Of a DNA stretch of 49,299 bases, positions 1-49,299 are shown piece after piece. A model generated the notes under the pieces. The model was not told the DNA's origin. It did not search any database and saw only the letters and a list, made by a program, of their open reading frames with translations. Where the stretch lies: positions 1 through 49,299 of IMG/VR virus record IMGVR_UViG_3300045141_000355, one strand, 5' to 3'. Every line of letters begins with the position of its first letter. Position 1 is the first letter of the stretch. The translations under genes were made by a program, and so were the position numbers. The stretch comes from a virus.

Positions 1-274
1 CGTGCCATTGCCGGCCCTTAACGGCCAATCCCCACACGTAGAAAACTGGCTTACTCGGCCGTCGCACGTCAACCAGCCCGAGGACGAAGCCGGCTTCGCG
101 CTCTCCCTCGACTGCCCGGTAGAATCGGAGCCTGCCATTCAGCACCTCCTGGAGCACCCAGCCGACAGTATAGCCCTCTTCCTCCCCGCGGCATAGGATG
201 GCCTCCAGGCCGGCCCGCAGGGCGGTCAGGGCCTGGACGGCCAGCGCGGGGTCCTTCTCCTCGATCAGCCTCAT
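1..274 (-). CDS. GNAT-like protein, N-terminal part (gene crosses the circular junction)
   Basis: Reads leftward from ATG at 274 without a stop to position 1. If the genome is circular it continues at 49,269 and stops at 49,121, giving exactly 141 codons (140 aa). The start overlaps the stop of the upstream 186-aa gene (ATGA), typical of translational coupling. The C-terminal half (given at 49,121) ends with WARRLGWRPGAVEYTKEIA, which resembles the last strands of GNAT folds. Size and position, after a nozzle-like gene and before candidate ejection proteins, match T7 gp13, a small GNAT-like protein needed for building the internal core. Catalytic activity is not implied. The gene itself is secure; the family is tentative. 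Confidence 0.6.
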   Translation of the reverse strand, partial: MRLIEEKDPALAVQALTALRAGLEAILCRGEEEGYTVGWVLQEVLNGRLRFYRAVEGEREAGFVLGLVDVRRPSKPVFYVWGLAVKGRQWH

Positions 275-831
275 GGCAGCGTGTAGGAGAGCGGCGCGCC
301 GATCAGCGCCAGCTTGGTGCGGCCGGAGTCGCCGGCCAATGTGAAACTGCCGGCGTTCGCCATGGCGCGCATCTTGATCACGTAGGCCGTGGCCGCGGCG
401 AGCTGGAGGGTCACGAAGCCGGCGGCGGTGGCGCGCTCGCCGTTGGTCAAGTTGCCGGTGACGATGCCGGTGTTGATCTCCGCCGCGCCGTTGACCGACA
501 CCGCGATGGTGTACGCCGAGCCGCCGGCGGTGGCGGTGGCGTCCACCTGGATCAGCACCACCGCCTGCGCCCGGATGGCCGAGGTGAAGCTGAGCGCCAG
601 CGGCGGGCTGCCCACGTCCACGAAGCTCGCGCTGTTGAGGGTGAACGGCGCGGTCAGCGCCACTTGGGGCAGGATGAACGGCTGGGTGAAGTTGATGCGC
701 GCGTGCGCCGCCCGCACCCACTGCTCCAGCCCGTGCAGGCGGCCGGCCAGCACGCGCTGGAACTCGGCTGGGTCCTCCGGCAGGCTGCCGAGGACCCAGC
801 GGGGCGTGAAGTCTGGCGACTGGACGGGCAT
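271..831 (-). CDS. Virion-associated beta-sandwich protein, unknown (186 aa)
   Basis: The first ~50 residues look helical (LHGLEQWVRAAHARI). The rest is Ala/Thr/Val-rich with alternating hydrophobics, as in small phage beta-sandwich domains (TNF-like or decoration folds). It sits between the nozzle-like 675-aa protein and the GNAT-like protein, so a virion or tail role is likely. The ATG at 831 has no Shine-Dalgarno: the bases upstream of it are the antisense of the cargo promoter at 831-859. Stop and next start overlap as ATGA at 271-274. No family recognised. Confidence 0.75.
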   Translation of the reverse strand: MPVQSPDFTPRWVLGSLPEDPAEFQRVLAGRLHGLEQWVRAAHARINFTQPFILPQVALTAPFTLNSASFVDVGSPPLALSFTSAIRAQAVVLIQVDATATAGGSAYTIAVSVNGAAEINTGIVTGNLTNGERATAAGFVTLQLAAATAYVIKMRAMANAGSFTLAGDSGRTKLALIGAPLSYTLP

Positions 832-859
832 TGACTTATGCGGTCTTCGGTGACATAAT
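831..859 (+). promoter_or_regulatory. Cargo-type sigma70-like promoter, copy 1
   Basis: -35 TTGACT at 831-836, a 17-bp spacer, -10 CATAAT at 854-859. It follows the shared pattern TTGACTTATGCG-N8-TGACATAATC. It drives the plus-strand gene at 879. The first T of the -35 is the last base of the start codon (CAT on this strand) of the opposite-strand 186-aa gene. Confidence 0.85.
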
Positions 860-878
860 CAGCGGGAAAGGAGACACC

Positions 879-1184
879 ATGGCTGATTTTGCACCGACCG
901 ACCGTATCTCTCGGCAGTACCTGAGAACCGGCCAGCCGCGAGCCTATGCCGACAGCTTCTACGAGGCGCGCATTCTGTGGGAATGGCGCGGCACGAACGA
1001 CAAGGGCGACTGGCAGCCCCGACCCATCGCGGAGAGCGTCGCGAAGGAGATGCTGGTGCCGCTGGTGAAAGCCGGCGTGCAGCCGGCTGGTGAGGGAAAC
1101 TGGGCGAGCCCACGCCTTCGCGAGTGCGTCCAGGAGGCGCCGGGCCAGTGGCGCATCCTGGTAGTCTCGCCGTACACCGACTGA
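879..1184 (+). CDS. Cargo (moron) gene 1, unknown 101-aa protein
   Basis: Start chosen at ATG 879, which has a strong AAAGGAG 6-7 nt upstream and lies 20 nt after the -10; the frame stays open further upstream but into the promoter. The product (MADFAPTDRISRQYLRTGQP...) is soluble and mixed-charge, with no signal or membrane segment and no recognised domain. It is on the plus strand inside the minus-strand structural operon and ends 3 nt before the stop of the 675-aa gene, with no terminator between them. Own promoter, own SD and opposite strand mark it as a moron-like cassette. Confidence 0.8.
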   Translation: MADFAPTDRISRQYLRTGQPRAYADSFYEARILWEWRGTNDKGDWQPRPIAESVAKEMLVPLVKAGVQPAGEGNWASPRLRECVQEAPGQWRILVVSPYTD

Positions 1185-1187
1185 CGC

Positions 1188-3215
1188 TCACAGGCTGATC
1201 GTCTCCAGGTTGCCCGACACCTCACCCTCGATCTCCATCCGCGTCCACGCGCTCTTGAGCGTGGACGCGCTCGCGGTCTGGACGCGCACCCGCAGGATGT
1301 GGCCGGCCACGCCCTGCGGGGCGTAGAAGGCGCCCGCGGCCTGCGCCTGGGCGTAGAGCAGCCAGTCCCACTCGGGGAAACTGAACTGCACCGGCTGCTC
1401 GCCCCCGACCACCTGGCCCACCGTCTTCGACACCGGCGGCTGGAAGGTGACGCCGCCGTTGCGCGACACCGAGACGTTGATCGTCTCGGTGTCGGCGGTC
1501 AGCCCCCGGAACCACAGCACCACCCGCCTGATGAACTTGTAGTTGAGCGGCGCCTGCCAGTCGAGGTCATCGGTGTCCACCAGGAACCCGCCGGCGCTGG
1601 CGCCGGCGAAGGGCGCGATGGCGTCGGTGAAGAGGGCCTCGCTGTACCCCCACAGGACATTCCTGGCCGAGCCGTCCGACTGGTCGAGCGAGGCCACGCC
1701 GACGAGCGCCTGGCTGTTCTGGCGCGACGCCGCCCGGTCGTCGCGGTCGGACACCGCGCCGATCGGGCACGGGAGCTGGCTGGGCCACCAGCGCTTGTAC
1801 TCCACCTGGTAGCGCCAGGCGAGCGTCGTCGGCGACTGCTCGAAGAATAGAACGTACTCCCCGCCCCGGAAGGTGTCGAAGGAGGCGTGGAGGTGGCTGC
1901 GCATCGCCTGGCGGTCCACGTTCACGAAAGCCTGGCGAACTTGCCTGCCAATCTCTTGGTTCATGTACCCGTTGAACTCGTAGACGGACCCGTTGGCGGC
2001 CACGAAGCGCTCGCACCCCTCGAAGCCGCCGCCGCCGTGCTTGAGCGTGCGCGGGCAAAAGCAGCCGGCGTCGGCAGAGCTGTCCTGGAAGGCGAACGGG
2101 GGCGAGCCGTCCCCGGTGGGGCCGGTCGCCGCCGGCACGCCGAGCACGATGCCATCCTCGAAGTGGAGGGTGAGCTGGGTCTGGATGCGGCCGAGCGAGT
2201 GGATCGGGCCGGGGTGCAGCACCACCTCGCTGAAGCCGCCCGGGGAGACGGTCCACACGTTGTCCACCAGGTCGGAGGACCAGTAGATGAGGTTCTCGTC
2301 CCCGGTGATGACCACCCGCCCATCCTGGGCGAGCTGGAGGCCGCTGATGTCGCTGTGGCCGGCGATCACGTCCATGGCCGGGCTCGCCTGGAGCACGCTG
2401 TTCGAGACGATGTAGGCGGTCGTGGGCGAGCCCGAGAGGATGTTGGAGACCTTGATGACGCAGGGCTTGGGCTGGCCATCCGCCCGCCCGCAGAACGTGC
2501 CGGCGACGTAGAGCGTCTCGTTGAACACCTGGGCGAAGATGAGCGAGCTGCGCTCAAGGGTCGTGCCGCCGGGGAAGGTGCGGACGATGGTGTAGGCGAG
2601 GCCGGAGGCAGTCGAGCCGGCGTAGTTGGCGGCCAGCGTCAAGCTGGTGTTCGACACCACCGTGCAGACCTGGTAGGTGACGCCCGCGATGGTGATGTAC
2701 TGGAGCGGGCTGATGCCGTTGTCCACCCACAGCGTCGAGGTGCCGGTGACCGTCTTGCTGCCGTTGGTAACGGCGACCGTGCCGACCACGTAGGTGGGCG
2801 TCACGTTCGCCCAGGTGGCGCAGGAGTCGATCGAGAGGTAGATGCCCTTGGTGGTGACGATCACCGTCGTCTCGGCGCCCCCCGGGTAGTTGTACTCCGG
2901 GGCGCAGCTGCCAGTCTGCGAGGTGGTGGTGGCGCCGATGGGCGAGACGGCGGTGTAAATCCAGACCGGGATCTCGCCCTTGTGCTGGGCGAGGAAGGCC
3001 CCCAGCGCCGCCGGTGCGATGGGGGGCTGAGTGACCGTCGAGGCGAGCGGCGCGATCTTCGGCCTGCCGACCAGCAGGCCGTCGCGGCCGACGACGTTCA
3101 AGGTGTTCCGCCAGATGGCCGGCGCCTGTGGCCCCGGCGCCAGCGAGCGCGGCGGGGCCAGCGGGTCCCAGCCGCGGGTCATGTCGCCGTAGACGAGGGG
3201 TGCGGTCGGGGGCAT
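1188..3215 (-). CDS. Putative tail nozzle / tail tubular B-like protein (675 aa)
   Basis: Long beta-rich protein. The N-terminus has the look of podovirus nozzle proteins: a Pro-rich start, then NTLNVVGRDGLLVGRPKIAP, similar to the N-terminal region of T7 gp12 homologues, where a Gly-Arg-Pro segment precedes a beta-propeller. Many short repeats of aromatic/Gly/Thr strands follow. It lies after two adaptor-like genes and before the GNAT-like gene, the T7 gp11-gp12-gp13 order. The ATG at 3215 lacks a Shine-Dalgarno, its upstream bases being the antisense of promoter copy 2. Role inferred from context and general fold; no catalytic motif seen. Confidence 0.6.
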   Translation of the reverse strand: MPPTAPLVYGDMTRGWDPLAPPRSLAPGPQAPAIWRNTLNVVGRDGLLVGRPKIAPLASTVTQPPIAPAALGAFLAQHKGEIPVWIYTAVSPIGATTTSQTGSCAPEYNYPGGAETTVIVTTKGIYLSIDSCATWANVTPTYVVGTVAVTNGSKTVTGTSTLWVDNGISPLQYITIAGVTYQVCTVVSNTSLTLAANYAGSTASGLAYTIVRTFPGGTTLERSSLIFAQVFNETLYVAGTFCGRADGQPKPCVIKVSNILSGSPTTAYIVSNSVLQASPAMDVIAGHSDISGLQLAQDGRVVITGDENLIYWSSDLVDNVWTVSPGGFSEVVLHPGPIHSLGRIQTQLTLHFEDGIVLGVPAATGPTGDGSPPFAFQDSSADAGCFCPRTLKHGGGGFEGCERFVAANGSVYEFNGYMNQEIGRQVRQAFVNVDRQAMRSHLHASFDTFRGGEYVLFFEQSPTTLAWRYQVEYKRWWPSQLPCPIGAVSDRDDRAASRQNSQALVGVASLDQSDGSARNVLWGYSEALFTDAIAPFAGASAGGFLVDTDDLDWQAPLNYKFIRRVVLWFRGLTADTETINVSVSRNGGVTFQPPVSKTVGQVVGGEQPVQFSFPEWDWLLYAQAQAAGAFYAPQGVAGHILRVRVQTASASTLKSAWTRMEIEGEVSGNLETISL

Positions 3216-3243
3216 TGACTTATGCGGAGTGGGATGACATAAT
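3215..3243 (+). promoter_or_regulatory. Cargo-type sigma70-like promoter, copy 2
   Basis: -35 TTGACT at 3215-3220, 17-bp spacer, -10 CATAAT at 3238-3243. Same motif as copy 1 except for the variable N8 (GAGTGGGA). The -35 overlaps the last base of the 675-aa gene's start codon on the other strand. It serves the gene at 3372 through a ~120-nt leader. Confidence 0.85.
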
Positions 3244-3371
3244 CAGAGCGAAGCCGGGGATAGGGGAAGCCGCAGCCCGACTACACAGGTCGCAAGCCTG
3301 CTCTGGCCGAAGGGTGGTAACCCCGACAAGCGCCGTTCCGGAGCGGCGCTTCTCCGGCCCCTGGAGGGCAA
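3244..3371 (+). other. Long leader or possible small RNA of cargo gene 2
   Basis: About 120 nt separate the -10 from the SD of the 71-aa gene; the other cargo genes have 6-28 nt. It contains a perfect 8-bp stem AAGCGCCG/CGGCGCTT with an 8-nt loop just upstream of the SD, preceded by further GC-rich segments able to pair. No T-run follows, so it is not an ordinary terminator. It could be a structured 5' UTR, an attenuator or a small RNA. No known riboswitch consensus recognised. Confidence 0.35.
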
Positions 3372-3587
3372 ATGACGGACTGGACGCTGAACACCACCGT
3401 AGCCGACTACCCGCACCTCGACAGGGGCGAGAGCACTATCGTTGTCACGAGCGGCGGAGAGCTTGAGATCGAGCTGTACGACGGTCATGATCGCCTCATC
3501 GCCTTCATCCCCATCGAGACGATGGAACGCCTGATCGCCGCCTGGCGCACGCGCCCCTGTCTCGGCCTCACTGATCCCTCCGGCTGA
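3372..3587 (+). CDS. Cargo (moron) gene 2, unknown 71-aa protein
   Basis: ATG at 3372 follows GGAGGGCAA, a good SD. The product (MTDWTLNTTVADYPHLDRG...) is acidic and soluble with a central beta-like stretch (STIVVTSGGELEIELYD) and no signal peptide or cysteine motif. Its last 20 bp overlap the end of the convergent 266-aa gene. Own promoter (copy 2) and opposite orientation class it as cargo. Function unknown. Confidence 0.75.
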   Translation: MTDWTLNTTVADYPHLDRGESTIVVTSGGELEIELYDGHDRLIAFIPIETMERLIAAWRTRPCLGLTDPSG

Positions 3588-4368
3588 CCGGCTTGCCCAG
3601 CGGGCTGGCGAACACGATGTCCCGCCGGCTCTGCGGCTCCAAGGTTCCACGTGGAACCGTCATCCTCAGCGTGCCCGAGAAGGTCACGCTGGCGCCCACC
3701 TCCTGGCCGCCGGTGGCGCTCATGCTGAGGCTACCGGCGAAGCTCGCCGAGCCGAACACGTCGCCCGTCCCGCCCGTCGCCGTCATCGCCAACGTGCCGG
3801 CGAAGCTCGCCGAGCCGGCGTACTCGATGCCGCCCTGGGCGGTCATCGAGAGCTGGCCGGCGAAGCTGGCTGAGCCGTTCACATCGGACGCCGGGGTGAT
3901 GAATTGCAGGAGGTCCACGTAGATGTCCTGCGGGCCGGCGGTCGCCAGGCGCGTCACCTTCAGCCACAGGTCACCGTAGGTGGCGTTGTTGAAGGCGGCC
4001 ACGTCGGCGGTGGGCAGGGCGTAGGTGTACAGGGTCGGAATCTGCGACAGGGTGATCGTGCCCGTCGAGAGCGTGGCCGAGGTGTTGCTGTCGATGACTG
4101 CGACCGTCACCTGCTGGAAGTTGGGGTTGTCGGCCCACGCCTCGATCACCACCTGGTGCCCCGTGGTGACGCCCGGCGGGGTGATCGGCGCCACCTGGAC
4201 GGTGAAGAAGTCCGCGCCCCCGTGGATCAGCGTGCTGCTCTGCACGAAGCGGCCGGAGCCGTCCGGCGCCAGCTTCGCCAGCGCCGGCCAGAGAGCGTTG
4301 CCCGGCTCGGTCGAGAACCAGGCCGGGCTGCTCTGGCTGATGTCGGCCGCGGGGAGGTTGATGCCCAC
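3568..4368 (-). CDS. Virion protein with GSASFAG repeats (266 aa)
   Basis: Residues ~1-160 form a beta-rich domain of the carbohydrate-binding or appendage type. From ~165 on there are four near-repeats of ~22 residues built on GSASFAGxLxMxAxGG (the last diverged to ASVTFSGTLRMTV), then a basic tail rich in Arg. Such short Gly/Ser/Ala beta-repeats are common in phage tail appendages and may be hypervariable. It lies between tail genes, so an appendage or fibre role is likely. Its 3' end overlaps cargo gene 2. Confidence 0.65.
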   Translation of the reverse strand: MGINLPAADISQSSPAWFSTEPGNALWPALAKLAPDGSGRFVQSSTLIHGGADFFTVQVAPITPPGVTTGHQVVIEAWADNPNFQQVTVAVIDSNTSATLSTGTITLSQIPTLYTYALPTADVAAFNNATYGDLWLKVTRLATAGPQDIYVDLLQFITPASDVNGSASFAGQLSMTAQGGIEYAGSASFAGTLAMTATGGTGDVFGSASFAGSLSMSATGGQEVGASVTFSGTLRMTVPRGTLEPQSRRDIVFASPLGKPVSRRDQ

Positions 4369-4377
4369 CGCGGCGCC

Positions 4378-4767
4378 TCAGGTGAACAGGAAGGCGATCT
4401 GCCCCGCCTGCCACTTGAACGTCTGGCCGGAGAGCACGGCGTTCTGCTGGCCGACCGGGATGGCGGCGAACTCCAGCATGTTGCCGCCGGTCGGGGCGTC
4501 GAACATGGCGCCGGCGACCGGCGTCCCCCAGCCGGCAGTCGCCGGCGGGTGCGCCACGATGCCGCTGTTGCTCGTCGCCTGAGCGCTGGCGGCGGAGACC
4601 GTCACCGCAGCACGCGCGTAAGAGCCGCCGGTCACCTCAGTGCCGCCGCCGGCGATGGTCGGCGCCACGGTGAACAGGCCGATGTAGACCGTCGCGGGCG
4701 GCGTGTAGGTGACGTTCCTGAACACGTGGTCCAGGAGCTTGTTGGAGAGGAAGGTGGTCATCGGCAT
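4378..4767 (-). CDS. Phage tail fibre-type protein (129 aa)
   Basis: Begins MPMTTFLSNKLLDHVF, followed by a region matching a widespread short phage family often annotated as tail fibre protein: YTPPATVYIGLFT, then GGGTEVTGGSYARAAVTV. These proteins have a small beta-barrel-like fold and are virion associated. Start ATG 4767 overlaps the stop of the upstream adaptor-like gene (ATGA); a second ATG two codons in is also possible. Family assignment from memory of the motif; receptor role not shown. Confidence 0.65.
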   Translation of the reverse strand: MPMTTFLSNKLLDHVFRNVTYTPPATVYIGLFTVAPTIAGGGTEVTGGSYARAAVTVSAASAQATSNSGIVAHPPATAGWGTPVAGAMFDAPTGGNMLEFAAIPVGQQNAVLSGQTFKWQAGQIAFLFT

Positions 4768-5510
4768 CAGCGTGCCCTCCGGGTCCGCGGACCCGGCCTG
4801 TAGCCGGCGACCCGCATCTGGTAAAAGGAAGCCTTGGCTTCCTCTGCATAGACCGACTTCGGCTGCGTCACCACGTCGCGGAAGCGCTGCTCGGCGAGCT
4901 GGTAGCGGGTGGTCTCCCGCCCCTCGCTGTCCTGGGTCGCCGCCTTCCCCTCGTCGGGATGCACCGAGAAGTAGTTGGCGACCGCGGCGTGGACGATGGC
5001 CCAATCGTAGTGGTCCGGGGTGATCGGGTGCTTGTTGAGCATCGAGTTGTCCACCAGCGGCACCTCGATGCCGTAGCGCAGGATCAGCGTCGTGTCCTTC
5101 GTGGGCGTCGCCCGCAGGTAGACGTTGTTGCCGTCGCGCATGAAAAACGTCACCGACCCCGGCGCCGGCTGGCCGCTGGTGTCGAGGTAGCGGTTCCGGC
5201 CGAGCATGCCGGAGGGCTCCTCGGTGATCGGGTAGGCGTCGGTCTGGTTGTAGAGCGAGCCGATGAACATCACCTCGGGGTCCAGCGGGAAGTAGTCCAG
5301 GTACGGCTGGGCCGGCGGCGCGGGCGAGGGGGCGAGCGCGGTCAGCACGATGGTGGTCTGCCGGTACAGCTCCGGCACGTCCACTTCCTTGAGCCCGCAC
5401 ACCCGCCGCAGCGCCTGGGAGAGGTGGTCGTAGCGCTCCTGCGCCCAGGCGCTCTGCTCGCCGATGGCCAGCTTGGCGTAGTTATCGATTTGGGCGAAGG
5501 TGAGGGACAT
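4767..5510 (-). CDS. Putative head-tail adaptor / tail tubular A-like protein (247 aa)
   Basis: Largely helical N-terminus (FAQIDNYAKLAIGEQSAWAQ), a central beta part (LDYFPLDPEVMFIGSLYN, GSVTFFMRDGNNVYLRATP), then a C-terminal helical part with HPDEGKAATQDSEGRETTRY, resembling podovirus adaptor (gp11/gp4-like) proteins. The 225-aa gene at 6204 has the same architecture, suggesting two adaptor paralogues. The ATG at 5510 is 6 bp from the cargo promoter and has no clear SD. Function inferred from architecture and position. Confidence 0.5.
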   Translation of the reverse strand: MSLTFAQIDNYAKLAIGEQSAWAQERYDHLSQALRRVCGLKEVDVPELYRQTTIVLTALAPSPAPPAQPYLDYFPLDPEVMFIGSLYNQTDAYPITEEPSGMLGRNRYLDTSGQPAPGSVTFFMRDGNNVYLRATPTKDTTLILRYGIEVPLVDNSMLNKHPITPDHYDWAIVHAAVANYFSVHPDEGKAATQDSEGRETTRYQLAEQRFRDVVTQPKSVYAEEAKASFYQMRVAGYRPGPRTRRAR

Positions 5511-5515
5511 GGGGC

Positions 5516-5544
5516 TTGCTCTATGCTATTCCCTGTGACATAAT
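5516..5544 (+). promoter_or_regulatory. Cargo-type sigma70-like promoter, copy 3
   Basis: -35 TTGCTC at 5516-5521, 17-bp spacer beginning TATGCT and ending TGA, -10 CATAAT at 5539-5544. Same family with a weaker -35. The expected start of transcription (about 7 nt after the -10) falls on the GTG of the methyltransferase gene at 5551. Confidence 0.8.
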
Positions 5545-5550
5545 CAGCGG

Positions 5551-6213
5551 GTGAAACCGCGACTGCTGGACCTGTTCTGCAAGGCGGGCGGCTGCTCTAT
5601 GGGCTACCACCGGGCTGGCTTCGAGGTGGTCGGCGTGGACATCGAGCCGCAGCCGCGCTACCCCTTCGAGTTCCACAAAGCCGATGCCCTGGAGTATCCC
5701 CTGGAAGGCTTCGACGTGATCCACGCAAGCCCCCCCTGCCAGGCGTACAGCGTCTCGCGGACGCGCTCGCCGTCGCGGAAGAAGCATCCCGACCTGGTGC
5801 GCATGGTGGCCGATAGACTCCGCGCCACGGGGCTGCCGTTCGTGGTGGAGAATGTTGAGGGAGCACCCTTGCGCGTTCCGATCACTCTCTGCGGTTGTAT
5901 GTTCAAACTCGGGGCGCTCGGCGACGATGGCGTCTTCCGTGGCCTGCGCCGGCGCAGGCTCTTTGAGACGAATCTGATGGTGGTTCCCCCCGCCTGTTGC
6001 TGTGATCGCAGGGAGAAAATCGGCGTGTACGGGAACGGCGGCGGCTGGGCGAATAGATACGACCCGCGACGCCGCGGCTACAAGGGCAACCGACGCGAGG
6101 CGCGAGAAGCCATGGGCATTGATTGGATGACGATCGCCGAGCTGAGCCAGGCCATCCCGCCAGCCTACACCGAGTGGATCGGTCGCCAGCTGCTGGCGCA
6201 GCTTCATCCCTGA
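5551..6213 (+). CDS. DNA (cytosine-5) methyltransferase, compact (220 aa)
   Basis: C5-MTase motifs in order: SAM-binding motif I DLFCKAGGCSMG (7-18), catalytic Pro-Pro-Cys-Gln (61-64; nucleophile Cys63), motif VI ENV (100-102), the RRRRLFE motif VIII-like segment (133-139) and a motif X-like IPPAYTEWIGRQL (202-214). It would transfer a methyl group from SAM to cytosine C5 in DNA. At 220 aa it is short, with a minimal target-recognition region. No restriction partner is nearby, so self-protection against host restriction is the likely role. GTG start lies 6 nt after the -10 with no SD: probably leaderless. Its 3' end overlaps the adaptor gene by 10 bp. Confidence 0.88.
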   Translation: MKPRLLDLFCKAGGCSMGYHRAGFEVVGVDIEPQPRYPFEFHKADALEYPLEGFDVIHASPPCQAYSVSRTRSPSRKKHPDLVRMVADRLRATGLPFVVENVEGAPLRVPITLCGCMFKLGALGDDGVFRGLRRRRLFETNLMVVPPACCCDRREKIGVYGNGGGWANRYDPRRRGYKGNRREAREAMGIDWMTIAELSQAIPPAYTEWIGRQLLAQLHP

Positions 6214-6881
6214 GCCCCCCCAAACGCCCCGCCCGCAGTCAGCTGCTCCTTTTGCTCGGTCAGGTACATCTGCGCCAGCGGCGGGCGCACCTGCGCCGCC
6301 GCCCAGGCATCGACCTTTTTCTGCTGCGCCGCCGCCAAGTCCTCGCGGTCGATCTCGCTCCAGGCGAGCGCCAGCGCGCGGCTCATGACGTACTCGTCCG
6401 TCTCCGCCCCGAGGGGCGAGACGGCCACGCTGGAGACGGAGAAGTCCGGCGCCGCCGGCAGGGCGTAGGTGAAGAGGTTTACGGTGTAAGGTGACTGCGG
6501 CAGCACGTCCACGTAGAAGCTGCCGCCGAAGCGCGACCAGCGCGCCGGGCGGCCAGCGGCGCCGGTGTAGAGGCTTTCCAGGAAGCGGAAGTCCTGGTAG
6601 AGCAGCGGGCCGTCCACGGTGGACGTGCCGGGCTCCAGAAGCTGCGGCGCGCCCACCACGATGAAGGTGCCAGCCGGGAGCGCGACGGCGTTGCTGGCGG
6701 TCGAGAGCGTCAGCGTGGCGGCGGTGTCAAGCTCGAAGTGGTGCAGCGTGGTCGAGAGGTCCAGCAGCGCCTGATAGATCCACTGCTCGACGCGGGCGTC
6801 GAAGCCCGCGGCGTCGAGCCCCTTGGTCCGTCGAATGACCTCCGCTTTGATCTGCGGCCACGTCCTGCGCTGAACCGGCAT
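6204..6881 (-). CDS. Putative head-tail adaptor-like protein (225 aa)
   Basis: Starts MPVQRRTWPQIKAEVIRRTK with WIYQALLDLS helices, then a beta segment (LPAGTFIVVGAPQL, RFGGSFYVDVLPQ) and a C-terminal helical part (EYVMSRALALAWSEIDREDLA). This helix-beta-helix plan is shared with the 247-aa protein at 4767 and with podovirus adaptor proteins that dock below the portal. The ATG overlaps the stop of the preceding zinc-motif gene. Its end overlaps the convergent methyltransferase gene. Role inferred. Confidence 0.5.
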   Translation of the reverse strand: MPVQRRTWPQIKAEVIRRTKGLDAAGFDARVEQWIYQALLDLSTTLHHFELDTAATLTLSTASNAVALPAGTFIVVGAPQLLEPGTSTVDGPLLYQDFRFLESLYTGAAGRPARWSRFGGSFYVDVLPQSPYTVNLFTYALPAAPDFSVSSVAVSPLGAETDEYVMSRALALAWSEIDREDLAAAQQKKVDAWAAAQVRPPLAQMYLTEQKEQLTAGGAFGGAQG

Positions 6882-7150
6882 CAGTCACCGATCGTCTCAT
6901 TCTCGCCGAGATAAAGATCCAGCGGGCCGCCGATAGGCTGTTGGCGCTGGACATCAGCCCACGGAACCCGCCGCCCCAGCCGGTTAATGTCTTCGTGACT
7001 CGGCGCGGTCGTGTACTCGCCGTGCTGGTCACAGACGACGTACCCCCGCGTACCCTGCACGTTGCTTCTGGACAGGCGCGCCTGGGCAACGGCGCGCCCG
7101 CAAAGTGCGCAACTTTCGGGCTGGAGGCCCTTGAGGTCGCTCCGGCTCAT
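6881..7150 (-). CDS. Small zinc-motif protein (89 aa)
   Basis: Contains ESCALCGR (Cys14-x2-Cys17) and a later CDQH (Cys40, His43), a plausible single zinc site. No other domain recognised. Embedded between tail genes with ATGA-type overlaps at both ends. Function unknown. Confidence 0.65.
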   Translation of the reverse strand: MSRSDLKGLQPESCALCGRAVAQARLSRSNVQGTRGYVVCDQHGEYTTAPSHEDINRLGRRVPWADVQRQQPIGGPLDLYLGENETIGD

Positions 7151-7371
7151 ACCGGCGCGGCCTTGCGGGCGGCAGCCCCCAGCTCAAGAGCGCTTGGTTC
7201 GTGACGCCCCTCGGCCGCCGCGGGAGGCGCGGCCAGCTCAGCGGGCGGCAGCTGCGCCAGCAGCGCGGAGAGCGCGCCGGCGTTCTGCTGGGCGGCGCCC
7301 AGGTTCTGCTGGAGCGCCGCCAGGCCCTGCTGGAGCCCGCGGTGGGCGTCGTCGGTGAGGACGTAGGGCAT
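7147..7371 (-). CDS. Small Ala/Gln-rich helical protein (74 aa)
   Basis: MPYVLTDDAHRGLQQGLAAL followed by alternating Leu/Gln/Ala predicts one long amphipathic helix or coiled coil, ending in an Ala/Pro-rich tail. Its stop overlaps the start of the zinc-motif gene. Unknown role; possibly a small tail or assembly factor. Confidence 0.6.
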   Translation of the reverse strand: MPYVLTDDAHRGLQQGLAALQQNLGAAQQNAGALSALLAQLPPAELAAPPAAAEGRHEPSALELGAAARKAAPV

Positions 7372-7374
7372 GGC

Positions 7375-7626
7375 CTAGCCCTGGTGGACCAGCGGGAAGC
7401 CGTTCTCGTCCAGCTCGATACCCTGGTTCGCCGGGATGTGGCTGAAGGTGTGGATCTCCCAGTGGCCGCCGCCATCGGCGATGCCGGCGATGCGCACGTC
7501 GCCGCCGGCCGCCTCCAGGATGACGTTCACGCCCGGCGAGCCGTTGCCGGCGTTGGTCGTGTTCTCGAAGCGCAGCGGGGGCTTGCCTTCGGCGGAGTCG
7601 GTCAGCTTGGAGACGAAAGCGATCAT
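7375..7626 (-). CDS. Unknown 83-aa protein in the tail region
   Basis: ATG at 7626 with AAAGG upstream. Small beta-rich protein (VNVILEAAGGDVRIAGIADG, WEIHTFSHIPANQGIELD) without signal or cysteines. It lies 3 nt upstream of the next gene on its strand. No family recognised; probably a minor virion component. Confidence 0.6.
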   Translation of the reverse strand: MIAFVSKLTDSAEGKPPLRFENTTNAGNGSPGVNVILEAAGGDVRIAGIADGGGHWEIHTFSHIPANQGIELDENGFPLVHQG

Positions 7627-7636
7627 GTGCGGCCTT

Positions 7637-8005
7637 TCAGGCGAGCGCGTCGCCGAAGATGAACAGGTCGGCGGTCATCGCCGAGCCTTGAGCGGTGGTG
7701 AGGGAGAGGAAAAGCTGCGAGGCGGTCAGCGCGGCGCCGATGGCGCCGGCGGCCAGCGTCAGATCCACCGACACCGGGGCGGAGGTGAGGCCGGAGAAGA
7801 CCTGGGTGGCCGCGACGACTTGCGTGCCGCCCTTGCTAGCGGCGGTGTAGATGCCGCCCACAGCGAGTGACGGAGTGCCGCTGGCGTTCGTTACCACGAT
7901 GCGACGCAGGATGTACTTGCCGGCAGCGATCGGGATGGCCTGGTCGGCGGTCGAGTTGAGGTTGGCCCCCAGCAGGCTGCCCAGCATGTCGGCGAGGTGG
8001 GGCAT
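7637..8005 (-). CDS. Putative virion decoration/tail protein (122 aa)
   Basis: Ala/Thr/Val-rich beta protein (IPIAAGKYILRRIVVTNASG ... LFLSLTTAQGSAMTADLFIF). This composition is common in small phage proteins that trimerise on capsids or fibres. It directly follows the fibre-like 501-aa gene. No specific family; context suggests a virion role. Confidence 0.6.
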   Translation of the reverse strand: MPHLADMLGSLLGANLNSTADQAIPIAAGKYILRRIVVTNASGTPSLAVGGIYTAASKGGTQVVAATQVFSGLTSAPVSVDLTLAAGAIGAALTASQLFLSLTTAQGSAMTADLFIFGDALA

Positions 8006-8008
8006 CGG

Positions 8009-9514
8009 CTAGCTCAGCTGCACGCTCACGATCGTACCGCCATTGTTGTGTACCAGGAAGATGTTCCCGGAGGACGTGTTCTTGTGGATACCCCAATCCT
8101 TGTCGTTCGGGTACTCGGTGGTGGTGGCGTTCGCGGCGGTCGAGGTGCGCTGGTGCGCGCGGCCGAGCGCGTTGCCGGTGGCCGTGGTGTCGAAAGACAG
8201 GCTCCCCGCGCTCGGCATCGACAGGCCAGCCCCCATACCGCCGGGGTGCGAAGCGTCGGCAGTGCTGGCGAAGGAGTAGGCGCCGGAGCTACGAAGGAAG
8301 ATCGCGTCGCCGCCGGCGTCGAGGTAGATCCGCGGATTGCCGTTGATCGGGATGCCCACGGCATTGGTGGCGCCGCTGTAGAAGCCGATGCCGGCGCCCC
8401 CTGGGAAGGCGATGCTAGGCGCCGCGGCGGTGCCATCGGCAAACTGCACCGCGCCCGTGCCCTTCGGCACCAGCTTGATAGGGATGTTGGTGTCAGTGCC
8501 CGCTGCGGCGAGCTGGAGCGCAGCGGTAGTGGCGCTGGCGATGGCCCGCAGGTAGTTGACGCTGGAGGCCGCCGCCTCGGCGCGCAGCACCTCGAAGCTG
8601 TTGGCCTGGATGCCGACGATGTGCGTGGCCGGCTGCCAGAGGCCATCCCCGGCCGCCCCCAGCTGGAGGCTCGCCGCGCCGAGCGAACCCGCGCCGAGCG
8701 GGTTGGAGAGGCCGCCGCCTGCCGCCGCCTGCCAGGTGGGCAGCGCGGCGGCGCCGTTGCTGGTGAGCACCTGGCCGCTCGTACCGAGCCCGGAAACCTG
8801 CTGGAGCGCTCCAGTCGCCGTCGTACCGCCGGCCAGGAGTGCGAAGGTGGCTAGCGTGGCTAGGCCGCTGCCGCCGCTGGCGACGCCCACGGGCAGCGCC
8901 ACGCCGTTGACGCCCACGACGGTGGGCGAGGCGGCGGTGCCCCCGAGGTCGCCGGCGAGCTGCACGGCGCCGAGCGCGCCGGTGGTGGCGCCGGCGCCGG
9001 CAAGGTGCTCCTTGGTCAGCGCGCGGAGATTAACGCTGCTGACGGCGGTGCCGGAGGTGGCCACCACCTGCGCGGCGGTTTGCGCTGGCGTGGCGATGAT
9101 CGCGAGCGTTCCGGCGGCAGTGATCGGGGAGCCGCCGATGGTGAGCCACGATGGTACCGTGCAGGCGACCGAAGTCACCGTACCCGAGGTCTGCGAGTAG
9201 CCGAGCGCCAGCCCACCGCCCACGTCGAAGGCGGCCTTGAGCGCTGTCAGGCTGAGGCTCTTCGACACCCCCGCCTGGCTGAGCGGCAGCAGATTGGCCC
9301 CTGCGACCGCTCCAGCGGTCGCCAGGAGGCCAATCGCGTCCAGGAGCTGCTGCGGGGTCTCGAAGACGAGAACGCCCGCCTGCGAGGCCGGTACGTGGTC
9401 AGAGAGCGCCGTCGCGCCCGCCGGCGGCGCGGCGTCGATGGCGGCGGCGTTGAAGTTGCCGGAGCCACCGCCGCCGCCGGCACTGCCCAGCGTGGGACCG
9501 CTGAAGAGTGGCAC
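8009..9514 (-). CDS. Putative tail fibre / receptor-binding protein (501 aa)
   Basis: Gly/Ser-rich N-terminus, then repetitive short beta units (NGVALPVGVASGGSGLATLA, GTSGQVLTSNGAAALPTWQ) characteristic of trimeric phage fibres, and a C-terminal part with alternating Gly/Ala/Ser/Asn ending in HKNTSSGNIFLVHNNGG. The SGQVLTSNGAA...PTW unit is a familiar fibre motif. Start is GTG. Likely binds the host surface or is a long appendage; receptor unknown. Confidence 0.65.
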   Translation of the reverse strand: MPLFSGPTLGSAGGGGGSGNFNAAAIDAAPPAGATALSDHVPASQAGVLVFETPQQLLDAIGLLATAGAVAGANLLPLSQAGVSKSLSLTALKAAFDVGGGLALGYSQTSGTVTSVACTVPSWLTIGGSPITAAGTLAIIATPAQTAAQVVATSGTAVSSVNLRALTKEHLAGAGATTGALGAVQLAGDLGGTAASPTVVGVNGVALPVGVASGGSGLATLATFALLAGGTTATGALQQVSGLGTSGQVLTSNGAAALPTWQAAAGGGLSNPLGAGSLGAASLQLGAAGDGLWQPATHIVGIQANSFEVLRAEAAASSVNYLRAIASATTAALQLAAAGTDTNIPIKLVPKGTGAVQFADGTAAAPSIAFPGGAGIGFYSGATNAVGIPINGNPRIYLDAGGDAIFLRSSGAYSFASTADASHPGGMGAGLSMPSAGSLSFDTTATGNALGRAHQRTSTAANATTTEYPNDKDWGIHKNTSSGNIFLVHNNGGTIVSVQLS

Positions 9515-9790
9515 CTAGATGAGCGCCCTTAGGCTGCCGCCGTTGGTGGTGCCGGTGGCCTCGACGCCGAGGGAGTTGTGCGGGATGTCGGCGCTGTCCC
9601 CTGGGTTGATCGTGAGGAAGACAGATCCGGCGAAGGTGCGGATCTTGACCAGGGCGGCGCTGGCGCTCTGGTTTTGCAGGTAGCGATAGGACACCTGATC
9701 CATGCGGAGGTTGTTGAGGCCGTCCGTGGGGGTGATGGTCGGCCCCTCCGCAGCGTAGCTGAGCCGGCCTGGATTGACGATCTCGCCCAT
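9515..9790 (-). CDS. Small beta-rich virion protein (91 aa)
   Basis: MGEIVNPGRLSYAAEGP, then VSYRYLQNQSASAALVKIRT and VFLTINPGDSADIPHN: a compact beta domain with the look of capsid decoration or fibre-attachment proteins. Located between the fibre-like gene and the 336-aa beta-repeat protein. No specific family recognised. Confidence 0.6.
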   Translation of the reverse strand: MGEIVNPGRLSYAAEGPTITPTDGLNNLRMDQVSYRYLQNQSASAALVKIRTFAGSVFLTINPGDSADIPHNSLGVEATGTTNGGSLRALI

Positions 9791-9793
9791 GGG

Positions 9794-10804
9794 CTACCCC
9801 GTCTTGAGCACGGCGTCGATCAGCGCCAGGGGCGCTGCCGCCGCCTCGATGGCCACGCCCACCGAGACCCCGGCCGTGTCGGCCGGCCCCACCGAGAGCG
9901 TGGCGACGGTGGCGGTGGCGTTGTCTCCCACCAGGATGAACTGCACGCTCTGGAAGCTGCTGTTGAGCGGCACCGAAGTCGTGCCGTTGAGCGCCACCGA
10001 GTCGAGCTGGACGGCGCCGGTCGAGTCGGTGCCGATGACGCCGAACTGCTTGGTGGAGGCGCCCCCGGCCACAACGGCCGGGATGGTGTTGTAGGCGAGG
10101 CCGGGCGCCGTCACGGCAACCGCGCCGGCAGAGAGCACGGTGGTGGCGAGAGTGGTGATCGTCGCCGGGCCGGTGACCTTGCGGACGGTGACGGTGCCGG
10201 CGCAGGAGGCCGACAGGAAGACGCCGAGGATCTGGCCCCAGTTGAGCTTGACCGAGGGCACGGCGGTGGTGCCGTTGAGGGCGATCACCTCCTTGACGAC
10301 GGTGTTGGTGCTGGTGGTGGTGCCGTAGACGGTGACGGTCTGCGTGGTGTCCGCGGCGCTGCTCGACAGCACGGCAATGCCATCGTTGAGCGGCTGGTTG
10401 CCGAAGTTACCGCCGGCCGCGGACGCCTTGATGGTCGAGCCCGCGGTGATGCCGCCGCCGCCGGCGGCGGTCACCAGCGGGCAGACACGCGCGCCGTTGG
10501 CCGCCTTCAGGCGGAGGCCGGCGGCGAAGGCCACGTCGGCCACGACGGTGGTACGGAAGGCGCCCACCTCCAGCCAGTTCTCGGGCGTCGCCGAGACCTG
10601 GGTGACGGCGTAGTCGCGGCGGTTGGCGCCGATGACGGTCGGGCTGTTCGCGGTCGCCGCGTTGAGCCCGGTCGAGGTGGCGGCCACCAGGCCATGCGGC
10701 GGGATGACGGCCCCGCTCGCCAGCGACTCCTGGCGCGCCTGAAAGGTGAGGGCGAGGTCCCGGTAAAGGGTGCTGCCCCGCTCCAGCTCGGTTGCGAAGG
10801 CCAT
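9794..10804 (-). CDS. Virion protein with two beta repeats (336 aa)
   Basis: Two related ~70-residue segments contain VIALNGTTAVPSVKLNWGQI and SVALNGTTSVPLNSSFQSVQ, each followed by a Val/Thr-rich strand pair. This beta-repeat pattern is common in phage capsid decoration proteins. It immediately follows the capsid gene, supporting a head-surface role. N-terminal ~70 residues are more helical (MAFATELERGSTLYRDLALT). Confidence 0.6.
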   Translation of the reverse strand: MAFATELERGSTLYRDLALTFQARQESLASGAVIPPHGLVAATSTGLNAATANSPTVIGANRRDYAVTQVSATPENWLEVGAFRTTVVADVAFAAGLRLKAANGARVCPLVTAAGGGGITAGSTIKASAAGGNFGNQPLNDGIAVLSSSAADTTQTVTVYGTTTSTNTVVKEVIALNGTTAVPSVKLNWGQILGVFLSASCAGTVTVRKVTGPATITTLATTVLSAGAVAVTAPGLAYNTIPAVVAGGASTKQFGVIGTDSTGAVQLDSVALNGTTSVPLNSSFQSVQFILVGDNATATVATLSVGPADTAGVSVGVAIEAAAAPLALIDAVLKTG

Positions 10805-10814
10805 GACGCACCCC

Positions 10815-11753
10815 CTACGTGGAGGTCACCCCGTCACCGGAGGAGCCCCACCAGCCATAGCTGTTGTAGACCTCCAGCCGGAACGAGCAGTACGAGGACC
10901 AGAGGCGATCACGGGTGCCCGGCCGCTTCTCGGTGTCCATGTCCGGGTCCTCGCCGAGCGACATCTTGATCTTGTAGTCGCTCTTGTCGCAGAGGACGAA
11001 GAAGGGCGGGATGGCGGTGATGTACGGGCTCGTGTGGCAGGACTGCACGATGTCGCCCGACTGGTTGGGGTTGCGCTGGGCGTTGTCCGGCCGCCACTTG
11101 CTCTTGAGGATCTCCTCGGCGATCCACTCCTGCTCGACGCTGGTGATGAGGAGCTTGGGGTTCAGCTCGATGTAGCGGCCCCGCTCATCGAAGGTCCGGC
11201 GGATGTCGATGCCGGCCTGCATGAGCATGACGTAGGACAGGCCGCCATTGACGGTCGGCCTGTTCTTCCAGGTCCCGCCGTCCATCCGCGTGTGATTGAG
11301 AGCCACGATGGGCTCGCCCTGGTAGGTCTGGAAGTTGGAATCCGTGGTCGAGAACGCCTGCGGGAACAGCGCGTAGGCCACCAGGTTGTAGCGGTCGGTC
11401 GCCGTCTTCGCCAGCTGCTTGGTGAGACCCGGGAACACCCCGTACAAGTCCCACCGCCAGGCTTCGTGCTGGATGACCAGCGCCAGGCCGTAGGTCTTCA
11501 GGGCAAACTGCTTCTTCTTGCCCTGGAACAGCTGGTCCGTGTTGAAGGTCTGGCCGATGGCCTTCTCCCCCATCACGCTCAGGCCGGAAACGCTGTAGTC
11601 CACGTCGAAGAAGCGGCTGGCGCGCTCCTCGCGCAACCAGACCTTGTACTGCTTGGGGAGCTTCTTCAGCTCGTCCTTGTGGACCTCGGTGAGACCCAAT
11701 TCGAAAACGTTGAGCCATTCGGTGAAGCGGGCGGAGGTAGTCAGTCCGGCCAT
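10815..11753 (-). CDS. Major capsid protein (312 aa)
   Basis: Downstream of terminase, portal and scaffold-like genes. Features fit an HK97-fold capsid protein: helical N-terminus (FTEWLNVFELGLTEVHKDEL), an extended loop segment, an AFALKTYG-type strand (QFALKTYGLALVIQHEAWRW) followed by a long spine helix, and beta-rich A/P domains. ATG follows TAGGAGACACC, a strong SD. No frameshifted longer form seen. Assignment rests on size, position and fold-like features. Confidence 0.75.
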   Translation of the reverse strand: MAGLTTSARFTEWLNVFELGLTEVHKDELKKLPKQYKVWLREERASRFFDVDYSVSGLSVMGEKAIGQTFNTDQLFQGKKKQFALKTYGLALVIQHEAWRWDLYGVFPGLTKQLAKTATDRYNLVAYALFPQAFSTTDSNFQTYQGEPIVALNHTRMDGGTWKNRPTVNGGLSYVMLMQAGIDIRRTFDERGRYIELNPKLLITSVEQEWIAEEILKSKWRPDNAQRNPNQSGDIVQSCHTSPYITAIPPFFVLCDKSDYKIKMSLGEDPDMDTEKRPGTRDRLWSSYCSFRLEVYNSYGWWGSSGDGVTST

Positions 11754-11761
11754 GGTGTCTC

Positions 11762-12352
11762 CTAGTACCAGACCGACTTGCCCGGGATGACCTTCACCCG
11801 GACCCGTGCGGAGGTGTCGCCGGGGATCGCGCCCCAGTCGTTGTTGACAGGTGGGATGTCCATCGAGTTGAGCGAGAAGATTTGGACGGTGGCGGCGCTG
11901 GCGGTGTTCTGGATGTACCAGCCGTCATGCGCCGTGCCGCTCTGCGTGTAGAGAGCCGCGCGCTTGATGAGATCCTTCTGCGCGCCCCAGTCGCCGGCCA
12001 AGAGCACGTAGGCCGCGGCGGAGGCCGCCAGCAAGTTGCCCTCGATCACCACCCCGGGGCCAGCCAGCAGGCCCTTGAGCATGGTCGGGGTCGGGGTGAT
12101 CGTCTGGTCTGCGTTGCTGATCGCGTAGCTGGGCGCCGAGAGGTTCTGGCCCTTGGTGAGGCCCCAGGCGAAGATCGCGGCGTCGGCGTTCGACACCCAC
12201 TCCGCCAGGCCGGTAGTGCCGTTCCATTTCAGCGGGGCGCCCACATCGAACGTCTGCGACGCGGCCTCCACGAAGGAACGCTCGGCGAATGAGAGGTCGG
12301 GGTCGTCCTCGATGAAGACCTTGAGCGGCCCCACGACGTAGGTTTTCGCCAC
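11762..12352 (-). CDS. Head protein upstream of the capsid gene (196 aa)
   Basis: GTG start with AAAGGAG upstream. Beta-rich, Ala/Gly/Thr-rich product (MAKTYVVGPLKVFIEDDPDL ... NNDWGAIPGDTSARVRVKVI) with the look of head decoration or capsid-associated proteins. It lies 8 nt upstream of the capsid gene. Could be a decoration protein or minor head component; not a protease, as no catalytic triad is apparent. Confidence 0.6.
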   Translation of the reverse strand: MAKTYVVGPLKVFIEDDPDLSFAERSFVEAASQTFDVGAPLKWNGTTGLAEWVSNADAAIFAWGLTKGQNLSAPSYAISNADQTITPTPTMLKGLLAGPGVVIEGNLLAASAAAYVLLAGDWGAQKDLIKRAALYTQSGTAHDGWYIQNTASAATVQIFSLNSMDIPPVNNDWGAIPGDTSARVRVKVIPGKSVWY

Positions 12353-12928
12353 CTAGAACTCCTTTCCATCGCCGTAGAGCTGCCGCATGGCGCGGCCTCC
12401 GGCAATGTGACTGGCGGCGCCTCCGCCGGTGAGGGTCTCTGCACGGGCACTCGCGTGCCCGGAACCTGCAAGCGGCCCGCCGAGCATCTCCGAGAGATGC
12501 TGGCGGGCGCCATCGTTGAGCGATTCGACCAGCGAGGCGTCGTCGGCCTGCATGGCCCACAGCGCGGCGGCCTCGTCGGCGTGGAAGGCGCGCTCCTCTT
12601 CGGACTGCGAGCAGAGCACCATGTCGCCGAACACCAGAATGTCCTCGTCCTTCTTCGGAATCCAGCCGGCCCGGCGGGCGTCCTTCACCAGCTCGTCCTT
12701 GAGCTTGGTGGGCAGCTCCGAGAGGAAGACGATCTCCTGGCCCTGGGCCGCCTTCATCGCCAGGTACTCCGGGCGGTTGGCGTCCGGGATGAGGTTCCGG
12801 CCGTTGGCCTCGAAGTGCTGCTTGAGCAGCTGGGGCACCCGGATGTAGTAGTCCTGCTTCGGCCGGCGGCCGGTCGCGGTCGGAGCCGCGCCGCCGTCGT
12901 CTTCGAGAACCTGAACGCTCTTAGGCAC
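12353..12928 (-). CDS. Head morphogenesis protein, unknown (191 aa)
   Basis: GTG at 12,928 overlaps the stop of the scaffold-like gene. Product is mostly helical and charged (YYIRVPQLLKQHFEANGRNL, LPTKLKDELVKDARRAGW), with a central strand (DILVFGDMVLCSQSEEERAF). No family recognised. Between scaffold-like and capsid genes, so a head role is likely. Confidence 0.65.
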   Translation of the reverse strand: MPKSVQVLEDDGGAAPTATGRRPKQDYYIRVPQLLKQHFEANGRNLIPDANRPEYLAMKAAQGQEIVFLSELPTKLKDELVKDARRAGWIPKKDEDILVFGDMVLCSQSEEERAFHADEAAALWAMQADDASLVESLNDGARQHLSEMLGGPLAGSGHASARAETLTGGGAASHIAGGRAMRQLYGDGKEF

Positions 12929-13883
12929 TCCGCGCCCCCCTTGTCCCGCCCATGGCGGCCATTTCACGGACCTTCTCGACGTGCTCCTTCTTGAACAGCC
13001 CCGGCCGGCCCAGCTGGCGCTCGACCATGGCCATCATCGGCGTGATGCCCGCCCGGCCGCCGGTGCTGCCGGCCGCCGGCGCCCCGCCGCCGCCCACGGC
13101 GGGCGGGGGCGCCGTGCGCTGCACCGGGACGCCGCCCTGGCTGTTCTGGTGCGCCACGTTGGCGCCCATCACCCAGGCTTCCGGGTTCACCAGGAAGCGC
13201 ACGCGGGCCGCCGGGTCCGGGTTCTCATCGATCATGGCGTGGACCATCGGCACCAGCTCGTTGAAGCGCTGGGTGTCCATGCCGTGGCGCTCCTTCATCA
13301 GCCGCGCCGCCTCGCTCCTGGCGATGTTGACGCTGCCCTCCAGCACCGCCGGCCCGATGCGGGCCATGGCCGCCGCCTGGTTGAAGGCGGGGCCCATGGC
13401 CGCCTGGGTGCGGCGCTGCACCACCTCGGCATGGGCGGCCAGGTAGGCGTCCAGGTAGGCACCGTCCACCAGCGCCCGCTCGCGGTCCAGCGGCGGCATC
13501 GCCAGCGCCGCGGCGGTCTGCTGGCCGAACTGCTGCTGTTGCTCGCGGGCCTGCGCGGCCCCGAGAAGCCCGTTGACCACCGCGGTGCCGATGGCGGTCG
13601 CGTCCAAGGCGGCCGGCGGCTGCGGCGCATACTGCGGCGGCGCTGCTGGCGCCGGTGGCGCCTGCGCGGCGGCCGGCTGCGGCGCCGGCTCCTCTTCGTA
13701 CTCCGGCAGCTCGGCCAGGGTGTCGGCCCAGGTGGGGACACGATCCGGGAGGGCTGGCGCCGGAGCGGCTGGCGCGGGCGGCGCTAGATCGGCCGGGATC
13801 GCCGGAGTCGAAGGCTGCTCACCCGGCAGAGCGGGCGGCGGTCCGAGCGGCGAGCCGGCTTCCTCGAAGAAGTTGGGTCCCAT
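12921..13883 (-). CDS. Putative scaffolding-like protein (320 aa)
   Basis: ATG 13,883 chosen because GGGAGC lies just upstream and it starts 1 nt after the previous stop. Residues 1-90 are Pro/Ala-rich and disordered; a central Gln/Ala-rich helical part follows (AAQAREQQQQFGQQTAAALA), then a helical segment, a Gly/Pro linker and a basic C-terminal helix (RQLGRPGLFKKEHVEKVREM). Acidic/Pro-rich disorder plus coiled coil plus basic C-terminal helix is the usual plan of phage scaffolds, and the position between portal and capsid agrees. Confidence 0.55.
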   Translation of the reverse strand: MGPNFFEEAGSPLGPPPALPGEQPSTPAIPADLAPPAPAAPAPALPDRVPTWADTLAELPEYEEEPAPQPAAAQAPPAPAAPPQYAPQPPAALDATAIGTAVVNGLLGAAQAREQQQQFGQQTAAALAMPPLDRERALVDGAYLDAYLAAHAEVVQRRTQAAMGPAFNQAAAMARIGPAVLEGSVNIARSEAARLMKERHGMDTQRFNELVPMVHAMIDENPDPAARVRFLVNPEAWVMGANVAHQNSQGGVPVQRTAPPPAVGGGGAPAAGSTGGRAGITPMMAMVERQLGRPGLFKKEHVEKVREMAAMGGTRGARSA

Positions 13884-13884
13884 C

Positions 13885-14187
13885 TCAGCTCCCTGGCCTT
13901 GCGGGCCTGGCAGAACGCATGTAGGGGGTCTCCGCGCGAGCGCGGATCGGGATTGGGCTGGCCGGAACGTCGGTAGCGCCCTGGCCCTCGGCGATCTCTT
14001 TCTCGGCGCGCTGACGCACAGTGTTGAGGGTCGCGCCCAAGGCGTTGTACTGGCCACGCAGCGATGCCGCCTTGACGGCATCGGTGCTGGTCGGGTCCAT
14101 GACCTTCGCGATGAGGCCCTGGCGCTCCTTCTCCATGCCCTCGGCGAGCTGCTTCCAGCATGGATGCTCGGCGAACTCAGCCCACAT
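13885..14187 (-). CDS. Small helical head-region protein (100 aa)
   Basis: MWAEFAEHPCWKQLAEGMEK, then charged helical stretches (NTVRQRAEKEIAEGQ) predict a coiled coil; the C-terminus is Arg/Pro-rich. Overlaps the preceding zinc-motif gene by 11 bp and ends 1 nt before the scaffold-like start. It is similar in size to small proteins found between portal and scaffold in other phages. Function unknown. Confidence 0.6.
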   Translation of the reverse strand: MWAEFAEHPCWKQLAEGMEKERQGLIAKVMDPTSTDAVKAASLRGQYNALGATLNTVRQRAEKEIAEGQGATDVPASPIPIRARAETPYMRSARPARPGS

Positions 14188-14425
14188 GGCCAGCCTCGGT
14201 TAGAGCGCGCATCGCCCTGGTCTGCAATTGCATCGTTTCGTAGCACTGTGCCAGCTTTCGCCGCAGATCCCATGCTTCGGCCGCCAAGCGGCCGATGTGG
14301 CTCATGCCACACGCCATGCACGTCACCTTGTCGAAGTCGTTGTGGCTGCTGATTTGGCCGTAGCGCTGCCCACAGGCATAGCGCCCGCTGCTGAGCCGGA
14401 GATGGACAGCGCGATTGTCAGGCAT
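14177..14425 (-). CDS. Small zinc-motif protein (82 aa)
   Basis: Start overlaps the portal stop (ATGA at 14,422-14,425 read on the minus strand). Contains Cys18 (RYACGQ) and TCMACGMSH (Cys36-x2-Cys39, His43), a plausible zinc site, followed by a helix (LAAEAWDLRRKLAQCYETMQ). It directly follows portal, perhaps an assembly cofactor. Unknown family. Confidence 0.65.
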   Translation of the reverse strand: MPDNRAVHLRLSSGRYACGQRYGQISSHNDFDKVTCMACGMSHIGRLAAEAWDLRRKLAQCYETMQLQTRAMRALTEAGHVG

Positions 14426-16791
14426 CACTGGCCTCCCTGGGGCGGTGGCCCCGCACCCGGCGGCGGCCCGGAGGCGCCCGGTGGCGGTCCCTGCGCGCCC
14501 ATCGGAGGCTGACCCTCCGATGGCACGCCAGGCGCGGGCTGCGGCGGCGGGTAGTGGATGCCGGCCTGCTCCAGCATCTGCTGCTGGCCCAGGTTTGCCA
14601 TGCCCGGCGGCGGGATCTTGTCGATGGGGATCGACTCCTTGGGCTTGTCCTGCTGCGAAGCCTGCTGGAGCTGCTGCTGGAGCTGCTGGATCTGCTTGAC
14701 GTAGTTGCCGATGGTCTCGTCCTGCGGCAGCGGCGTCGGCAGCGTCCACATGTGCTGAAGGGCGCCGGGGATTTGGTAATCCTCGATCACCCGCGCCAGC
14801 ATGTAGAGGCCGCTCTCGATCACCTGCCGCTTGAGCCGCGGAATGGCCCCGGGATTCTCGTCCTGGAGGAGCGCAAGCGCCTGCGGCAGCAGGGTCTGCA
14901 TCGTGTCTTTGATGTACTGCCACATCAGGAGCCACGAGCGCTGCCGGGCTTCGTAGGAGGTGTTGGCGTTGGGCGCTTGCGCCGAGACCTTGAACTGCCG
15001 GCTGATCTCGCCGCGCGGCGGCGTCCAGCGGAGCTGCCGCAGGAGTTGCACGTCCTTGTCCGGGGCGTAGTTGTAGAGCACGCCGTCCGGCGCGCATTGC
15101 GCCAGCACCTCCAGCGTGAACTGGATCGCGCCGGAGTACCCCAGGCGGATCTCGCGGTCCACGTCGCCGATCTTCTGGCCGCCCTGCTCGATCAGCGCCT
15201 GGGTGGCGCCGGAGCCGGTGCCGCTCTTCTGGACCGGATCGCCCATGCCGGAGAGGACCGGCGGGATGCCGGCCGCGGTCCGGGCGCGGTTCTGGTTGTC
15301 GGACATCGCCGCCAGCAGCTCCGGCACCTCGCCGCCCAGCTTGATCGTCTTCAGGTCGCTGGTCGGGTCGTCCATCGGGATGACCTGGCCCGGCGTCGGC
15401 CGGTCGTGCTGCACCTGATGGAGCAGATCGGGCTTGATAGCCACCAGCCAATAGCAGCCGGCCATGAGGTTGTCGATCTGGATATTGCGGAAGGTGCTGT
15501 CGGCCGCCTGGTGCATCACCACTTCGTGGCCGAGCCCCATGGCCCACGCGAATTCGTCTACCCGCTTGTACGGAATCAGGTGATAGCCATGCTTCTGGCT
15601 ATGCCACCTGTTGTAGTCCATCCAGACGATCTTCTGATTCTGCTGGTCCAGGTGTACCTGGAACCTTTCGCGGACCTTGCGGCCCGGCAAGGTCATGTGG
15701 CAGAAGAGGTTGACGATCTCGACATCGGCGGCGAAGCGCTCCCGCACCGGCCCGATGTCCACCCCCTGCGCCTTCAGGTTGTCCTCGCGCTGCTCATCGT
15801 CGGCGCCGGCGTTGACCCGCAGCGCCAGATCGCGCAGCTCGTCTGAGATTTCGAGCCGCGCGCACTGCTCGCGCCACTTCGACGGCGAGAGGTACATGGC
15901 ATGCCCGACGATCTCGTACTCGCGCTGCCAGTCCCGCAGGGTGAAGGGCCAAATCATCACGTGCCGATTGGGGATGAGATTCCAGACCACCCGGCCCTCG
16001 GTGCGCTCGTTGGCCTGGGCTGTCGAGTGCTCCTTGGTGTAGGCGTAGGTCTTGACCGTCTCCTCCACGTACTCGATGTAGAGCACCGCGGAGCCCAGCT
16101 TCACGGCGCGGAGGTTGATCGCCGGCACCAGCGACTCCCAGCCGATGACCTCCTGGCCGTAGCAATGTATGAAGTTCTCCATGGCCCGGGCGCTGTCCAG
16201 GAGATCCTCGGTCTTCTTGCTGTCATCATCGCCGAGGGCGATCGGCTCGACCTTGGCAAACGGCGTCACGCCCAGGGTGTTGGCGTTGAGCCGCGCCGTC
16301 ACCTGGTCGGTCAGGTTCATGGTCTGCTCGGAGACCATCTGCGCCGCCTCGACGCCGGTGCCCGAGTGCGTGCTGTCGGCCCGCATGGCGTAGGCGTCGC
16401 GGATCTCCTGTTCGATGTCGAAGAAGTCCCCGCATGCGGAGATGTACTCGCTCCGGCGGTCGGTCAGCTCGCGCGCCAGCTCGTCGCGCTGCTCCTCGGT
16501 CAGCTCATCGAAGAGGCTGCCCGGCGCGCTGGCCGGCACCGGGCCGGGCGAAGCGTCGGACGGCGGCTCATCGTCCGGCCGCAGGAACTCCAGCACGTTG
16601 CCGCCGCCGGCCTGGAGGCCGGCGAGCGCCTGCTGGAGGAAGTCGCGGTCGGAGGGGATGGTCTCGGGGTCGAACGGCGGCGCACCCGCGCCGGGCGCGC
16701 CAGCGGCCGGGGGTGGCGGCTGCCCAGGCGCTGGAGGCGCCTGGGAGCCGCCCTGCGGCGGGGGCTGGCCCTGGCCTTGTAGAGGCTCCAC
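14425..16791 (-). CDS. Portal protein (788 aa)
   Basis: Large portal directly downstream of terminase. The Pro/Gly-rich N-terminus precedes a helical wing (DELARELTDRRSEYISACGD), a beta/stem core (VLYIEYVEETVKTYAYTKEH, VVWNLIPNRHVMIWPF), the HQAADSTFRNIQIDNLMAGC segment, and the GIPPVLSGMG...GSGATQALIEQGGQKI region typical of podovirus-type portals. A Gln-rich barrel-like helix (IQQLQQQLQQASQQ) and a Pro/Gly tail end the protein, in line with a C-terminal barrel. Twelve copies would form the DNA entry channel. GTG start at 16,791. Confidence 0.88.
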   Translation of the reverse strand: MEPLQGQGQPPPQGGSQAPPAPGQPPPPAAGAPGAGAPPFDPETIPSDRDFLQQALAGLQAGGGNVLEFLRPDDEPPSDASPGPVPASAPGSLFDELTEEQRDELARELTDRRSEYISACGDFFDIEQEIRDAYAMRADSTHSGTGVEAAQMVSEQTMNLTDQVTARLNANTLGVTPFAKVEPIALGDDDSKKTEDLLDSARAMENFIHCYGQEVIGWESLVPAINLRAVKLGSAVLYIEYVEETVKTYAYTKEHSTAQANERTEGRVVWNLIPNRHVMIWPFTLRDWQREYEIVGHAMYLSPSKWREQCARLEISDELRDLALRVNAGADDEQREDNLKAQGVDIGPVRERFAADVEIVNLFCHMTLPGRKVRERFQVHLDQQNQKIVWMDYNRWHSQKHGYHLIPYKRVDEFAWAMGLGHEVVMHQAADSTFRNIQIDNLMAGCYWLVAIKPDLLHQVQHDRPTPGQVIPMDDPTSDLKTIKLGGEVPELLAAMSDNQNRARTAAGIPPVLSGMGDPVQKSGTGSGATQALIEQGGQKIGDVDREIRLGYSGAIQFTLEVLAQCAPDGVLYNYAPDKDVQLLRQLRWTPPRGEISRQFKVSAQAPNANTSYEARQRSWLLMWQYIKDTMQTLLPQALALLQDENPGAIPRLKRQVIESGLYMLARVIEDYQIPGALQHMWTLPTPLPQDETIGNYVKQIQQLQQQLQQASQQDKPKESIPIDKIPPPGMANLGQQQMLEQAGIHYPPPQPAPGVPSEGQPPMGAQGPPPGASGPPPGAGPPPQGGQ

Positions 16792-17009
16792 GCCTCATAG
16801 GCTAGATGGCCTATGCGTAGTGAGTCAATGTCTAGCGGGATGACATACGGGAACAGCAGCTACCCCTGGTCGCCAGTTATTCCCCGGCAGGGGCGACTCC
16901 GCGCTACGCCAGCGGGCGTTTCGGCCGAAGCCTCGTCAGGCGCTAAAATGCCGGGCCAGATGCTCGCTGCACAGGGTAGCCATGCGAGCCCACGCGGAGA
17001 CATTCTACC
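16792..17009. other. Terminase-portal intergenic gap
   Basis: An unusual 218-bp gap in a unit whose genes otherwise abut. I see no convincing gene: a minus-strand 15-codon ORF starts at 16,983 (MATLCSEHLARHFSA) without a good SD, and longer frames lack support. It contains a degenerate copy of the cargo promoter on the plus strand. No tRNA cloverleaf found. It may be the scar of a lost cargo cassette. Confidence 0.4.
16821..16849 (+). promoter_or_regulatory. Degenerate copy of the cargo promoter
   Basis: TGAGTC at 16,821-16,826, 17-bp spacer ending TGA, CATACG at 16,844-16,849. It keeps the spacing and the TGACATA core but has lost the -35 consensus, and no good gene follows. Probably a decayed element. 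Confidence 0.3.
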
Positions 17010-18776
17010 TCATCGCCACGGCGAAGCATAGCCCGTACGCCGGTCCCGCCGGCGCTCCTGCACCGCCTCCTGCTGATGCAGGGCCTCCCGCACCTCCCGC
17101 CCGATCGGGCGGCTCCAGACGAGCTTGCCGTGGTCGTGCCGGCGCTTGCCCTGGAGGTCCACGGTCAGCACGCGGCCGGCGCCCTGGACCAGGCAGTCAA
17201 GCAGGTCCACCTCGCACGTCTCGTCCAGGGCGTGCTGAAGCTGGTAGATGAGCGCCGTCTGCGCCTTGTGCAGGTGCAGCAACCCCGAGTTGAGCCACGG
17301 CGCCAGCCGCTCGCGGTAGAGGTATTCCTTCGTCTGGTTGACCTTCTCGGCCTCGATGAAGCGCGAGGAGAGCCGCGGCAGGTCCATGACCGGCACCACG
17401 CCGGGCGTGGACGTGGGGCGCCCCCACAGCGAGTTGTCCTGCTCGCGCTTGAGCACGTAGGACAGGAACCACACCTGCGCGCCGACGCTCTCGAAGGTGA
17501 CCAGGTGCGGCGCGTACTTGCGGTAATAGCGGAAGACGTGATCGGCCTGGACGTTGAGGTCCGGCCCCTTCATCGTCCAGGTCTCGATGACGAAGACGTG
17601 GCCGTCCGGGGCCACGCCGGTGACCAGCACGGCGAACTCCGCCGGCCGCTGGCCGCCGGTCGTCTTGCGCATCGGCGTCGGCCGCTGGAGGGGGTCCACG
17701 TGGACAAAGAAGCGGAGGTCGGCGAGCTGCACCGACGCCGGCCGGCGGTTGCCCTGCGCCATACCCTTCTCATTGAGCTTGTCCGGGTCAAACTCCATCG
17801 TTTCGTAGCGGAAGACGCCCTGCTCGAATGCGTCCTTGGCGTAGTAAAAGTTGGCGGCGGCGTCGAGGTCGAAGAGGTCCGCGCGACTGTTCGCCCGCTT
17901 GAGCAGGTACTGCTGGTCGGCCACCGGCTCGGCCAGCATCTCGCGGACTACGGACGGGGGAAAGCGGATGGGCCACGGCGAGGGCTCATCCGCGTTACCC
18001 GACTCTCCCACGAGGGGGGCCCAAAAGAGTTTGACGGTGCGCTGGCTGTTGTCCAGATCTCCGGGCTCATCGTCGCGAATCGCCCACACCAAGGGTTGGT
18101 TTCCCCACGGCGTGCCCGACCCCCAAATCTGGCTGGTGCGACGGTCGCGGAGTAGGGGCGGCATCGTCACCCACGCCTGCCAGGAAGCCTTGTTCGCCGC
18201 GCTGGACTTCTCGGCCTCCGCCCCCTCAAGGTCATCGAACCAGATGCCGTCAGGGTGCGACCCCTCCTTCTTACTTTCAATGCCCCAGTAGGTGATCGCC
18301 ACCTCGGCCAGTGGATTGGTTCGATTGAGGACCATCTGCTCGCTGTTCCACCCCGCAAAGCCTTCCGGGATGCGGTGGGCAAACAGCCACCCCGAAAGGA
18401 AGTCCGCGCGCTGGCCCTCCGAGAGCACGCGCATCAGCGGCAGGAAGTGGATATCCCTGGCGTTGTCGCTGCTGTTGCACATGATCTTGCCGGCGTAGTT
18501 CACCCGGTAGAGACAGTTTTGCAGCAGGCGCCCGCGGCAGAAGGTGGACTTGCCGGCCCCGCGGAAGGCGCATATCAGCGCCTTCCGCCACGGGCCGCAC
18601 AGCTTTCCCTCAAGAAAGAGGCACAGGTCTTCGTGGAATTTCGAGAGGGTGGAAGCCTTCAACCCCTCATCGTAATCGTCAAATCCGAGGATTCCAGTAA
18701 TGAAGAACCAAAGCGACTCCTCGCCGCGACGGAGCAGCTCCTGGCGGTGGTCCTCGGTGAAGCGACGTACGAGCAC
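17010..18776 (-). CDS. terL: Terminase large subunit (588 aa)
   Basis: Walker A FRGAGKST at 71-78, Walker B with catalytic acid GIWFDDLE at 177-184, a coupling-type GSGTPWG segment near 219-225, then a nuclease domain beginning FFVHVDPL (Asp361) with a later acidic LLDCLV segment. The ATPase motor plus nuclease packages DNA into the prohead through the portal. GTG start lies 3 nt after the previous stop. Length is normal for the family. Placed directly downstream of the candidate small subunit. Confidence 0.9.
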   Translation of the reverse strand: MLVRRFTEDHRQELLRRGEESLWFFITGILGFDDYDEGLKASTLSKFHEDLCLFLEGKLCGPWRKALICAFRGAGKSTFCRGRLLQNCLYRVNYAGKIMCNSSDNARDIHFLPLMRVLSEGQRADFLSGWLFAHRIPEGFAGWNSEQMVLNRTNPLAEVAITYWGIESKKEGSHPDGIWFDDLEGAEAEKSSAANKASWQAWVTMPPLLRDRRTSQIWGSGTPWGNQPLVWAIRDDEPGDLDNSQRTVKLFWAPLVGESGNADEPSPWPIRFPPSVVREMLAEPVADQQYLLKRANSRADLFDLDAAANFYYAKDAFEQGVFRYETMEFDPDKLNEKGMAQGNRRPASVQLADLRFFVHVDPLQRPTPMRKTTGGQRPAEFAVLVTGVAPDGHVFVIETWTMKGPDLNVQADHVFRYYRKYAPHLVTFESVGAQVWFLSYVLKREQDNSLWGRPTSTPGVVPVMDLPRLSSRFIEAEKVNQTKEYLYRERLAPWLNSGLLHLHKAQTALIYQLQHALDETCEVDLLDCLVQGAGRVLTVDLQGKRRHDHGKLVWSRPIGREVREALHQQEAVQERRRDRRTGYASPWR

Positions 18777-18779
18777 GCG

Positions 18780-18980
18780 CTAGGCGAGCTTCTCTAGGAT
18801 CTGACGCTCGAAGGCGTCCGCGCGCATGAGGTGCCCCTCGTGCTGATCCTCTCCGTCCTCGCGGTAGCGGAGCATCTCGCCGTCCACGAAAAGGACTGTG
18901 CACTTGCGCTTATTCTTCATGAGGTACCGCGCGCCGGCCACCGCCGGCTCATCGGACGGGTCGTGCTCCCACAGGGTCAC
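18780..18980 (-). CDS. Small protein between terminase genes (66 aa)
   Basis: GTG start overlaps the stop of the 265-aa gene. Product MTLWEHDPSDEPAVAGARYL, then KRKCTVLFVDGEMLRYREDG: a small alpha/beta protein without recognised motifs. Lies just before terminase large subunit and may take part in packaging, but nothing in the sequence proves it. Confidence 0.6.
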   Translation of the reverse strand: MTLWEHDPSDEPAVAGARYLMKNKRKCTVLFVDGEMLRYREDGEDQHEGHLMRADAFERQILEKLA

Positions 18981-19774
18981 GACGGCTCCTCCGTCGCTCC
19001 CGATAACATCCCCTTGGGCACCTCGATGACCTTCTCGCCGCGGCCCAGCATCGCCGCCATGCGGTCAAGCATGCCCTCCGGGATGTAAAGCCCCTTCTCC
19101 TCGGGCGGCGTGCGCCCGCGCTTGGCCGAGCGGCGGCCGGTGACCTCATCGGCCGCCTTCATGCGGTCGCGGGCCGAACTGGAGAAGACGCCCACCCGGA
19201 GGTGCTCCTGGGCCATGATCGGCTCCAGCCGCTCGGCGAAATCGTCCATCGACTTGCAGGCCGCCAGCGCCTGCGCCGCCTCGCGCACCTTGCCCATGAT
19301 CTCCTGCCACAGGTGGTGCTCGCGGGTACGGCGGAGGTGCTCGGTCGTGATGATCGTCTCGCCGGTCGAGAGGTTCCTGGCCTTGGTGTCCTCATCGTCC
19401 TCGGTGAAGAGGTCGAGCAGCGCCAGGCCGATCAGCCGGCGGTGCATCTCGACGGACAGCGGCGGCTCCTGGCCGGCGTAGGCGCTGTACGGCACCGAGC
19501 GGCCCACCAGCGCGACGAAGACGCGGCTGTCCCAGCTGATCTGCGTCACCGCCTGCTTGACGATATCCGGCACCTTCTTGAGCTTGGCGTGGCCGCGCAC
19601 GCTGAGGTTGCCCCGCTCGGCTTCGCGGGCCTCGCGGGCGGGTCCCCACTTGTTCGCGCGCTTCTCGGCGCGCTCCTCGGGGGACATGCGGCCGGTGCGC
19701 GCCGCCCTCTCCTCGGGGGAGAGGGCGGCGAACTCGGCGTCCGTCAGCGGCGGGTGCTTCCAGTTACGGGGCAT
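18977..19774 (-). CDS. Candidate terminase small subunit (265 aa)
   Basis: Highly charged, helical protein. The N-terminus carries LTDAEFAALSPEERAARTGR and a repeated Ser-Pro-Glu-Glu-Arg element. A middle helical domain (IVKQAVTQISWDSRVFVALV) and a basic stretch (TGRRSAKRGRTPPEEKGLYI) precede the end. Position immediately upstream of terL (one small gene apart) is the main argument. The frequent Arg/Lys patches fit DNA binding. No clear helix-turn-helix, so moderate confidence. Confidence 0.5.
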   Translation of the reverse strand: MPRNWKHPPLTDAEFAALSPEERAARTGRMSPEERAEKRANKWGPAREAREAERGNLSVRGHAKLKKVPDIVKQAVTQISWDSRVFVALVGRSVPYSAYAGQEPPLSVEMHRRLIGLALLDLFTEDDEDTKARNLSTGETIITTEHLRRTREHHLWQEIMGKVREAAQALAACKSMDDFAERLEPIMAQEHLRVGVFSSSARDRMKAADEVTGRRSAKRGRTPPEEKGLYIPEGMLDRMAAMLGRGEKVIEVPKGMLSGATEEPS

Positions 19775-20027
19775 CGGCCTTTCGTTTCAGGTACGCAGAA
19801 TGGTCGCAGTTCTTGCAGAACGACAGGAGCCCATCGAAGGTGACTGCGTTGTGCGAAAAGTCGGCGAGCGGCAGGACGCGCGCGCAGCGGGCGCAACTCT
19901 TTGACTCGACGCCGTGGAGGATCAGGTGTGGCGTGTGGATACGCCCCCTTCTGGTAGCAGCGCCCTTCATCCGCCGCAGCTCACTGGCCAGCGGCCCGCG
20001 GTCTCCGTAGGCTTCCTCCAACCTCAC
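19764..20027 (-). CDS. Zinc-ribbon protein, HNH-accessory type (87 aa)
   Basis: Cys45-x2-Cys48 (SCARCARVLPLADF) and Cys71-x2-Cys74 (FCKNCDHS) form a four-cysteine zinc ribbon; the CxxC-LPLxxFS...DGLxxxCKxC spacing is the one seen in small phage proteins linked to HNH endonucleases. No His-Asn-His catalytic residues follow, so it is not itself a nuclease. Near terminase, where HNH proteins often aid packaging cleavage. Confidence 0.65.
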   Translation of the reverse strand: MRLEEAYGDRGPLASELRRMKGAATRRGRIHTPHLILHGVESKSCARCARVLPLADFSHNAVTFDGLLSFCKNCDHSAYLKRKADAP

Positions 20028-20782
20028 CGCAGCCCCCTGCTGTCGCCTTCGTCCAGCACCACCTCGCCCGTGTCGGGCTCGGCCAGCTCGGGCGACGCCG
20101 CCCAGCTCTCCAGCGGGTGCGATCCGTAGTTGCGCAAGGTCTCGCCTTCCTCCGGCTCCGCCTTGAGCTTACAGAGAATCTGGCCCGGCGTCACCAGCCA
20201 GAGCGTGCGGCAGGGGTGGATGCCGAAGGCGATCGAGCGCCCGAGGACCATCGAGGTGAGCAGCACGCGCTCGCCGGGGGCGAAGCCCTGCACGCCGCTG
20301 CCCACGTGGCGCACCAGCGCCTCGTGGGCGCGGGTCTGCGTCCGGGTCGAGGGCGGGATGTGGATCTTGCCCCGCTGGAGCGGCATCTCCTCCCGCTCCA
20401 CCAGGAGGTGGGCGGGAGGGGCGCAGCACCACTCTGCCGCTTCGATGTCGGAGAGCCCGTAGTCTTCCTTGACGGACAGGTCGGCGTAGACCAGCTTGAT
20501 CGGCAGCAGCGCCAGCACGTGCTCCGGCCGCACCACCTTGACCTGATCCTCGACCTCGATGCCTTCCAGGGCGAGGGTGGTGCCAGCGAAGAGCGAGAGC
20601 ACCACCCGCTCGCCGCCCTGGTAGAAGCGCTGCTCGGGGCCGACGCAGAGCACGCGGGCGGTCTGCGAGGGCTCCTTGGCTGAGGTGTCCAAGCGGTAGA
20701 AGCTGCCGATCTTCTCCGATTCCTGGTCAACCCTGACCAGCAGCTCGTCGCGGAGCAGGCAAATCAGGTCGGCGATGGGCAT
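20024..20782 (-). CDS. Tandem GroES/Cpn10-like co-chaperonin (252 aa)
   Basis: Two Cpn10-like units. Unit 1 (~10-93): DELLVRVDQESEKIGSFYRL, VLCVG, GERVVLSLFAGTTLALEG, then VRPEHVLALL, matching the GroES order mobile loop, V.AVG, GD.V...YAGT, and ...EDDILA. Unit 2 (~123-207): HLLVEREEMPLQRGKIHIPP, GFAPGERVLL, GRSIAFG, VTPGQILCKL. An acidic tail (208-252) follows. Such proteins cap a chaperonin ring to fold capsid protein, as T4 gp31 does. Start ATG 20,782 preferred to 20,800 on SD grounds (GGAAG). Fused tandem units recall plant Cpn20. Confidence 0.75.
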   Translation of the reverse strand: MPIADLICLLRDELLVRVDQESEKIGSFYRLDTSAKEPSQTARVLCVGPEQRFYQGGERVVLSLFAGTTLALEGIEVEDQVKVVRPEHVLALLPIKLVYADLSVKEDYGLSDIEAAEWCCAPPAHLLVEREEMPLQRGKIHIPPSTRTQTRAHEALVRHVGSGVQGFAPGERVLLTSMVLGRSIAFGIHPCRTLWLVTPGQILCKLKAEPEEGETLRNYGSHPLESWAASPELAEPDTGEVVLDEGDSRGLR

Positions 20783-20958
20783 TCGGCTTCCGCTCCCCAT
20801 TCCGACGCCACCGCGGCCAGGGTCATGTGCTCCCAGCTTGCCTTATCGCGGAGCGACTGTTTCTCCCGATCAGTCAGCGCCGACCAGTATGCCTGCCATT
20901 CCGCGGGCGTGAAGCTATCGCCCTTCGGATTCGACGGCCGGAACAGCTTTCTCGCCAT
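20764..20958 (-). CDS. Small unknown protein (64 aa)
   Basis: ATG 20,958 has GAGAGGTG upstream. Product MARKLFRPSNPKGDSFTPAE, then WQAYWSALTDREKQSLRDKA, a helical charged domain. Overlaps the start of the GroES-like gene by 19 bp. No family recognised. Confidence 0.6.
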   Translation of the reverse strand: MARKLFRPSNPKGDSFTPAEWQAYWSALTDREKQSLRDKASWEHMTLAAVASEWGAEAECPSPT

Positions 20959-20972
20959 CAATTCACCTCTCC

Positions 20973-21509
20973 CTAGCCGCGCGGCCCGCGCACGGCGCCG
21001 ATGGCGTCGAGCGCGGCGGCGTCCAGCTCTTCCAGGCTCGCCTGGACCTCCGGCGGGAGCGCCGGCACCGAGGCGAGCGATTCGATCACGTCGGCCTCGA
21101 CGGCCCGCAGGGTGTCGAGGGGCAGGGACGGGTACTGCTCGCCCCAGCGGATGGCGCAGCGCACGGCGTCGAGGACGCTGGGCAGCTGGCCCTGCTGGAG
21201 CATCAGGTGGTAGACCATGTTGCCCTCTTCGACCACCCGGCAGGACAGCGAGCCGTTCTCGCGGGCCACGATGCCCTCGAAGGCGAAGCCGTGTTCGAAG
21301 GTCAGCAACCTGATGGCCCGGCGGATCTCCTCGTCCCAGCTGTCGGCACGCGGCTCGCTGCCGGGCGTGGCGTAGCGGTCCAGACCCAGGGCGCCGCCGT
21401 AGTCGTTGCGGCCCTGGCTTTCAATGAACGCCAGGGCGAAGCACAGCTTAAACTCTTCACGACTTAAGCACAGCAGAATCGAGGGTTTGGCGAGGTCGGC
21501 GGTGCTCAT
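20973..21509 (-). CDS. Unknown protein (178 aa)
   Basis: ATG 21,509 overlaps the stop of the 70-aa gene (ATGA). Mostly helical protein (LCLSREEFKLCFALAFIESQ, DEEIRRAIRLLTFEHGFAFE) with a leucine-rich C-terminus (EVQASLEELDAAALDAIGAV). No signal or metal motif. In the middle of a cluster of small genes leading to the chaperonin and packaging genes. Function unknown. Confidence 0.65.
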   Translation of the reverse strand: MSTADLAKPSILLCLSREEFKLCFALAFIESQGRNDYGGALGLDRYATPGSEPRADSWDEEIRRAIRLLTFEHGFAFEGIVARENGSLSCRVVEEGNMVYHLMLQQGQLPSVLDAVRCAIRWGEQYPSLPLDTLRAVEADVIESLASVPALPPEVQASLEELDAAALDAIGAVRGPRG

Positions 21510-21718
21510 GTGGCGACCTTCTTCCGCGGCTTGACGGTGCAGTAGCGGCTCACCTTCCAGGAGACGGTAAGGATCGCGCCGTCGCTGAGTGGAAAGCGCA
21601 TCGAGCGGCCGGTGGGCACGATGCCGGGCGCCACCTCCTTTCCGGGATTCACCATCTGCTGCTCGATGCTGTCGAACATCGAGAGAAGGTCTTCGTAGTC
21701 GTTGGCCTTGGTGGTCAT
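21506..21718 (-). CDS. Unknown protein (70 aa)
   Basis: MTTKANDYEDLLSMFDSIEQ forms an acidic helix; the C-terminal half is beta-like and basic (FPLSDGAILTVSWKVSRYCT). Overlaps both neighbours by 4 bp. No recognised family. Confidence 0.6.
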   Translation of the reverse strand: MTTKANDYEDLLSMFDSIEQQMVNPGKEVAPGIVPTGRSMRFPLSDGAILTVSWKVSRYCTVKPRKKVAT

Positions 21719-22164
21719 GGCTTCTTCTTCGAGTGCGAGCGCTTGAGCGGCAGCGGAGGCGGCGCGGCGTCGAACTCCTTCTGCTCCCGCTCCATCTCGT
21801 CCTCGACCTTCTGCTTGCGCCGGGCCTTCTTGACCAGCTCGGCGGCCTCGGCTTCCCGGGCCGCCTCGGTGACCACCTGCTCGACCATGCCATCCGGCTC
21901 TGGCACCTTGCCCTCCACCTTCCGGGCGGCTATGTCGTATTGCTCGTTCTGGAGGAAGCGCTCGTTGAATTCGTAGCGCTGCTTGCGCAGGAGCGCGACG
22001 AAGATGCCCGTCAGGCCGTCAGGGACGCGCTGCTCGTACCAGAAAGCGGTCGTCTTCGACGGATCGCGGAACTGGAGCACCGGACACGGCGAGTCCACGT
22101 CGATCAGGCGATACTCGGCTTCCTTGCCGTATGCCTCGGCATTCCATGTGTAGAGTACCTTCAT
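21715..22164 (-). CDS. Unknown protein with charged coiled-coil C-terminus (149 aa)
   Basis: ATG 22,164 follows GGAGGAGCGC. Residues 1-85 contain mixed alpha/beta sequence (MKVLYTWNAEAYGKEAEYRL, CPVLQFRDPSKTTAFWYEQR). Residues 95-140 are a long charged helix (VTEAAREAEAAELVKKARRK) ending in a Lys-rich tail. Could be a nucleic-acid-associated factor; nothing diagnostic seen. Confidence 0.6.
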   Translation of the reverse strand: MKVLYTWNAEAYGKEAEYRLIDVDSPCPVLQFRDPSKTTAFWYEQRVPDGLTGIFVALLRKQRYEFNERFLQNEQYDIAARKVEGKVPEPDGMVEQVVTEAAREAEAAELVKKARRKQKVEDEMEREQKEFDAAPPPLPLKRSHSKKKP

Positions 22165-22409
22165 GCGCTCCTCCGCAGGGACGCCGGCCGCCCCACCAGG
22201 ATGGCGGAATCCAGCGGGCATATCAGGATCAGGTAGCCATCGAACCGCCGGCGGAACTCCTCCGAGCGGGCGCAAACGTGCAGCACCGCCTGGTGCGCCA
22301 CCTGCTCATCGCTAAACGGGCACAGGCCGACGAACTCCGGCTCGGTATCGAGCAGGCGCAGGCGGCTCCACTTCTTCGCAATGGGAACCCACTTCCGCCC
22401 GTCAGCCAC
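22161..22409 (-). CDS. Unknown protein (82 aa)
   Basis: GTG start at 22,409, 8 bp inside the preceding gene, with GGAGGCGG upstream. Product MADGRKWVPIAKKWSRLRLL, CPFSDEQVAHQAVLHVCARS, ending with a hydrophobic strand (YLILICPLDSAILVGRPASL). Three cysteines are widely spaced. No family recognised. Confidence 0.5.
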   Translation of the reverse strand: MADGRKWVPIAKKWSRLRLLDTEPEFVGLCPFSDEQVAHQAVLHVCARSEEFRRRFDGYLILICPLDSAILVGRPASLRRSA

Positions 22410-22602
22410 GGGCCGCCTCCGGCCTCTTCTCGTAGTCGCCCAGGCTCTCGTACCCCTCGGCGAGGCGGTAGCCACCCAGGTAAGCGCCGTGGCTCAGGCA
22501 GACCGGCATGCCGGTGAGGCTGTAGGCCACGGCGCGCTGATCGCACGGCACCACCTCGCAGTAGCCCCGGCGGCGGATGTTCTTGCGCGGCTTCCAGCTC
22601 AT
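22402..22602 (-). CDS. Small cysteine-motif protein (66 aa)
   Basis: MSWKPRKNIRRRGYCEVVPC has Cys15 and Cys20; Cys35 and His38 follow (CLSHGA), giving a possible C-C-C-H zinc site. A basic N-terminus suggests nucleic acid contact. ATG 22,602 follows GGGGGGAAG. Unknown function. Confidence 0.55.
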   Translation of the reverse strand: MSWKPRKNIRRRGYCEVVPCDQRAVAYSLTGMPVCLSHGAYLGGYRLAEGYESLGDYEKRPEAARG

Positions 22603-23066
22603 CTTCCCCCCTCCGCACCCGGCGCGACGCACGCCAGCGCAACACCCATGTGGTGGTACCACTGGCCGAAGGCCACGTCAGCCCGCGCCAGCTCACCGAA
22701 CAGCTTGGCGCTGTTCGGGTGATCTGGCAGCGGCACACGTCCCATTTCCTCCTGGAGGCGGGCATGGATCTGCGAGAGCGCCGCCAGCACCTGGGAAAGA
22801 GGCACGCGGACGGCGGCGGCGCGCAGGTGAAGGGGCGGCAGAGGTGAGGCCGCCGGCGCATCCCACATGGGCCGGTCTGCCGGCGGGGGTGCGGGCGAGA
22901 AGGTCCGCGCCTCGTGGTCAACCGTCCAGCCGGCCGGTAGGGGCGCACCAGCGCCGTTCTGCGCCCCGATCGGGGGCTGAGGCAGGAGATGGTCGGCTAC
23001 GGCCTGCATCGTAGCCCTCCGGGCCGCGTTGGCCCGCTTCTGCGCCCGCCAGCCAGGCTTGGCCAT
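22599..23066 (-). CDS. Unknown protein (155 aa)
   Basis: Basic N-terminus (MAKPGWRAQKRANAARRATM), Pro/Ala-rich middle, then a helical C-terminal domain (LSQVLAALSQIHARLQEEMG, AKLFGELARADVAFGQWYHH). No motif recognised. ATGA overlap with the next gene. The Pro-rich linker suggests two modules. Confidence 0.6.
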   Translation of the reverse strand: MAKPGWRAQKRANAARRATMQAVADHLLPQPPIGAQNGAGAPLPAGWTVDHEARTFSPAPPPADRPMWDAPAASPLPPLHLRAAAVRVPLSQVLAALSQIHARLQEEMGRVPLPDHPNSAKLFGELARADVAFGQWYHHMGVALACVAPGAEGGR

Positions 23067-23285
23067 CTAGGTGGCCCTCCCGAACCCCGCGGCAGCGTGT
23101 GGACGACTGGCGAGGAAATCGTCCAGGTCGGAGATGAGCCACGCTGAGGAGCGAGGTCCCAGCAGGATGCGAGGGCGCAGTGAACCCTCCTTCTCCAGTC
23201 GGTAGATGGTTGCCTTGCTCAGCCCCAGGTAACGCGCCGCGGCCTCGGGGCGCAGGACCCTGGGCTTCACCGCCGCCACCTTCAC
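23067..23285 (-). CDS. AlpA/excisionase-type helix-turn-helix protein (72 aa)
   Basis: Winged-HTH signature: RPEAAARYLGLSKATIYRLE at 12-31, then an arginine-rich wing and AWLISDLDDFLASR. This is the AlpA/MerR-like family (HTH_17) of small DNA-binding regulators and excisionases. With no integrase here, a transcriptional role in this operon is more likely than excision. One of two recognisable DNA-binding regulators in the late leader cluster. Confidence 0.8.
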   Translation of the reverse strand: MKVAAVKPRVLRPEAAARYLGLSKATIYRLEKEGSLRPRILLGPRSSAWLISDLDDFLASRPHAAAGFGRAT

Positions 23286-23500
23286 GCCCCACCGCCCTTC
23301 CCGCCGCTCATGGTCAGGTGCTCGGTGACCAGGCGCTTGATGGCGTCGGGGGTGAGCGCGGCGCTGAGGAACGTCGCCATGGTGTCCGGCGGGCAGCCGA
23401 ACTGGCGTGCGAGGTCGGCGAGCGCGCCCTGCGCGGGCGCCGACAGGCTGAGAAACTTGCGCCCGGTGCGGGCGGGGGGCTTGGGGGTGTCGGCGCTCAT
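23282..23500 (-). CDS. Unknown small helical protein (72 aa)
   Basis: MSADTPKPPARTGRKFLSLS, then helices LADLARQFGCPPDTMATFLS and DAIKRLVTEHLTM. The helical pair resembles a ribbon-helix or HTH-like element but no family can be named. Overlaps the AlpA-type gene by 4 bp. Confidence 0.5.
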   Translation of the reverse strand: MSADTPKPPARTGRKFLSLSAPAQGALADLARQFGCPPDTMATFLSAALTPDAIKRLVTEHLTMSGGKGGGA

Positions 23501-23772
23501 CGCAGGGGGTCCTCGCGCATGGTCGCCGGCCCCATGACCGTCATCGGGCCGCCGCCGGTGAGGCGCTGTGCCGGCACCAGCACCTCGTTGCTCTCGCCGT
23601 GCTGGTGGGAGGCGAACACCTCAGCGAGGCGGAAGTGGCGCTGGGCGACATCGCCGCTTGACTGCTGCGCCATCTGGAGCCCGATGCGCAGCCCCATCAC
23701 CTCCTGGCGGAGGATCTGGATTTGGTCCGACATCGGTCGGTCATCGAAGCGGGTGATTATCTGCTCTGCCAT
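23497..23772 (-). CDS. Unknown protein (91 aa)
   Basis: ATG 23,772 preceded by GAAGGAGACGACC, a strong SD. Product MAEQIITRFDDRPMSDQIQI, then a helical middle (MGLRIGLQMAQQ, HFRLAEVFASHQHG) and a Pro/Met-rich end. No recognised family. Upstream, 74 bp (23,773-23,846) hold no gene that I can support. Confidence 0.6.
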   Translation of the reverse strand: MAEQIITRFDDRPMSDQIQILRQEVMGLRIGLQMAQQSSGDVAQRHFRLAEVFASHQHGESNEVLVPAQRLTGGGPMTVMGPATMREDPLR

Positions 23773-23846
23773 GGTCGTCTCCTTCGGAAAAGGGTTCAAC
23801 GTCTCAATGCGCAGCGGCGGTATCACCATCCGCACGCGCTCTCCGC

Positions 23847-24170
23847 TCACCATCTGGCATCCCTGCCCGATAGGGCCTCATCAGCGTGCTCGCCACACCA
23901 CGCCGTCTTGCCGTTGAGCGACCACCGCCAGCCGGCGGCCTGCGCCGCGTCCCGGCCCTTGGGGCCGCGGACGACGGCGCGGCGGGCACAGAGGGCGCAG
24001 GTGAGGGTCTGAGACTTGGCGATCCAGGCCAGCTTGGTGTGGTCGGTGTCCAGCGCCGCGGCGGCTTCCAGTTCCGCGGTAGCGGTCTTCGCGGTCTCCC
24101 GGGTCATCCCGCGGGCCTCAAGCTCGTCGGCAAGCTCGCCGCCGGCGATCCATGGCTTGGCGCCCTTCAT
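23847..24170 (-). CDS. Zinc-motif protein (107 aa)
   Basis: Helical N-terminus (LADELEARGMTRETAKTATA), then TCALCARR (CxxC) and WCGEH, a likely C-C-C-H zinc site spanning the C-terminal half. ATG overlaps the stop of the XRE regulator (ATGA). Probably a small DNA- or RNA-associated factor; family unknown. Confidence 0.6.
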   Translation of the reverse strand: MKGAKPWIAGGELADELEARGMTRETAKTATAELEAAAALDTDHTKLAWIAKSQTLTCALCARRAVVRGPKGRDAAQAAGWRWSLNGKTAWCGEHADEALSGRDARW

Positions 24171-24406
24171 GGCTGAAACTCCAGCACCCGGCCCAGCTTC
24201 GCCAGCGTCTCCGGCTTCGGCACCTGGTGCCCGTGCTCGATTCGGCTGAGCGTCGCCTGCTCGATACCCACCTCATCGGCCAGCTCGCGCTGGCCCCGGC
24301 CCCGCGCCCGCCGCCGCTGGGCCAGCCAGGCGCCGGAAGGCACCGATAGGGCCTTCCGGCTGCCGCACTTGGGGCAGTCCACCAGCTGGCGGGCGGGGGC
24401 GGTCAC
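24167..24406 (-). CDS. XRE-family helix-turn-helix regulator with CxxC N-terminus (79 aa)
   Basis: HTH at ~28-66: LAQRRRARGRGQRELADEVG, then IEQATLSRIEHGHQVPKPET, the classic XRE/Cro pattern. The N-terminus carries DCPKCGSRKA, half of a zinc knuckle. GTG start overlaps the stop of the small membrane gene. It lies ~290 bp downstream of the promoter at 24,722 and is a good candidate for the protein acting on the nearby inverted repeats. Confidence 0.82.
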   Translation of the reverse strand: MTAPARQLVDCPKCGSRKALSVPSGAWLAQRRRARGRGQRELADEVGIEQATLSRIEHGHQVPKPETLAKLGRVLEFQP

Positions 24407-24528
24407 CTGCGAGGATGCCTCAAAAGCAAAAACAGCAACATAGCAAAGGCGGCGAGGGCGAGTCCAATCTCCGTTTCGATCGGCAGGGGATGGTCAACAA
24501 GCCAGGAGGGCGGCGGCGCGATCACCAT
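24403..24528 (-). CDS. Small single-span membrane protein (41 aa)
   Basis: Too short for most gene callers. MVIAPPPSWLVDHPLPIETE is followed by one membrane span (IGLALAAFAMLLFLLL) and a basic end (RHPRR), so the N-terminus is probably outside. ATG overlaps the stop of the 43-aa gene by 7 bp; the stop overlaps the GTG of the XRE gene. Tight coupling on both sides is the main evidence of expression. Confidence 0.55.
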   Translation of the reverse strand: MVIAPPPSWLVDHPLPIETEIGLALAAFAMLLFLLLRHPRR

Positions 24529-24653
24529 GTGTCGGTGTCCAGCGCCGCATCCGCGAAGCGGTTGCGGCGGCGCTCGCGGTCGATGCCCGACTGGCAGGCG
24601 GCGCCAGGGATCGCTCCGCAGTGGCAGATCGTGCCGGGCAGTCCGTTGAACAT
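24522..24653 (-). CDS. First gene of the minus-strand unit, 43 aa
   Basis: ATG 24,653 lies about 40 nt below the promoter -10, with GGAGGAG 13 nt upstream (rather long spacing). Product MFNGLPGTICHCGAIPGAAC carries a Cys-x-Cys and a third Cys, then an Arg-rich helix. The frame is open much further upstream but across the promoter. Unknown function. Confidence 0.45.
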   Translation of the reverse strand: MFNGLPGTICHCGAIPGAACQSGIDRERRRNRFADAALDTDTW

Positions 24654-24677
24654 GAGCCCCGAAGGGCTCCTCCGCTC

Positions 24678-24706
24678 TCTAGGCATGCTCTGCATGATGA
24701 CATAGC
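24678..24706 (+). promoter_or_regulatory. Cargo-motif copy overlapping the late promoter
   Basis: TCTAGG, then CATGCT-N8-TGACATAGC at the same spacing as the functional copies: -35-equivalent 24,678-24,683, -10-equivalent CATAGC 24,701-24,706. It covers the -10 and spacer of the opposing minus promoter. A poor -35 makes it a weak promoter; a protein or polymerase bound here would interfere with late transcription. Confidence 0.35.
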
Positions 24707-24722
24707 CGGCGGCGGCTGTCAA
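24694..24722 (-). promoter_or_regulatory. Main promoter of the minus-strand (late) unit
   Basis: On the minus strand: -35 TTGACA (24,722-24,717), 17-bp spacer, -10 CATCAT (24,699-24,694). It is the only clear promoter upstream of the regulator-packaging-structural gene series. It overlaps a plus-strand copy of the cargo motif (24,678-24,706), and nested inverted repeats lie ~30 bp upstream of its -35. Confidence 0.65.
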
Positions 24723-24752
24723 TAGCCGCCTCGCCGCCGGCAGGCGGCGCAA

Positions 24753-24781
24753 GCTGGCAAGCGATTTTTGCCAGCGCTTGC
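24753..24781. repeat. Nested inverted repeats (operator candidate)
   Basis: Two overlapping dyads: GCTGGCAA at 24,753-24,760 with TTGCCAGC at 24,768-24,775, and GCAAGCG at 24,757-24,763 with CGCTTGC at 24,775-24,781. They lie 31 bp upstream of the late -35. Their overlap could allow alternative binding or alternative hairpins. Confidence 0.5.
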
Positions 24782-24901
24782 GGCGGGGTGACACCCGCCG
24801 CTTCTCACTTTCCACTCTCGACCCGGCAGGCCCCCGCCCGCCCGCTCCACGCTGCCACCCCACCCTCCCGCCCAGCTGCACGGCTGCCAGGCTGCCGCCG
24901 C

Positions 24902-24929
24902 GTAAGCGGCTGCTGGCACAGCCGCTTAC
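24902..24929. repeat. Perfect 11-bp inverted repeat, 6-nt loop
   Basis: GTAAGCGGCTG at 24,902-24,912, loop CTGGCA, CAGCCGCTTAC at 24,919-24,929. A strong cruciform or hairpin with no flanking T-run, so an operator or origin element is as likely as a terminator. Confidence 0.6.
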
Positions 24930-24991
24930 AGCCCGCTGGCTGGTGGCTGGCGGGACCGCCAGAGGCGGCCCGCTCAGCCCCAGCCCCCTGT

Positions 24992-25001
24992 TACCAAGGT
25001 A
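24992..25001. repeat. TACCAAGGTA palindrome, copy A
   Basis: Imperfect palindrome TACC-AA-GGTA followed by CAGCGG. A second copy is at 25,546-25,555, followed by ACAGCG. Two copies of an otherwise rare 10-mer in one control region suggest an operator. Confidence 0.4.
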
Positions 25002-25290
25002 CAGCGGTAAGAGGGCGGGAGGGGGCGGGTGACACCGGCCGGCTCGCTGACGCTCGCCACGCACACCGGCGTCCGGGCTCCTGGGGGAGGGGACGGCCTT
25101 GGGAGGGCCTCCCGCTGGTTACCACAGCACGCTACGGGTTAGTCTGCTTCCCCAGGAGCTTGGCACCAGGACGCCGCCGGTAGTACAGACCAGGGTCGCT
25201 GCCCTGAGCGATCGGACTACGCTCTCGTTGCCTGGATTTCCCCGTAGCGACAGCTTTGCACCGGAGGAGCCGCCGGCGCCCTTCCACCTC

Positions 25291-25318
25291 TTGACAAGCT
25301 CGGGAGAGGTGCTATCAT
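25291..25318 (+). promoter_or_regulatory. Strong sigma70-like promoter in the control region
   Basis: TTGACA at 25,291-25,296, 16-bp spacer, TATCAT at 25,313-25,318. A very good consensus match, yet no gene with an SD follows for 450 bp. It may make a long early leader or a small RNA running toward 25,777. The ATG at 25,317 lies inside the -10 and is not usable from this start. Confidence 0.6.
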
Positions 25319-25545
25319 GCCCGCATCCCTGCGAAGGATAGCTCTCCCCCGCTCCGGACTCCCCCAGGGAGGACGGGGCGGGGCGGTACTCTGGCCGCAT
25401 AGCGTCCCAGGGCGTCACGCCGTGCAGGCGGACGCCAGCCTGCCCGCTTCAACAGCCGGCGCAGGTCAGTCGAGCAGAACGCTTGCCAGAGCACCCGGAC
25501 ACGCTACGCCAGCGCCGGCCCACCCGTCAAGCAACGTGATCGTGG

Positions 25546-25555
25546 TACCAAGGTA
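25546..25555. repeat. TACCAAGGTA palindrome, copy B
   Basis: Same 10-mer as at 24,992, embedded in GGTACCAAGGTAACAGCG. It lies 162 bp upstream of the early -35. Confidence 0.4.
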
Positions 25556-25656
25556 ACAGCGCGCTCGCACACCCTGCCGCATCCTGCGCCCCCTGGCCCC
25601 CGCGAGTCTCCCAGGATGCGCGCAGCAGCACGGCTGCTGATAGCAAACGCAGAGAT

Positions 25657-25696
25657 GTAGGACAATCACCTACACCAAGTCGAGCGCTTGTCCTAC
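25657..25696. repeat. Inverted repeat upstream of the early promoter
   Basis: GTAGGACAA at 25,657-25,665 and TTGTCCTAC at 25,688-25,696, a perfect 9-bp dyad with 22 nt between arms, about 30 bp between arm centres. It ends 11 bp upstream of the early -35. Placement fits a repressor or activator site. Confidence 0.6.
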
Positions 25697-25707
25697 AGAC
25701 CGACCGC

Positions 25708-25736
25708 TTGACATGCTAACGGTAGCAAGTTAAGCT
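25708..25736 (+). promoter_or_regulatory. Early promoter
   Basis: TTGACA at 25,708-25,713, 17-bp spacer, TAAGCT at 25,731-25,736. The spacer holds a small dyad GCTA-ACGG-TAGC. The first early gene begins 40 nt downstream with an AAAGGAGAG SD. Confidence 0.65.
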
Positions 25737-25776
25737 GGCGCAGCAGCGCGAACAACAGAGAAAGGAGAGAGAGAAC

Positions 25777-26094
25777 ATGAGGAACCGGATTAGCGTTGAG
25801 ATTCCAGGACACGGGCTCTTCCGCACAACGCCCGCCGGCCTGGACCGCACCATGAAGCAGTACCTCCCCGCGTCACCCGAGCAGCTCCGGCGCATCGTGG
25901 AAGAGGTCAACCCCGAGAGCAGCTACGCGGACGTGCAGACCGTCTCGGAGCTGCTGATGATCCTCGCCGACGCCTACTACCCCAATGCTGAGTGGGTGCC
26001 CGCCGAATGCGCCTGGAGCTGGACCGCTGCGCGCTCCCGCTCGATGTACCGCCCGCCTGACAGCCGGCCCCGCCGGCAGAGGAGAACCGAATGA
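25777..26094 (+). CDS. First early gene, unknown (105 aa)
   Basis: ATG 25,777 follows AAAGGAGAGAGAGAAC. Product has a mixed N-terminus (MRNRISVEIPGHGLFRTTPA), a helical middle (EQLRRIVEEVNPESSYADVQ, VSELLMILADAYYPNAEW) and an Arg/Pro-rich basic C-terminus suggesting nucleic acid contact. Its stop overlaps the next ATG. First early genes often take over the host; nothing here identifies a target. Confidence 0.7.
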   Translation: MRNRISVEIPGHGLFRTTPAGLDRTMKQYLPASPEQLRRIVEEVNPESSYADVQTVSELLMILADAYYPNAEWVPAECAWSWTAARSRSMYRPPDSRPRRQRRTE

Positions 26095-26477
26095 GCTGGA
26101 ACCCGCGCACCGCCAGGCACGACCCGGACCCTGAGCCCGAGGACAAGATCACCACCAAGGGCGATCTCGTCCTCTTGCAGATCGCCCACAGCAAGACCCT
26201 GATGCACGGCGGCTCCAGCAGCTACTACACCTTCGACCCCGCCCTGGTCACTCGCGCCACCAAGTACGGCAGCGCCATCAGCGCCACCACCAAGAGCGGC
26301 ACTACCCGCACGCTCGACGGCGCCAAGCCCCGGCGCGGCAGCCCCGCCGTTCAGCCCTTCTACCGCTGTTTCACCCTGTCCCGCGTCCCCGCCAGCGTCT
26401 TCGCCGAGCTGCCGGAGTCCTGGGACACCATCGAGGCCGCTACAGCAGCGCTGCTGCCGCTGCGCGCCAGCGCCTAG
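26091..26477 (+). CDS. Early protein, unknown (128 aa)
   Basis: GAGGAGAACCGA precedes ATG 26,091. Small alpha/beta protein (KGDLVLLQIAHSKTLMHGGS, YRCFTLSRVPASVFAELPES). A Ser/Thr/Lys-rich central segment looks disordered. Gene is coupled to the preceding one by ATGA. No family recognised. Confidence 0.7.
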   Translation: MSWNPRTARHDPDPEPEDKITTKGDLVLLQIAHSKTLMHGGSSSYYTFDPALVTRATKYGSAISATTKSGTTRTLDGAKPRRGSPAVQPFYRCFTLSRVPASVFAELPESWDTIEAATAALLPLRASA

Positions 26478-26512
26478 CCCGCGGGCCTACCCCGCCACGA
26501 AAGGAGAAGAGC

Positions 26513-26764
26513 ATGCAAGTCGAGCAGTGCAAGCAGGGAGCAACCGTATGGGCCACCTGTGGCTCCTACGGCTGGGCGAGCGCCACCATCCTGGATTGCG
26601 TTCCTACCCGCCAACGTCAGAAGGTGTCCGTGGCCTTCGACGCACGCTCGCAGATCCGCCACGGCTACCGTGAGCCTGAGCAGCTCGCCCCGCGCGATCC
26701 CAAGCAGCGCGGGAAGGACAAGCCGACGCCGGAGGACGCCCACTTCGCCACCAGGACCCGCTGA
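26513..26764 (+). CDS. Small early protein with SH3/KOW-like pattern (83 aa)
   Basis: AAAGGAGAAGAGC precedes ATG 26,513. Sequence MQVEQCKQGATVWATCGSYG, then ASATILDCVPTRQRQKVSVA resembles small beta-barrels (KOW/SH3-like) found in phage early regions; the Arg/Lys/Pro-rich tail is probably disordered. Resemblance is by pattern only. Confidence 0.65.
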   Translation: MQVEQCKQGATVWATCGSYGWASATILDCVPTRQRQKVSVAFDARSQIRHGYREPEQLAPRDPKQRGKDKPTPEDAHFATRTR

Positions 26765-26839
26765 GCCCTGAGAGTAGCGCCGGCCTCGCGCCGGCGCCTC
26801 CCCCAGCGCTTCCGCTGGACCACGAAAGGAGAGACGGCC

Positions 26840-27286
26840 ATGCGCCAGTCCCTGAAGAGCAGCAGCAAGAAGCAGATCGCCGAGCAGCGCGCCGGCCAGG
26901 CGCGCGCGGAAGCCGCCAGCACGGCGCGGCAGAGCATCACGCGTTACGCGATCACCAAGCCTTGCCCCCATACCACCCCGGCCGAAAGCCCTTGCCGCGT
27001 CATCTGCGCCGGAGTCTTCGACACACGGAAGGAGGCGGAGAGCTGGCTCGCCGCCGCGCTCGCCAACCGCTCGCAGGAGCGCACCATGCGCCAGGTCTAT
27101 GGCGATGACGCGCTGTCCCCTGGCTGGCTCGCTGTGGAGCCGGTGGAGTGCTGGGCCAACGGTAACCCGAAGGGCATCTATGTCGAGGTGCTAGACGGAC
27201 ACGCCACAGCGCCCGCCCAGCCGCCCACCGAGCGCGAGCAGGTGCTCTTCGGCAAGGGCACTGACCTGACCCACAGCTGGCTCTAG
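26840..27286 (+). CDS. Early protein, unknown (148 aa)
   Basis: GAAAGGAGAGACGGCC precedes ATG 26,840. Basic N-terminal helix (MRQSLKSSSKKQIAEQRAGQ), then a compact domain with CPHTTPAESPCRVICAGVFD and a helix KEAESWLAAALANRSQERTM. Several cysteines but no clear metal site. A 7-bp hairpin (26,777-26,797) lies in the 75-bp gap upstream. Function unknown. Confidence 0.65.
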   Translation: MRQSLKSSSKKQIAEQRAGQARAEAASTARQSITRYAITKPCPHTTPAESPCRVICAGVFDTRKEAESWLAAALANRSQERTMRQVYGDDALSPGWLAVEPVECWANGNPKGIYVEVLDGHATAPAQPPTEREQVLFGKGTDLTHSWL

Positions 27287-27300
27287 GCGCCTGACCGCAG

Positions 27301-27330
27301 GCCCCGGCCCGCTGGCAGCGGGGCCGGGGC
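27301..27330 (+). terminator. Strong hairpin inside the early operon
   Basis: GCCCCGGCCCGC (27,301-27,312), loop TGGCA, GCGGGGCCGGGGC (27,318-27,330) with one bulge. No T-run follows, so intrinsic termination would be weak; it may attenuate, pause or protect the upstream mRNA. It separates the 148-aa and 72-aa genes. Confidence 0.4.
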
Positions 27331-27370
27331 TCCCGGCGAGGTGCCCCGAGCGGGCGCGAAAGGAGAGAGC

Positions 27371-27589
27371 ATGAGCAAGTGGCAACACCGCCTCACGCGA
27401 GCCGAAGGAGGCGACGGCATTCCAGTACCCGGCACTCGCCGAGTCGCCGGCACGGATGTCTCCGTAGTGCCGCTCGGCAACGGCATCTGGCAGATCCAGC
27501 GGCACCGATTCCGCCGGTCCTTTCCTTCGCTGCGCCAGTTGCGCGAGCACCTTGATCGCATCGGGGCCGTGGCGGTCCCCTACGAATGA
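27371..27589 (+). CDS. Small early protein (72 aa)
   Basis: ATG 27,371 follows AAAGGAGAGAGC. Product (MSKWQHRLTRAEGGDGIPVP ... IWQIQRHRFRRSFPSLRQLR) is basic with Arg/His clusters, probably a small nucleic-acid-associated protein. No family recognised. Stop overlaps the ATG of the next gene. Confidence 0.65.
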   Translation: MSKWQHRLTRAEGGDGIPVPGTRRVAGTDVSVVPLGNGIWQIQRHRFRRSFPSLRQLREHLDRIGAVAVPYE

Positions 27590-27684
27590 CCGCGCGCGCC
27601 GCCTTCGTGCTTTCCTGCATCCTGCTGGCCGCGCTGGCGCTGGCCGCCTGCTGGGCGCTCGGCGCCCTGCTGGAGGCCATGTGA
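27586..27684 (+). CDS. Tiny membrane protein (32 aa)
   Basis: MTARAAFVLSCILLAALALA followed by ACWALGALLEAM: essentially one membrane span. ATG overlaps the previous stop (ATGA), and its stop overlaps the GTG of the next gene, so it sits in a tightly coupled chain. Too short for standard calling. Could be a small inhibitor or a membrane anchor; unknown. Confidence 0.55.
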   Translation: MTARAAFVLSCILLAALALAACWALGALLEAM

Positions 27685-27872
27685 AGCCCATTGCCGTTGA
27701 CCTCGCACCGCTGCACGCCACCTGCGCCAACTGCGGCGGACCGCTCACCATCTACTCCTACCCGCTGCCGCGCGGAACAGCGCACTGCGCCGCCTGCTCG
27801 CCGCCGTGGCTCCTGGACTTCCTGCTGTACCAGGAAGATCGCCGGCAGGCGAAGGCGAAGGGGCTGGCATGA
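27681..27872 (+). CDS. Small zinc-ribbon protein (63 aa)
   Basis: GTG start at 27,681 overlapping the previous stop. TCANCGG (Cys15, Cys18) and HCAACSP (Cys36, Cys39) form a four-cysteine zinc ribbon; the C-terminus is a charged helix (LYQEDRRQAKAKGLA). Probably a DNA/RNA- or protein-binding early factor. Confidence 0.65.
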   Translation: MKPIAVDLAPLHATCANCGGPLTIYSYPLPRGTAHCAACSPPWLLDFLLYQEDRRQAKAKGLA

Positions 27873-28072
27873 GCATCGCACAAGGATTGCTGCGCGAAGC
27901 CCGCGCCTTCAACGAGAGGTGCCTGAGCACCACGTACGTGGATCCACCCTTTGCCCACTGGTCGGACTTGCTGCGCGTCGCCGCCCTCCTGGAGGAGGCG
28001 GCGCGCGAGATCGCGGATCTGTCGAAGCGGGTCAGGGCGCTGGAGCGTGTCGGCGAGGAGACGTTGCCATGA
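27869..28072 (+). CDS. Small helical early protein (67 aa)
   Basis: ATG 27,869 overlaps the preceding TGA. MSIAQGLLREARAFNERCLS and RVAALLEEAAREIADLSKRV predict two helices, the second a likely coiled coil. Unknown role. Confidence 0.6.
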   Translation: MSIAQGLLREARAFNERCLSTTYVDPPFAHWSDLLRVAALLEEAAREIADLSKRVRALERVGEETLP

Positions 28073-28281
28073 GCCCGCCAGCGCGCCTACAAGCCACGAT
28101 CTACCTGGACCCCAGGGTGAGCCCTGGCTATGCCCGCCTTCGGCCCGCCAGCACGCCGCTACGCCGCTTCACGCCCCTCTACAACCTCGCCGCCGGCAGC
28201 GACTACCGCCGCGCCGGCTGGCGGCAGGACCCCTGCCCGCGCCTCGACCAGCTGGACGCTGGCGAGGCAGCGGACGACTAG
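28069..28281 (+). CDS. Small early protein (70 aa)
   Basis: ATG 28,069 overlaps the preceding TGA. Pro/Arg/Tyr-rich product (MSPPARLQATIYLDPRVSPG ... FTPLYNLAAGSDYRRAGW), probably little ordered. Last gene before the internal promoter at 28,299. Confidence 0.5.
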   Translation: MSPPARLQATIYLDPRVSPGYARLRPASTPLRRFTPLYNLAAGSDYRRAGWRQDPCPRLDQLDAGEAADD

Positions 28282-28298
28282 GCATAGGTGCTACCGGC

Positions 28299-28327
28299 TG
28301 CACTTATGCTAGACTCCGTGACATAAC
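28299..28327 (+). promoter_or_regulatory. Cargo-type promoter inside the early operon
   Basis: TGCACT at 28,299-28,304, 17-bp spacer TATGCT-N8-TGA, CATAAC at 28,322-28,327. Same architecture as the cargo promoters with weaker hexamers. It would boost the second half of the early unit, starting with the gene at 28,342, and links the early genes to the cargo regulon. Confidence 0.65.
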
Positions 28328-28341
28328 GAAAAGGAGGGGAG

Positions 28342-28740
28342 ATGAGCTTCCGAGACGATGGTAACCCCCAGTACTTTGAAGGCGCCCGCGAGGCGCTGCT
28401 CCAGGTGGCTCAAGGCCAACTGCCGGCCGATGCGCCGAGCCTGGCCACGACCATGAACCAGGTGATCGACGCTATCCACGCCGCCGAGCTGCGCGCCCAG
28501 GCAGCCGAGGAGCGCTGGCACCGCGAGCAGGGCGAGCCGGCGCTGAGCGAGCGGGATCTGCTTGCGGCAGCTGCTCGCGATGACGAGATCGCCGGACTGG
28601 AGCCTGTCGAGGCCGACCCGGCCGAGATGGAGCGCCTGTGCCGCGAGCAGCCGCAGCGCGAAGGCGACGCGGCAAGCGCGAAGGAGCTGATGGAGATGCA
28701 GGAATGGGGGCCGTCGATTGCCCCGGTGAACGAGCCATGA
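28342..28740 (+). CDS. Acidic coiled-coil early protein (132 aa)
   Basis: AAAAGGAGGGGAG gives a strong SD for ATG 28,342. Product is acidic and helical (MNQVIDAIHAAELRAQAAEE, EADPAEMERLCREQPQREGD). No domain recognised. Stop overlaps the ATG of the nuclease, so it may be a partner of it. Confidence 0.65.
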   Translation: MSFRDDGNPQYFEGAREALLQVAQGQLPADAPSLATTMNQVIDAIHAAELRAQAAEERWHREQGEPALSERDLLAAAARDDEIAGLEPVEADPAEMERLCREQPQREGDAASAKELMEMQEWGPSIAPVNEP

Positions 28741-29732
28741 GCCGCCTGGTGAACGACCTCGCCAGCCCCGCTCTCTTCGAAGCGATCGCCGCGCAGAGCG
28801 GCCCGCGCAACCTGGGCGCTCTCAGCGTCAGCGAGCTGATCGCGCCCCCCCGCGCCCGCCAACTGATGCTGGCCAACCCCGATCTCCCCGAGGCCGCCAG
28901 CGGCGCGCTGTGGCGCGCCTTCGGCAGCGGCGTCCACATGCTCATCGAGGCCATCCCCGAGGCCCGCAGGGCCGAGCTGGGCATGGTCTGCGAGCGGCGG
29001 CTGTGGGCCGGCGACATCCTCGATGGGGAGGGTGGGTGGCACAGCGGCATCCGCCGCTCCGACGCCGCCACCTTCGAGCGGCTGGCCGCCTACGTGGGCG
29101 GCCAGGGCTGGCGCTGGTGCGGCAAACCGGATGTGGTGTACGAGAAGGACTACATCGTGCGCCTGGAAGGCCACGCCGGCATTCTCCAGCGGCAGGCCGG
29201 CGACATCGAAGACCTGAAGGTCACCAAGTGCTTCGCTGTCTCGGGGCTGCTCAAGGGCGGGCTGCGCGGCTCCAAGCTCTACGGCCCCAAGCTCAAGGAG
29301 GAGTGGGAACAGCAGCTGAACCTCTACGCCGAGCTGCAACGCCGGCAGGGCCGCATCCAGCCCAACCGCCTGTACCTGACCGCCATCCTCAAGGACTGGG
29401 CAGCGACCGGCCTGGAGGCCGAGCGCCAGCGCGAGCAGATGCCCTTCCTCACCTCGGAGACTCTCACGCTGGAGGCGCCGCTCTGGCCCCGCGAGCAAGC
29501 GCTCGCCCTTGTGCGCGAGCGCTTGCTGCTGCACGCGGCAGCCGAGCGGGAGCTGCCGCTTTGTTCCAGCGCGGAGCGCTGGGGCGGCCGGCGGTGTGAG
29601 AAGTGGTGCGGCGCATTCGGCGCCTGCACCCAGGCCAACCCGGCCGCCTACGGGCCGGCGTCCGATGACACGCTCGAAGAGCAGCTGCGCGCCTCGCTGG
29701 CGCACCTGGCGAGCGGAAGGGAGGGGGCGTGA
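28737..29732 (+). CDS. RecB/Cas4-like PD-(D/E)XK nuclease (331 aa)
   Basis: Motifs in order: GSGVHMLIE (64-71, motif I His), GHAGILQ (145-151), the catalytic core DIEDLKVTK (156-164; Asp159, Lys161), and QLNLYAEL (193-200), the Q-x3-Y motif of RecB/Cas4 families. C-terminal cysteines 275, 286, 290 and 296 could hold an Fe-S cluster, but the upstream partner cysteine usual in Cas4 is not obvious. A 5'-3' exonuclease or recombination role is likely; host DNA degradation is possible. No CRISPR array is present. Confidence 0.8.
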   Translation: MSRLVNDLASPALFEAIAAQSGPRNLGALSVSELIAPPRARQLMLANPDLPEAASGALWRAFGSGVHMLIEAIPEARRAELGMVCERRLWAGDILDGEGGWHSGIRRSDAATFERLAAYVGGQGWRWCGKPDVVYEKDYIVRLEGHAGILQRQAGDIEDLKVTKCFAVSGLLKGGLRGSKLYGPKLKEEWEQQLNLYAELQRRQGRIQPNRLYLTAILKDWAATGLEAERQREQMPFLTSETLTLEAPLWPREQALALVRERLLLHAAAERELPLCSSAERWGGRRCEKWCGAFGACTQANPAAYGPASDDTLEEQLRASLAHLASGREGA

Positions 29733-30043
29733 CACCGCAGGAGGTACTCTTGCGAGCAGCGGACCTGATCGAAGAGCGCGGGCACTGCCACGGTCGCTAC
29801 CAGGACAAATCCGGTCGCCTATGCGCAAGCGGCGCAATGCGACTGGCTGCTCTTGGCTCCGCCGAGGCGCAAGCTCCAGGGGGCACAGACGCAGACGCAG
29901 ACACCTTTTACGCAGCCTATCGGCTCCTGACAACGAGTATCCCTGAGAGGGGCGGCCGGCGCCCCAGCGTTGTCAATTGGAGCGACACCAGCACCAAGCG
30001 CCAGGTGGTGCGCGTCCTGCGCGCGGCGGCCGAGCAGCCATGA
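29729..30043 (+). CDS. DUF6197-like protein (104 aa)
   Basis: GTG start overlapping the nuclease stop. The pattern LLRAADLIEERGHCHGRYQD, GRLCASGAMRLAALG, then VVNWSDTSTKRQVVRVLRAA matches the conserved order of the DUF6197 family (GW/HCxG, CAxGA, WxD, VxxxLxxA) found in phages and actinobacteria. Function of the family is not established. Assignment from motif memory. Confidence 0.6.
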   Translation: MTPQEVLLRAADLIEERGHCHGRYQDKSGRLCASGAMRLAALGSAEAQAPGGTDADADTFYAAYRLLTTSIPERGGRRPSVVNWSDTSTKRQVVRVLRAAAEQP

Positions 30044-30213
30044 CCGCCCGCCGCGACCGCCTCACGCTGGGCCGCGTGGCTCGCGCCACCGTTGATGCGA
30101 GCCGGCCCGGCTCGCTGACCCTGCTGGTGCTTCGCTGGGCGGGCATGCGGCCCGACCTGGCGGACACCATCAACAACTGGCCGCCTCTGGTGGCCGAAAG
30201 GAGACGGACATGA
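30040..30213 (+). CDS. Small basic early protein (57 aa)
   Basis: ATG 30,040 overlaps the preceding TGA. MTARRDRLTLGRVARATVDA is basic; the rest (LTLLVLRWAGMRPDLADTIN) forms a helix. No family recognised. Confidence 0.5.
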   Translation: MTARRDRLTLGRVARATVDASRPGSLTLLVLRWAGMRPDLADTINNWPPLVAERRRT

Positions 30214-30560
30214 GCAACGAGACGAAAGCCACCGAGGCAACCCCCGAAGAGGTGATGGTGTGCGGCGTGCGCTACACCAAGGCGCCGCCCCCGCCGCCCA
30301 GCGGCCGGCGCGCGGTGGTGGTGGTGGACCGCGGCTGGATCTTCGCCGGCGACGTGACGGAGCATGCCCTCAACGGCGTCTCCCGCATCATCCTCACCCG
30401 CTCGGTATGGGTATTCCGCTGGGAGGGCGTCGGCTTTGACGGCGTGCTGGCGAACCCCAAGCAGCCGAAGGTGCAGCTGCGCAAGCTCGACCACGCCGTG
30501 GACATCCCGCTCGACAGCGAGATCTTCCGGGTGCCGGTCGCCGACGATTGGGGGCTGTGA
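30210..30560 (+). CDS. DUF6948-like early protein (116 aa)
   Basis: AAAGGAGACGGAC precedes ATG 30,210. After a Pro-rich linker, the pattern RAVVVVDRGWIFAGDV, VSRIILTRSVWVFRWEGVGF, then a Lys/Leu-rich part and a final Trp match a small phage family (DUF6948) in which a Gly-W-x-FAG motif precedes an aromatic strand. Function unknown. Its stop overlaps the ATG of the repeat protein by one base. Confidence 0.6.
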   Translation: MSNETKATEATPEEVMVCGVRYTKAPPPPPSGRRAVVVVDRGWIFAGDVTEHALNGVSRIILTRSVWVFRWEGVGFDGVLANPKQPKVQLRKLDHAVDIPLDSEIFRVPVADDWGL

Positions 30561-30847
30561 TGAGGCGGCCGGTGGGGTCCGGGTCCGGGTCCGGGTCCGG
30601 GTCCGGGTACGGGTACGGGTACGGGTCCGGGTACGGGTACGGGTCCGGGTCCGGGGACGGGGACGGGTCCGGGTACGGGTACTGGTCCGGGTCCGGGTCC
30701 GGGGACGGGTACGGGTCCGGGTACGGGTACGGGTACGGGGACGGGTCCGGGGACGGGGACGGGGACGGGTCCGCGGACGGGTCCGGGTACGGGTACGGGT
30801 ACGGGTACGGGTCGGTGAGCCGTAACACCCGCAGAAGGCGTGCATGA
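30560..30847 (+). CDS. Gly-X dipeptide-repeat low-complexity protein (95 aa)
   Basis: ATG 30,560 overlaps the previous TGA (TGATG) and its TGA overlaps the next ATG (ATGA), so the repeat is read in frame in a coupled chain. After MRRPV come 40 dipeptides, nearly all Gly-Ser, Gly-Tyr or Gly-Asp (one Trp-Ser, one Ala-Asp), then a basic tail [11 protein letters not shown]. All 38 repeat Gly codons are GGG. The product would be fully disordered and Tyr/Ser/Gly-rich, like phase-separating domains. Function unknown; expression not proven. Confidence 0.55.
30575..30814 (+). repeat. Hexanucleotide array, 40 units of GGG-NNN
   Basis: 240 bp of tandem GGGTCC, GGGTAC and GGGGAC units, with only two interruptions (TGG and GCG in place of GGG, at 30,683 and 30,773). 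Thirty-eight G-triplets spaced by 3 nt form one of the densest possible G-quadruplex motifs on the coding strand and its mRNA. Unit length 6 keeps the frame whatever the copy number. Confidence 0.95.
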
Positions 30848-31695
30848 ACGCCGCTACCGCACTCGAAAGCGACGCTGATGACACCGTAACGGTCACTGGC
30901 TTTCTCAGCTGGCTCGGCGACGAGGAGTGGACAGAGGAGCGCGCCGGCCAGCGGGGCGGCATCATCCCCGCCCAGCCCAAGCGCCGCATCGGCATCGCCG
31001 ATGGCATCGGCCGCGACTTCCCGGTCATCTTCGGCACGCTCTACTACCGGGAGGGCGACGAGGTGCCGCCCAAGGGCGCCCGCGTCTCCGCCCACGGCAA
31101 GATCTACGTCGGCAGCAAGAACGGCACCCGCGGCCTCTCCATCGGCGGCGCCAAGGGCTACCTCCGCTACGCTGATGAGGCGGAGGCCGAGCGCGTCCAC
31201 CGCCCTCAGCCGCCCGCCGCCGCCCCTGGCGGCGATTCTGCGGGCCGATCAGGCCCGCCCCCCGCCCACGGGCAGGCTTCGCCGCCAGCGCGCCCCACGG
31301 GCGCGCCTGGCGGCCAGCAGGTGCCGGCAGGGCCGCCGGGGCGGCCGGAGCCCATCCCGCTGGAGGTCAACATCAAGCTCCTAGTGAGCATCTATCGCCA
31401 GCTTGACCAGCGTTTCAAAGAGCTGGGCGACACCCTCAACGTGGTGCCCAGCGCGCCGGAGCTGGAGGCGATGGCGGTGTCCTGCCTCATCTCCGTCCAC
31501 AAGCGGGAGGTAAGCATCCCGGCCGCTACCATGGCGGCGCTGCTGGGCCGGCAGGCGCCGGCCACGCCGGCGGCCGGCGCGCCTGCGCCCACGCAAGGCA
31601 AGCCGACGCAGGCGATCAAGTACCCGGACCCGTATTGGGTTCGTGAGCCCGGCGAGGAGCCGGAAGGAGGCGGCGATGGCGAACCACCCTACTAA
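30844..31695 (+). CDS. Candidate OB-fold / single-strand DNA-binding-like protein (283 aa)
   Basis: ATG 30,844 overlaps the previous stop. Residues ~15-110 are beta-rich with a basic loop (TVTVTGFLSWLGDEEW, FPVIFGTLYYREGDEV, GKIYVGSKNGTRGLSIGGAK), reminiscent of an OB fold. A Pro/Gly linker (~120-165), a helical segment (NIKLLVSIYRQLDQRFKELG) and a final acidic stretch ending EPEGGGDGEPPY follow. An acidic tail with a terminal aromatic residue is a hallmark of T7 gp2.5 and SSB proteins. Fold and role are inferred. Confidence 0.45.
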   Translation: MNAATALESDADDTVTVTGFLSWLGDEEWTEERAGQRGGIIPAQPKRRIGIADGIGRDFPVIFGTLYYREGDEVPPKGARVSAHGKIYVGSKNGTRGLSIGGAKGYLRYADEAEAERVHRPQPPAAAPGGDSAGRSGPPPAHGQASPPARPTGAPGGQQVPAGPPGRPEPIPLEVNIKLLVSIYRQLDQRFKELGDTLNVVPSAPELEAMAVSCLISVHKREVSIPAATMAALLGRQAPATPAAGAPAPTQGKPTQAIKYPDPYWVREPGEEPEGGGDGEPPY

Positions 31696-31909
31696 GAAGG
31701 GCTTCATGGCGTGGCTGAAGGAGCTGGGCCACAACCCATGCGGAGAGCCCGGGCGCTGCCCGCTCGCGGTCTACACCGGCAATTGGATAAGCCTGAGGAC
31801 CGCAAGGCCATGGGCCGGGGACTTTATGCGCTGGGCGGACAGCCTCGGATGCGGCTGGTGGCAGATCACCGCCAGCCGGGCGCTTGAGTACCTGCGGAGG
31901 CGCCCATGA
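31676..31909 (+). CDS. Small Trp-rich early protein (77 aa)
   Basis: ATG 31,676 follows GGAGGCGGCG and overlaps the previous gene by 20 bp. MANHPTKKGFMAWLKELGHN, CGEPGRCPLAVYTGNWISLR, then RWADSLGCGWWQITASRALE; many Trp and three or four Cys in a compact domain. No family recognised. Confidence 0.6.
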   Translation: MANHPTKKGFMAWLKELGHNPCGEPGRCPLAVYTGNWISLRTARPWAGDFMRWADSLGCGWWQITASRALEYLRRRP

Positions 31910-32172
31910 CCCCCTACCAGCTGAGCGAGAAGTGGCGCCTGGCCTCCGACGCCAGCGCCTTCCTGCTCCAGAAGCTGATCCCCTCCGGCAAGCAAGGGAT
32001 GGTCTGGTCCACCCAGGGCTGGTACGGCTCCGTGGCCGAGGCGCTGAAGGATTACTCCTCCCACGCCATCCGGGAATCCCCAGCGACGCTACCAGAGGCT
32101 CTATCGACCGCCGTAAGCGAGCTTCGCAGGGCGGCGAGCGAGCTGGGCGCGGCGCTGACGGTGACGCTATGA
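31906..32172 (+). CDS. Small helical early protein (88 aa)
   Basis: ATG overlaps the previous TGA. MTPYQLSEKWRLASDASAFL, QGMVWSTQGWYGSVAEALKD, then a helical C-terminus (ALSTAVSELRRAASELGAAL). Resembles small phage DUF proteins encoded next to nucleases. Unknown function. Confidence 0.6.
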   Translation: MTPYQLSEKWRLASDASAFLLQKLIPSGKQGMVWSTQGWYGSVAEALKDYSSHAIRESPATLPEALSTAVSELRRAASELGAALTVTL

Positions 32173-32516
32173 CCCGCCGCGCCTTCGGCGCCAGCGAAGC
32201 CGACATCCAGGCCACCATCGTGGCCTGGTGTCGGCTGGCACTGCCGCGGCATATCCTGGTGCATATCCCCAACTCGCCGTTTATCAGGGCGCGCGGCTTC
32301 GTCACCGGCGCGCCGGACCTGCTGCTGGTGGCGCCCGGCGGGGAGTGCGCCTTTATCGAAGTGAAGACGGCGCACGGCAAGCTGCGGCCGGAGCAGGAGG
32401 ACTTCCGCGACCGCTGCCAGCGCATCGGCGTCAAGTGGGCGTGCTGCCGCGGCGTCGAGGACGTAGAAACCGCACTCGCCAGCTGGGGCTGGCTGGCGGA
32501 AAGGAGGCTTGCGTGA
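32169..32516 (+). CDS. VRR-NUC domain nuclease (115 aa)
   Basis: Complete stand-alone VRR-NUC: Glu10 in SEADIQATIVAW, PN at 34-35, GAPD (Asp50) at 47-50, EVK (Glu64, Lys66) at 64-66, then GKLRPEQEDF with Gln76. These are the catalytic and structural residues of the PD-(D/E)XK VRR-NUC family, whose phage members cleave branched DNA such as Holliday junctions. It may resolve replication or recombination intermediates before packaging. ATG overlaps the previous TGA. Confidence 0.9.
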   Translation: MTRRAFGASEADIQATIVAWCRLALPRHILVHIPNSPFIRARGFVTGAPDLLLVAPGGECAFIEVKTAHGKLRPEQEDFRDRCQRIGVKWACCRGVEDVETALASWGWLAERRLA

Positions 32517-32698
32517 CCGGACTGCACCTGTTCCACGACTGGGTGAAGTGGAGCGAGCCTTTCGAGCGTCCCATGGTGCAGGTGTGGGAGGGGCAGCTGG
32601 TGCTGCTCAACGGCAAGCCCCTACAGACAGCGGCTCGCTACCAGAGGCGCGACTGCCTGCTCTGCGGGCTGGTACAGGAAAGGAGGGTGATCATATGA
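32513..32698 (+). CDS. Small early protein with CxxC (61 aa)
   Basis: GTG start overlapping the VRR-NUC stop. MTGLHLFHDWVKWSEPFERP, then QVWEGQLVLLNGKPLQTAAR and DCLLCGLVQERRVI. The conserved-looking ending with CxxC and basic strand resembles small phage zinc-motif proteins (one half-site). Function unknown. Confidence 0.6.
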   Translation: MTGLHLFHDWVKWSEPFERPMVQVWEGQLVLLNGKPLQTAARYQRRDCLLCGLVQERRVII

Positions 32699-32871
32699 GC
32701 AAGAAGCCGAGCAAGCCGCCGCCGGACAGCGGCGAGGCAATCGCCCGCAGCGCCTGGGGGCGCACGGGCACCGCCCTGCGCCACGCGGCGCAGACGCCGG
32801 AGCGGCGCAGCGCCATCGCCAGGCACGCGGCGGAGGTGCGCTGGGCGCGCGAGAAGGGAGGCAAGCCATGA
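32695..32871 (+). CDS. Small basic early protein (58 aa)
   Basis: GGAAAGGAGGGTGATCAT precedes ATG 32,695. MSKKPSKPPPDSGEAIARSA, then RSAIARHAAEVRWAREKGGK: basic helical protein of a type common in phages, with unknown role. Confidence 0.6.
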   Translation: MSKKPSKPPPDSGEAIARSAWGRTGTALRHAAQTPERRSAIARHAAEVRWAREKGGKP

Positions 32872-33137
32872 CCGCCCTGCCGAGGATCCCGCGGCTCAAG
32901 CGCTCGGCCGACGAGCAGCGCGAGAAGACCAAGCGCGATGCCCGGCGCCGTCGCGAGGAGATCATCCACGTCTCGGTGGGCCAGGAGGTCACCTTCCTGA
33001 CGCCGGCGAAGGATGCTCTGCTCACCGCTGCGCAGCGACTGGTGACGGAGACGGCGACGGTCACCGAGGAGGGCCATCTGCGGCTCGCCAACGGCACCAT
33101 CCTGCCGCTGCCATCGAACATGAAGGTGCGCAGGTGA
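32868..33137 (+). CDS. Small basic early protein (89 aa)
   Basis: ATG overlaps previous TGA. Lys/Arg-rich N-terminal half (LKRSADEQREKTKRDARRRR) followed by a small beta-rich domain (IIHVSVGQEVTFLTPAKDAL, EEGHLRLANGTILPLPSNMK). The basic helix suggests nucleic acid binding. No family recognised. Confidence 0.6.
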   Translation: MTALPRIPRLKRSADEQREKTKRDARRRREEIIHVSVGQEVTFLTPAKDALLTAAQRLVTETATVTEEGHLRLANGTILPLPSNMKVRR

Positions 33138-33367
33138 GCTGCCAGGCGTGCGGCAACCCCGAGGCCCAGCAGCGCGGGCCGATCCGGCGAGAGTTTATGG
33201 GCGAGGAGTGGGTCCGCTCGCCGGGCGAGCCGCCGGGCTGGATCAGCTTCCCCGAGGTGGTGTGCTGGTCCTGCTGGCGTGCGTGGGTGCGGGCGGTGGT
33301 GGCGCGGGCGCCGCTGGGCTCGACGGCGATGCAGAACATCGTGGCGTTTACTGCTCATGCCCTGTGA
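33134..33367 (+). CDS. Small zinc-ribbon protein (77 aa)
   Basis: GTG start overlapping the previous stop. MSCQACGNPEAQ (Cys3, Cys6) and VVCWSCWRAW (second CxxC) make a four-cysteine zinc ribbon. C-terminus helical. Function unknown. Confidence 0.6.
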   Translation: MSCQACGNPEAQQRGPIRREFMGEEWVRSPGEPPGWISFPEVVCWSCWRAWVRAVVARAPLGSTAMQNIVAFTAHAL

Positions 33368-33623
33368 GGATCTTGGCCCTGGCCGCTGGTGCGCAGGGCT
33401 GTGGCACCACCGGGTCAACCCAGCTCACCCCACCGCCCCGCAGATGGGCATCGCCTACGAGCTGTGCCCGTCGCCGGAGGCGGCGGCCGAAACGCAGCAG
33501 CTGATGAAGACCGCCCGCGAGGTGCGGGTGCGCGGCGAGCTGAGCAAGCTCATCAACAAGGACCACGAGGACGGCATCAAGGCCGATGCCCGCAGGCTCT
33601 ACGAACGCAGGCAAATGACGTGA
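33357..33623 (+). CDS. Last early gene, unknown (88 aa)
   Basis: ATG 33,357 lies 11 bp inside the previous gene. MPCEDLGPGRWCAGLWHHRV, then YELCPSPEAAAETQQLMKTA and a charged helical end (LSKLINKDHEDGIKADARRL). Cys/His at the N-terminus may bind metal. About 50 bp before the terminator hairpin. Confidence 0.55.
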   Translation: MPCEDLGPGRWCAGLWHHRVNPAHPTAPQMGIAYELCPSPEAAAETQQLMKTAREVRVRGELSKLINKDHEDGIKADARRLYERRQMT

Positions 33624-33674
33624 AGGAGGTGATGCCCTACGATCGTCAGTGACCCGGACGCCTTCAAGCGAACC

Positions 33675-33710
33675 GGCCCCCAGGCGCGCCAGCAGCGGCG
33701 CCTGGGGGCC
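33675..33710. terminator. Bidirectional terminator between converging units
   Basis: Perfect 13-bp stem GGCCCCCAGGCGC / GCGCCTGGGGGCC with a 10-nt loop, followed on the plus strand by TTCGTGTCT and on the minus strand by GGTTCGCTTG. It separates the end of the early unit (33,623) from the end of the late unit (33,720). U-tracts are poor, but its position and stability make termination in both directions likely. Confidence 0.75.
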
Positions 33711-33719
33711 TTCGTGTCT

Positions 33720-34175
33720 CTAGGGGTGGGGCGGGGGAGCTGCGGGCGTTGGAACGGGGGCGAGCGGCACGGGGGGCACCGGCGTGAGCTGGGACCAGTC
33801 CGCCGGCTTGCCCTGGAGGGAGATGCCTTCGGCGACTACCGCGTTGAAGCCCCCGAAGAGTTTGCGAATGTGAATGATCTGAGCGATGCCGGCGTTGAAT
33901 TGGCCGATCTGGCGATCTACCAGGGCGGTCAGGACAGGATCGCCGACGGCGGCGTCGCTCCAGTCGATCAAGCCGGCCCGGAGCGACATCAGCGCCCGGA
34001 ACAAATCGCTATCCAAGTTGCCGCTGAGCACCTGGAGCTGCGCCGCCGGCGCCGGCAGGCCGCCGGCGCTGGCCACCGCGCTGGCGGCGCTGTTGAGCGC
34101 GCCGCTGGTGGCGGCGCAGCCGCCGAGCGCCAGCGCAGCGAGCAGGAGGGTGGCGATAATCGAGCTGCGCTTCAC
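33720..34175 (-). CDS. Lipoprotein (151 aa), last gene of the late unit
   Basis: Signal peptide MKRSSIIATLLLAALALGGC with lipobox ALGG-Cys20. The mature part is helical and Ala-rich, then a strand (GGFNAVVAEGISLQGKPADW) and a Pro-rich C-terminus. A phage lipoprotein at the end of a lysis-like module could be an outer-membrane spanin subunit or an exclusion protein; it is longer than typical Rz1. ATG overlaps the previous stop. Confidence 0.7.
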   Translation of the reverse strand: MKRSSIIATLLLAALALGGCAATSGALNSAASAVASAGGLPAPAAQLQVLSGNLDSDLFRALMSLRAGLIDWSDAAVGDPVLTALVDRQIGQFNAGIAQIIHIRKLFGGFNAVVAEGISLQGKPADWSQLTPVPPVPLAPVPTPAAPPPHP

Positions 34176-34675
34176 GGGACACCGGCCTTTCCCAGCGCCG
34201 TGTTGGCGTTGGCCAGGGCCTGGTCGAGGTCGCGGGCGAGCTGGGCGATGATGGGGTGCGAGCCGGCCGGATTGACGACGTGCAGAGGGTCGCCGCCGCC
34301 GCCCTTGCCGGCCTCGACTTTCGCCACCTCGGCGTTGGCCCAGTCCACCGCCCCTTCGACCATGGTCATGTCTTGCTGGTCGGCCCTGGCGACCGGCGGA
34401 TCCCAGCCGTTGGCGATGTAGAGCGGGGTGATGTCACGCCCACCATGGGCGCCCCCGGTGCCCGTCTGCGCACCCGCGCCAGCGCCGTAGCGCCTGTCGA
34501 GCGCGGCGGCGATCTCGGCGCCGCTGCTGTCGGCGGGTGCGAGCGGCTGGGTGGGGTCGAAGGTGCCGTGCCCGGCGGGCTGTGCGGCGGGAGCGGCGGT
34601 GGTCCAAAAAGTCTTGGTTTTCCCCGCCGCCACGAGCAGCGGGCCGATGTGACCGAGGTTGTCATCCGTCTTCAT
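34172..34675 (-). CDS. Unknown protein in the lysis-like module (167 aa)
   Basis: ATG 34,675 follows GAAGGAGACCGT. Product MKTDDNLGHIGPLLVAAGKT, Gly/Ala/Thr-rich middle, then a helical end (SHPIIAQLARDLDQALANAN). Its first residues (MKTDD) resemble those of the 286-aa gene (MKTDE), including codons. Not recognised. Overlaps the lipoprotein start. Confidence 0.6.
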   Translation of the reverse strand: MKTDDNLGHIGPLLVAAGKTKTFWTTAAPAAQPAGHGTFDPTQPLAPADSSGAEIAAALDRRYGAGAGAQTGTGGAHGGRDITPLYIANGWDPPVARADQQDMTMVEGAVDWANAEVAKVEAGKGGGGDPLHVVNPAGSHPIIAQLARDLDQALANANTALGKAGVP

Positions 34676-34727
34676 ACGGTCTCCTTCCAGAAGCCGGCCG
34701 GCGTCAGGCCGGCTGGCGGCATTTCTA

Positions 34728-35267
34728 TCAGCGCGCCGGCGTCCCGATGCAGGGATGCGCGGGGTCCCAGGCGTAGAGCCTGTAACCTGGCCAGTTGATC
34801 GGCGGGCAGCTGCCCGAGAGCGGCAGCAGCTTGCCCGACGCGGCTTCGCCCCAGGTGATCTGCACCAGGACGGCGCCATCGTCGGCGGTGAACCACGCCT
34901 CAGGCATCGCCGGCTGCTGCGCGCTGGCGCAGCCGGCGAGCAGCGCGAGCAGGGCGCAGAACGGCACGCCACGCGAGCGATGCGTTAGGCGCCAAAAGTT
35001 AAAACGCCAGCCTCCCAGGGTGTGGCATGGCGTGGCGCCGCAGCGACCACAGTCCATATCGTAGGGGTCCCCTTCGAAGGGAAGCGCACGCCAGTTCCAG
35101 TCGCCCTCTTTGGCGGCGCGGCAGCCGAGCAAGCGGCAAGCAAGGCGGCGCAAGGCGTTCTTGACAAGGAAGTGCGTAGTCATTTTGGTGGCCTCCCGCC
35201 GGTTGCCCCACTCGTCGGCGTAGCGCTCATCGCCGCCAAGCTCGCTTCCGGTTGGATCGTTGGTCAT
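34728..35267 (-). CDS. Two-part protein: Cys-motif domain plus lipoprotein-like C-terminus (179 aa)
   Basis: Residues 1-98 contain DPYDMDCGRCGATPCHT (Cys73, 76, 81). Residues 101-113 (VPFCALLALLAGC) are a classic lipoprotein signal with lipobox LLAGC, and would start a 79-aa lipoprotein if translation began at the in-frame GTG at 34,967. So this frame may encode two products or an in-frame fusion. The signal peptide buried in mid-protein is odd. Function unknown; spanin-like role possible. Confidence 0.55.
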   Translation of the reverse strand: MTNDPTGSELGGDERYADEWGNRREATKMTTHFLVKNALRRLACRLLGCRAAKEGDWNWRALPFEGDPYDMDCGRCGATPCHTLGGWRFNFWRLTHRSRGVPFCALLALLAGCASAQQPAMPEAWFTADDGAVLVQITWGEAASGKLLPLSGSCPPINWPGYRLYAWDPAHPCIGTPAR

Positions 35268-35279
35268 GGCATCAACCTT

Positions 35280-36140
35280 CTAGGCGTTGGCTGGTTTGAA
35301 GGTCCCGCCCAGCACGGTCTCCTGCGGGGCGCCGTCGCCAACCGGGACGGCGGCGCCGCCGGGGCGCCCCGCGTCGCGGCGCTGGCCGCTGGCTGGCGAG
35401 GTGGTCAGGTCGAGCGAGGTCCACACCACCGGGAAGGGGGCAACACTCAGCTGCGCCTGGTCCAGCTCGGTCGTCTTCAGCTTGCTCGGCCATACCCGCA
35501 CGCGGATGGGGGTGCCAAGCTTGAGCGGGACGCCGGCCAGCACCCAATGTGCCGGGCCGAGCGCCGCCATCGCCACCTCCGCCGGCAGCCGCGGGCGCAG
35601 CCGCAGCCTGCCGCGCATGTACTCCAGCATCCAGGTGGACTGGTCAAAGTTGATGGCACTCTTGGGATCGGCGCGCATGCACGCCCCCCACACCCCGCCG
35701 GGGCCGTCCAGCGCCTCCAACAGCGTGCGCTCGGCGCCGAGCCAGGCGGCGGTAGCGGCAAGGAGCGCTGGGTGGTTCAGCTGGACCGCTACCTGGCGCA
35801 TGAGGATCGCGGCATTGTAGTAATAGGTGCGGTGGGGCTCGGGACAGTTGGTCTCCGGCCCCTGGTGCCCCTGCGCCTCGGCCCCGAGCCACGCCAGGGC
35901 GTCCACGACGGCGCCGGCCATGGACGGCGAGCTGTTGCGCACGTGGAAGTACCACAGCCGCGCGGCGGCCGAGAGTCCCTCGACGTTCCGGGTCTCCGCG
36001 TGCGCGCCGAGGGGCACCCGGGCCGGCGGCCCGGCCGGCAGGCCGGGCGGGGGTGGCAGCGCGCGGGCGCGGGAGGCCGAGAGCTTGAAAGCGCTCAGGC
36101 CCAGTGCTACCCACGGCCCGACCAGCTCGTCCGTCTTCAT
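35280..36140 (-). CDS. Unknown protein in the lysis-like module (286 aa)
   Basis: Mixed alpha/beta protein: WYFHVRNSSPSMAGAVVDAL, PHRTYYYNAAILMRQVAVQL, then beta-rich LKLGTPIRVRVWPSKLKTTE. No lysozyme, amidase or transglycosylase signature was seen, though its place suggests a lysis or tail role. It overlaps the start of the 111-aa gene by one base. The endolysin of this phage is not otherwise identified. Confidence 0.6.
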   Translation of the reverse strand: MKTDELVGPWVALGLSAFKLSASRARALPPPPGLPAGPPARVPLGAHAETRNVEGLSAAARLWYFHVRNSSPSMAGAVVDALAWLGAEAQGHQGPETNCPEPHRTYYYNAAILMRQVAVQLNHPALLAATAAWLGAERTLLEALDGPGGVWGACMRADPKSAINFDQSTWMLEYMRGRLRLRPRLPAEVAMAALGPAHWVLAGVPLKLGTPIRVRVWPSKLKTTELDQAQLSVAPFPVVWTSLDLTTSPASGQRRDAGRPGGAAVPVGDGAPQETVLGGTFKPANA

Positions 36141-36475
36141 CAGATGGGAGCGACGGGCACCACGCCGGCCGGCGGCGCGGGCGGAGCAACCGGGGCCGGC
36201 AGCGCGGCCAGCACGGCAGCCGACTGCGCCTGCACGTCGGCGGTGAGCGCGGTCAGCGCCGCGGCGTCGCCCGCCTCGGAGGCGGCGACGGCGGCGGCCA
36301 CCAGCGCGGGCACGCCCTTGGCGAAGGCTACGAGCTTGGCGAGCGCGTCATCTTCGGCGGCGATGGCGGCCTTGAGATCTTCGAGCTGCTGGGACATGAG
36401 GTCCACCTTTCGGGTGAGCAGGATCAGCATCGTCTCGATGCGATCGAATTGGGTGCAGCGATGACACCAGGACAT
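36140..36475 (-). CDS. Small coiled-coil protein (111 aa; possibly 85 aa)
   Basis: A typical phage coiled-coil: DRIETMLILLTRKVDLMSQQ, LEDLKAAIAAEDDALAKLVA, then Ala-rich helices and a Pro tail. The ATG at 36,475 has no SD and sits on the promoter-like element at 36,474. The ATG at 36,397 (MSQQLED) has an AGGTGG-type SD and would be the start if transcription began from that element. Unknown function. Confidence 0.6.
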   Translation of the reverse strand: MSWCHRCTQFDRIETMLILLTRKVDLMSQQLEDLKAAIAAEDDALAKLVAFAKGVPALVAAAVAASEAGDAAALTALTADVQAQSAAVLAALPAPVAPPAPPAGVVPVAPI

Positions 36476-36502
36476 TATGTCAGGCAGTATAGCATGGCTA
36501 GC
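36474..36502 (-). promoter_or_regulatory. Minus-strand copy of the cargo motif in the lysis-like module
   Basis: On the minus strand: GCTAGC, then CATGCT-N8-TGA, then CATAAT (36,479-36,474), exactly the spacing of the cargo promoters. The -35 is poor. It would support extra transcription of the lysis-like module. The only such copy with a near-intact -10 that points leftward. Confidence 0.45.
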
Positions 36503-36677
36503 GCCGGAGCACCAGCGGCGCGTTGAGCGGCAGCACCAGGCTGAGGAGCCAGACGATCGCGATCAACACCACCACGACGGTAACGATCATGCCCATCGGC
36601 GCGGGCAGGTAGGTGCGCGCCAGCCAGACGACGGCGCAGAGCACCAGAGCAATGACGAGCAGGGTGAGCAGTGACAT
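36498..36677 (-). CDS. Two-span membrane protein, Thivi_2564-like; holin candidate (59 aa)
   Basis: ATG 36,677 follows AAAGGAGGTAGTCCC, a perfect SD. Two membrane spans: MSLLTLLVIALVLCAVVWLA and MIVTVVVVLIAIVWLLSLVL, joined by a short polar loop, and a basic end. It resembles the small Thivi_2564-type membrane protein family in phages and proteobacteria; a two-span, basic-ended protein in a late module also fits a class II holin. Role not proven. Confidence 0.6.
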   Translation of the reverse strand: MSLLTLLVIALVLCAVVWLARTYLPAPMGMIVTVVVVLIAIVWLLSLVLPLNAPLVLRR

Positions 36678-36681
36678 GGGA

Positions 36682-37020
36682 CTACCTCCTTTGGAGCGGT
36701 TCCACGAGGGTTTCCAGCTTCTTGTCGATGCCGTCCAGCCGGCGCAGGGCTTCCTCGCCCTGCGCCCCGAAGCGGGCCGCCTGCCCGCTGCTGGCGGTCT
36801 GGTCGGCGGTGATCCGGGTGCGCACCTCGGCGATCTCCGCGCGCACGGCGGCCAGGTCGCTGTGGAAGGCATCCACCTGCGCCTGCTCGGTGCGGACGAA
36901 GAACCACATGGCGGCCACGGCCAGCGCCACCAGGGACACCAGCAGCTTGTCCTTGAAGCGGTCGAAGGTGGCCAACTCGCCGTTGCCGGCGGCTGGCGGG
37001 GTGCGGCGCACGGTCATCAT
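36682..37020 (-). CDS. Membrane-anchored coiled-coil protein (112 aa)
   Basis: One span at ~26-42 (KLLVSLVALAVAAMWFFV) followed by a long charged coiled coil (LAAVRAEIAEVRTRITADQT ... GIDKKLETLVEPLQRR). An N-terminal anchor with a periplasmic coiled coil is the plan of Rz-type inner-membrane spanins; it could pair with one of the nearby lipoproteins. ATG overlaps the end of the 1,351-aa gene. Confidence 0.55.
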   Translation of the reverse strand: MMTVRRTPPAAGNGELATFDRFKDKLLVSLVALAVAAMWFFVRTEQAQVDAFHSDLAAVRAEIAEVRTRITADQTASSGQAARFGAQGEEALRRLDGIDKKLETLVEPLQRR

Positions 37021-40000
37021 TGCGTGGCTACCTCCGCTTTGCCCGTGGCAGTCAGGGGTTGCGGGTACCTGCGGGCCTGGTCCTGGGCGTACTTGAGAAG
37101 CTTCTGCACCTTGATCTCCCCCATGGCCGCCTGCTCCGGGTCGCGCCGGTCGATGTGGCTCATCAGTATAGCAGTATCGCGATCGATGGCCTCCTGGTCA
37201 CCGCGCCGGAAGGCGTCGGTGAGCTGGGGCAGGGCGGTGTAGAAGGACAGCCCCTTGCTCAGCTGGAACGGCACCAGCAGCTGCTTGGCGATGTTGCCGG
37301 CGGTCAGCGGCTCCTGGGTGTCCACGAGCTTGCTGCCGGGGATCGGCATGAAGGGGCGCACCGCGGTCATCGTCCGGTCCTTCAGCTCGCCTTGCTTCAG
37401 CTGCGTCGTGCCGCGCCGGTCGGCCGCCTCCTGCTCCTTCGTCAGGTCGGTCGGGTAGCCGGAGGCGTAGTGCCCGCTCAGCTCGCCCAGCGCAGCGTTG
37501 GGGAGCGGGTTCACCTTGTTGCCGATGGTCGAGAGGAAGGGCGTCTCGTGCCAGCTCGGATCGCTCAGCGTGAAGTGGCTGGTGGCCACCGGCTCGTCAG
37601 CCCCCGGCCACGGGCCGTGGGGCTGGCGCAACCATTCCAGCGCCTGCCCCTGCGGGCCGGCGTGCGCCACCGCGCCAATCATGTTGGACACCCGCTCCTT
37701 GCCGATCACGTCGGGCAGCTCGCGCTGGAGCTTCATCACGTTCATGAACTCGTTGGGGCCGGTCTGGAGCTGCGTCTCCTTGCCTGGCTCGTTGTCGATC
37801 ATGAAGTGGCCCCGGCCGGTGGGCGAAAAGGCCCGGGTGAGCGCGTAGTTGGCGAGGTTCAGGCCCACCGCCGTCTGCCAGGCCAGGCGCATGTACATGT
37901 TGATGCCGAGCGCGCGCGTCACCGGATTGGGGGAGAGCGGCTCGCCCATCAGCTTGCTCCCCGAGGTGAACCAGTCCGGGGCCAGGAAGAGGCGGGAGAA
38001 CCACTTCTGGTAGGTCGGATCGTTCATGAACCTGGAGCGGAACAGCGCCCGGCTCTGGCCGCCGAAGGCGTTGTTCGTGGCGGCGGTGACGCCGGCGATG
38101 GCCTCGTCATCCGACAGCGCCCGGATGCGCCCGCGCTGGAGGAAGCCCCCCAGGCCCATCGCCATGTCCTCGCCGTTGCGCAGGCGCATCAGCTTGTCGC
38201 GGTTGATGGTCTGCACCATCACCTTGAGCGGCGCCATGTAGCCGGGGAACATCGCCTCGTGAGGAGAGGCGGCGACGTCGCCCAGCGTGCGCACCACCGC
38301 GGCGCCGGCTTTGGTGTCCATCAGGCCGGCGCGGAGCGCCAGGCCGTTGAGGGTCTTCTGGATCTGGATCATGTTGGTATCGGTCTCGGGGGAGGGGAAG
38401 TTGACCCCCTCCCGTGCCGCCTGCATCCAGGTCTCGCGCTCCAGGTTGCCCCAGCCCATGCGCTGGGTGAGCTGGTTGAGCCCCGGCGCTCCGAAGCCCC
38501 GCTTGAGCCCCTCCCACAGGGCCGGCGTGACGCCGCGCTGGAGGGCGTTCTGGATGGTCAGCTCCGCCGGATGGAACAGCGAGAAGCCGAGGAGCATCTG
38601 CTTGGCCGTGCCGGTGACGAAATCGTACTTGGCGCCTATCGGCCCCACGTCGGTACGCTTGATGAGCGGGGCGATGTTGTCGTAGAGGTTCTTGTGGACG
38701 TAGAGCGTCCCCTCGCCCGGGATCGCCCGCTGCATCAGCGGCACGCCGCTCATGTCCTGGTAGCCCGCCTGGCCGATGCGCTGAAGATCCGCGGGATCGC
38801 GGCCCTTCATGCGCAGGTAGGCCGGCTGCCCGTCGCTCATGGTCCTGATCTCCGATACGTCTTGCATCAGTCGATGGAGTGCTAAGGTATGGGAGAAGTC
38901 TTCGTCGCCGCGCCGCACCACCGTCGCGTAGTCGAGGGTGGTCGGCGTGCGGCCGGCGCGGAGGCCGGTGCCGAGGGTGGGGAACTCGCGGGCCTGGAGG
39001 ACGCTGGTGATCGGGTTCTCGGTGGGCTGGGGCGTCACCTCGGCGCGCGCTGGCGCGCCCTTCACCGGCTCCCACTGGTGGCGGATGTAGTCCGGCACCT
39101 CGGGCAGATCCTTCGGCATGAAGCCGAGATCCTGGAGGCCCTTGAAGTTGACGTGCCCCTGTTGGCGCTGGCGCTCGATTTCATCGAGCGCCGCCTGGCC
39201 GCCCTGCGGGTGATCGCGGACGAACTGCTCCGCCGCCGGCTGCATCGGGTCGTTGCGCTCCACCGCCAGCGTCATCTGCTTGCGCAGCTCCGGGTCCGGG
39301 AACTGGCGCATGAGGTCGGTCTCGTGGAACGTCGCCGCCTGGCGGTCGGCGGCCTCCTGGTTCACGAAGGACCGGCGCAGCGGGTAGAACTGCCGCCAGC
39401 TCCGCTGCGCCGCGCTGGAGGCGAAGGGGTTGGCGGCGAAGCCGGCCTCGCCGCTGTGCAGCTCGGCCGCTACCGCGCCCGCCGCGGGCGGCGGGGGCGC
39501 CGCGGCTTCGGACCCGGCGGCACCGGGGGCTTCGGCAACTGGGCGCCCAGCGAGGGCAGCTTCGCCTCGGGCAAGGTCGGCGCCCGCGGAGCCAAGGGCG
39601 CCGGCTTGAAGGGCTGGACCTCCGGCATGAGCTTGACCGCCGGGGCCTTCGGCGGCGCCGGCGGCGTCGCCAGGGGCGGCTCCTGCAAGCCCTTCATGTG
39701 GAACTGCGTACCCTTGGGAAAGCTCGCCAGGACGTGCGGCAAGGGGAGCGACGCCGCCTGCCCCGGCAGCTTCCCCATCAGCGACAGCGGGAAGTGCTGG
39801 ACGGGCTGCGAGAACGCGGCCTGCAAGGGCATCAGGCCCTGCGGCTTCGGGGGATAGGCCATACGTCACCTCGATGGGGATGTGGACCTGCGAGCCGTCC
39901 GGGAGCGTCGCCACCAGCGGGTGCTGGGCCAGGTGCGCCTGCGCGGCGGCGAGGGTCTCGTGCAGGTGCGCCTCGTTGTCGGCGGCCACCGACACGCTGC

Positions 40001-41072
40001 CGTCCTCGCCCAGCGCCGCCCGTCCCGGGGCGGCGCGGTCGAGCGCCTGATGGACCGCCTGCTGCATCGCGCCCATCGTCTCATCGCCCAGGCCCTGGTG
40101 CGTGGCGTCGAGTTGGACGTGGCCCTGGACCGGCGCGCCCAGCGGCGCCGCGGCAGCCGCCGGCACGCCGGCGAGCTGGGCGCCGGAGCCCAGCGGGCGC
40201 TCGCCCATGGTGGCGCCGGGGAAGCGCTTGGCCATGTGGGCTGTCGCCGCCGCGGTGCGCGGCACCGCCTCGGCGATGCCGCCGGTCAGGTAGTCGGGGA
40301 GCGGCGGCCGGTCCAGGGCGGCCATGCCGCCGACAGCGCCGATGCTAGCGCCGTAGAGGGCGGCGTGCGCCGCGGCGCTGAGCCGCTCCCCGGTCGGGGA
40401 GCCGTAGGCGCTGGCGTACCCCAAGGGAGCGGTGATGGTGGCCCCGGCAAGGGAGCCCTTGCCGGCTGTGGCGACGTTCGCCAGCCCACCCACCCCGGAG
40501 TACCCCTTGGCCAGAGATCGGGCCGCAGAGGGCACGCCAGCAAGCATGGGCAGGGCGTTGACGCCCAGCTCGGTGGCGAACTCGGCCGCCGCCCCACCCG
40601 TCCCGGGGTGGGCGGCGAGGAAGTCCTGGCGCTGCTGCTCGGCTTTCGCCTTCAGCTCGGCGGTCAGGCCCTGCGGCACCGCCTGCGCCCGCTGGGCGGC
40701 CTGCGGGCCGGCCACGACGGCTGCGAGGGTGGGGTGCTGCGCCGCCCAGTCCCGGAAGGTCTCGGCCGCGCCGGCCAGCGGCACGCCGAAGGCGTTGGTG
40801 GCGGCGGCCTGCGCCGCGGTGAGGAAGCTGGCGTCCGGTGGCTTCTCCTGGCGCATGCCGGGGTTGAGCCCGCTGGGCGCCCCCTGAGCCGCCAGGTAGG
40901 CGCCCAGGGCCGGGCGGCCCTTGGCCTTCACCAGGTCGGCGCTGGTGGGTGGCTCCGGCATCCCGGTGAGGTACGCCGGGAGCGCCGGGAGATCGGCGCC
41001 AGCGGGCGGCGGAGCCGCGGGGGGCGGCGCGTCGCCGGTCAGGTAGGACGGCAAGGCCGGGGCGTCGGGCAT
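37017..41072 (-). CDS. Very large virion protein, probable ejection protein (1,351 aa)
   Basis: Longest gene here. The N-terminus repeats a short motif Leu-Pro-x-Tyr-Leu-Thr-Gly (LPSYLTG, LPAYLTG, LPDYLTG near residue 257). Ala/Pro-rich region to ~550, then a helical part (YPLRRSFVNQEAADRQAATF) and a C-terminal half of helices and loops (QMLLGFSLFHPAELTIQNAL, LFLAPDWFTSGSKLMG). Size and place match T7 gp16, the large DNA-ejection protein; no transglycosylase motif found. The ATG has no SD and abuts cargo promoter 4. Confidence 0.7.
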   Translation of the reverse strand: MPDAPALPSYLTGDAPPPAAPPPAGADLPALPAYLTGMPEPPTSADLVKAKGRPALGAYLAAQGAPSGLNPGMRQEKPPDASFLTAAQAAATNAFGVPLAGAAETFRDWAAQHPTLAAVVAGPQAAQRAQAVPQGLTAELKAKAEQQRQDFLAAHPGTGGAAAEFATELGVNALPMLAGVPSAARSLAKGYSGVGGLANVATAGKGSLAGATITAPLGYASAYGSPTGERLSAAAHAALYGASIGAVGGMAALDRPPLPDYLTGGIAEAVPRTAAATAHMAKRFPGATMGERPLGSGAQLAGVPAAAAAPLGAPVQGHVQLDATHQGLGDETMGAMQQAVHQALDRAAPGRAALGEDGSVSVAADNEAHLHETLAAAQAHLAQHPLVATLPDGSQVHIPIEVTYGLSPEAAGPDALAGRVLAARPALPAVADGEAAGAGGVAPLAARPGELSQGYAVPHEGLAGAAPGDAAGAAEGPGGQAHAGGPALQAGALGSAGADLARGEAALAGRPVAEAPGAAGSEAAAPPPPAAGAVAAELHSGEAGFAANPFASSAAQRSWRQFYPLRRSFVNQEAADRQAATFHETDLMRQFPDPELRKQMTLAVERNDPMQPAAEQFVRDHPQGGQAALDEIERQRQQGHVNFKGLQDLGFMPKDLPEVPDYIRHQWEPVKGAPARAEVTPQPTENPITSVLQAREFPTLGTGLRAGRTPTTLDYATVVRRGDEDFSHTLALHRLMQDVSEIRTMSDGQPAYLRMKGRDPADLQRIGQAGYQDMSGVPLMQRAIPGEGTLYVHKNLYDNIAPLIKRTDVGPIGAKYDFVTGTAKQMLLGFSLFHPAELTIQNALQRGVTPALWEGLKRGFGAPGLNQLTQRMGWGNLERETWMQAAREGVNFPSPETDTNMIQIQKTLNGLALRAGLMDTKAGAAVVRTLGDVAASPHEAMFPGYMAPLKVMVQTINRDKLMRLRNGEDMAMGLGGFLQRGRIRALSDDEAIAGVTAATNNAFGGQSRALFRSRFMNDPTYQKWFSRLFLAPDWFTSGSKLMGEPLSPNPVTRALGINMYMRLAWQTAVGLNLANYALTRAFSPTGRGHFMIDNEPGKETQLQTGPNEFMNVMKLQRELPDVIGKERVSNMIGAVAHAGPQGQALEWLRQPHGPWPGADEPVATSHFTLSDPSWHETPFLSTIGNKVNPLPNAALGELSGHYASGYPTDLTKEQEAADRRGTTQLKQGELKDRTMTAVRPFMPIPGSKLVDTQEPLTAGNIAKQLLVPFQLSKGLSFYTALPQLTDAFRRGDQEAIDRDTAILMSHIDRRDPEQAAMGEIKVQKLLKYAQDQARRYPQPLTATGKAEVATQ

Positions 41073-41100
41073 TGACTTATGCGATTAGCGGTGACATAAT
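41072..41100 (+). promoter_or_regulatory. Cargo-type sigma70-like promoter, copy 4
   Basis: TTGACT at 41,072-41,077, 17-bp spacer, CATAAT at 41,095-41,100. The -35 overlaps the last base of the 1,351-aa gene's start codon on the other strand. ATG 41,107 is only 6 nt after the -10, so the mRNA is expected to be leaderless. Confidence 0.85.
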
Positions 41101-41106
41101 CAGGGG

Positions 41107-41592
41107 ATGAGAGACGACGAGAGCGAAGCCGCCAGCGAGCGCACCCCCTACCTTGGCTTCGATTGGGGGCCTGGTCCGGCCCTTCCGCGGCTGCACGTCG
41201 TCGGCGCGGATGGCTGCTGGACCATCAGCCCCGATCCGGTGCGCGAAGGGTGGGAGACCGACAGTAACAGCCCCGTCTACGGGCTGCCCCGGTGGGTGGC
41301 GGAGGCCCTTGCGAACGCTGCCAACGCCAGGGTAGTAACCATCGACCCGTCGCAGCAACTGACGGACGAAGAAGTAGCGCGGTACGCTCGACAGACGGCC
41401 GACCTCTGCGACACCCTCCGGGCCTACCATCAGAGGGTTCGGGCGTGCATCAGCAACCTCGGCGCCGGCATGGTTCTGCGCCTGCCGCCCGAGGCCGAGG
41501 AGAAGGATTGGCAGGCATACTTCACCATCTGGCAGGAGGGGTTCTTCCGCTGCCAGAGGATGCTGCTGGAAATGCTCGACAGAGAGTGGTGA
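41107..41592 (+). CDS. Cargo (moron) gene 4a, unknown (161 aa)
   Basis: ATG falls at the predicted transcription start, without SD. Acidic N-terminus (MRDDESEAASERTPYLGFDW), beta segment (LPRLHVVGADGCWTISPDPV), then a long helical part (DEEVARYARQTADLCDTLRA, ACISNLGAGMVLRLPPEAEE). No recognised domain. It forms a two-gene cassette with 41,596, 3 nt apart, inserted opposite to the virion genes. Confidence 0.75.
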   Translation: MRDDESEAASERTPYLGFDWGPGPALPRLHVVGADGCWTISPDPVREGWETDSNSPVYGLPRWVAEALANAANARVVTIDPSQQLTDEEVARYARQTADLCDTLRAYHQRVRACISNLGAGMVLRLPPEAEEKDWQAYFTIWQEGFFRCQRMLLEMLDREW

Positions 41593-41595
41593 ACC

Positions 41596-41802
41596 ATGCA
41601 TATCAAGTGCGACACCTGCGGCCGATTCATCAAGCACTCCGACATCGACGCCGGGCGCGCCCTGTTCCGGGTCGAGACCGTCGCCGACGCCGGGGGCATG
41701 CCGATCGACCAATGGGAGGCCGAGTGCCCCGAACACGCCCCCGACCTGTCCGACACCTACAACCCCACCATCAGCGGGAATGCCAGCCCTGCGGGAGTGT
41801 AG
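41596..41802 (+). CDS. Cargo (moron) gene 4b, zinc-motif protein (68 aa)
   Basis: MHIKCDTCGRFIKHSDIDAG (Cys5, Cys8) and AECPEHAPDLS (Cys44, His47) give a compact C-C-C-H zinc site, a common type of phage accessory protein. Weak SD (GTGGTGAACC), so probably coupled to the gene before. Ends 7 bp before the stop of the convergent 549-aa gene. Confidence 0.7.
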   Translation: MHIKCDTCGRFIKHSDIDAGRALFRVETVADAGGMPIDQWEAECPEHAPDLSDTYNPTISGNASPAGV

Positions 41803-41808
41803 CACCGG

Positions 41809-43458
41809 CTACTCCTCCGGCTCGGGCTCTTCGGCCGGCGCGGCGGGCTCCGCCGCCGCCGGCAGCGCCTGCGGCGCCACCTGGAGGCCACCGCCACCGG
41901 AGACGGTCGAGGGGCCGGAGCGGCGCAGGTAGTTCCGCACCTGCTGGCGCACCTGCGGGGAGGGGATCGCCAGGCCCGAGGCCGCCTGGAGGGCGGCCAT
42001 CGGGTCGGCGCCCTTCGAGAGCGCAGCGTCGTAGGCTTGGTTGGCCTTGAGCACCCGGGCCTGGTACTGCGTCGGGTCCGACTGCTGGCCGATCCACTGC
42101 GCCAGCAAGCGCCGGTGGCCGGCGCTGATGGCGCCGGCCGTGGCCTGGTCGCCCATGTTGCCGGCCATGCCCTTGGGCATCGTGGTCATGATCTGCTGGA
42201 GGCCCAGCGCCCGCTTCTGCGCCTCCGTCGCCGCCATCGTCGGCGGCAGGAGGCCCATCGCCACCTCGGAAGTCACCGAGTCGCCAATGGCGCCGGCGGC
42301 GCCGGGCGGCAGGGTGGGGGGCATCGAACGCTTGAGGGCGGCGAGGTCGCTCGGCTTCATCGTCCCGCCCTGGGTCTGCACCTTGAAACTTGCCAGCCAC
42401 TGCTTCTGGTTGAGGGCGGCGGCGGTTTGCGCGGCGATGAGGGGGTCTCCCGTGTTGTTGCCGAAGAGCTTGCCCTGCTGGTCGAGCAGGCCGACCCGGT
42501 TCTTGAAGGTTTGGTCCTCCTGCGCCGCGGTCAGCTGGTGCGAGAGGTAGATCCGGCCGGCGGCGTCCCTGTTGTGCAGGATCTCGCTGTCGATCTGGTG
42601 CTGATGGCGGGTGGCCTCCAGGCTCGCGCTGTTCTGAAACTGCGTGCCCAGCTTCCAGACCTCGGCCCCCGCGGGGTCGAGCGTGAGAAACTGCCGTACC
42701 GCTTGCTGGTCCTCAGGCTTCCACTGCGACATCTGCGTCAGGTCCGGCGGCAGGCCCTTGAGCATGGCGTAGAGCAGGATCTTGCTCTCCGGCCCGGTGC
42801 CGAGCTTGCGCGGGTCGAAGCCGGTCAGCGGCGCCGGCAGCATCGCGGCCACGCCCTGATGCTTGGGGTCGATGGCCTCGGCGTAGAGCCGGGCGTTGAA
42901 CTCCTGCTGCGCGGTCAAGCTGTTGAGCGCTGTCCGCGGCACGCCGACCGACTGCGCCGCCTGGAGACTCTGCATCAGCGGCTGCTTGGCCGGGTTGGGG
43001 AGCGTCTGCGGCGGGCCGGGGATCTCCCCGCCCTGCCAACCGGGCGGTGGCTGGGGTGGGATGGTGATCGTGTCCGGCATCTGATTCGCCGCCGCTTGCA
43101 GGTCGGTCAGGTGGCCCTTGGCGGTGTCCACGGCGCCCAGGTAGGACTGGAAGTCCCCCTTGATCGAGGCCGCCTGCTGGGCGCGGCCCTGCATCGCCTG
43201 CACGAGGTAGGGCACCTCGGGGAACTGCGGCCCCACGCGGCGGGCGAGGTCCGGCCCCCAGGTGCTGGCCAGCTCCGGCATCTCCTGCGCCTCGCGGAAG
43301 AAGCGCTGGACCTCGCCCAGGGCCAGCGCCTTCTTTTGATCCTGCTGGCCTTGCAGCTCGGCCGCCACCTGCTGGAGGGCGTTGCCGAACTTGTAGACGG
43401 ACTCCCGCCGGTAGTCCGGGTCTTCGCCGCGCGAGCTGAAGCCGCCGCCGTAGGCCAT
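41809..43458 (-). CDS. Virion protein, probable internal/ejection protein (549 aa)
   Basis: Helical, Gln/Ala-rich protein: FGNALQQVAAELQGQQDQKK, RVGPQFPEVPYLVQAMQGRA, LEATRHQHQIDSEILHN, ending in a Pro/Ala/Glu tail. Position before the 1,351-aa gene corresponds to T7 gp15. No enzyme motif. The ATG at 43,458 lacks an SD, being set against cargo promoter 5. Confidence 0.6.
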   Translation of the reverse strand: MAYGGGFSSRGEDPDYRRESVYKFGNALQQVAAELQGQQDQKKALALGEVQRFFREAQEMPELASTWGPDLARRVGPQFPEVPYLVQAMQGRAQQAASIKGDFQSYLGAVDTAKGHLTDLQAAANQMPDTITIPPQPPPGWQGGEIPGPPQTLPNPAKQPLMQSLQAAQSVGVPRTALNSLTAQQEFNARLYAEAIDPKHQGVAAMLPAPLTGFDPRKLGTGPESKILLYAMLKGLPPDLTQMSQWKPEDQQAVRQFLTLDPAGAEVWKLGTQFQNSASLEATRHQHQIDSEILHNRDAAGRIYLSHQLTAAQEDQTFKNRVGLLDQQGKLFGNNTGDPLIAAQTAAALNQKQWLASFKVQTQGGTMKPSDLAALKRSMPPTLPPGAAGAIGDSVTSEVAMGLLPPTMAATEAQKRALGLQQIMTTMPKGMAGNMGDQATAGAISAGHRRLLAQWIGQQSDPTQYQARVLKANQAYDAALSKGADPMAALQAASGLAIPSPQVRQQVRNYLRRSGPSTVSGGGGLQVAPQALPAAAEPAAPAEEPEPEE

Positions 43459-43486
43459 TGACTTATGCGGTCTCCGGTGACATAAT
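43458..43486 (+). promoter_or_regulatory. Cargo-type sigma70-like promoter, copy 5
   Basis: TTGACT at 43,458-43,463, 17-bp spacer, CATAAT at 43,481-43,486. Nearly identical to copy 1 over ~40 bp, including the downstream GGAAAGGAGACA that supplies the SD of the cargo gene. Confidence 0.85.
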
Positions 43487-43507
43487 CAGGGGAAAGGAGA
43501 CAGAGCC

Positions 43508-44161
43508 ATGGACAGATACGGAGTTGTCATCATTACCGACTACACCAGCGAGTACGGCCCCTCCACGAAGGTGGAGATGCGCCCAGCGCCGACCGGCGAC
43601 TGGGTGCGGTACGAGGACGTGCCAGAGACGGACGCGGTGCGCGAGCTGGCGAAGCCGGCAGAATCGCCGGCCGCTCGCGCCTGGACCGCGGCTGCCAACA
43701 TGCTGCTCCCGCACATGCTGAGCGGGGAGACCGTGCTGGACGCACTGCGCCGTCTGCTGGCGAGGCCGGCGGAGCCGGAGATCAGCGATCGGCCGGCGAT
43801 GCCGGAGACTATCGAGGGGGGCGCCATCGGCTACTGGCACCGCCGAGCGCAGGTTCTCGGCCAGCAGCTGCGAAGCATTGAGGACCAGCTGGGGTCGCTG
43901 ATGGATCTGTCCAGCCTGCGCGAGGACTCCATCGCCTGGCGCGCGGCTTGCGCCGCGCTCGCCCCGCACGCGCAGCCGGGCGAGAATACCGCGGGCACGC
44001 TGGCGCGTATCCTGCTCTGGCACGGCCCGCACCGCTCCGAGCTGGTCGGCGCTGTCGCCGCTCATGCGCGCCCCGGCGAGAATGTCACAAAGACTTTCAA
44101 GCGCCTCATGGACGAGCACGCGCTGTTCACCGCCACGCTGGAGAAGATCCTGCACGGCTAG
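43508..44161 (+). CDS. Cargo (moron) gene 5, PHAxPGEN-repeat protein (217 aa)
   Basis: ATG 43,508 with AAAGGAG upstream. After an N-terminal part (MDRYGVVIITDYTSEYGPST) come three related segments ending ANMLLPHMLSGETVLDALRR, ALAPHAQPGENTAGTLARIL and AVAAHARPGENVTKTFKRLM, i.e. an Ala-Ala-x-His-Ala-x-Pro-Gly-Glu-Asn helix-loop-helix unit repeated. No family known to me. Opposite strand, own promoter; last 4 bp overlap the convergent 392-aa gene. Confidence 0.75.
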   Translation: MDRYGVVIITDYTSEYGPSTKVEMRPAPTGDWVRYEDVPETDAVRELAKPAESPAARAWTAAANMLLPHMLSGETVLDALRRLLARPAEPEISDRPAMPETIEGGAIGYWHRRAQVLGQQLRSIEDQLGSLMDLSSLREDSIAWRAACAALAPHAQPGENTAGTLARILLWHGPHRSELVGAVAAHARPGENVTKTFKRLMDEHALFTATLEKILHG

Positions 44162-45335
44162 CCCGCCGCCCCCGGGTCGGTGTTGACGGTGGTGGGCGGC
44201 CCGGCGCCGGGCTGCCCACCAGGCGTGTTGCCGCCGAAGAGCCCGCTGATGACGTTGCCGATGCCGCCAGCCCCGGAGATTCCGATGAGCCCCGGCAGCA
44301 GCGCCGACGCCCAATCGAGGCCGCCGGGCTGGCTGCCGGTCGTGTTGTACATGACCGGCCCCGGATACCCCGCCTGCCGGCTGATCGCCCCCTGCAAGAG
44401 GTACGGGAACCACCCCAGCTTATTCTGGTTGTAGTCCTGGTAGCGCAGGTTGGCGAATTGATCCTGACGCCCCTGCTCGTACTGCCCGATGGCGAAGGGG
44501 TTCATCAGGTTTTGCTGCATCGCCGATTCCATGGCGGAGCCGGCGCCCACGCCGGTGGCGTTGGCGGTCAGCGCCTGGCCCTGCTCGGCCAGCGCCTGGT
44601 CCTGGAGGGACTTGAGGACCATCTGGTTCTCTTGCAGCGCGTTCTCGCCGCCGATCTGCCCCGCCACGTTCTGCGCGTAGCTGCCGAAGCGGTTGCCGCT
44701 GAGGCCGGCGCTGGACATCGCGCCGCTGATCTGCCGCTTGGCGTTCTCGTCCATCGTCGGCAGCATCGCCAGCGCCTGGTTGAACGGGTCGTTGTAGGCG
44801 TAGGTCGAGGGCATCCCGCCCGGGCCGCCGGAGCCGCCGCCGCCGCTGCCCATGAACGGCGCGAAGGGATTGAACCCCCCGGGCGCCGTCTGGCTGCCGA
44901 CGAAGGGGTTGGCGTTCGGGGAGAGACCGCTGCCGGCCCCCGGGCCTCCCGGCCCCGAAGGAGACGGAGAGGAGCCGGGCGGCGCAGGCCCGGGGGCCGG
45001 TGCGCTTCCTGGAGGGGGAGGGCCGGTCGGCCCGGGTGGCGACAGCACACCCGGCCCTTGACCAGGGCCAGCGTTGGCGCCGCTGGCGCCGTGGCGCCCA
45101 GCGGCGACCCAGGCCGCGTACTGCTGGTGCGGCGAGAGGCCGCCGGCCGCGGCCGGCCCAGCGGCCGGCTTGGTGAAGGGGTTGCCCATCACCGGCACCA
45201 CGCGGCCATCCGGCCGGCGCACGAAGCCAGGCGGCGGGCTGGCGCCCTGCGCCGGTGGGCCGGCGGGCGGCGCTGCCGGCGGGGGGCGGCGCCGGGGCGC
45301 TGGAAGCTGCCGGGATCGCGCTGGACGTAGGTCAT
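44158..45335 (-). CDS. Gly/Pro-rich virion protein with a frame break (about 392 aa)
   Basis: The ATG at 45,335 (SD GAGGATCTG, ATGA overlap) begins MTYVQRDPGSFQRPGAAP, but this frame stops early. The long downstream frame (PPPGFVRRPDGRVVPVMGNP ...) lies one base off and has no good start of its own; adding one base in the C6 run at 45,281-45,286, or a -1 slip there, joins both into 393 codons. The C-terminal part has helical ASAMESAMQQNLMNPFAIGQ and a hydrophobic Gly-rich segment (LPGLIGISGAGGIGNVISGL), fitting a T7 gp14-like ejection protein. Confidence 0.6.
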
Positions 45336-46630
45336 CAGATCCTCATCAGCGCCAGAATGGAGTCCACGAGGTTACCGCCGCCCGCAATGCTGGTACCCGA
45401 ACCGCCGCCGCCGATCCGGTCGGCGGCGTTGGGACCGCCGGTGGCGCCCAGCCCAGGCTGCTGGTTGGCGAAGCCGTAGCCGTTGGCCCCACGCATGACC
45501 GGGCCAGTGCCCCAGTTCCACCCCTCGCCACCGGGGCCGGGGCCAGTCGGCCCGGGGCCGAAGCCGTAGCGCCCCACGATCGAGGCGATGCTGTCCTGGC
45601 TGTACCCGAGGTCGTGGAGCTGGGTCATGTAGTCCTGGTAGCTCTCGCCAGGCTTCGGCGCGGGCAGCGTCCCCATGGGCATGCCGGCGGTGTCCTGGAT
45701 ACCCGTCGTCGAATCCTGGACGTAGCCCGGCGTGCCGCGGTCCAGGTTCGTGGTGTCCACGCCCTTGTAGCCCTGGTTGAGCGGATCTGACTGGCGCGGC
45801 GCTGGCCGCGCTCCCAAGCCGGCTCCTGGGGCCGGGAGATCTTGGGCAGGGGTCTTGCCAGGCTTGCCGGGAGATCGGCCCGCAGAACCGCCGCCAGGCG
45901 CCTTCCCACCCCCTCCTGGCTCGCCCTGGCCGGGCACGCCACCGCTCCCCCGAGGGGGAGGCGGGGGCGCCAAGGCAGGCCGGTCGCTGCTGGGCGAGCC
46001 GCCGGTGAAGGTGGCGCCGCCCGCGGCCTGTCCCGGGTACTTAGGATTCCAGTTGACGAAGGCGCCCTGGCCTTGCAGGCCCCCGTAGGGGTGGAACACG
46101 TAGGTGCCACCCCCGCCCCCACCGCCACCGTGGCCCTTGCCACCGCCGCCACCGGAGAGGGGGCCGCTGTTGGGCACGGCCCCGAGGCCGGGGCTGTCGG
46201 TGCCGTCCGCGGGGCGCGGGTTGCCGATGTCGCCGAGCCCGTTGAGCGTGCTACCGGGTGAGGTGTAGGTAGCGCCAGGGCCGGAGAAAAAGTTGACCGG
46301 GCCGCCGGCCTGCCCGGACACGGGCTGGCCCGGCGTCGAGCTGCCGCCGAGCGCGCGCGAGAGCGCGCCGCCCAGGAGGCCGCCGAGTGGGATGCCGAGG
46401 AGCGACATGATGATGCCGAGGATGCCGCCGGCGCCGGCGTCCTTGCCGCCGCCGGGCGCCATCTGCTGCGGCACGCCGCCGGTGGCGCCGAGCGAGCCGA
46501 GGGCGTTGGCGGTGTCCCCGGGGAACCGGCCGCCCTGGCTGAGGGCGAATCCGGCGCCGGGGTCGTAGCCGCCGCCTGACGTATCGACCAGGCCGCCAGG
46601 CTGCTGAACGTCGCCACCAGAATCCGGCAG
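45335..46630 (-). CDS. Gly/Pro-rich virion protein, possibly CTG-started (431 aa)
   Basis: The first standard start (GTG at 46,474) has no SD. Codon CTG at 46,630 lies 5 nt after AGGAGG, right after the previous stop, giving MPDSGGDVQQPGGLVDTSGG. The upstream gene ends with an in-frame TAG 9 nt earlier, so read-through is another option. Product has a hydrophobic Gly-rich helix (GIIMSLLGIPLGGLLGGALS), long Gly/Pro spacers, and a C-terminal helical part (YQDYMTQLHDLGYSQDSIAS). Likely an internal virion protein. Confidence 0.55.
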   Translation of the reverse strand: MPDSGGDVQQPGGLVDTSGGGYDPGAGFALSQGGRFPGDTANALGSLGATGGVPQQMAPGGGKDAGAGGILGIIMSLLGIPLGGLLGGALSRALGGSSTPGQPVSGQAGGPVNFFSGPGATYTSPGSTLNGLGDIGNPRPADGTDSPGLGAVPNSGPLSGGGGGKGHGGGGGGGGTYVFHPYGGLQGQGAFVNWNPKYPGQAAGGATFTGGSPSSDRPALAPPPPPRGSGGVPGQGEPGGGGKAPGGGSAGRSPGKPGKTPAQDLPAPGAGLGARPAPRQSDPLNQGYKGVDTTNLDRGTPGYVQDSTTGIQDTAGMPMGTLPAPKPGESYQDYMTQLHDLGYSQDSIASIVGRYGFGPGPTGPGPGGEGWNWGTGPVMRGANGYGFANQQPGLGATGGPNAADRIGGGGSGTSIAGGGNLVDSILALMRI

Positions 46631-46639
46631 GGTCGCCTC

Positions 46640-47575
46640 CTACGACTTCGGGTAAATCCCCGGCGGCTGGTACGGCAGCACGCTCGGGGGGTTGGCGCCG
46701 GGGTTGTGCGCCCAGGGCGGCGGCGCTCCGGGGTTGAACGGAACCTGCGGCTCCCACGACATGTGCGGGTTGTTAGCCCGTGGGCTGTTGGGGTTGAGCG
46801 TCCACTGGTCCGGATGGGCGCCGGGCTGGCCGCCGCCTCCGGCGTGCATGCCCTGGTCCTGAACGATGCGTGCCTGGCGCGCGGCGTTCGCCGCGGCCTG
46901 CTGGGCCGGCGGCAGTGAGGCGAAGGGGTGGCCGGCCCAGGGCGGCTGGCCCGCGCCTGGATTGACGCCGGGAGGTCCCGGGGGCCCTGGCATGTTGCCG
47001 CCGCCGCCGTGCCAGCCGCCAGTGTTCTGCGGGCCGGGGGCCCGGAAGCCAGGCGGGGCTCCATAAACCGGGTGATCGGGCGGGATCTGGCCCCCGTAGG
47101 CGGCGTGGACGTGGTCGATGTCGGTCGGGTTGTAGTGCTGCCAGCCGTTGCCGTCGTGGATCATCGGCCCCATCGGCCCCATCTGCATCGGGGCAGGCGT
47201 GCGGGGCATGGACATCGAGGTGCCGCCCAGGCCCCCCTGCGGCATCGCTCCCGGCATCATGCTGGCGATGTTGCTGGGCGCCGGCCCGAGGTTGAATCCG
47301 GGATCGTTACCGGGACCGCCGAAGCTCCCGCCCGCCGGAGTCTGCAAGCCACCGCTGGTGCCCGCGCCGGGGTTGCCGTAGCCGCCGCCCAGCTGCCCGG
47401 GCTTGAAGTCGGGCACTGCGCCGGGGGTCGGCGCCGGCTGGGGGACGAAGGGATTGGGCGCCGGCTGCGGTTGCGGCGGGGTGGTGATCGGCGGCGTGGT
47501 CGAGGCGCCGGGGGCGGCGAGGCCGCCGGCAGCGGCGCCTGCGTAGGACGGCAGCATCCAGGCTGGGGGGGCCAT
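46640..47575 (-). CDS. Gly/Pro/Met-rich virion protein (311 aa)
   Basis: ATG 47,575 preceded by TAAGGAGAGCCC. Almost wholly low-complexity: Pro/Gly/Met/Gln runs (PPQPQPAPNPFVPQPAPTPG, MGPMGPMIHDGNGWQHYNPT), a short helix (PPAQQAAANAARQARIVQDQ), then Pro-rich to the end with TAG. Shares the NPF element with the neighbouring proteins, suggesting related origin. Role unknown; probably part of the inner core. Confidence 0.6.
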   Translation of the reverse strand: MAPPAWMLPSYAGAAAGGLAAPGASTTPPITTPPQPQPAPNPFVPQPAPTPGAVPDFKPGQLGGGYGNPGAGTSGGLQTPAGGSFGGPGNDPGFNLGPAPSNIASMMPGAMPQGGLGGTSMSMPRTPAPMQMGPMGPMIHDGNGWQHYNPTDIDHVHAAYGGQIPPDHPVYGAPPGFRAPGPQNTGGWHGGGGNMPGPPGPPGVNPGAGQPPWAGHPFASLPPAQQAAANAARQARIVQDQGMHAGGGGQPGAHPDQWTLNPNSPRANNPHMSWEPQVPFNPGAPPPWAHNPGANPPSVLPYQPPGIYPKS

Positions 47576-47584
47576 GGGCTCTCC

Positions 47585-47728
47585 TTACCGCTTCCCGTAG
47601 TTCTTGCCGTGGAAGCAGCGTTCGGTCTTCTTGCACGAGCAGGCGCCGGTGCGGGTGTGCTTGACCTTACCGCGGATGGTCGCCTTGTCGGTTCTGTCGA
47701 AGCGCTCGGCCTTCACTCTTACGCCCAT
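47585..47728 (-). CDS. Small basic CxC protein (47 aa)
   Basis: Short gene. ATG 47,728 preceded by TAAGGAGAGCCC, the same SD context as the next gene. MGVRVKAERFDRTDKATIRG, then TGACSCKKTERCFHGKNYGK: very basic with Cys30, Cys32, Cys38, His40, a plausible zinc knuckle for nucleic acid binding. It fills the gap between two virion genes. Confidence 0.6.
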   Translation of the reverse strand: MGVRVKAERFDRTDKATIRGKVKHTRTGACSCKKTERCFHGKNYGKR

Positions 47729-47744
47729 GGGCTCTCCTTAGTTG

Positions 47745-48932
47745 CTAATGTACGCCGTAATAGGAATCGTAAACGTTGGCTTGGTTCTGGCCGGGCTGGA
47801 GTGCCGTGTGGCCCCCGATGGTGCTGTCGGCAGCGCCGGAGCCACCGGAAGTCCAGTTATTTCCATATCTCTGAAACATCTCGGCGTTCTGCACCTGGCC
47901 GTAGTCCTGCGGGTTGAACTGCTGCCAGCTGTAGCTCTCGCCGCCCTGGCCGGTGCCCATGTAGATCTGCGCCTGGCCGGTGGTCGGGTCGATGCGGGTC
48001 TGCCCGCGGTTGGCGCCGGCGCCCATGTCCCACGCCGTCTGCACGCCGCTCGCGCGGGTGGGATCGGCCAGGCCGGCGGCGTCGAGCACGGCGTTGCCGC
48101 CGCCCTGCCCGAAGCCGGAGGTGCCCCCGACGCCGTAGGTCGAGCCCATGAGCTGCTTCATGTACGCCGCCGCCTGCGCCGGCCCCCAGTTGACCGCGTT
48201 GGGGTCGCCCGCGTAGCTGCCGCCTCCGCCGCCTCCCCAGCCGGAGGGCTGGGAGGCGGGCGGCGCCTGCTGCTGGCTGGCGCCGGGCGTCATCGGCGAG
48301 GGCGGCGGGACGCCGCCGACGCTGGTATTGATCGGGTCAACGCCGGTCGGCGCGCCCATCGTCGGCGGCGTGGTCGCCATGCCGGAGCCGGGGGTCAGCG
48401 GCGCCCGGCCGCTCATGTCAAGCCCGGGCGTGCTGGCGCTGCCCCACTGCGAGGGCGGGTTGCCGGTGCCCCCGCTCTGCCCCGGCCCCATGTTGGACAC
48501 GTTGCTGAAGGGCTGGTTGGGGTCGCTGGCGCCGGGACTCCCCGGCATGCCCACGGGGCCGGACCAGCCCAGCGAGCCGAGCTGCTGGCCGCCGAAGAGC
48601 TGCTGCTGGGGGTTCATGCCGAAGTAGTCAGAGAAGCCCTGCGGGATGCGCAGGTTGGGGTTCTGGAACTGCGGGTTGAGGAAGCTGCCCAGCGAGCCCT
48701 GGATGCCCTGGAAGATCGAGGGCGCCCCCTGGCTGCTCATGCCCTGTGCCTGCTGAAGGATCTGCTGGAGCGTCGGCGACAGGCCGGGGTCGATCTGGCC
48801 CCCGTACACCGGGAAGGGGTTGCTGCCCGACATCCCGATGAGCGAGTTGAAGAAGTCGTTGGCGAAGCCCGCGCCGGGCGCGGTCGTGCCCTGGCCTTGC
48901 GAGGCGACGGTGCTGCTGGGGGTGCCCGCCAT
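47745..48932 (-). CDS. Gly/Pro/Gln-rich virion protein (395 aa)
   Basis: N-terminal ordered part (GFANDFFNSLIGMSGSNPFP, LQQILQQAQGMSSQGAPSIF, QGFSDYFGMNPQQQLFGG), a long Gly/Pro/Ser linker, then a C-terminal helical/Gln-rich domain (GPAQAAAYMKQLMGSTYG, YSWQQFNPQDYGQVQNAEMF). Contains NPF like its neighbours. Location after the GNAT-like gene suggests a T7 gp14-type internal protein. Confidence 0.6.
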   Translation of the reverse strand: MAGTPSSTVASQGQGTTAPGAGFANDFFNSLIGMSGSNPFPVYGGQIDPGLSPTLQQILQQAQGMSSQGAPSIFQGIQGSLGSFLNPQFQNPNLRIPQGFSDYFGMNPQQQLFGGQQLGSLGWSGPVGMPGSPGASDPNQPFSNVSNMGPGQSGGTGNPPSQWGSASTPGLDMSGRAPLTPGSGMATTPPTMGAPTGVDPINTSVGGVPPPSPMTPGASQQQAPPASQPSGWGGGGGGSYAGDPNAVNWGPAQAAAYMKQLMGSTYGVGGTSGFGQGGGNAVLDAAGLADPTRASGVQTAWDMGAGANRGQTRIDPTTGQAQIYMGTGQGGESYSWQQFNPQDYGQVQNAEMFQRYGNNWTSGGSGAADSTIGGHTALQPGQNQANVYDSYYGVH

Positions 48933-48935
48933 AGC

Positions 48936-49124
48936 TCAGACCTCGAAGGTGGCGGGAGCGCGGCGCCGCGCGGCGCGGTCGCTGTCCAGTAGATCGGCGA
49001 AGGTGTACCGCCGCACGATCCGCCTGATGACGGGGGGCGGCTTACCGGGCTCGGCCTGAGACCAGGCGAGGGTCTCGTGCTCGATGATGAGGCCTACCAG
49101 GGACTTCCGCTGCTCAGCGGTCAT
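48936..49124 (-). CDS. Small helical protein (62 aa)
   Basis: ATG 49,124 overlaps the TGA of the GNAT-like gene. MTAEQRKSLVGLIIEHETLA, then PVIRRIVRRYTFADLLDSDR and Arg-rich end. Basic helical protein; perhaps an assembly partner of the ejection proteins. No family recognised. Confidence 0.6.
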   Translation of the reverse strand: MTAEQRKSLVGLIIEHETLAWSQAEPGKPPPVIRRIVRRYTFADLLDSDRAARRRAPATFEV

Positions 49125-49299
49125 GCGATCTCCTTGGTGTACTCCACCGCTCCCGGCCGCCAGCCCAGCCGGCGCGCCCACCGCGCCCAGCCGGGGCGCG
49201 GGGAGCGCGCGGCGACGGCTACGCAGCCGGCTTCGCGGGCAATACCATCAAGTTGGCCGGAAAGCTCAGCGTGCCATTGCCGGCCCTTAACGGCCAATC
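49121..49299 (-). CDS. GNAT-like protein, C-terminal part (continues from position 1)
   Basis: The reading frame of the gene starting at 274 re-enters here and stops at TGA 49,121-49,123. Residues encoded: WHAELSGQLDGIAREAGCVA, then PGWARWARRLGWRPGAVEYT. Frame and sense are kept across the 30-bp overlap, strong evidence of circularity. The terminal GW-x7-Y-x-K pattern resembles the end of GNAT domains. Confidence 0.6.
   Translation of the reverse strand, partial: LAVKGRQWHAELSGQLDGIAREAGCVAVAARSPRPGWARWARRLGWRPGAVEYTKEIA
49270..49299. repeat. 30-bp terminal direct repeat (identical to 1-30)
   Basis: The last 30 bases equal bases 1-30 exactly. Length and lack of special features suggest an assembly overlap of a circular or circularly permuted molecule rather than a biological terminal repeat or attachment site. 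Confidence 0.9.

Follow-up and report, generated by a model that had tools for sequence, protein, structure and literature searches.

Why would a phage carry accessory genes antisense within the operon that encodes its particle, and why should the same promoter stand in front of them at one gene junction after another? The question is raised by the window, i.e. the whole IMG/VR record IMGVR_UViG_3300045141_000355 (49,299 nucleotides, GC ~69%), in which five plus-strand genes or gene pairs lie at seams between minus-strand late genes. Based on promoter sequences, geometry, leaderless or Shine-Dalgarno starts, replacement of cargo at intact seams and a cargo family found in two seams, we suggest, with a probability of about 0.72, that these are moron-like antisense accessory cassettes that lack detectable terminators and would be expressed early from host-type promoters at late-gene seams.

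Genome layout and the closest relative

The same 30 bases are present at both record ends (1-30 and 49270-49299), and joining the ends restores a 140-aa acetyltransferase-like (GNAT-like) ORF that matches its counterpart in a relative end to end. Thus, the window represents a complete, circularly mapped phage genome of ~49,269 bp and, with the circle closed, the five cassettes form a single contiguous set. Early genes are on the plus strand from 25.8 to 33.6 kb, while late genes are on the minus strand from ~24.6 kb down through position 1 and then from the other end to ~34 kb. Matches in the late block include the terminase (phrog_38), portal (phrog_1216), capsid (phrog_133) and tail-fibre-like genes. 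A late-block protein encoded at 20024-20782 (minus strand), which is 70% conserved in the relative, has a Cpn10 (GroES-like) match at 5e-5.

The relative, IMGVR_UViG_3300006028_000008, was reached via the 1351-aa late protein. Its record is 48,869 bp long and overlaps at the ends by 90 bp, so that this genome is complete as well; its late genes are collinear with those of the window and mostly 50-86% identical. An exact scan of IMG/VR with the cassette promoter motif gave no other contig, and a relaxed scan matched only this genome. It is the one relative that spans the cassette region, a third phage (L010/L016) covering head genes only; the distant capsid relatives L013/L014 (24%) have no other gene in common with the window and were dropped. 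Because terminase and portal had no match among 50,697 phage records, T4-like phages included, this phage is far from any described one; the 217-aa cargo protein had no match there either. Alignments of the major capsid protein and terminase against bacterial and archaeal genomes returned no prophage and no host, and no integrase or repressor was seen among those early genes that Pfam/PHROGs scans covered. The high GC content, the AAAGGAG Shine-Dalgarno sequence, the predicted leaderless starts and a methyltransferase whose nearest kin are actinophage enzymes hint at an actinobacterial host.

The cassette promoter and its cargo

A sequence-only reading had described one promoter pattern at five sites. 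The motif TTGACTTATGCG-N8-TGACATAATC is exact at four of them (831, 3215, 41072 and 43458, plus strand), while the fifth (5516-5545) reads TTGCTCTATGCTATTCCCTGTGACATAATC, with an exact -10 half, TATGC kept and a diverged -35 half that is absent from the 2-mismatch matches. Chance does not account for the pattern: the full motif occurred 0 times in 100 dinucleotide shuffles (expectation zero), and TGACATAATC is present 5 times in the window against ~0.01 expected, each time before a plus-strand ORF within the minus-strand late block, as had been proposed. The 17-bp spacer and the CATAAT -10 also proved correct, and all five promoters, like those of the relative, are by sequence of the extended -10 sigma-70 type. 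Aligned on the -10, the sites read TGA-CATAAT-CAGSGG (CAGAGC in cassette 2). Consensus scans of the window gave seven sigma-70 matches, i.e. four cassette promoters, one early promoter, one late promoter and one match inside a cassette ORF.

The geometry at the seams is equally regular. Each promoter directly adjoins the start codon of the following late gene as CAT-TGACTTATG and, at the four exact sites, the -35 overlaps this CAT by one base. On the other side, the distances between the end of the cargo and that of the late gene facing it are +3, -20, -10, +6 and -4 bp (cassettes 1-5), which bears out the tail-to-tail arrangement noted earlier. Thus, each cassette fills exactly one late-gene seam. 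No Shine-Dalgarno sequence stands before the late genes that lie behind TTGACTTATG cassettes, and their counterparts at empty seams have a GTG start with a strong Shine-Dalgarno sequence within the preceding gene. A mini-ORF (ATG-C...TAA/TGA) that crosses most promoters was set aside as a product of the fixed promoter letters and spacing.

In the relative, six antisense cassettes occupy late-gene seams, and a seventh cassette, in sense orientation, separates terminase and portal. Its genome has seven TGATATGATT sites against ~0.005 expected, all upstream of gene starts; these belong to five antisense cassettes, the sense cassette and the late promoter, and the sixth antisense cassette has TGATATACT. 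Aligned on the -10, they read TGA-TATGAT-TYAGGG or variants. Within either phage the -10 core is uniform, but the two phages differ in it. At most sites TTATGC precedes the TGA, by 9 nt in the window and by 8-9 nt in the relative.

Judging from these sequences, the promoter class is not confined to accessory cargo: the relative's late promoter has the -10 of its cassettes, and in the window a near copy (28304) stands directly upstream of the early exonuclease operon rather than of a cassette. Another, weaker copy (36497, minus strand) stands before a late-strand gene. It overlaps another extended -10 (TGCTATACT) and was left out of the cassette count. The small alanine-rich gene that TGCTATACT precedes (36140-36475, minus strand) is on the late strand here, while its homologue is on the early strand of the relative, i.e. 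its orientation has switched.

Table 1. Features of the window and the ten variable late-gene seams. Promoters are predicted from sequence; seams are labelled by their flanking genes.
Feature	Position	Strand	Evidence or content
Cassette 1 promoter, TTGACT-17-CATAAT, TG extended -10	831..860	+	exact motif; -35 overlaps start codon of 271-831 by one base
Cassette 1 cargo, 101 aa	879..1184	+	SD GAAAGGAG; coding score positive
Cassette 2 promoter	3215..3244	+	exact motif
Cassette 2 leader, ~127 nt, 9-bp hairpin	3245..3371	+	folding z-score -0.55
Cassette 2 cargo, 71 aa, no assigned family	3372..3587	+	coding score; seam empty (0 bp) in relative
Cassette 3 promoter, diverged -35 TTGCTC, exact TGACATAATC	5516..5545	+	sequence
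Cassette 3 cargo, C5 cytosine DNA methyltransferase, 220 aa	5551..6213	+	PF00145; phrog_363 5e-39
Cassette 4 promoter	41072..41101	+	exact motif
Cassette 4 cargo A, 161 aa, no assigned family	41107..41592	+	ATG 6 nt past -10 (leaderless)
Cassette 4 cargo B, 68 aa, no assigned family	41596..41802	+	CxxC near N-terminus; coding score
Cassette 5 promoter	43458..43487	+	exact motif
Cassette 5 cargo, 217 aa	43508..44161	+	SD AAAGGAG; family also in relative, one seam away
Late gene behind cassette 1	271..831	-	52% identity to relative; open in both
Late tail-fibre-like gene between cassettes 1 and 2	1188..3215	-	phrog_1980 tail fiber 6.6e-12; 82% identity to relative
Late gene behind cassette 4, 1351 aa; possible internal virion protein, by size and position only	37017..41072	-	68% identity to relative, full length
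Late gene between cassettes 4 and 5, 549 aa	41809..43458	-	69% identity to relative
Probable late-operon promoter, TTGACA-17-CATCAT	24694..24722	-	consensus scan
Probable early promoter, TTGACA-16-TATCAT	25291..25318	+	consensus scan
Near copy of cassette promoter core, TTATGC-N9-TGACATAAC	28304..28327	+	one mismatch to TTATGC...TGAYATRAT; early region; poor -35
Early gene pair behind 28304 promoter	28342..29732	+	28342-28740, then 28737-29732 exonuclease (phrog_2139 2.8e-8)
Seam terminase/portal			window: 218 bp, no called gene; relative: sense cassette
Seam 89aa/6204			window: empty (-1 bp); relative: 217 bp, antisense 63 aa
Seam 6204/4767			window: antisense methyltransferase; relative: sense 324-aa gene and lipoprotein-like ORF
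Seam 4767/4378			window: empty (-1 bp); relative: 509 bp, antisense Mom-like (XF1762) gene
Seam 3568/1188			window: 352 bp, antisense 71 aa; relative: empty (0 bp)
Seam 1188/271			window: antisense 101 aa; relative: antisense 53 aa, unrelated
Seam GNAT/47745			window: small sense ORF; relative: antisense tRNA-like
Seam 45335/44158			window: 133 bp; relative: antisense 198 aa
Seam 44158/41809			window: 699 bp, antisense 217 aa; relative: empty (0 bp)
Seam 41809/37017			window: antisense 161+68 aa; relative: antisense 133 aa, unrelated

As the sequence-only reading had it, the cargo consists of a methyltransferase and several proteins without known family (five of the six window proteins); the 101-aa protein, for instance, had no match in Pfam, PHROG, PADLOC or NCBIfam, and the AlphaFold models of two cargo proteins had pLDDT values of 51 and 46, too low to be informative. 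Only two cargo families can be named across the two genomes, and both are DNA-modification enzymes, i.e. the cytosine methyltransferase of the window and the Mom-like protein of the relative (XF1762 1e-57; phrog_1384).

A start codon lies 6-7 nt past the -10 in the methyltransferase gene, the gene at 41107, the Mom-like gene, the 53-aa gene and the sense cassette. Since this is where transcription is expected to start, the spacing suggests a leaderless arrangement, which is common in mycobacteria (PMC4633059). The GTG of the methyltransferase is 6 nt past the -10 and its actinophage homologues align from residue 1; more generally, methyltransferase and Mom-like homologues align from, or within one or two residues of, these starts. 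Among the other cassettes, GAAAGGAG-type sites are present, cassette 2 has a long leader, and the 63-aa ORF of the relative lacks a clear start. The cassette 2 leader was rejected as a known RNA because it matches no Rfam family, and it gives no sign of a selected structure, folding no better than shuffled sequences. A weak fluoride-riboswitch match at 38174, below threshold and inside a coding gene, was taken as chance. No plus-strand intrinsic terminator was found right behind any window cassette, although a GC-rich or factor-dependent one may be present. The cargo differs modestly in composition, with a GC3 of 0.80-0.90 where late genes have 0.92.

Cargo turnover at intact seams

Ten variable seams were compared between the window and the relative (Table 1). 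None of the ten has the same cargo in both phages, and at every seam the late ORFs on either side are open in the window as well as in the relative. Two seams have 0 bp between their flanking genes in the relative, and two others are filled in both phages with unrelated antisense cargo. The sole cargo family common to cassettes of both phages is that of the 217-aa protein of the window and a 198-aa protein of the relative (L005:4545-5141:-), which are 44.6% identical over residues 1-65 and are encoded in neighbouring but different seams. Presence or absence at intact seams together with a family in two seams indicates that whole inserts come and go and that one family changed place. Thus, the comparison with relatives that the sequence-only reading had called for, here run on one relative, agrees with its proposal of accessory genes with their own predicted promoters between intact virion genes, and these viruses appear, from the genomes compared, to swap accessory genes without harming particle genes.

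The further proposal that promoter and gene move together fared less clearly: the family in two seams speaks for movement, but the promoter type differs between its two copies (TGACATAATC versus TGATATGATT). Homologous cargo behind the promoter type of its own genome implies either that promoters were homogenised after the move or that they stayed local while the cargo changed. Uniformity within a phage could reflect concerted change through recombination or, alternatively, co-adaptation to the host or to a regulator.

Several other elements were observed in these regions. In the terminase-portal seam of the window (16792-17009, 218 bp), TATGCG and ATGACATA are present on the plus strand at the wrong spacing, and this seam is perhaps a cassette remnant. 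An antisense cassette of the relative (L006:5790-5990, minus strand) contains a tRNA-like sequence that is interrupted at the anticodon loop by an insertion of 80 nt; ARAGORN with introns reports it as tRNA-Arg(cct), and the Rfam tRNA model scores it at 14.7 bits, below the threshold of 29. The small lipoprotein-like, cysteine-rich sense ORF of the relative (L008:11027-11212, plus strand) has a cysteine pattern resembling that of a small ORF upstream of 3568h (L006 ~1590-1770). Upstream of the relative's late operon, a methyltransferase homologue (L007:955-1200, plus strand) has a leaderless-type start and an in-frame stop after ~41 codons and is probably a decaying copy.

A model for the cassettes and its alternatives

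In the model that we suggest, host sigma-70/SigA-type promoters in this tailed-phage genome would each drive an accessory gene or gene pair antisense in a late seam, and host RNA polymerase would read the cassettes early, on phage entry, as it would the early region. Early reading is proposed because the host-type promoter has a near copy before the early exonuclease operon, a single copy with a poor -35. Late transcription would then run head-on against the cassettes and may switch them off. With no terminator visible, cassette transcripts would either run antisense into the facing late gene or be stopped by an unrecognised terminator. The cargo may chiefly serve host takeover or counter-defence, and the DNA-modification enzymes would fit protection from restriction. 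Antisense orientation would allow a cassette to come or go without becoming part of the late transcript, and the short promoter, uniform in each genome, could provide shared homology for cassette exchange. Antisense orientation and protein cargo both have exceptions, since one cassette of the relative is sense and one has the tRNA-like element. More tentatively, we speculate that a ~35-bp promoter kept uniform by recombination might be a landing pad for gene capture at late seams, with the antisense direction splitting early cargo from late virion expression; such a system, which we consider possible rather than probable, would resemble the PeSLs (promoter early - stem-loop) known from T4-type phages, although it would have arisen independently of T4 and lie within a late operon.

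Could the antisense transcripts themselves be what matters, silencing virion genes early or blocking superinfecting phages, with the ORFs secondary? The absence of a terminator candidate right behind any window cassette and cargo ends that overlap or touch late-gene ends are compatible with this, and there is a precedent in STnc6030, an antisense RNA against tailspike and injection genes that brings about exclusion (PMC7067206). However, a well-placed start codon or Shine-Dalgarno sequence, or an RNA-like element, follows nearly every promoter, the cargo includes enzymes with full-length homologues, and the relative has no insert at all (0 bp) at two of the seams, so that silencing there is dispensable; we therefore regard a main role in antisense transcription as unlikely. 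A similarly low probability is given to the motif being the site of a phage regulator, operator or stoperator-like. In that case TGACTTATGC and TGACATAATC would be direct half-sites at a distance of 19 bp, and promoter activity would be secondary or absent. The two half-sites are indeed alike, and TTATGC lies between -35 and -10 in both phages though sigma-70 does not need it, but the sites are at gene starts with correct sigma-70 spacing, none is present at the main early promoter (25291), and the -10 of the relative is nearer consensus (TATGAT, TATACT), some of its sites having lost TTATGC.

The cassettes might also be ordinary long-resident genes with their own promoters, the phages differing by loss rather than by exchange or movement. 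Such an origin, which we consider very unlikely, would agree with a cargo GC3 close to, though lower than, that of late genes, and only two genomes span the region; against it stand the lack of shared cargo at all ten variable seams between flanks that are mostly 50-86% identical, the unrelated cargo at the two seams filled in both phages and the one family in different seams.

The design of these cassettes has parallels in known systems. Like morons (defined in PMC4378225) of lambdoid and Mu-like phages, they have their own promoter (here by sequence), lie between adjacent conserved genes, are present or absent in relatives and may differ slightly in composition from their neighbours. As for morons, the flanking genes are contiguous where the insert is missing, at 3568/1188 and 44158/41809 in the relative and, in reverse, at 89aa/6204 and 4767/4378 in the window. 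Unlike textbook morons, almost all are antisense, a near-identical promoter is present at every insertion, several seams per genome are occupied, several starts are predicted to be leaderless, there is no sign of a prophage state in the early genes scanned, and no recognisable intrinsic terminator lies behind the window cassettes. As described in papers that cite Arbiol 2010 and Comeau 2014, PeSLs are similar in their repeated short promoter units at seams and in the link of these units to gene shuffling; by contrast, the cassettes here lack the stem-loop terminator part (the only hairpin being in the cassette 2 leader), lie inside and face against the late operon, and belong to a 49-kb genome that is not of T4 type. 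Because the terminator shared by morons and PeSLs was not found, we do not class the cassettes as members of either group, despite their moron-like working and their likeness to PeSLs and to gene 53 of Corndog. The latter, a leftward gene in the rightward structural operon of a Cluster O mycobacteriophage, has a SigA-like promoter (PL2) and a predicted leaderless start (PMC4351075); however, it is a single gene, while here five and six antisense seams per genome are occupied, with near-complete cargo turnover. STnc6030, an antisense RNA of the Salmonella prophage BTP1, and antisense accessory genes of Salmonella prophages also have their own promoters and are antisense to lytic genes (PMC7067206), but these are a non-coding RNA or single genes in prophages, with no shared promoter family reported.

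The mechanism of moron acquisition has been called mysterious (PMC4378225). With its generality based on one full relative, the system described here would provide a compact, sequence-testable case of phages adding and swapping accessory genes inside an essential operon, in which promoter motif and seam position together may predict where undescribed counter-defence or host-takeover genes sit in uncultured phages.
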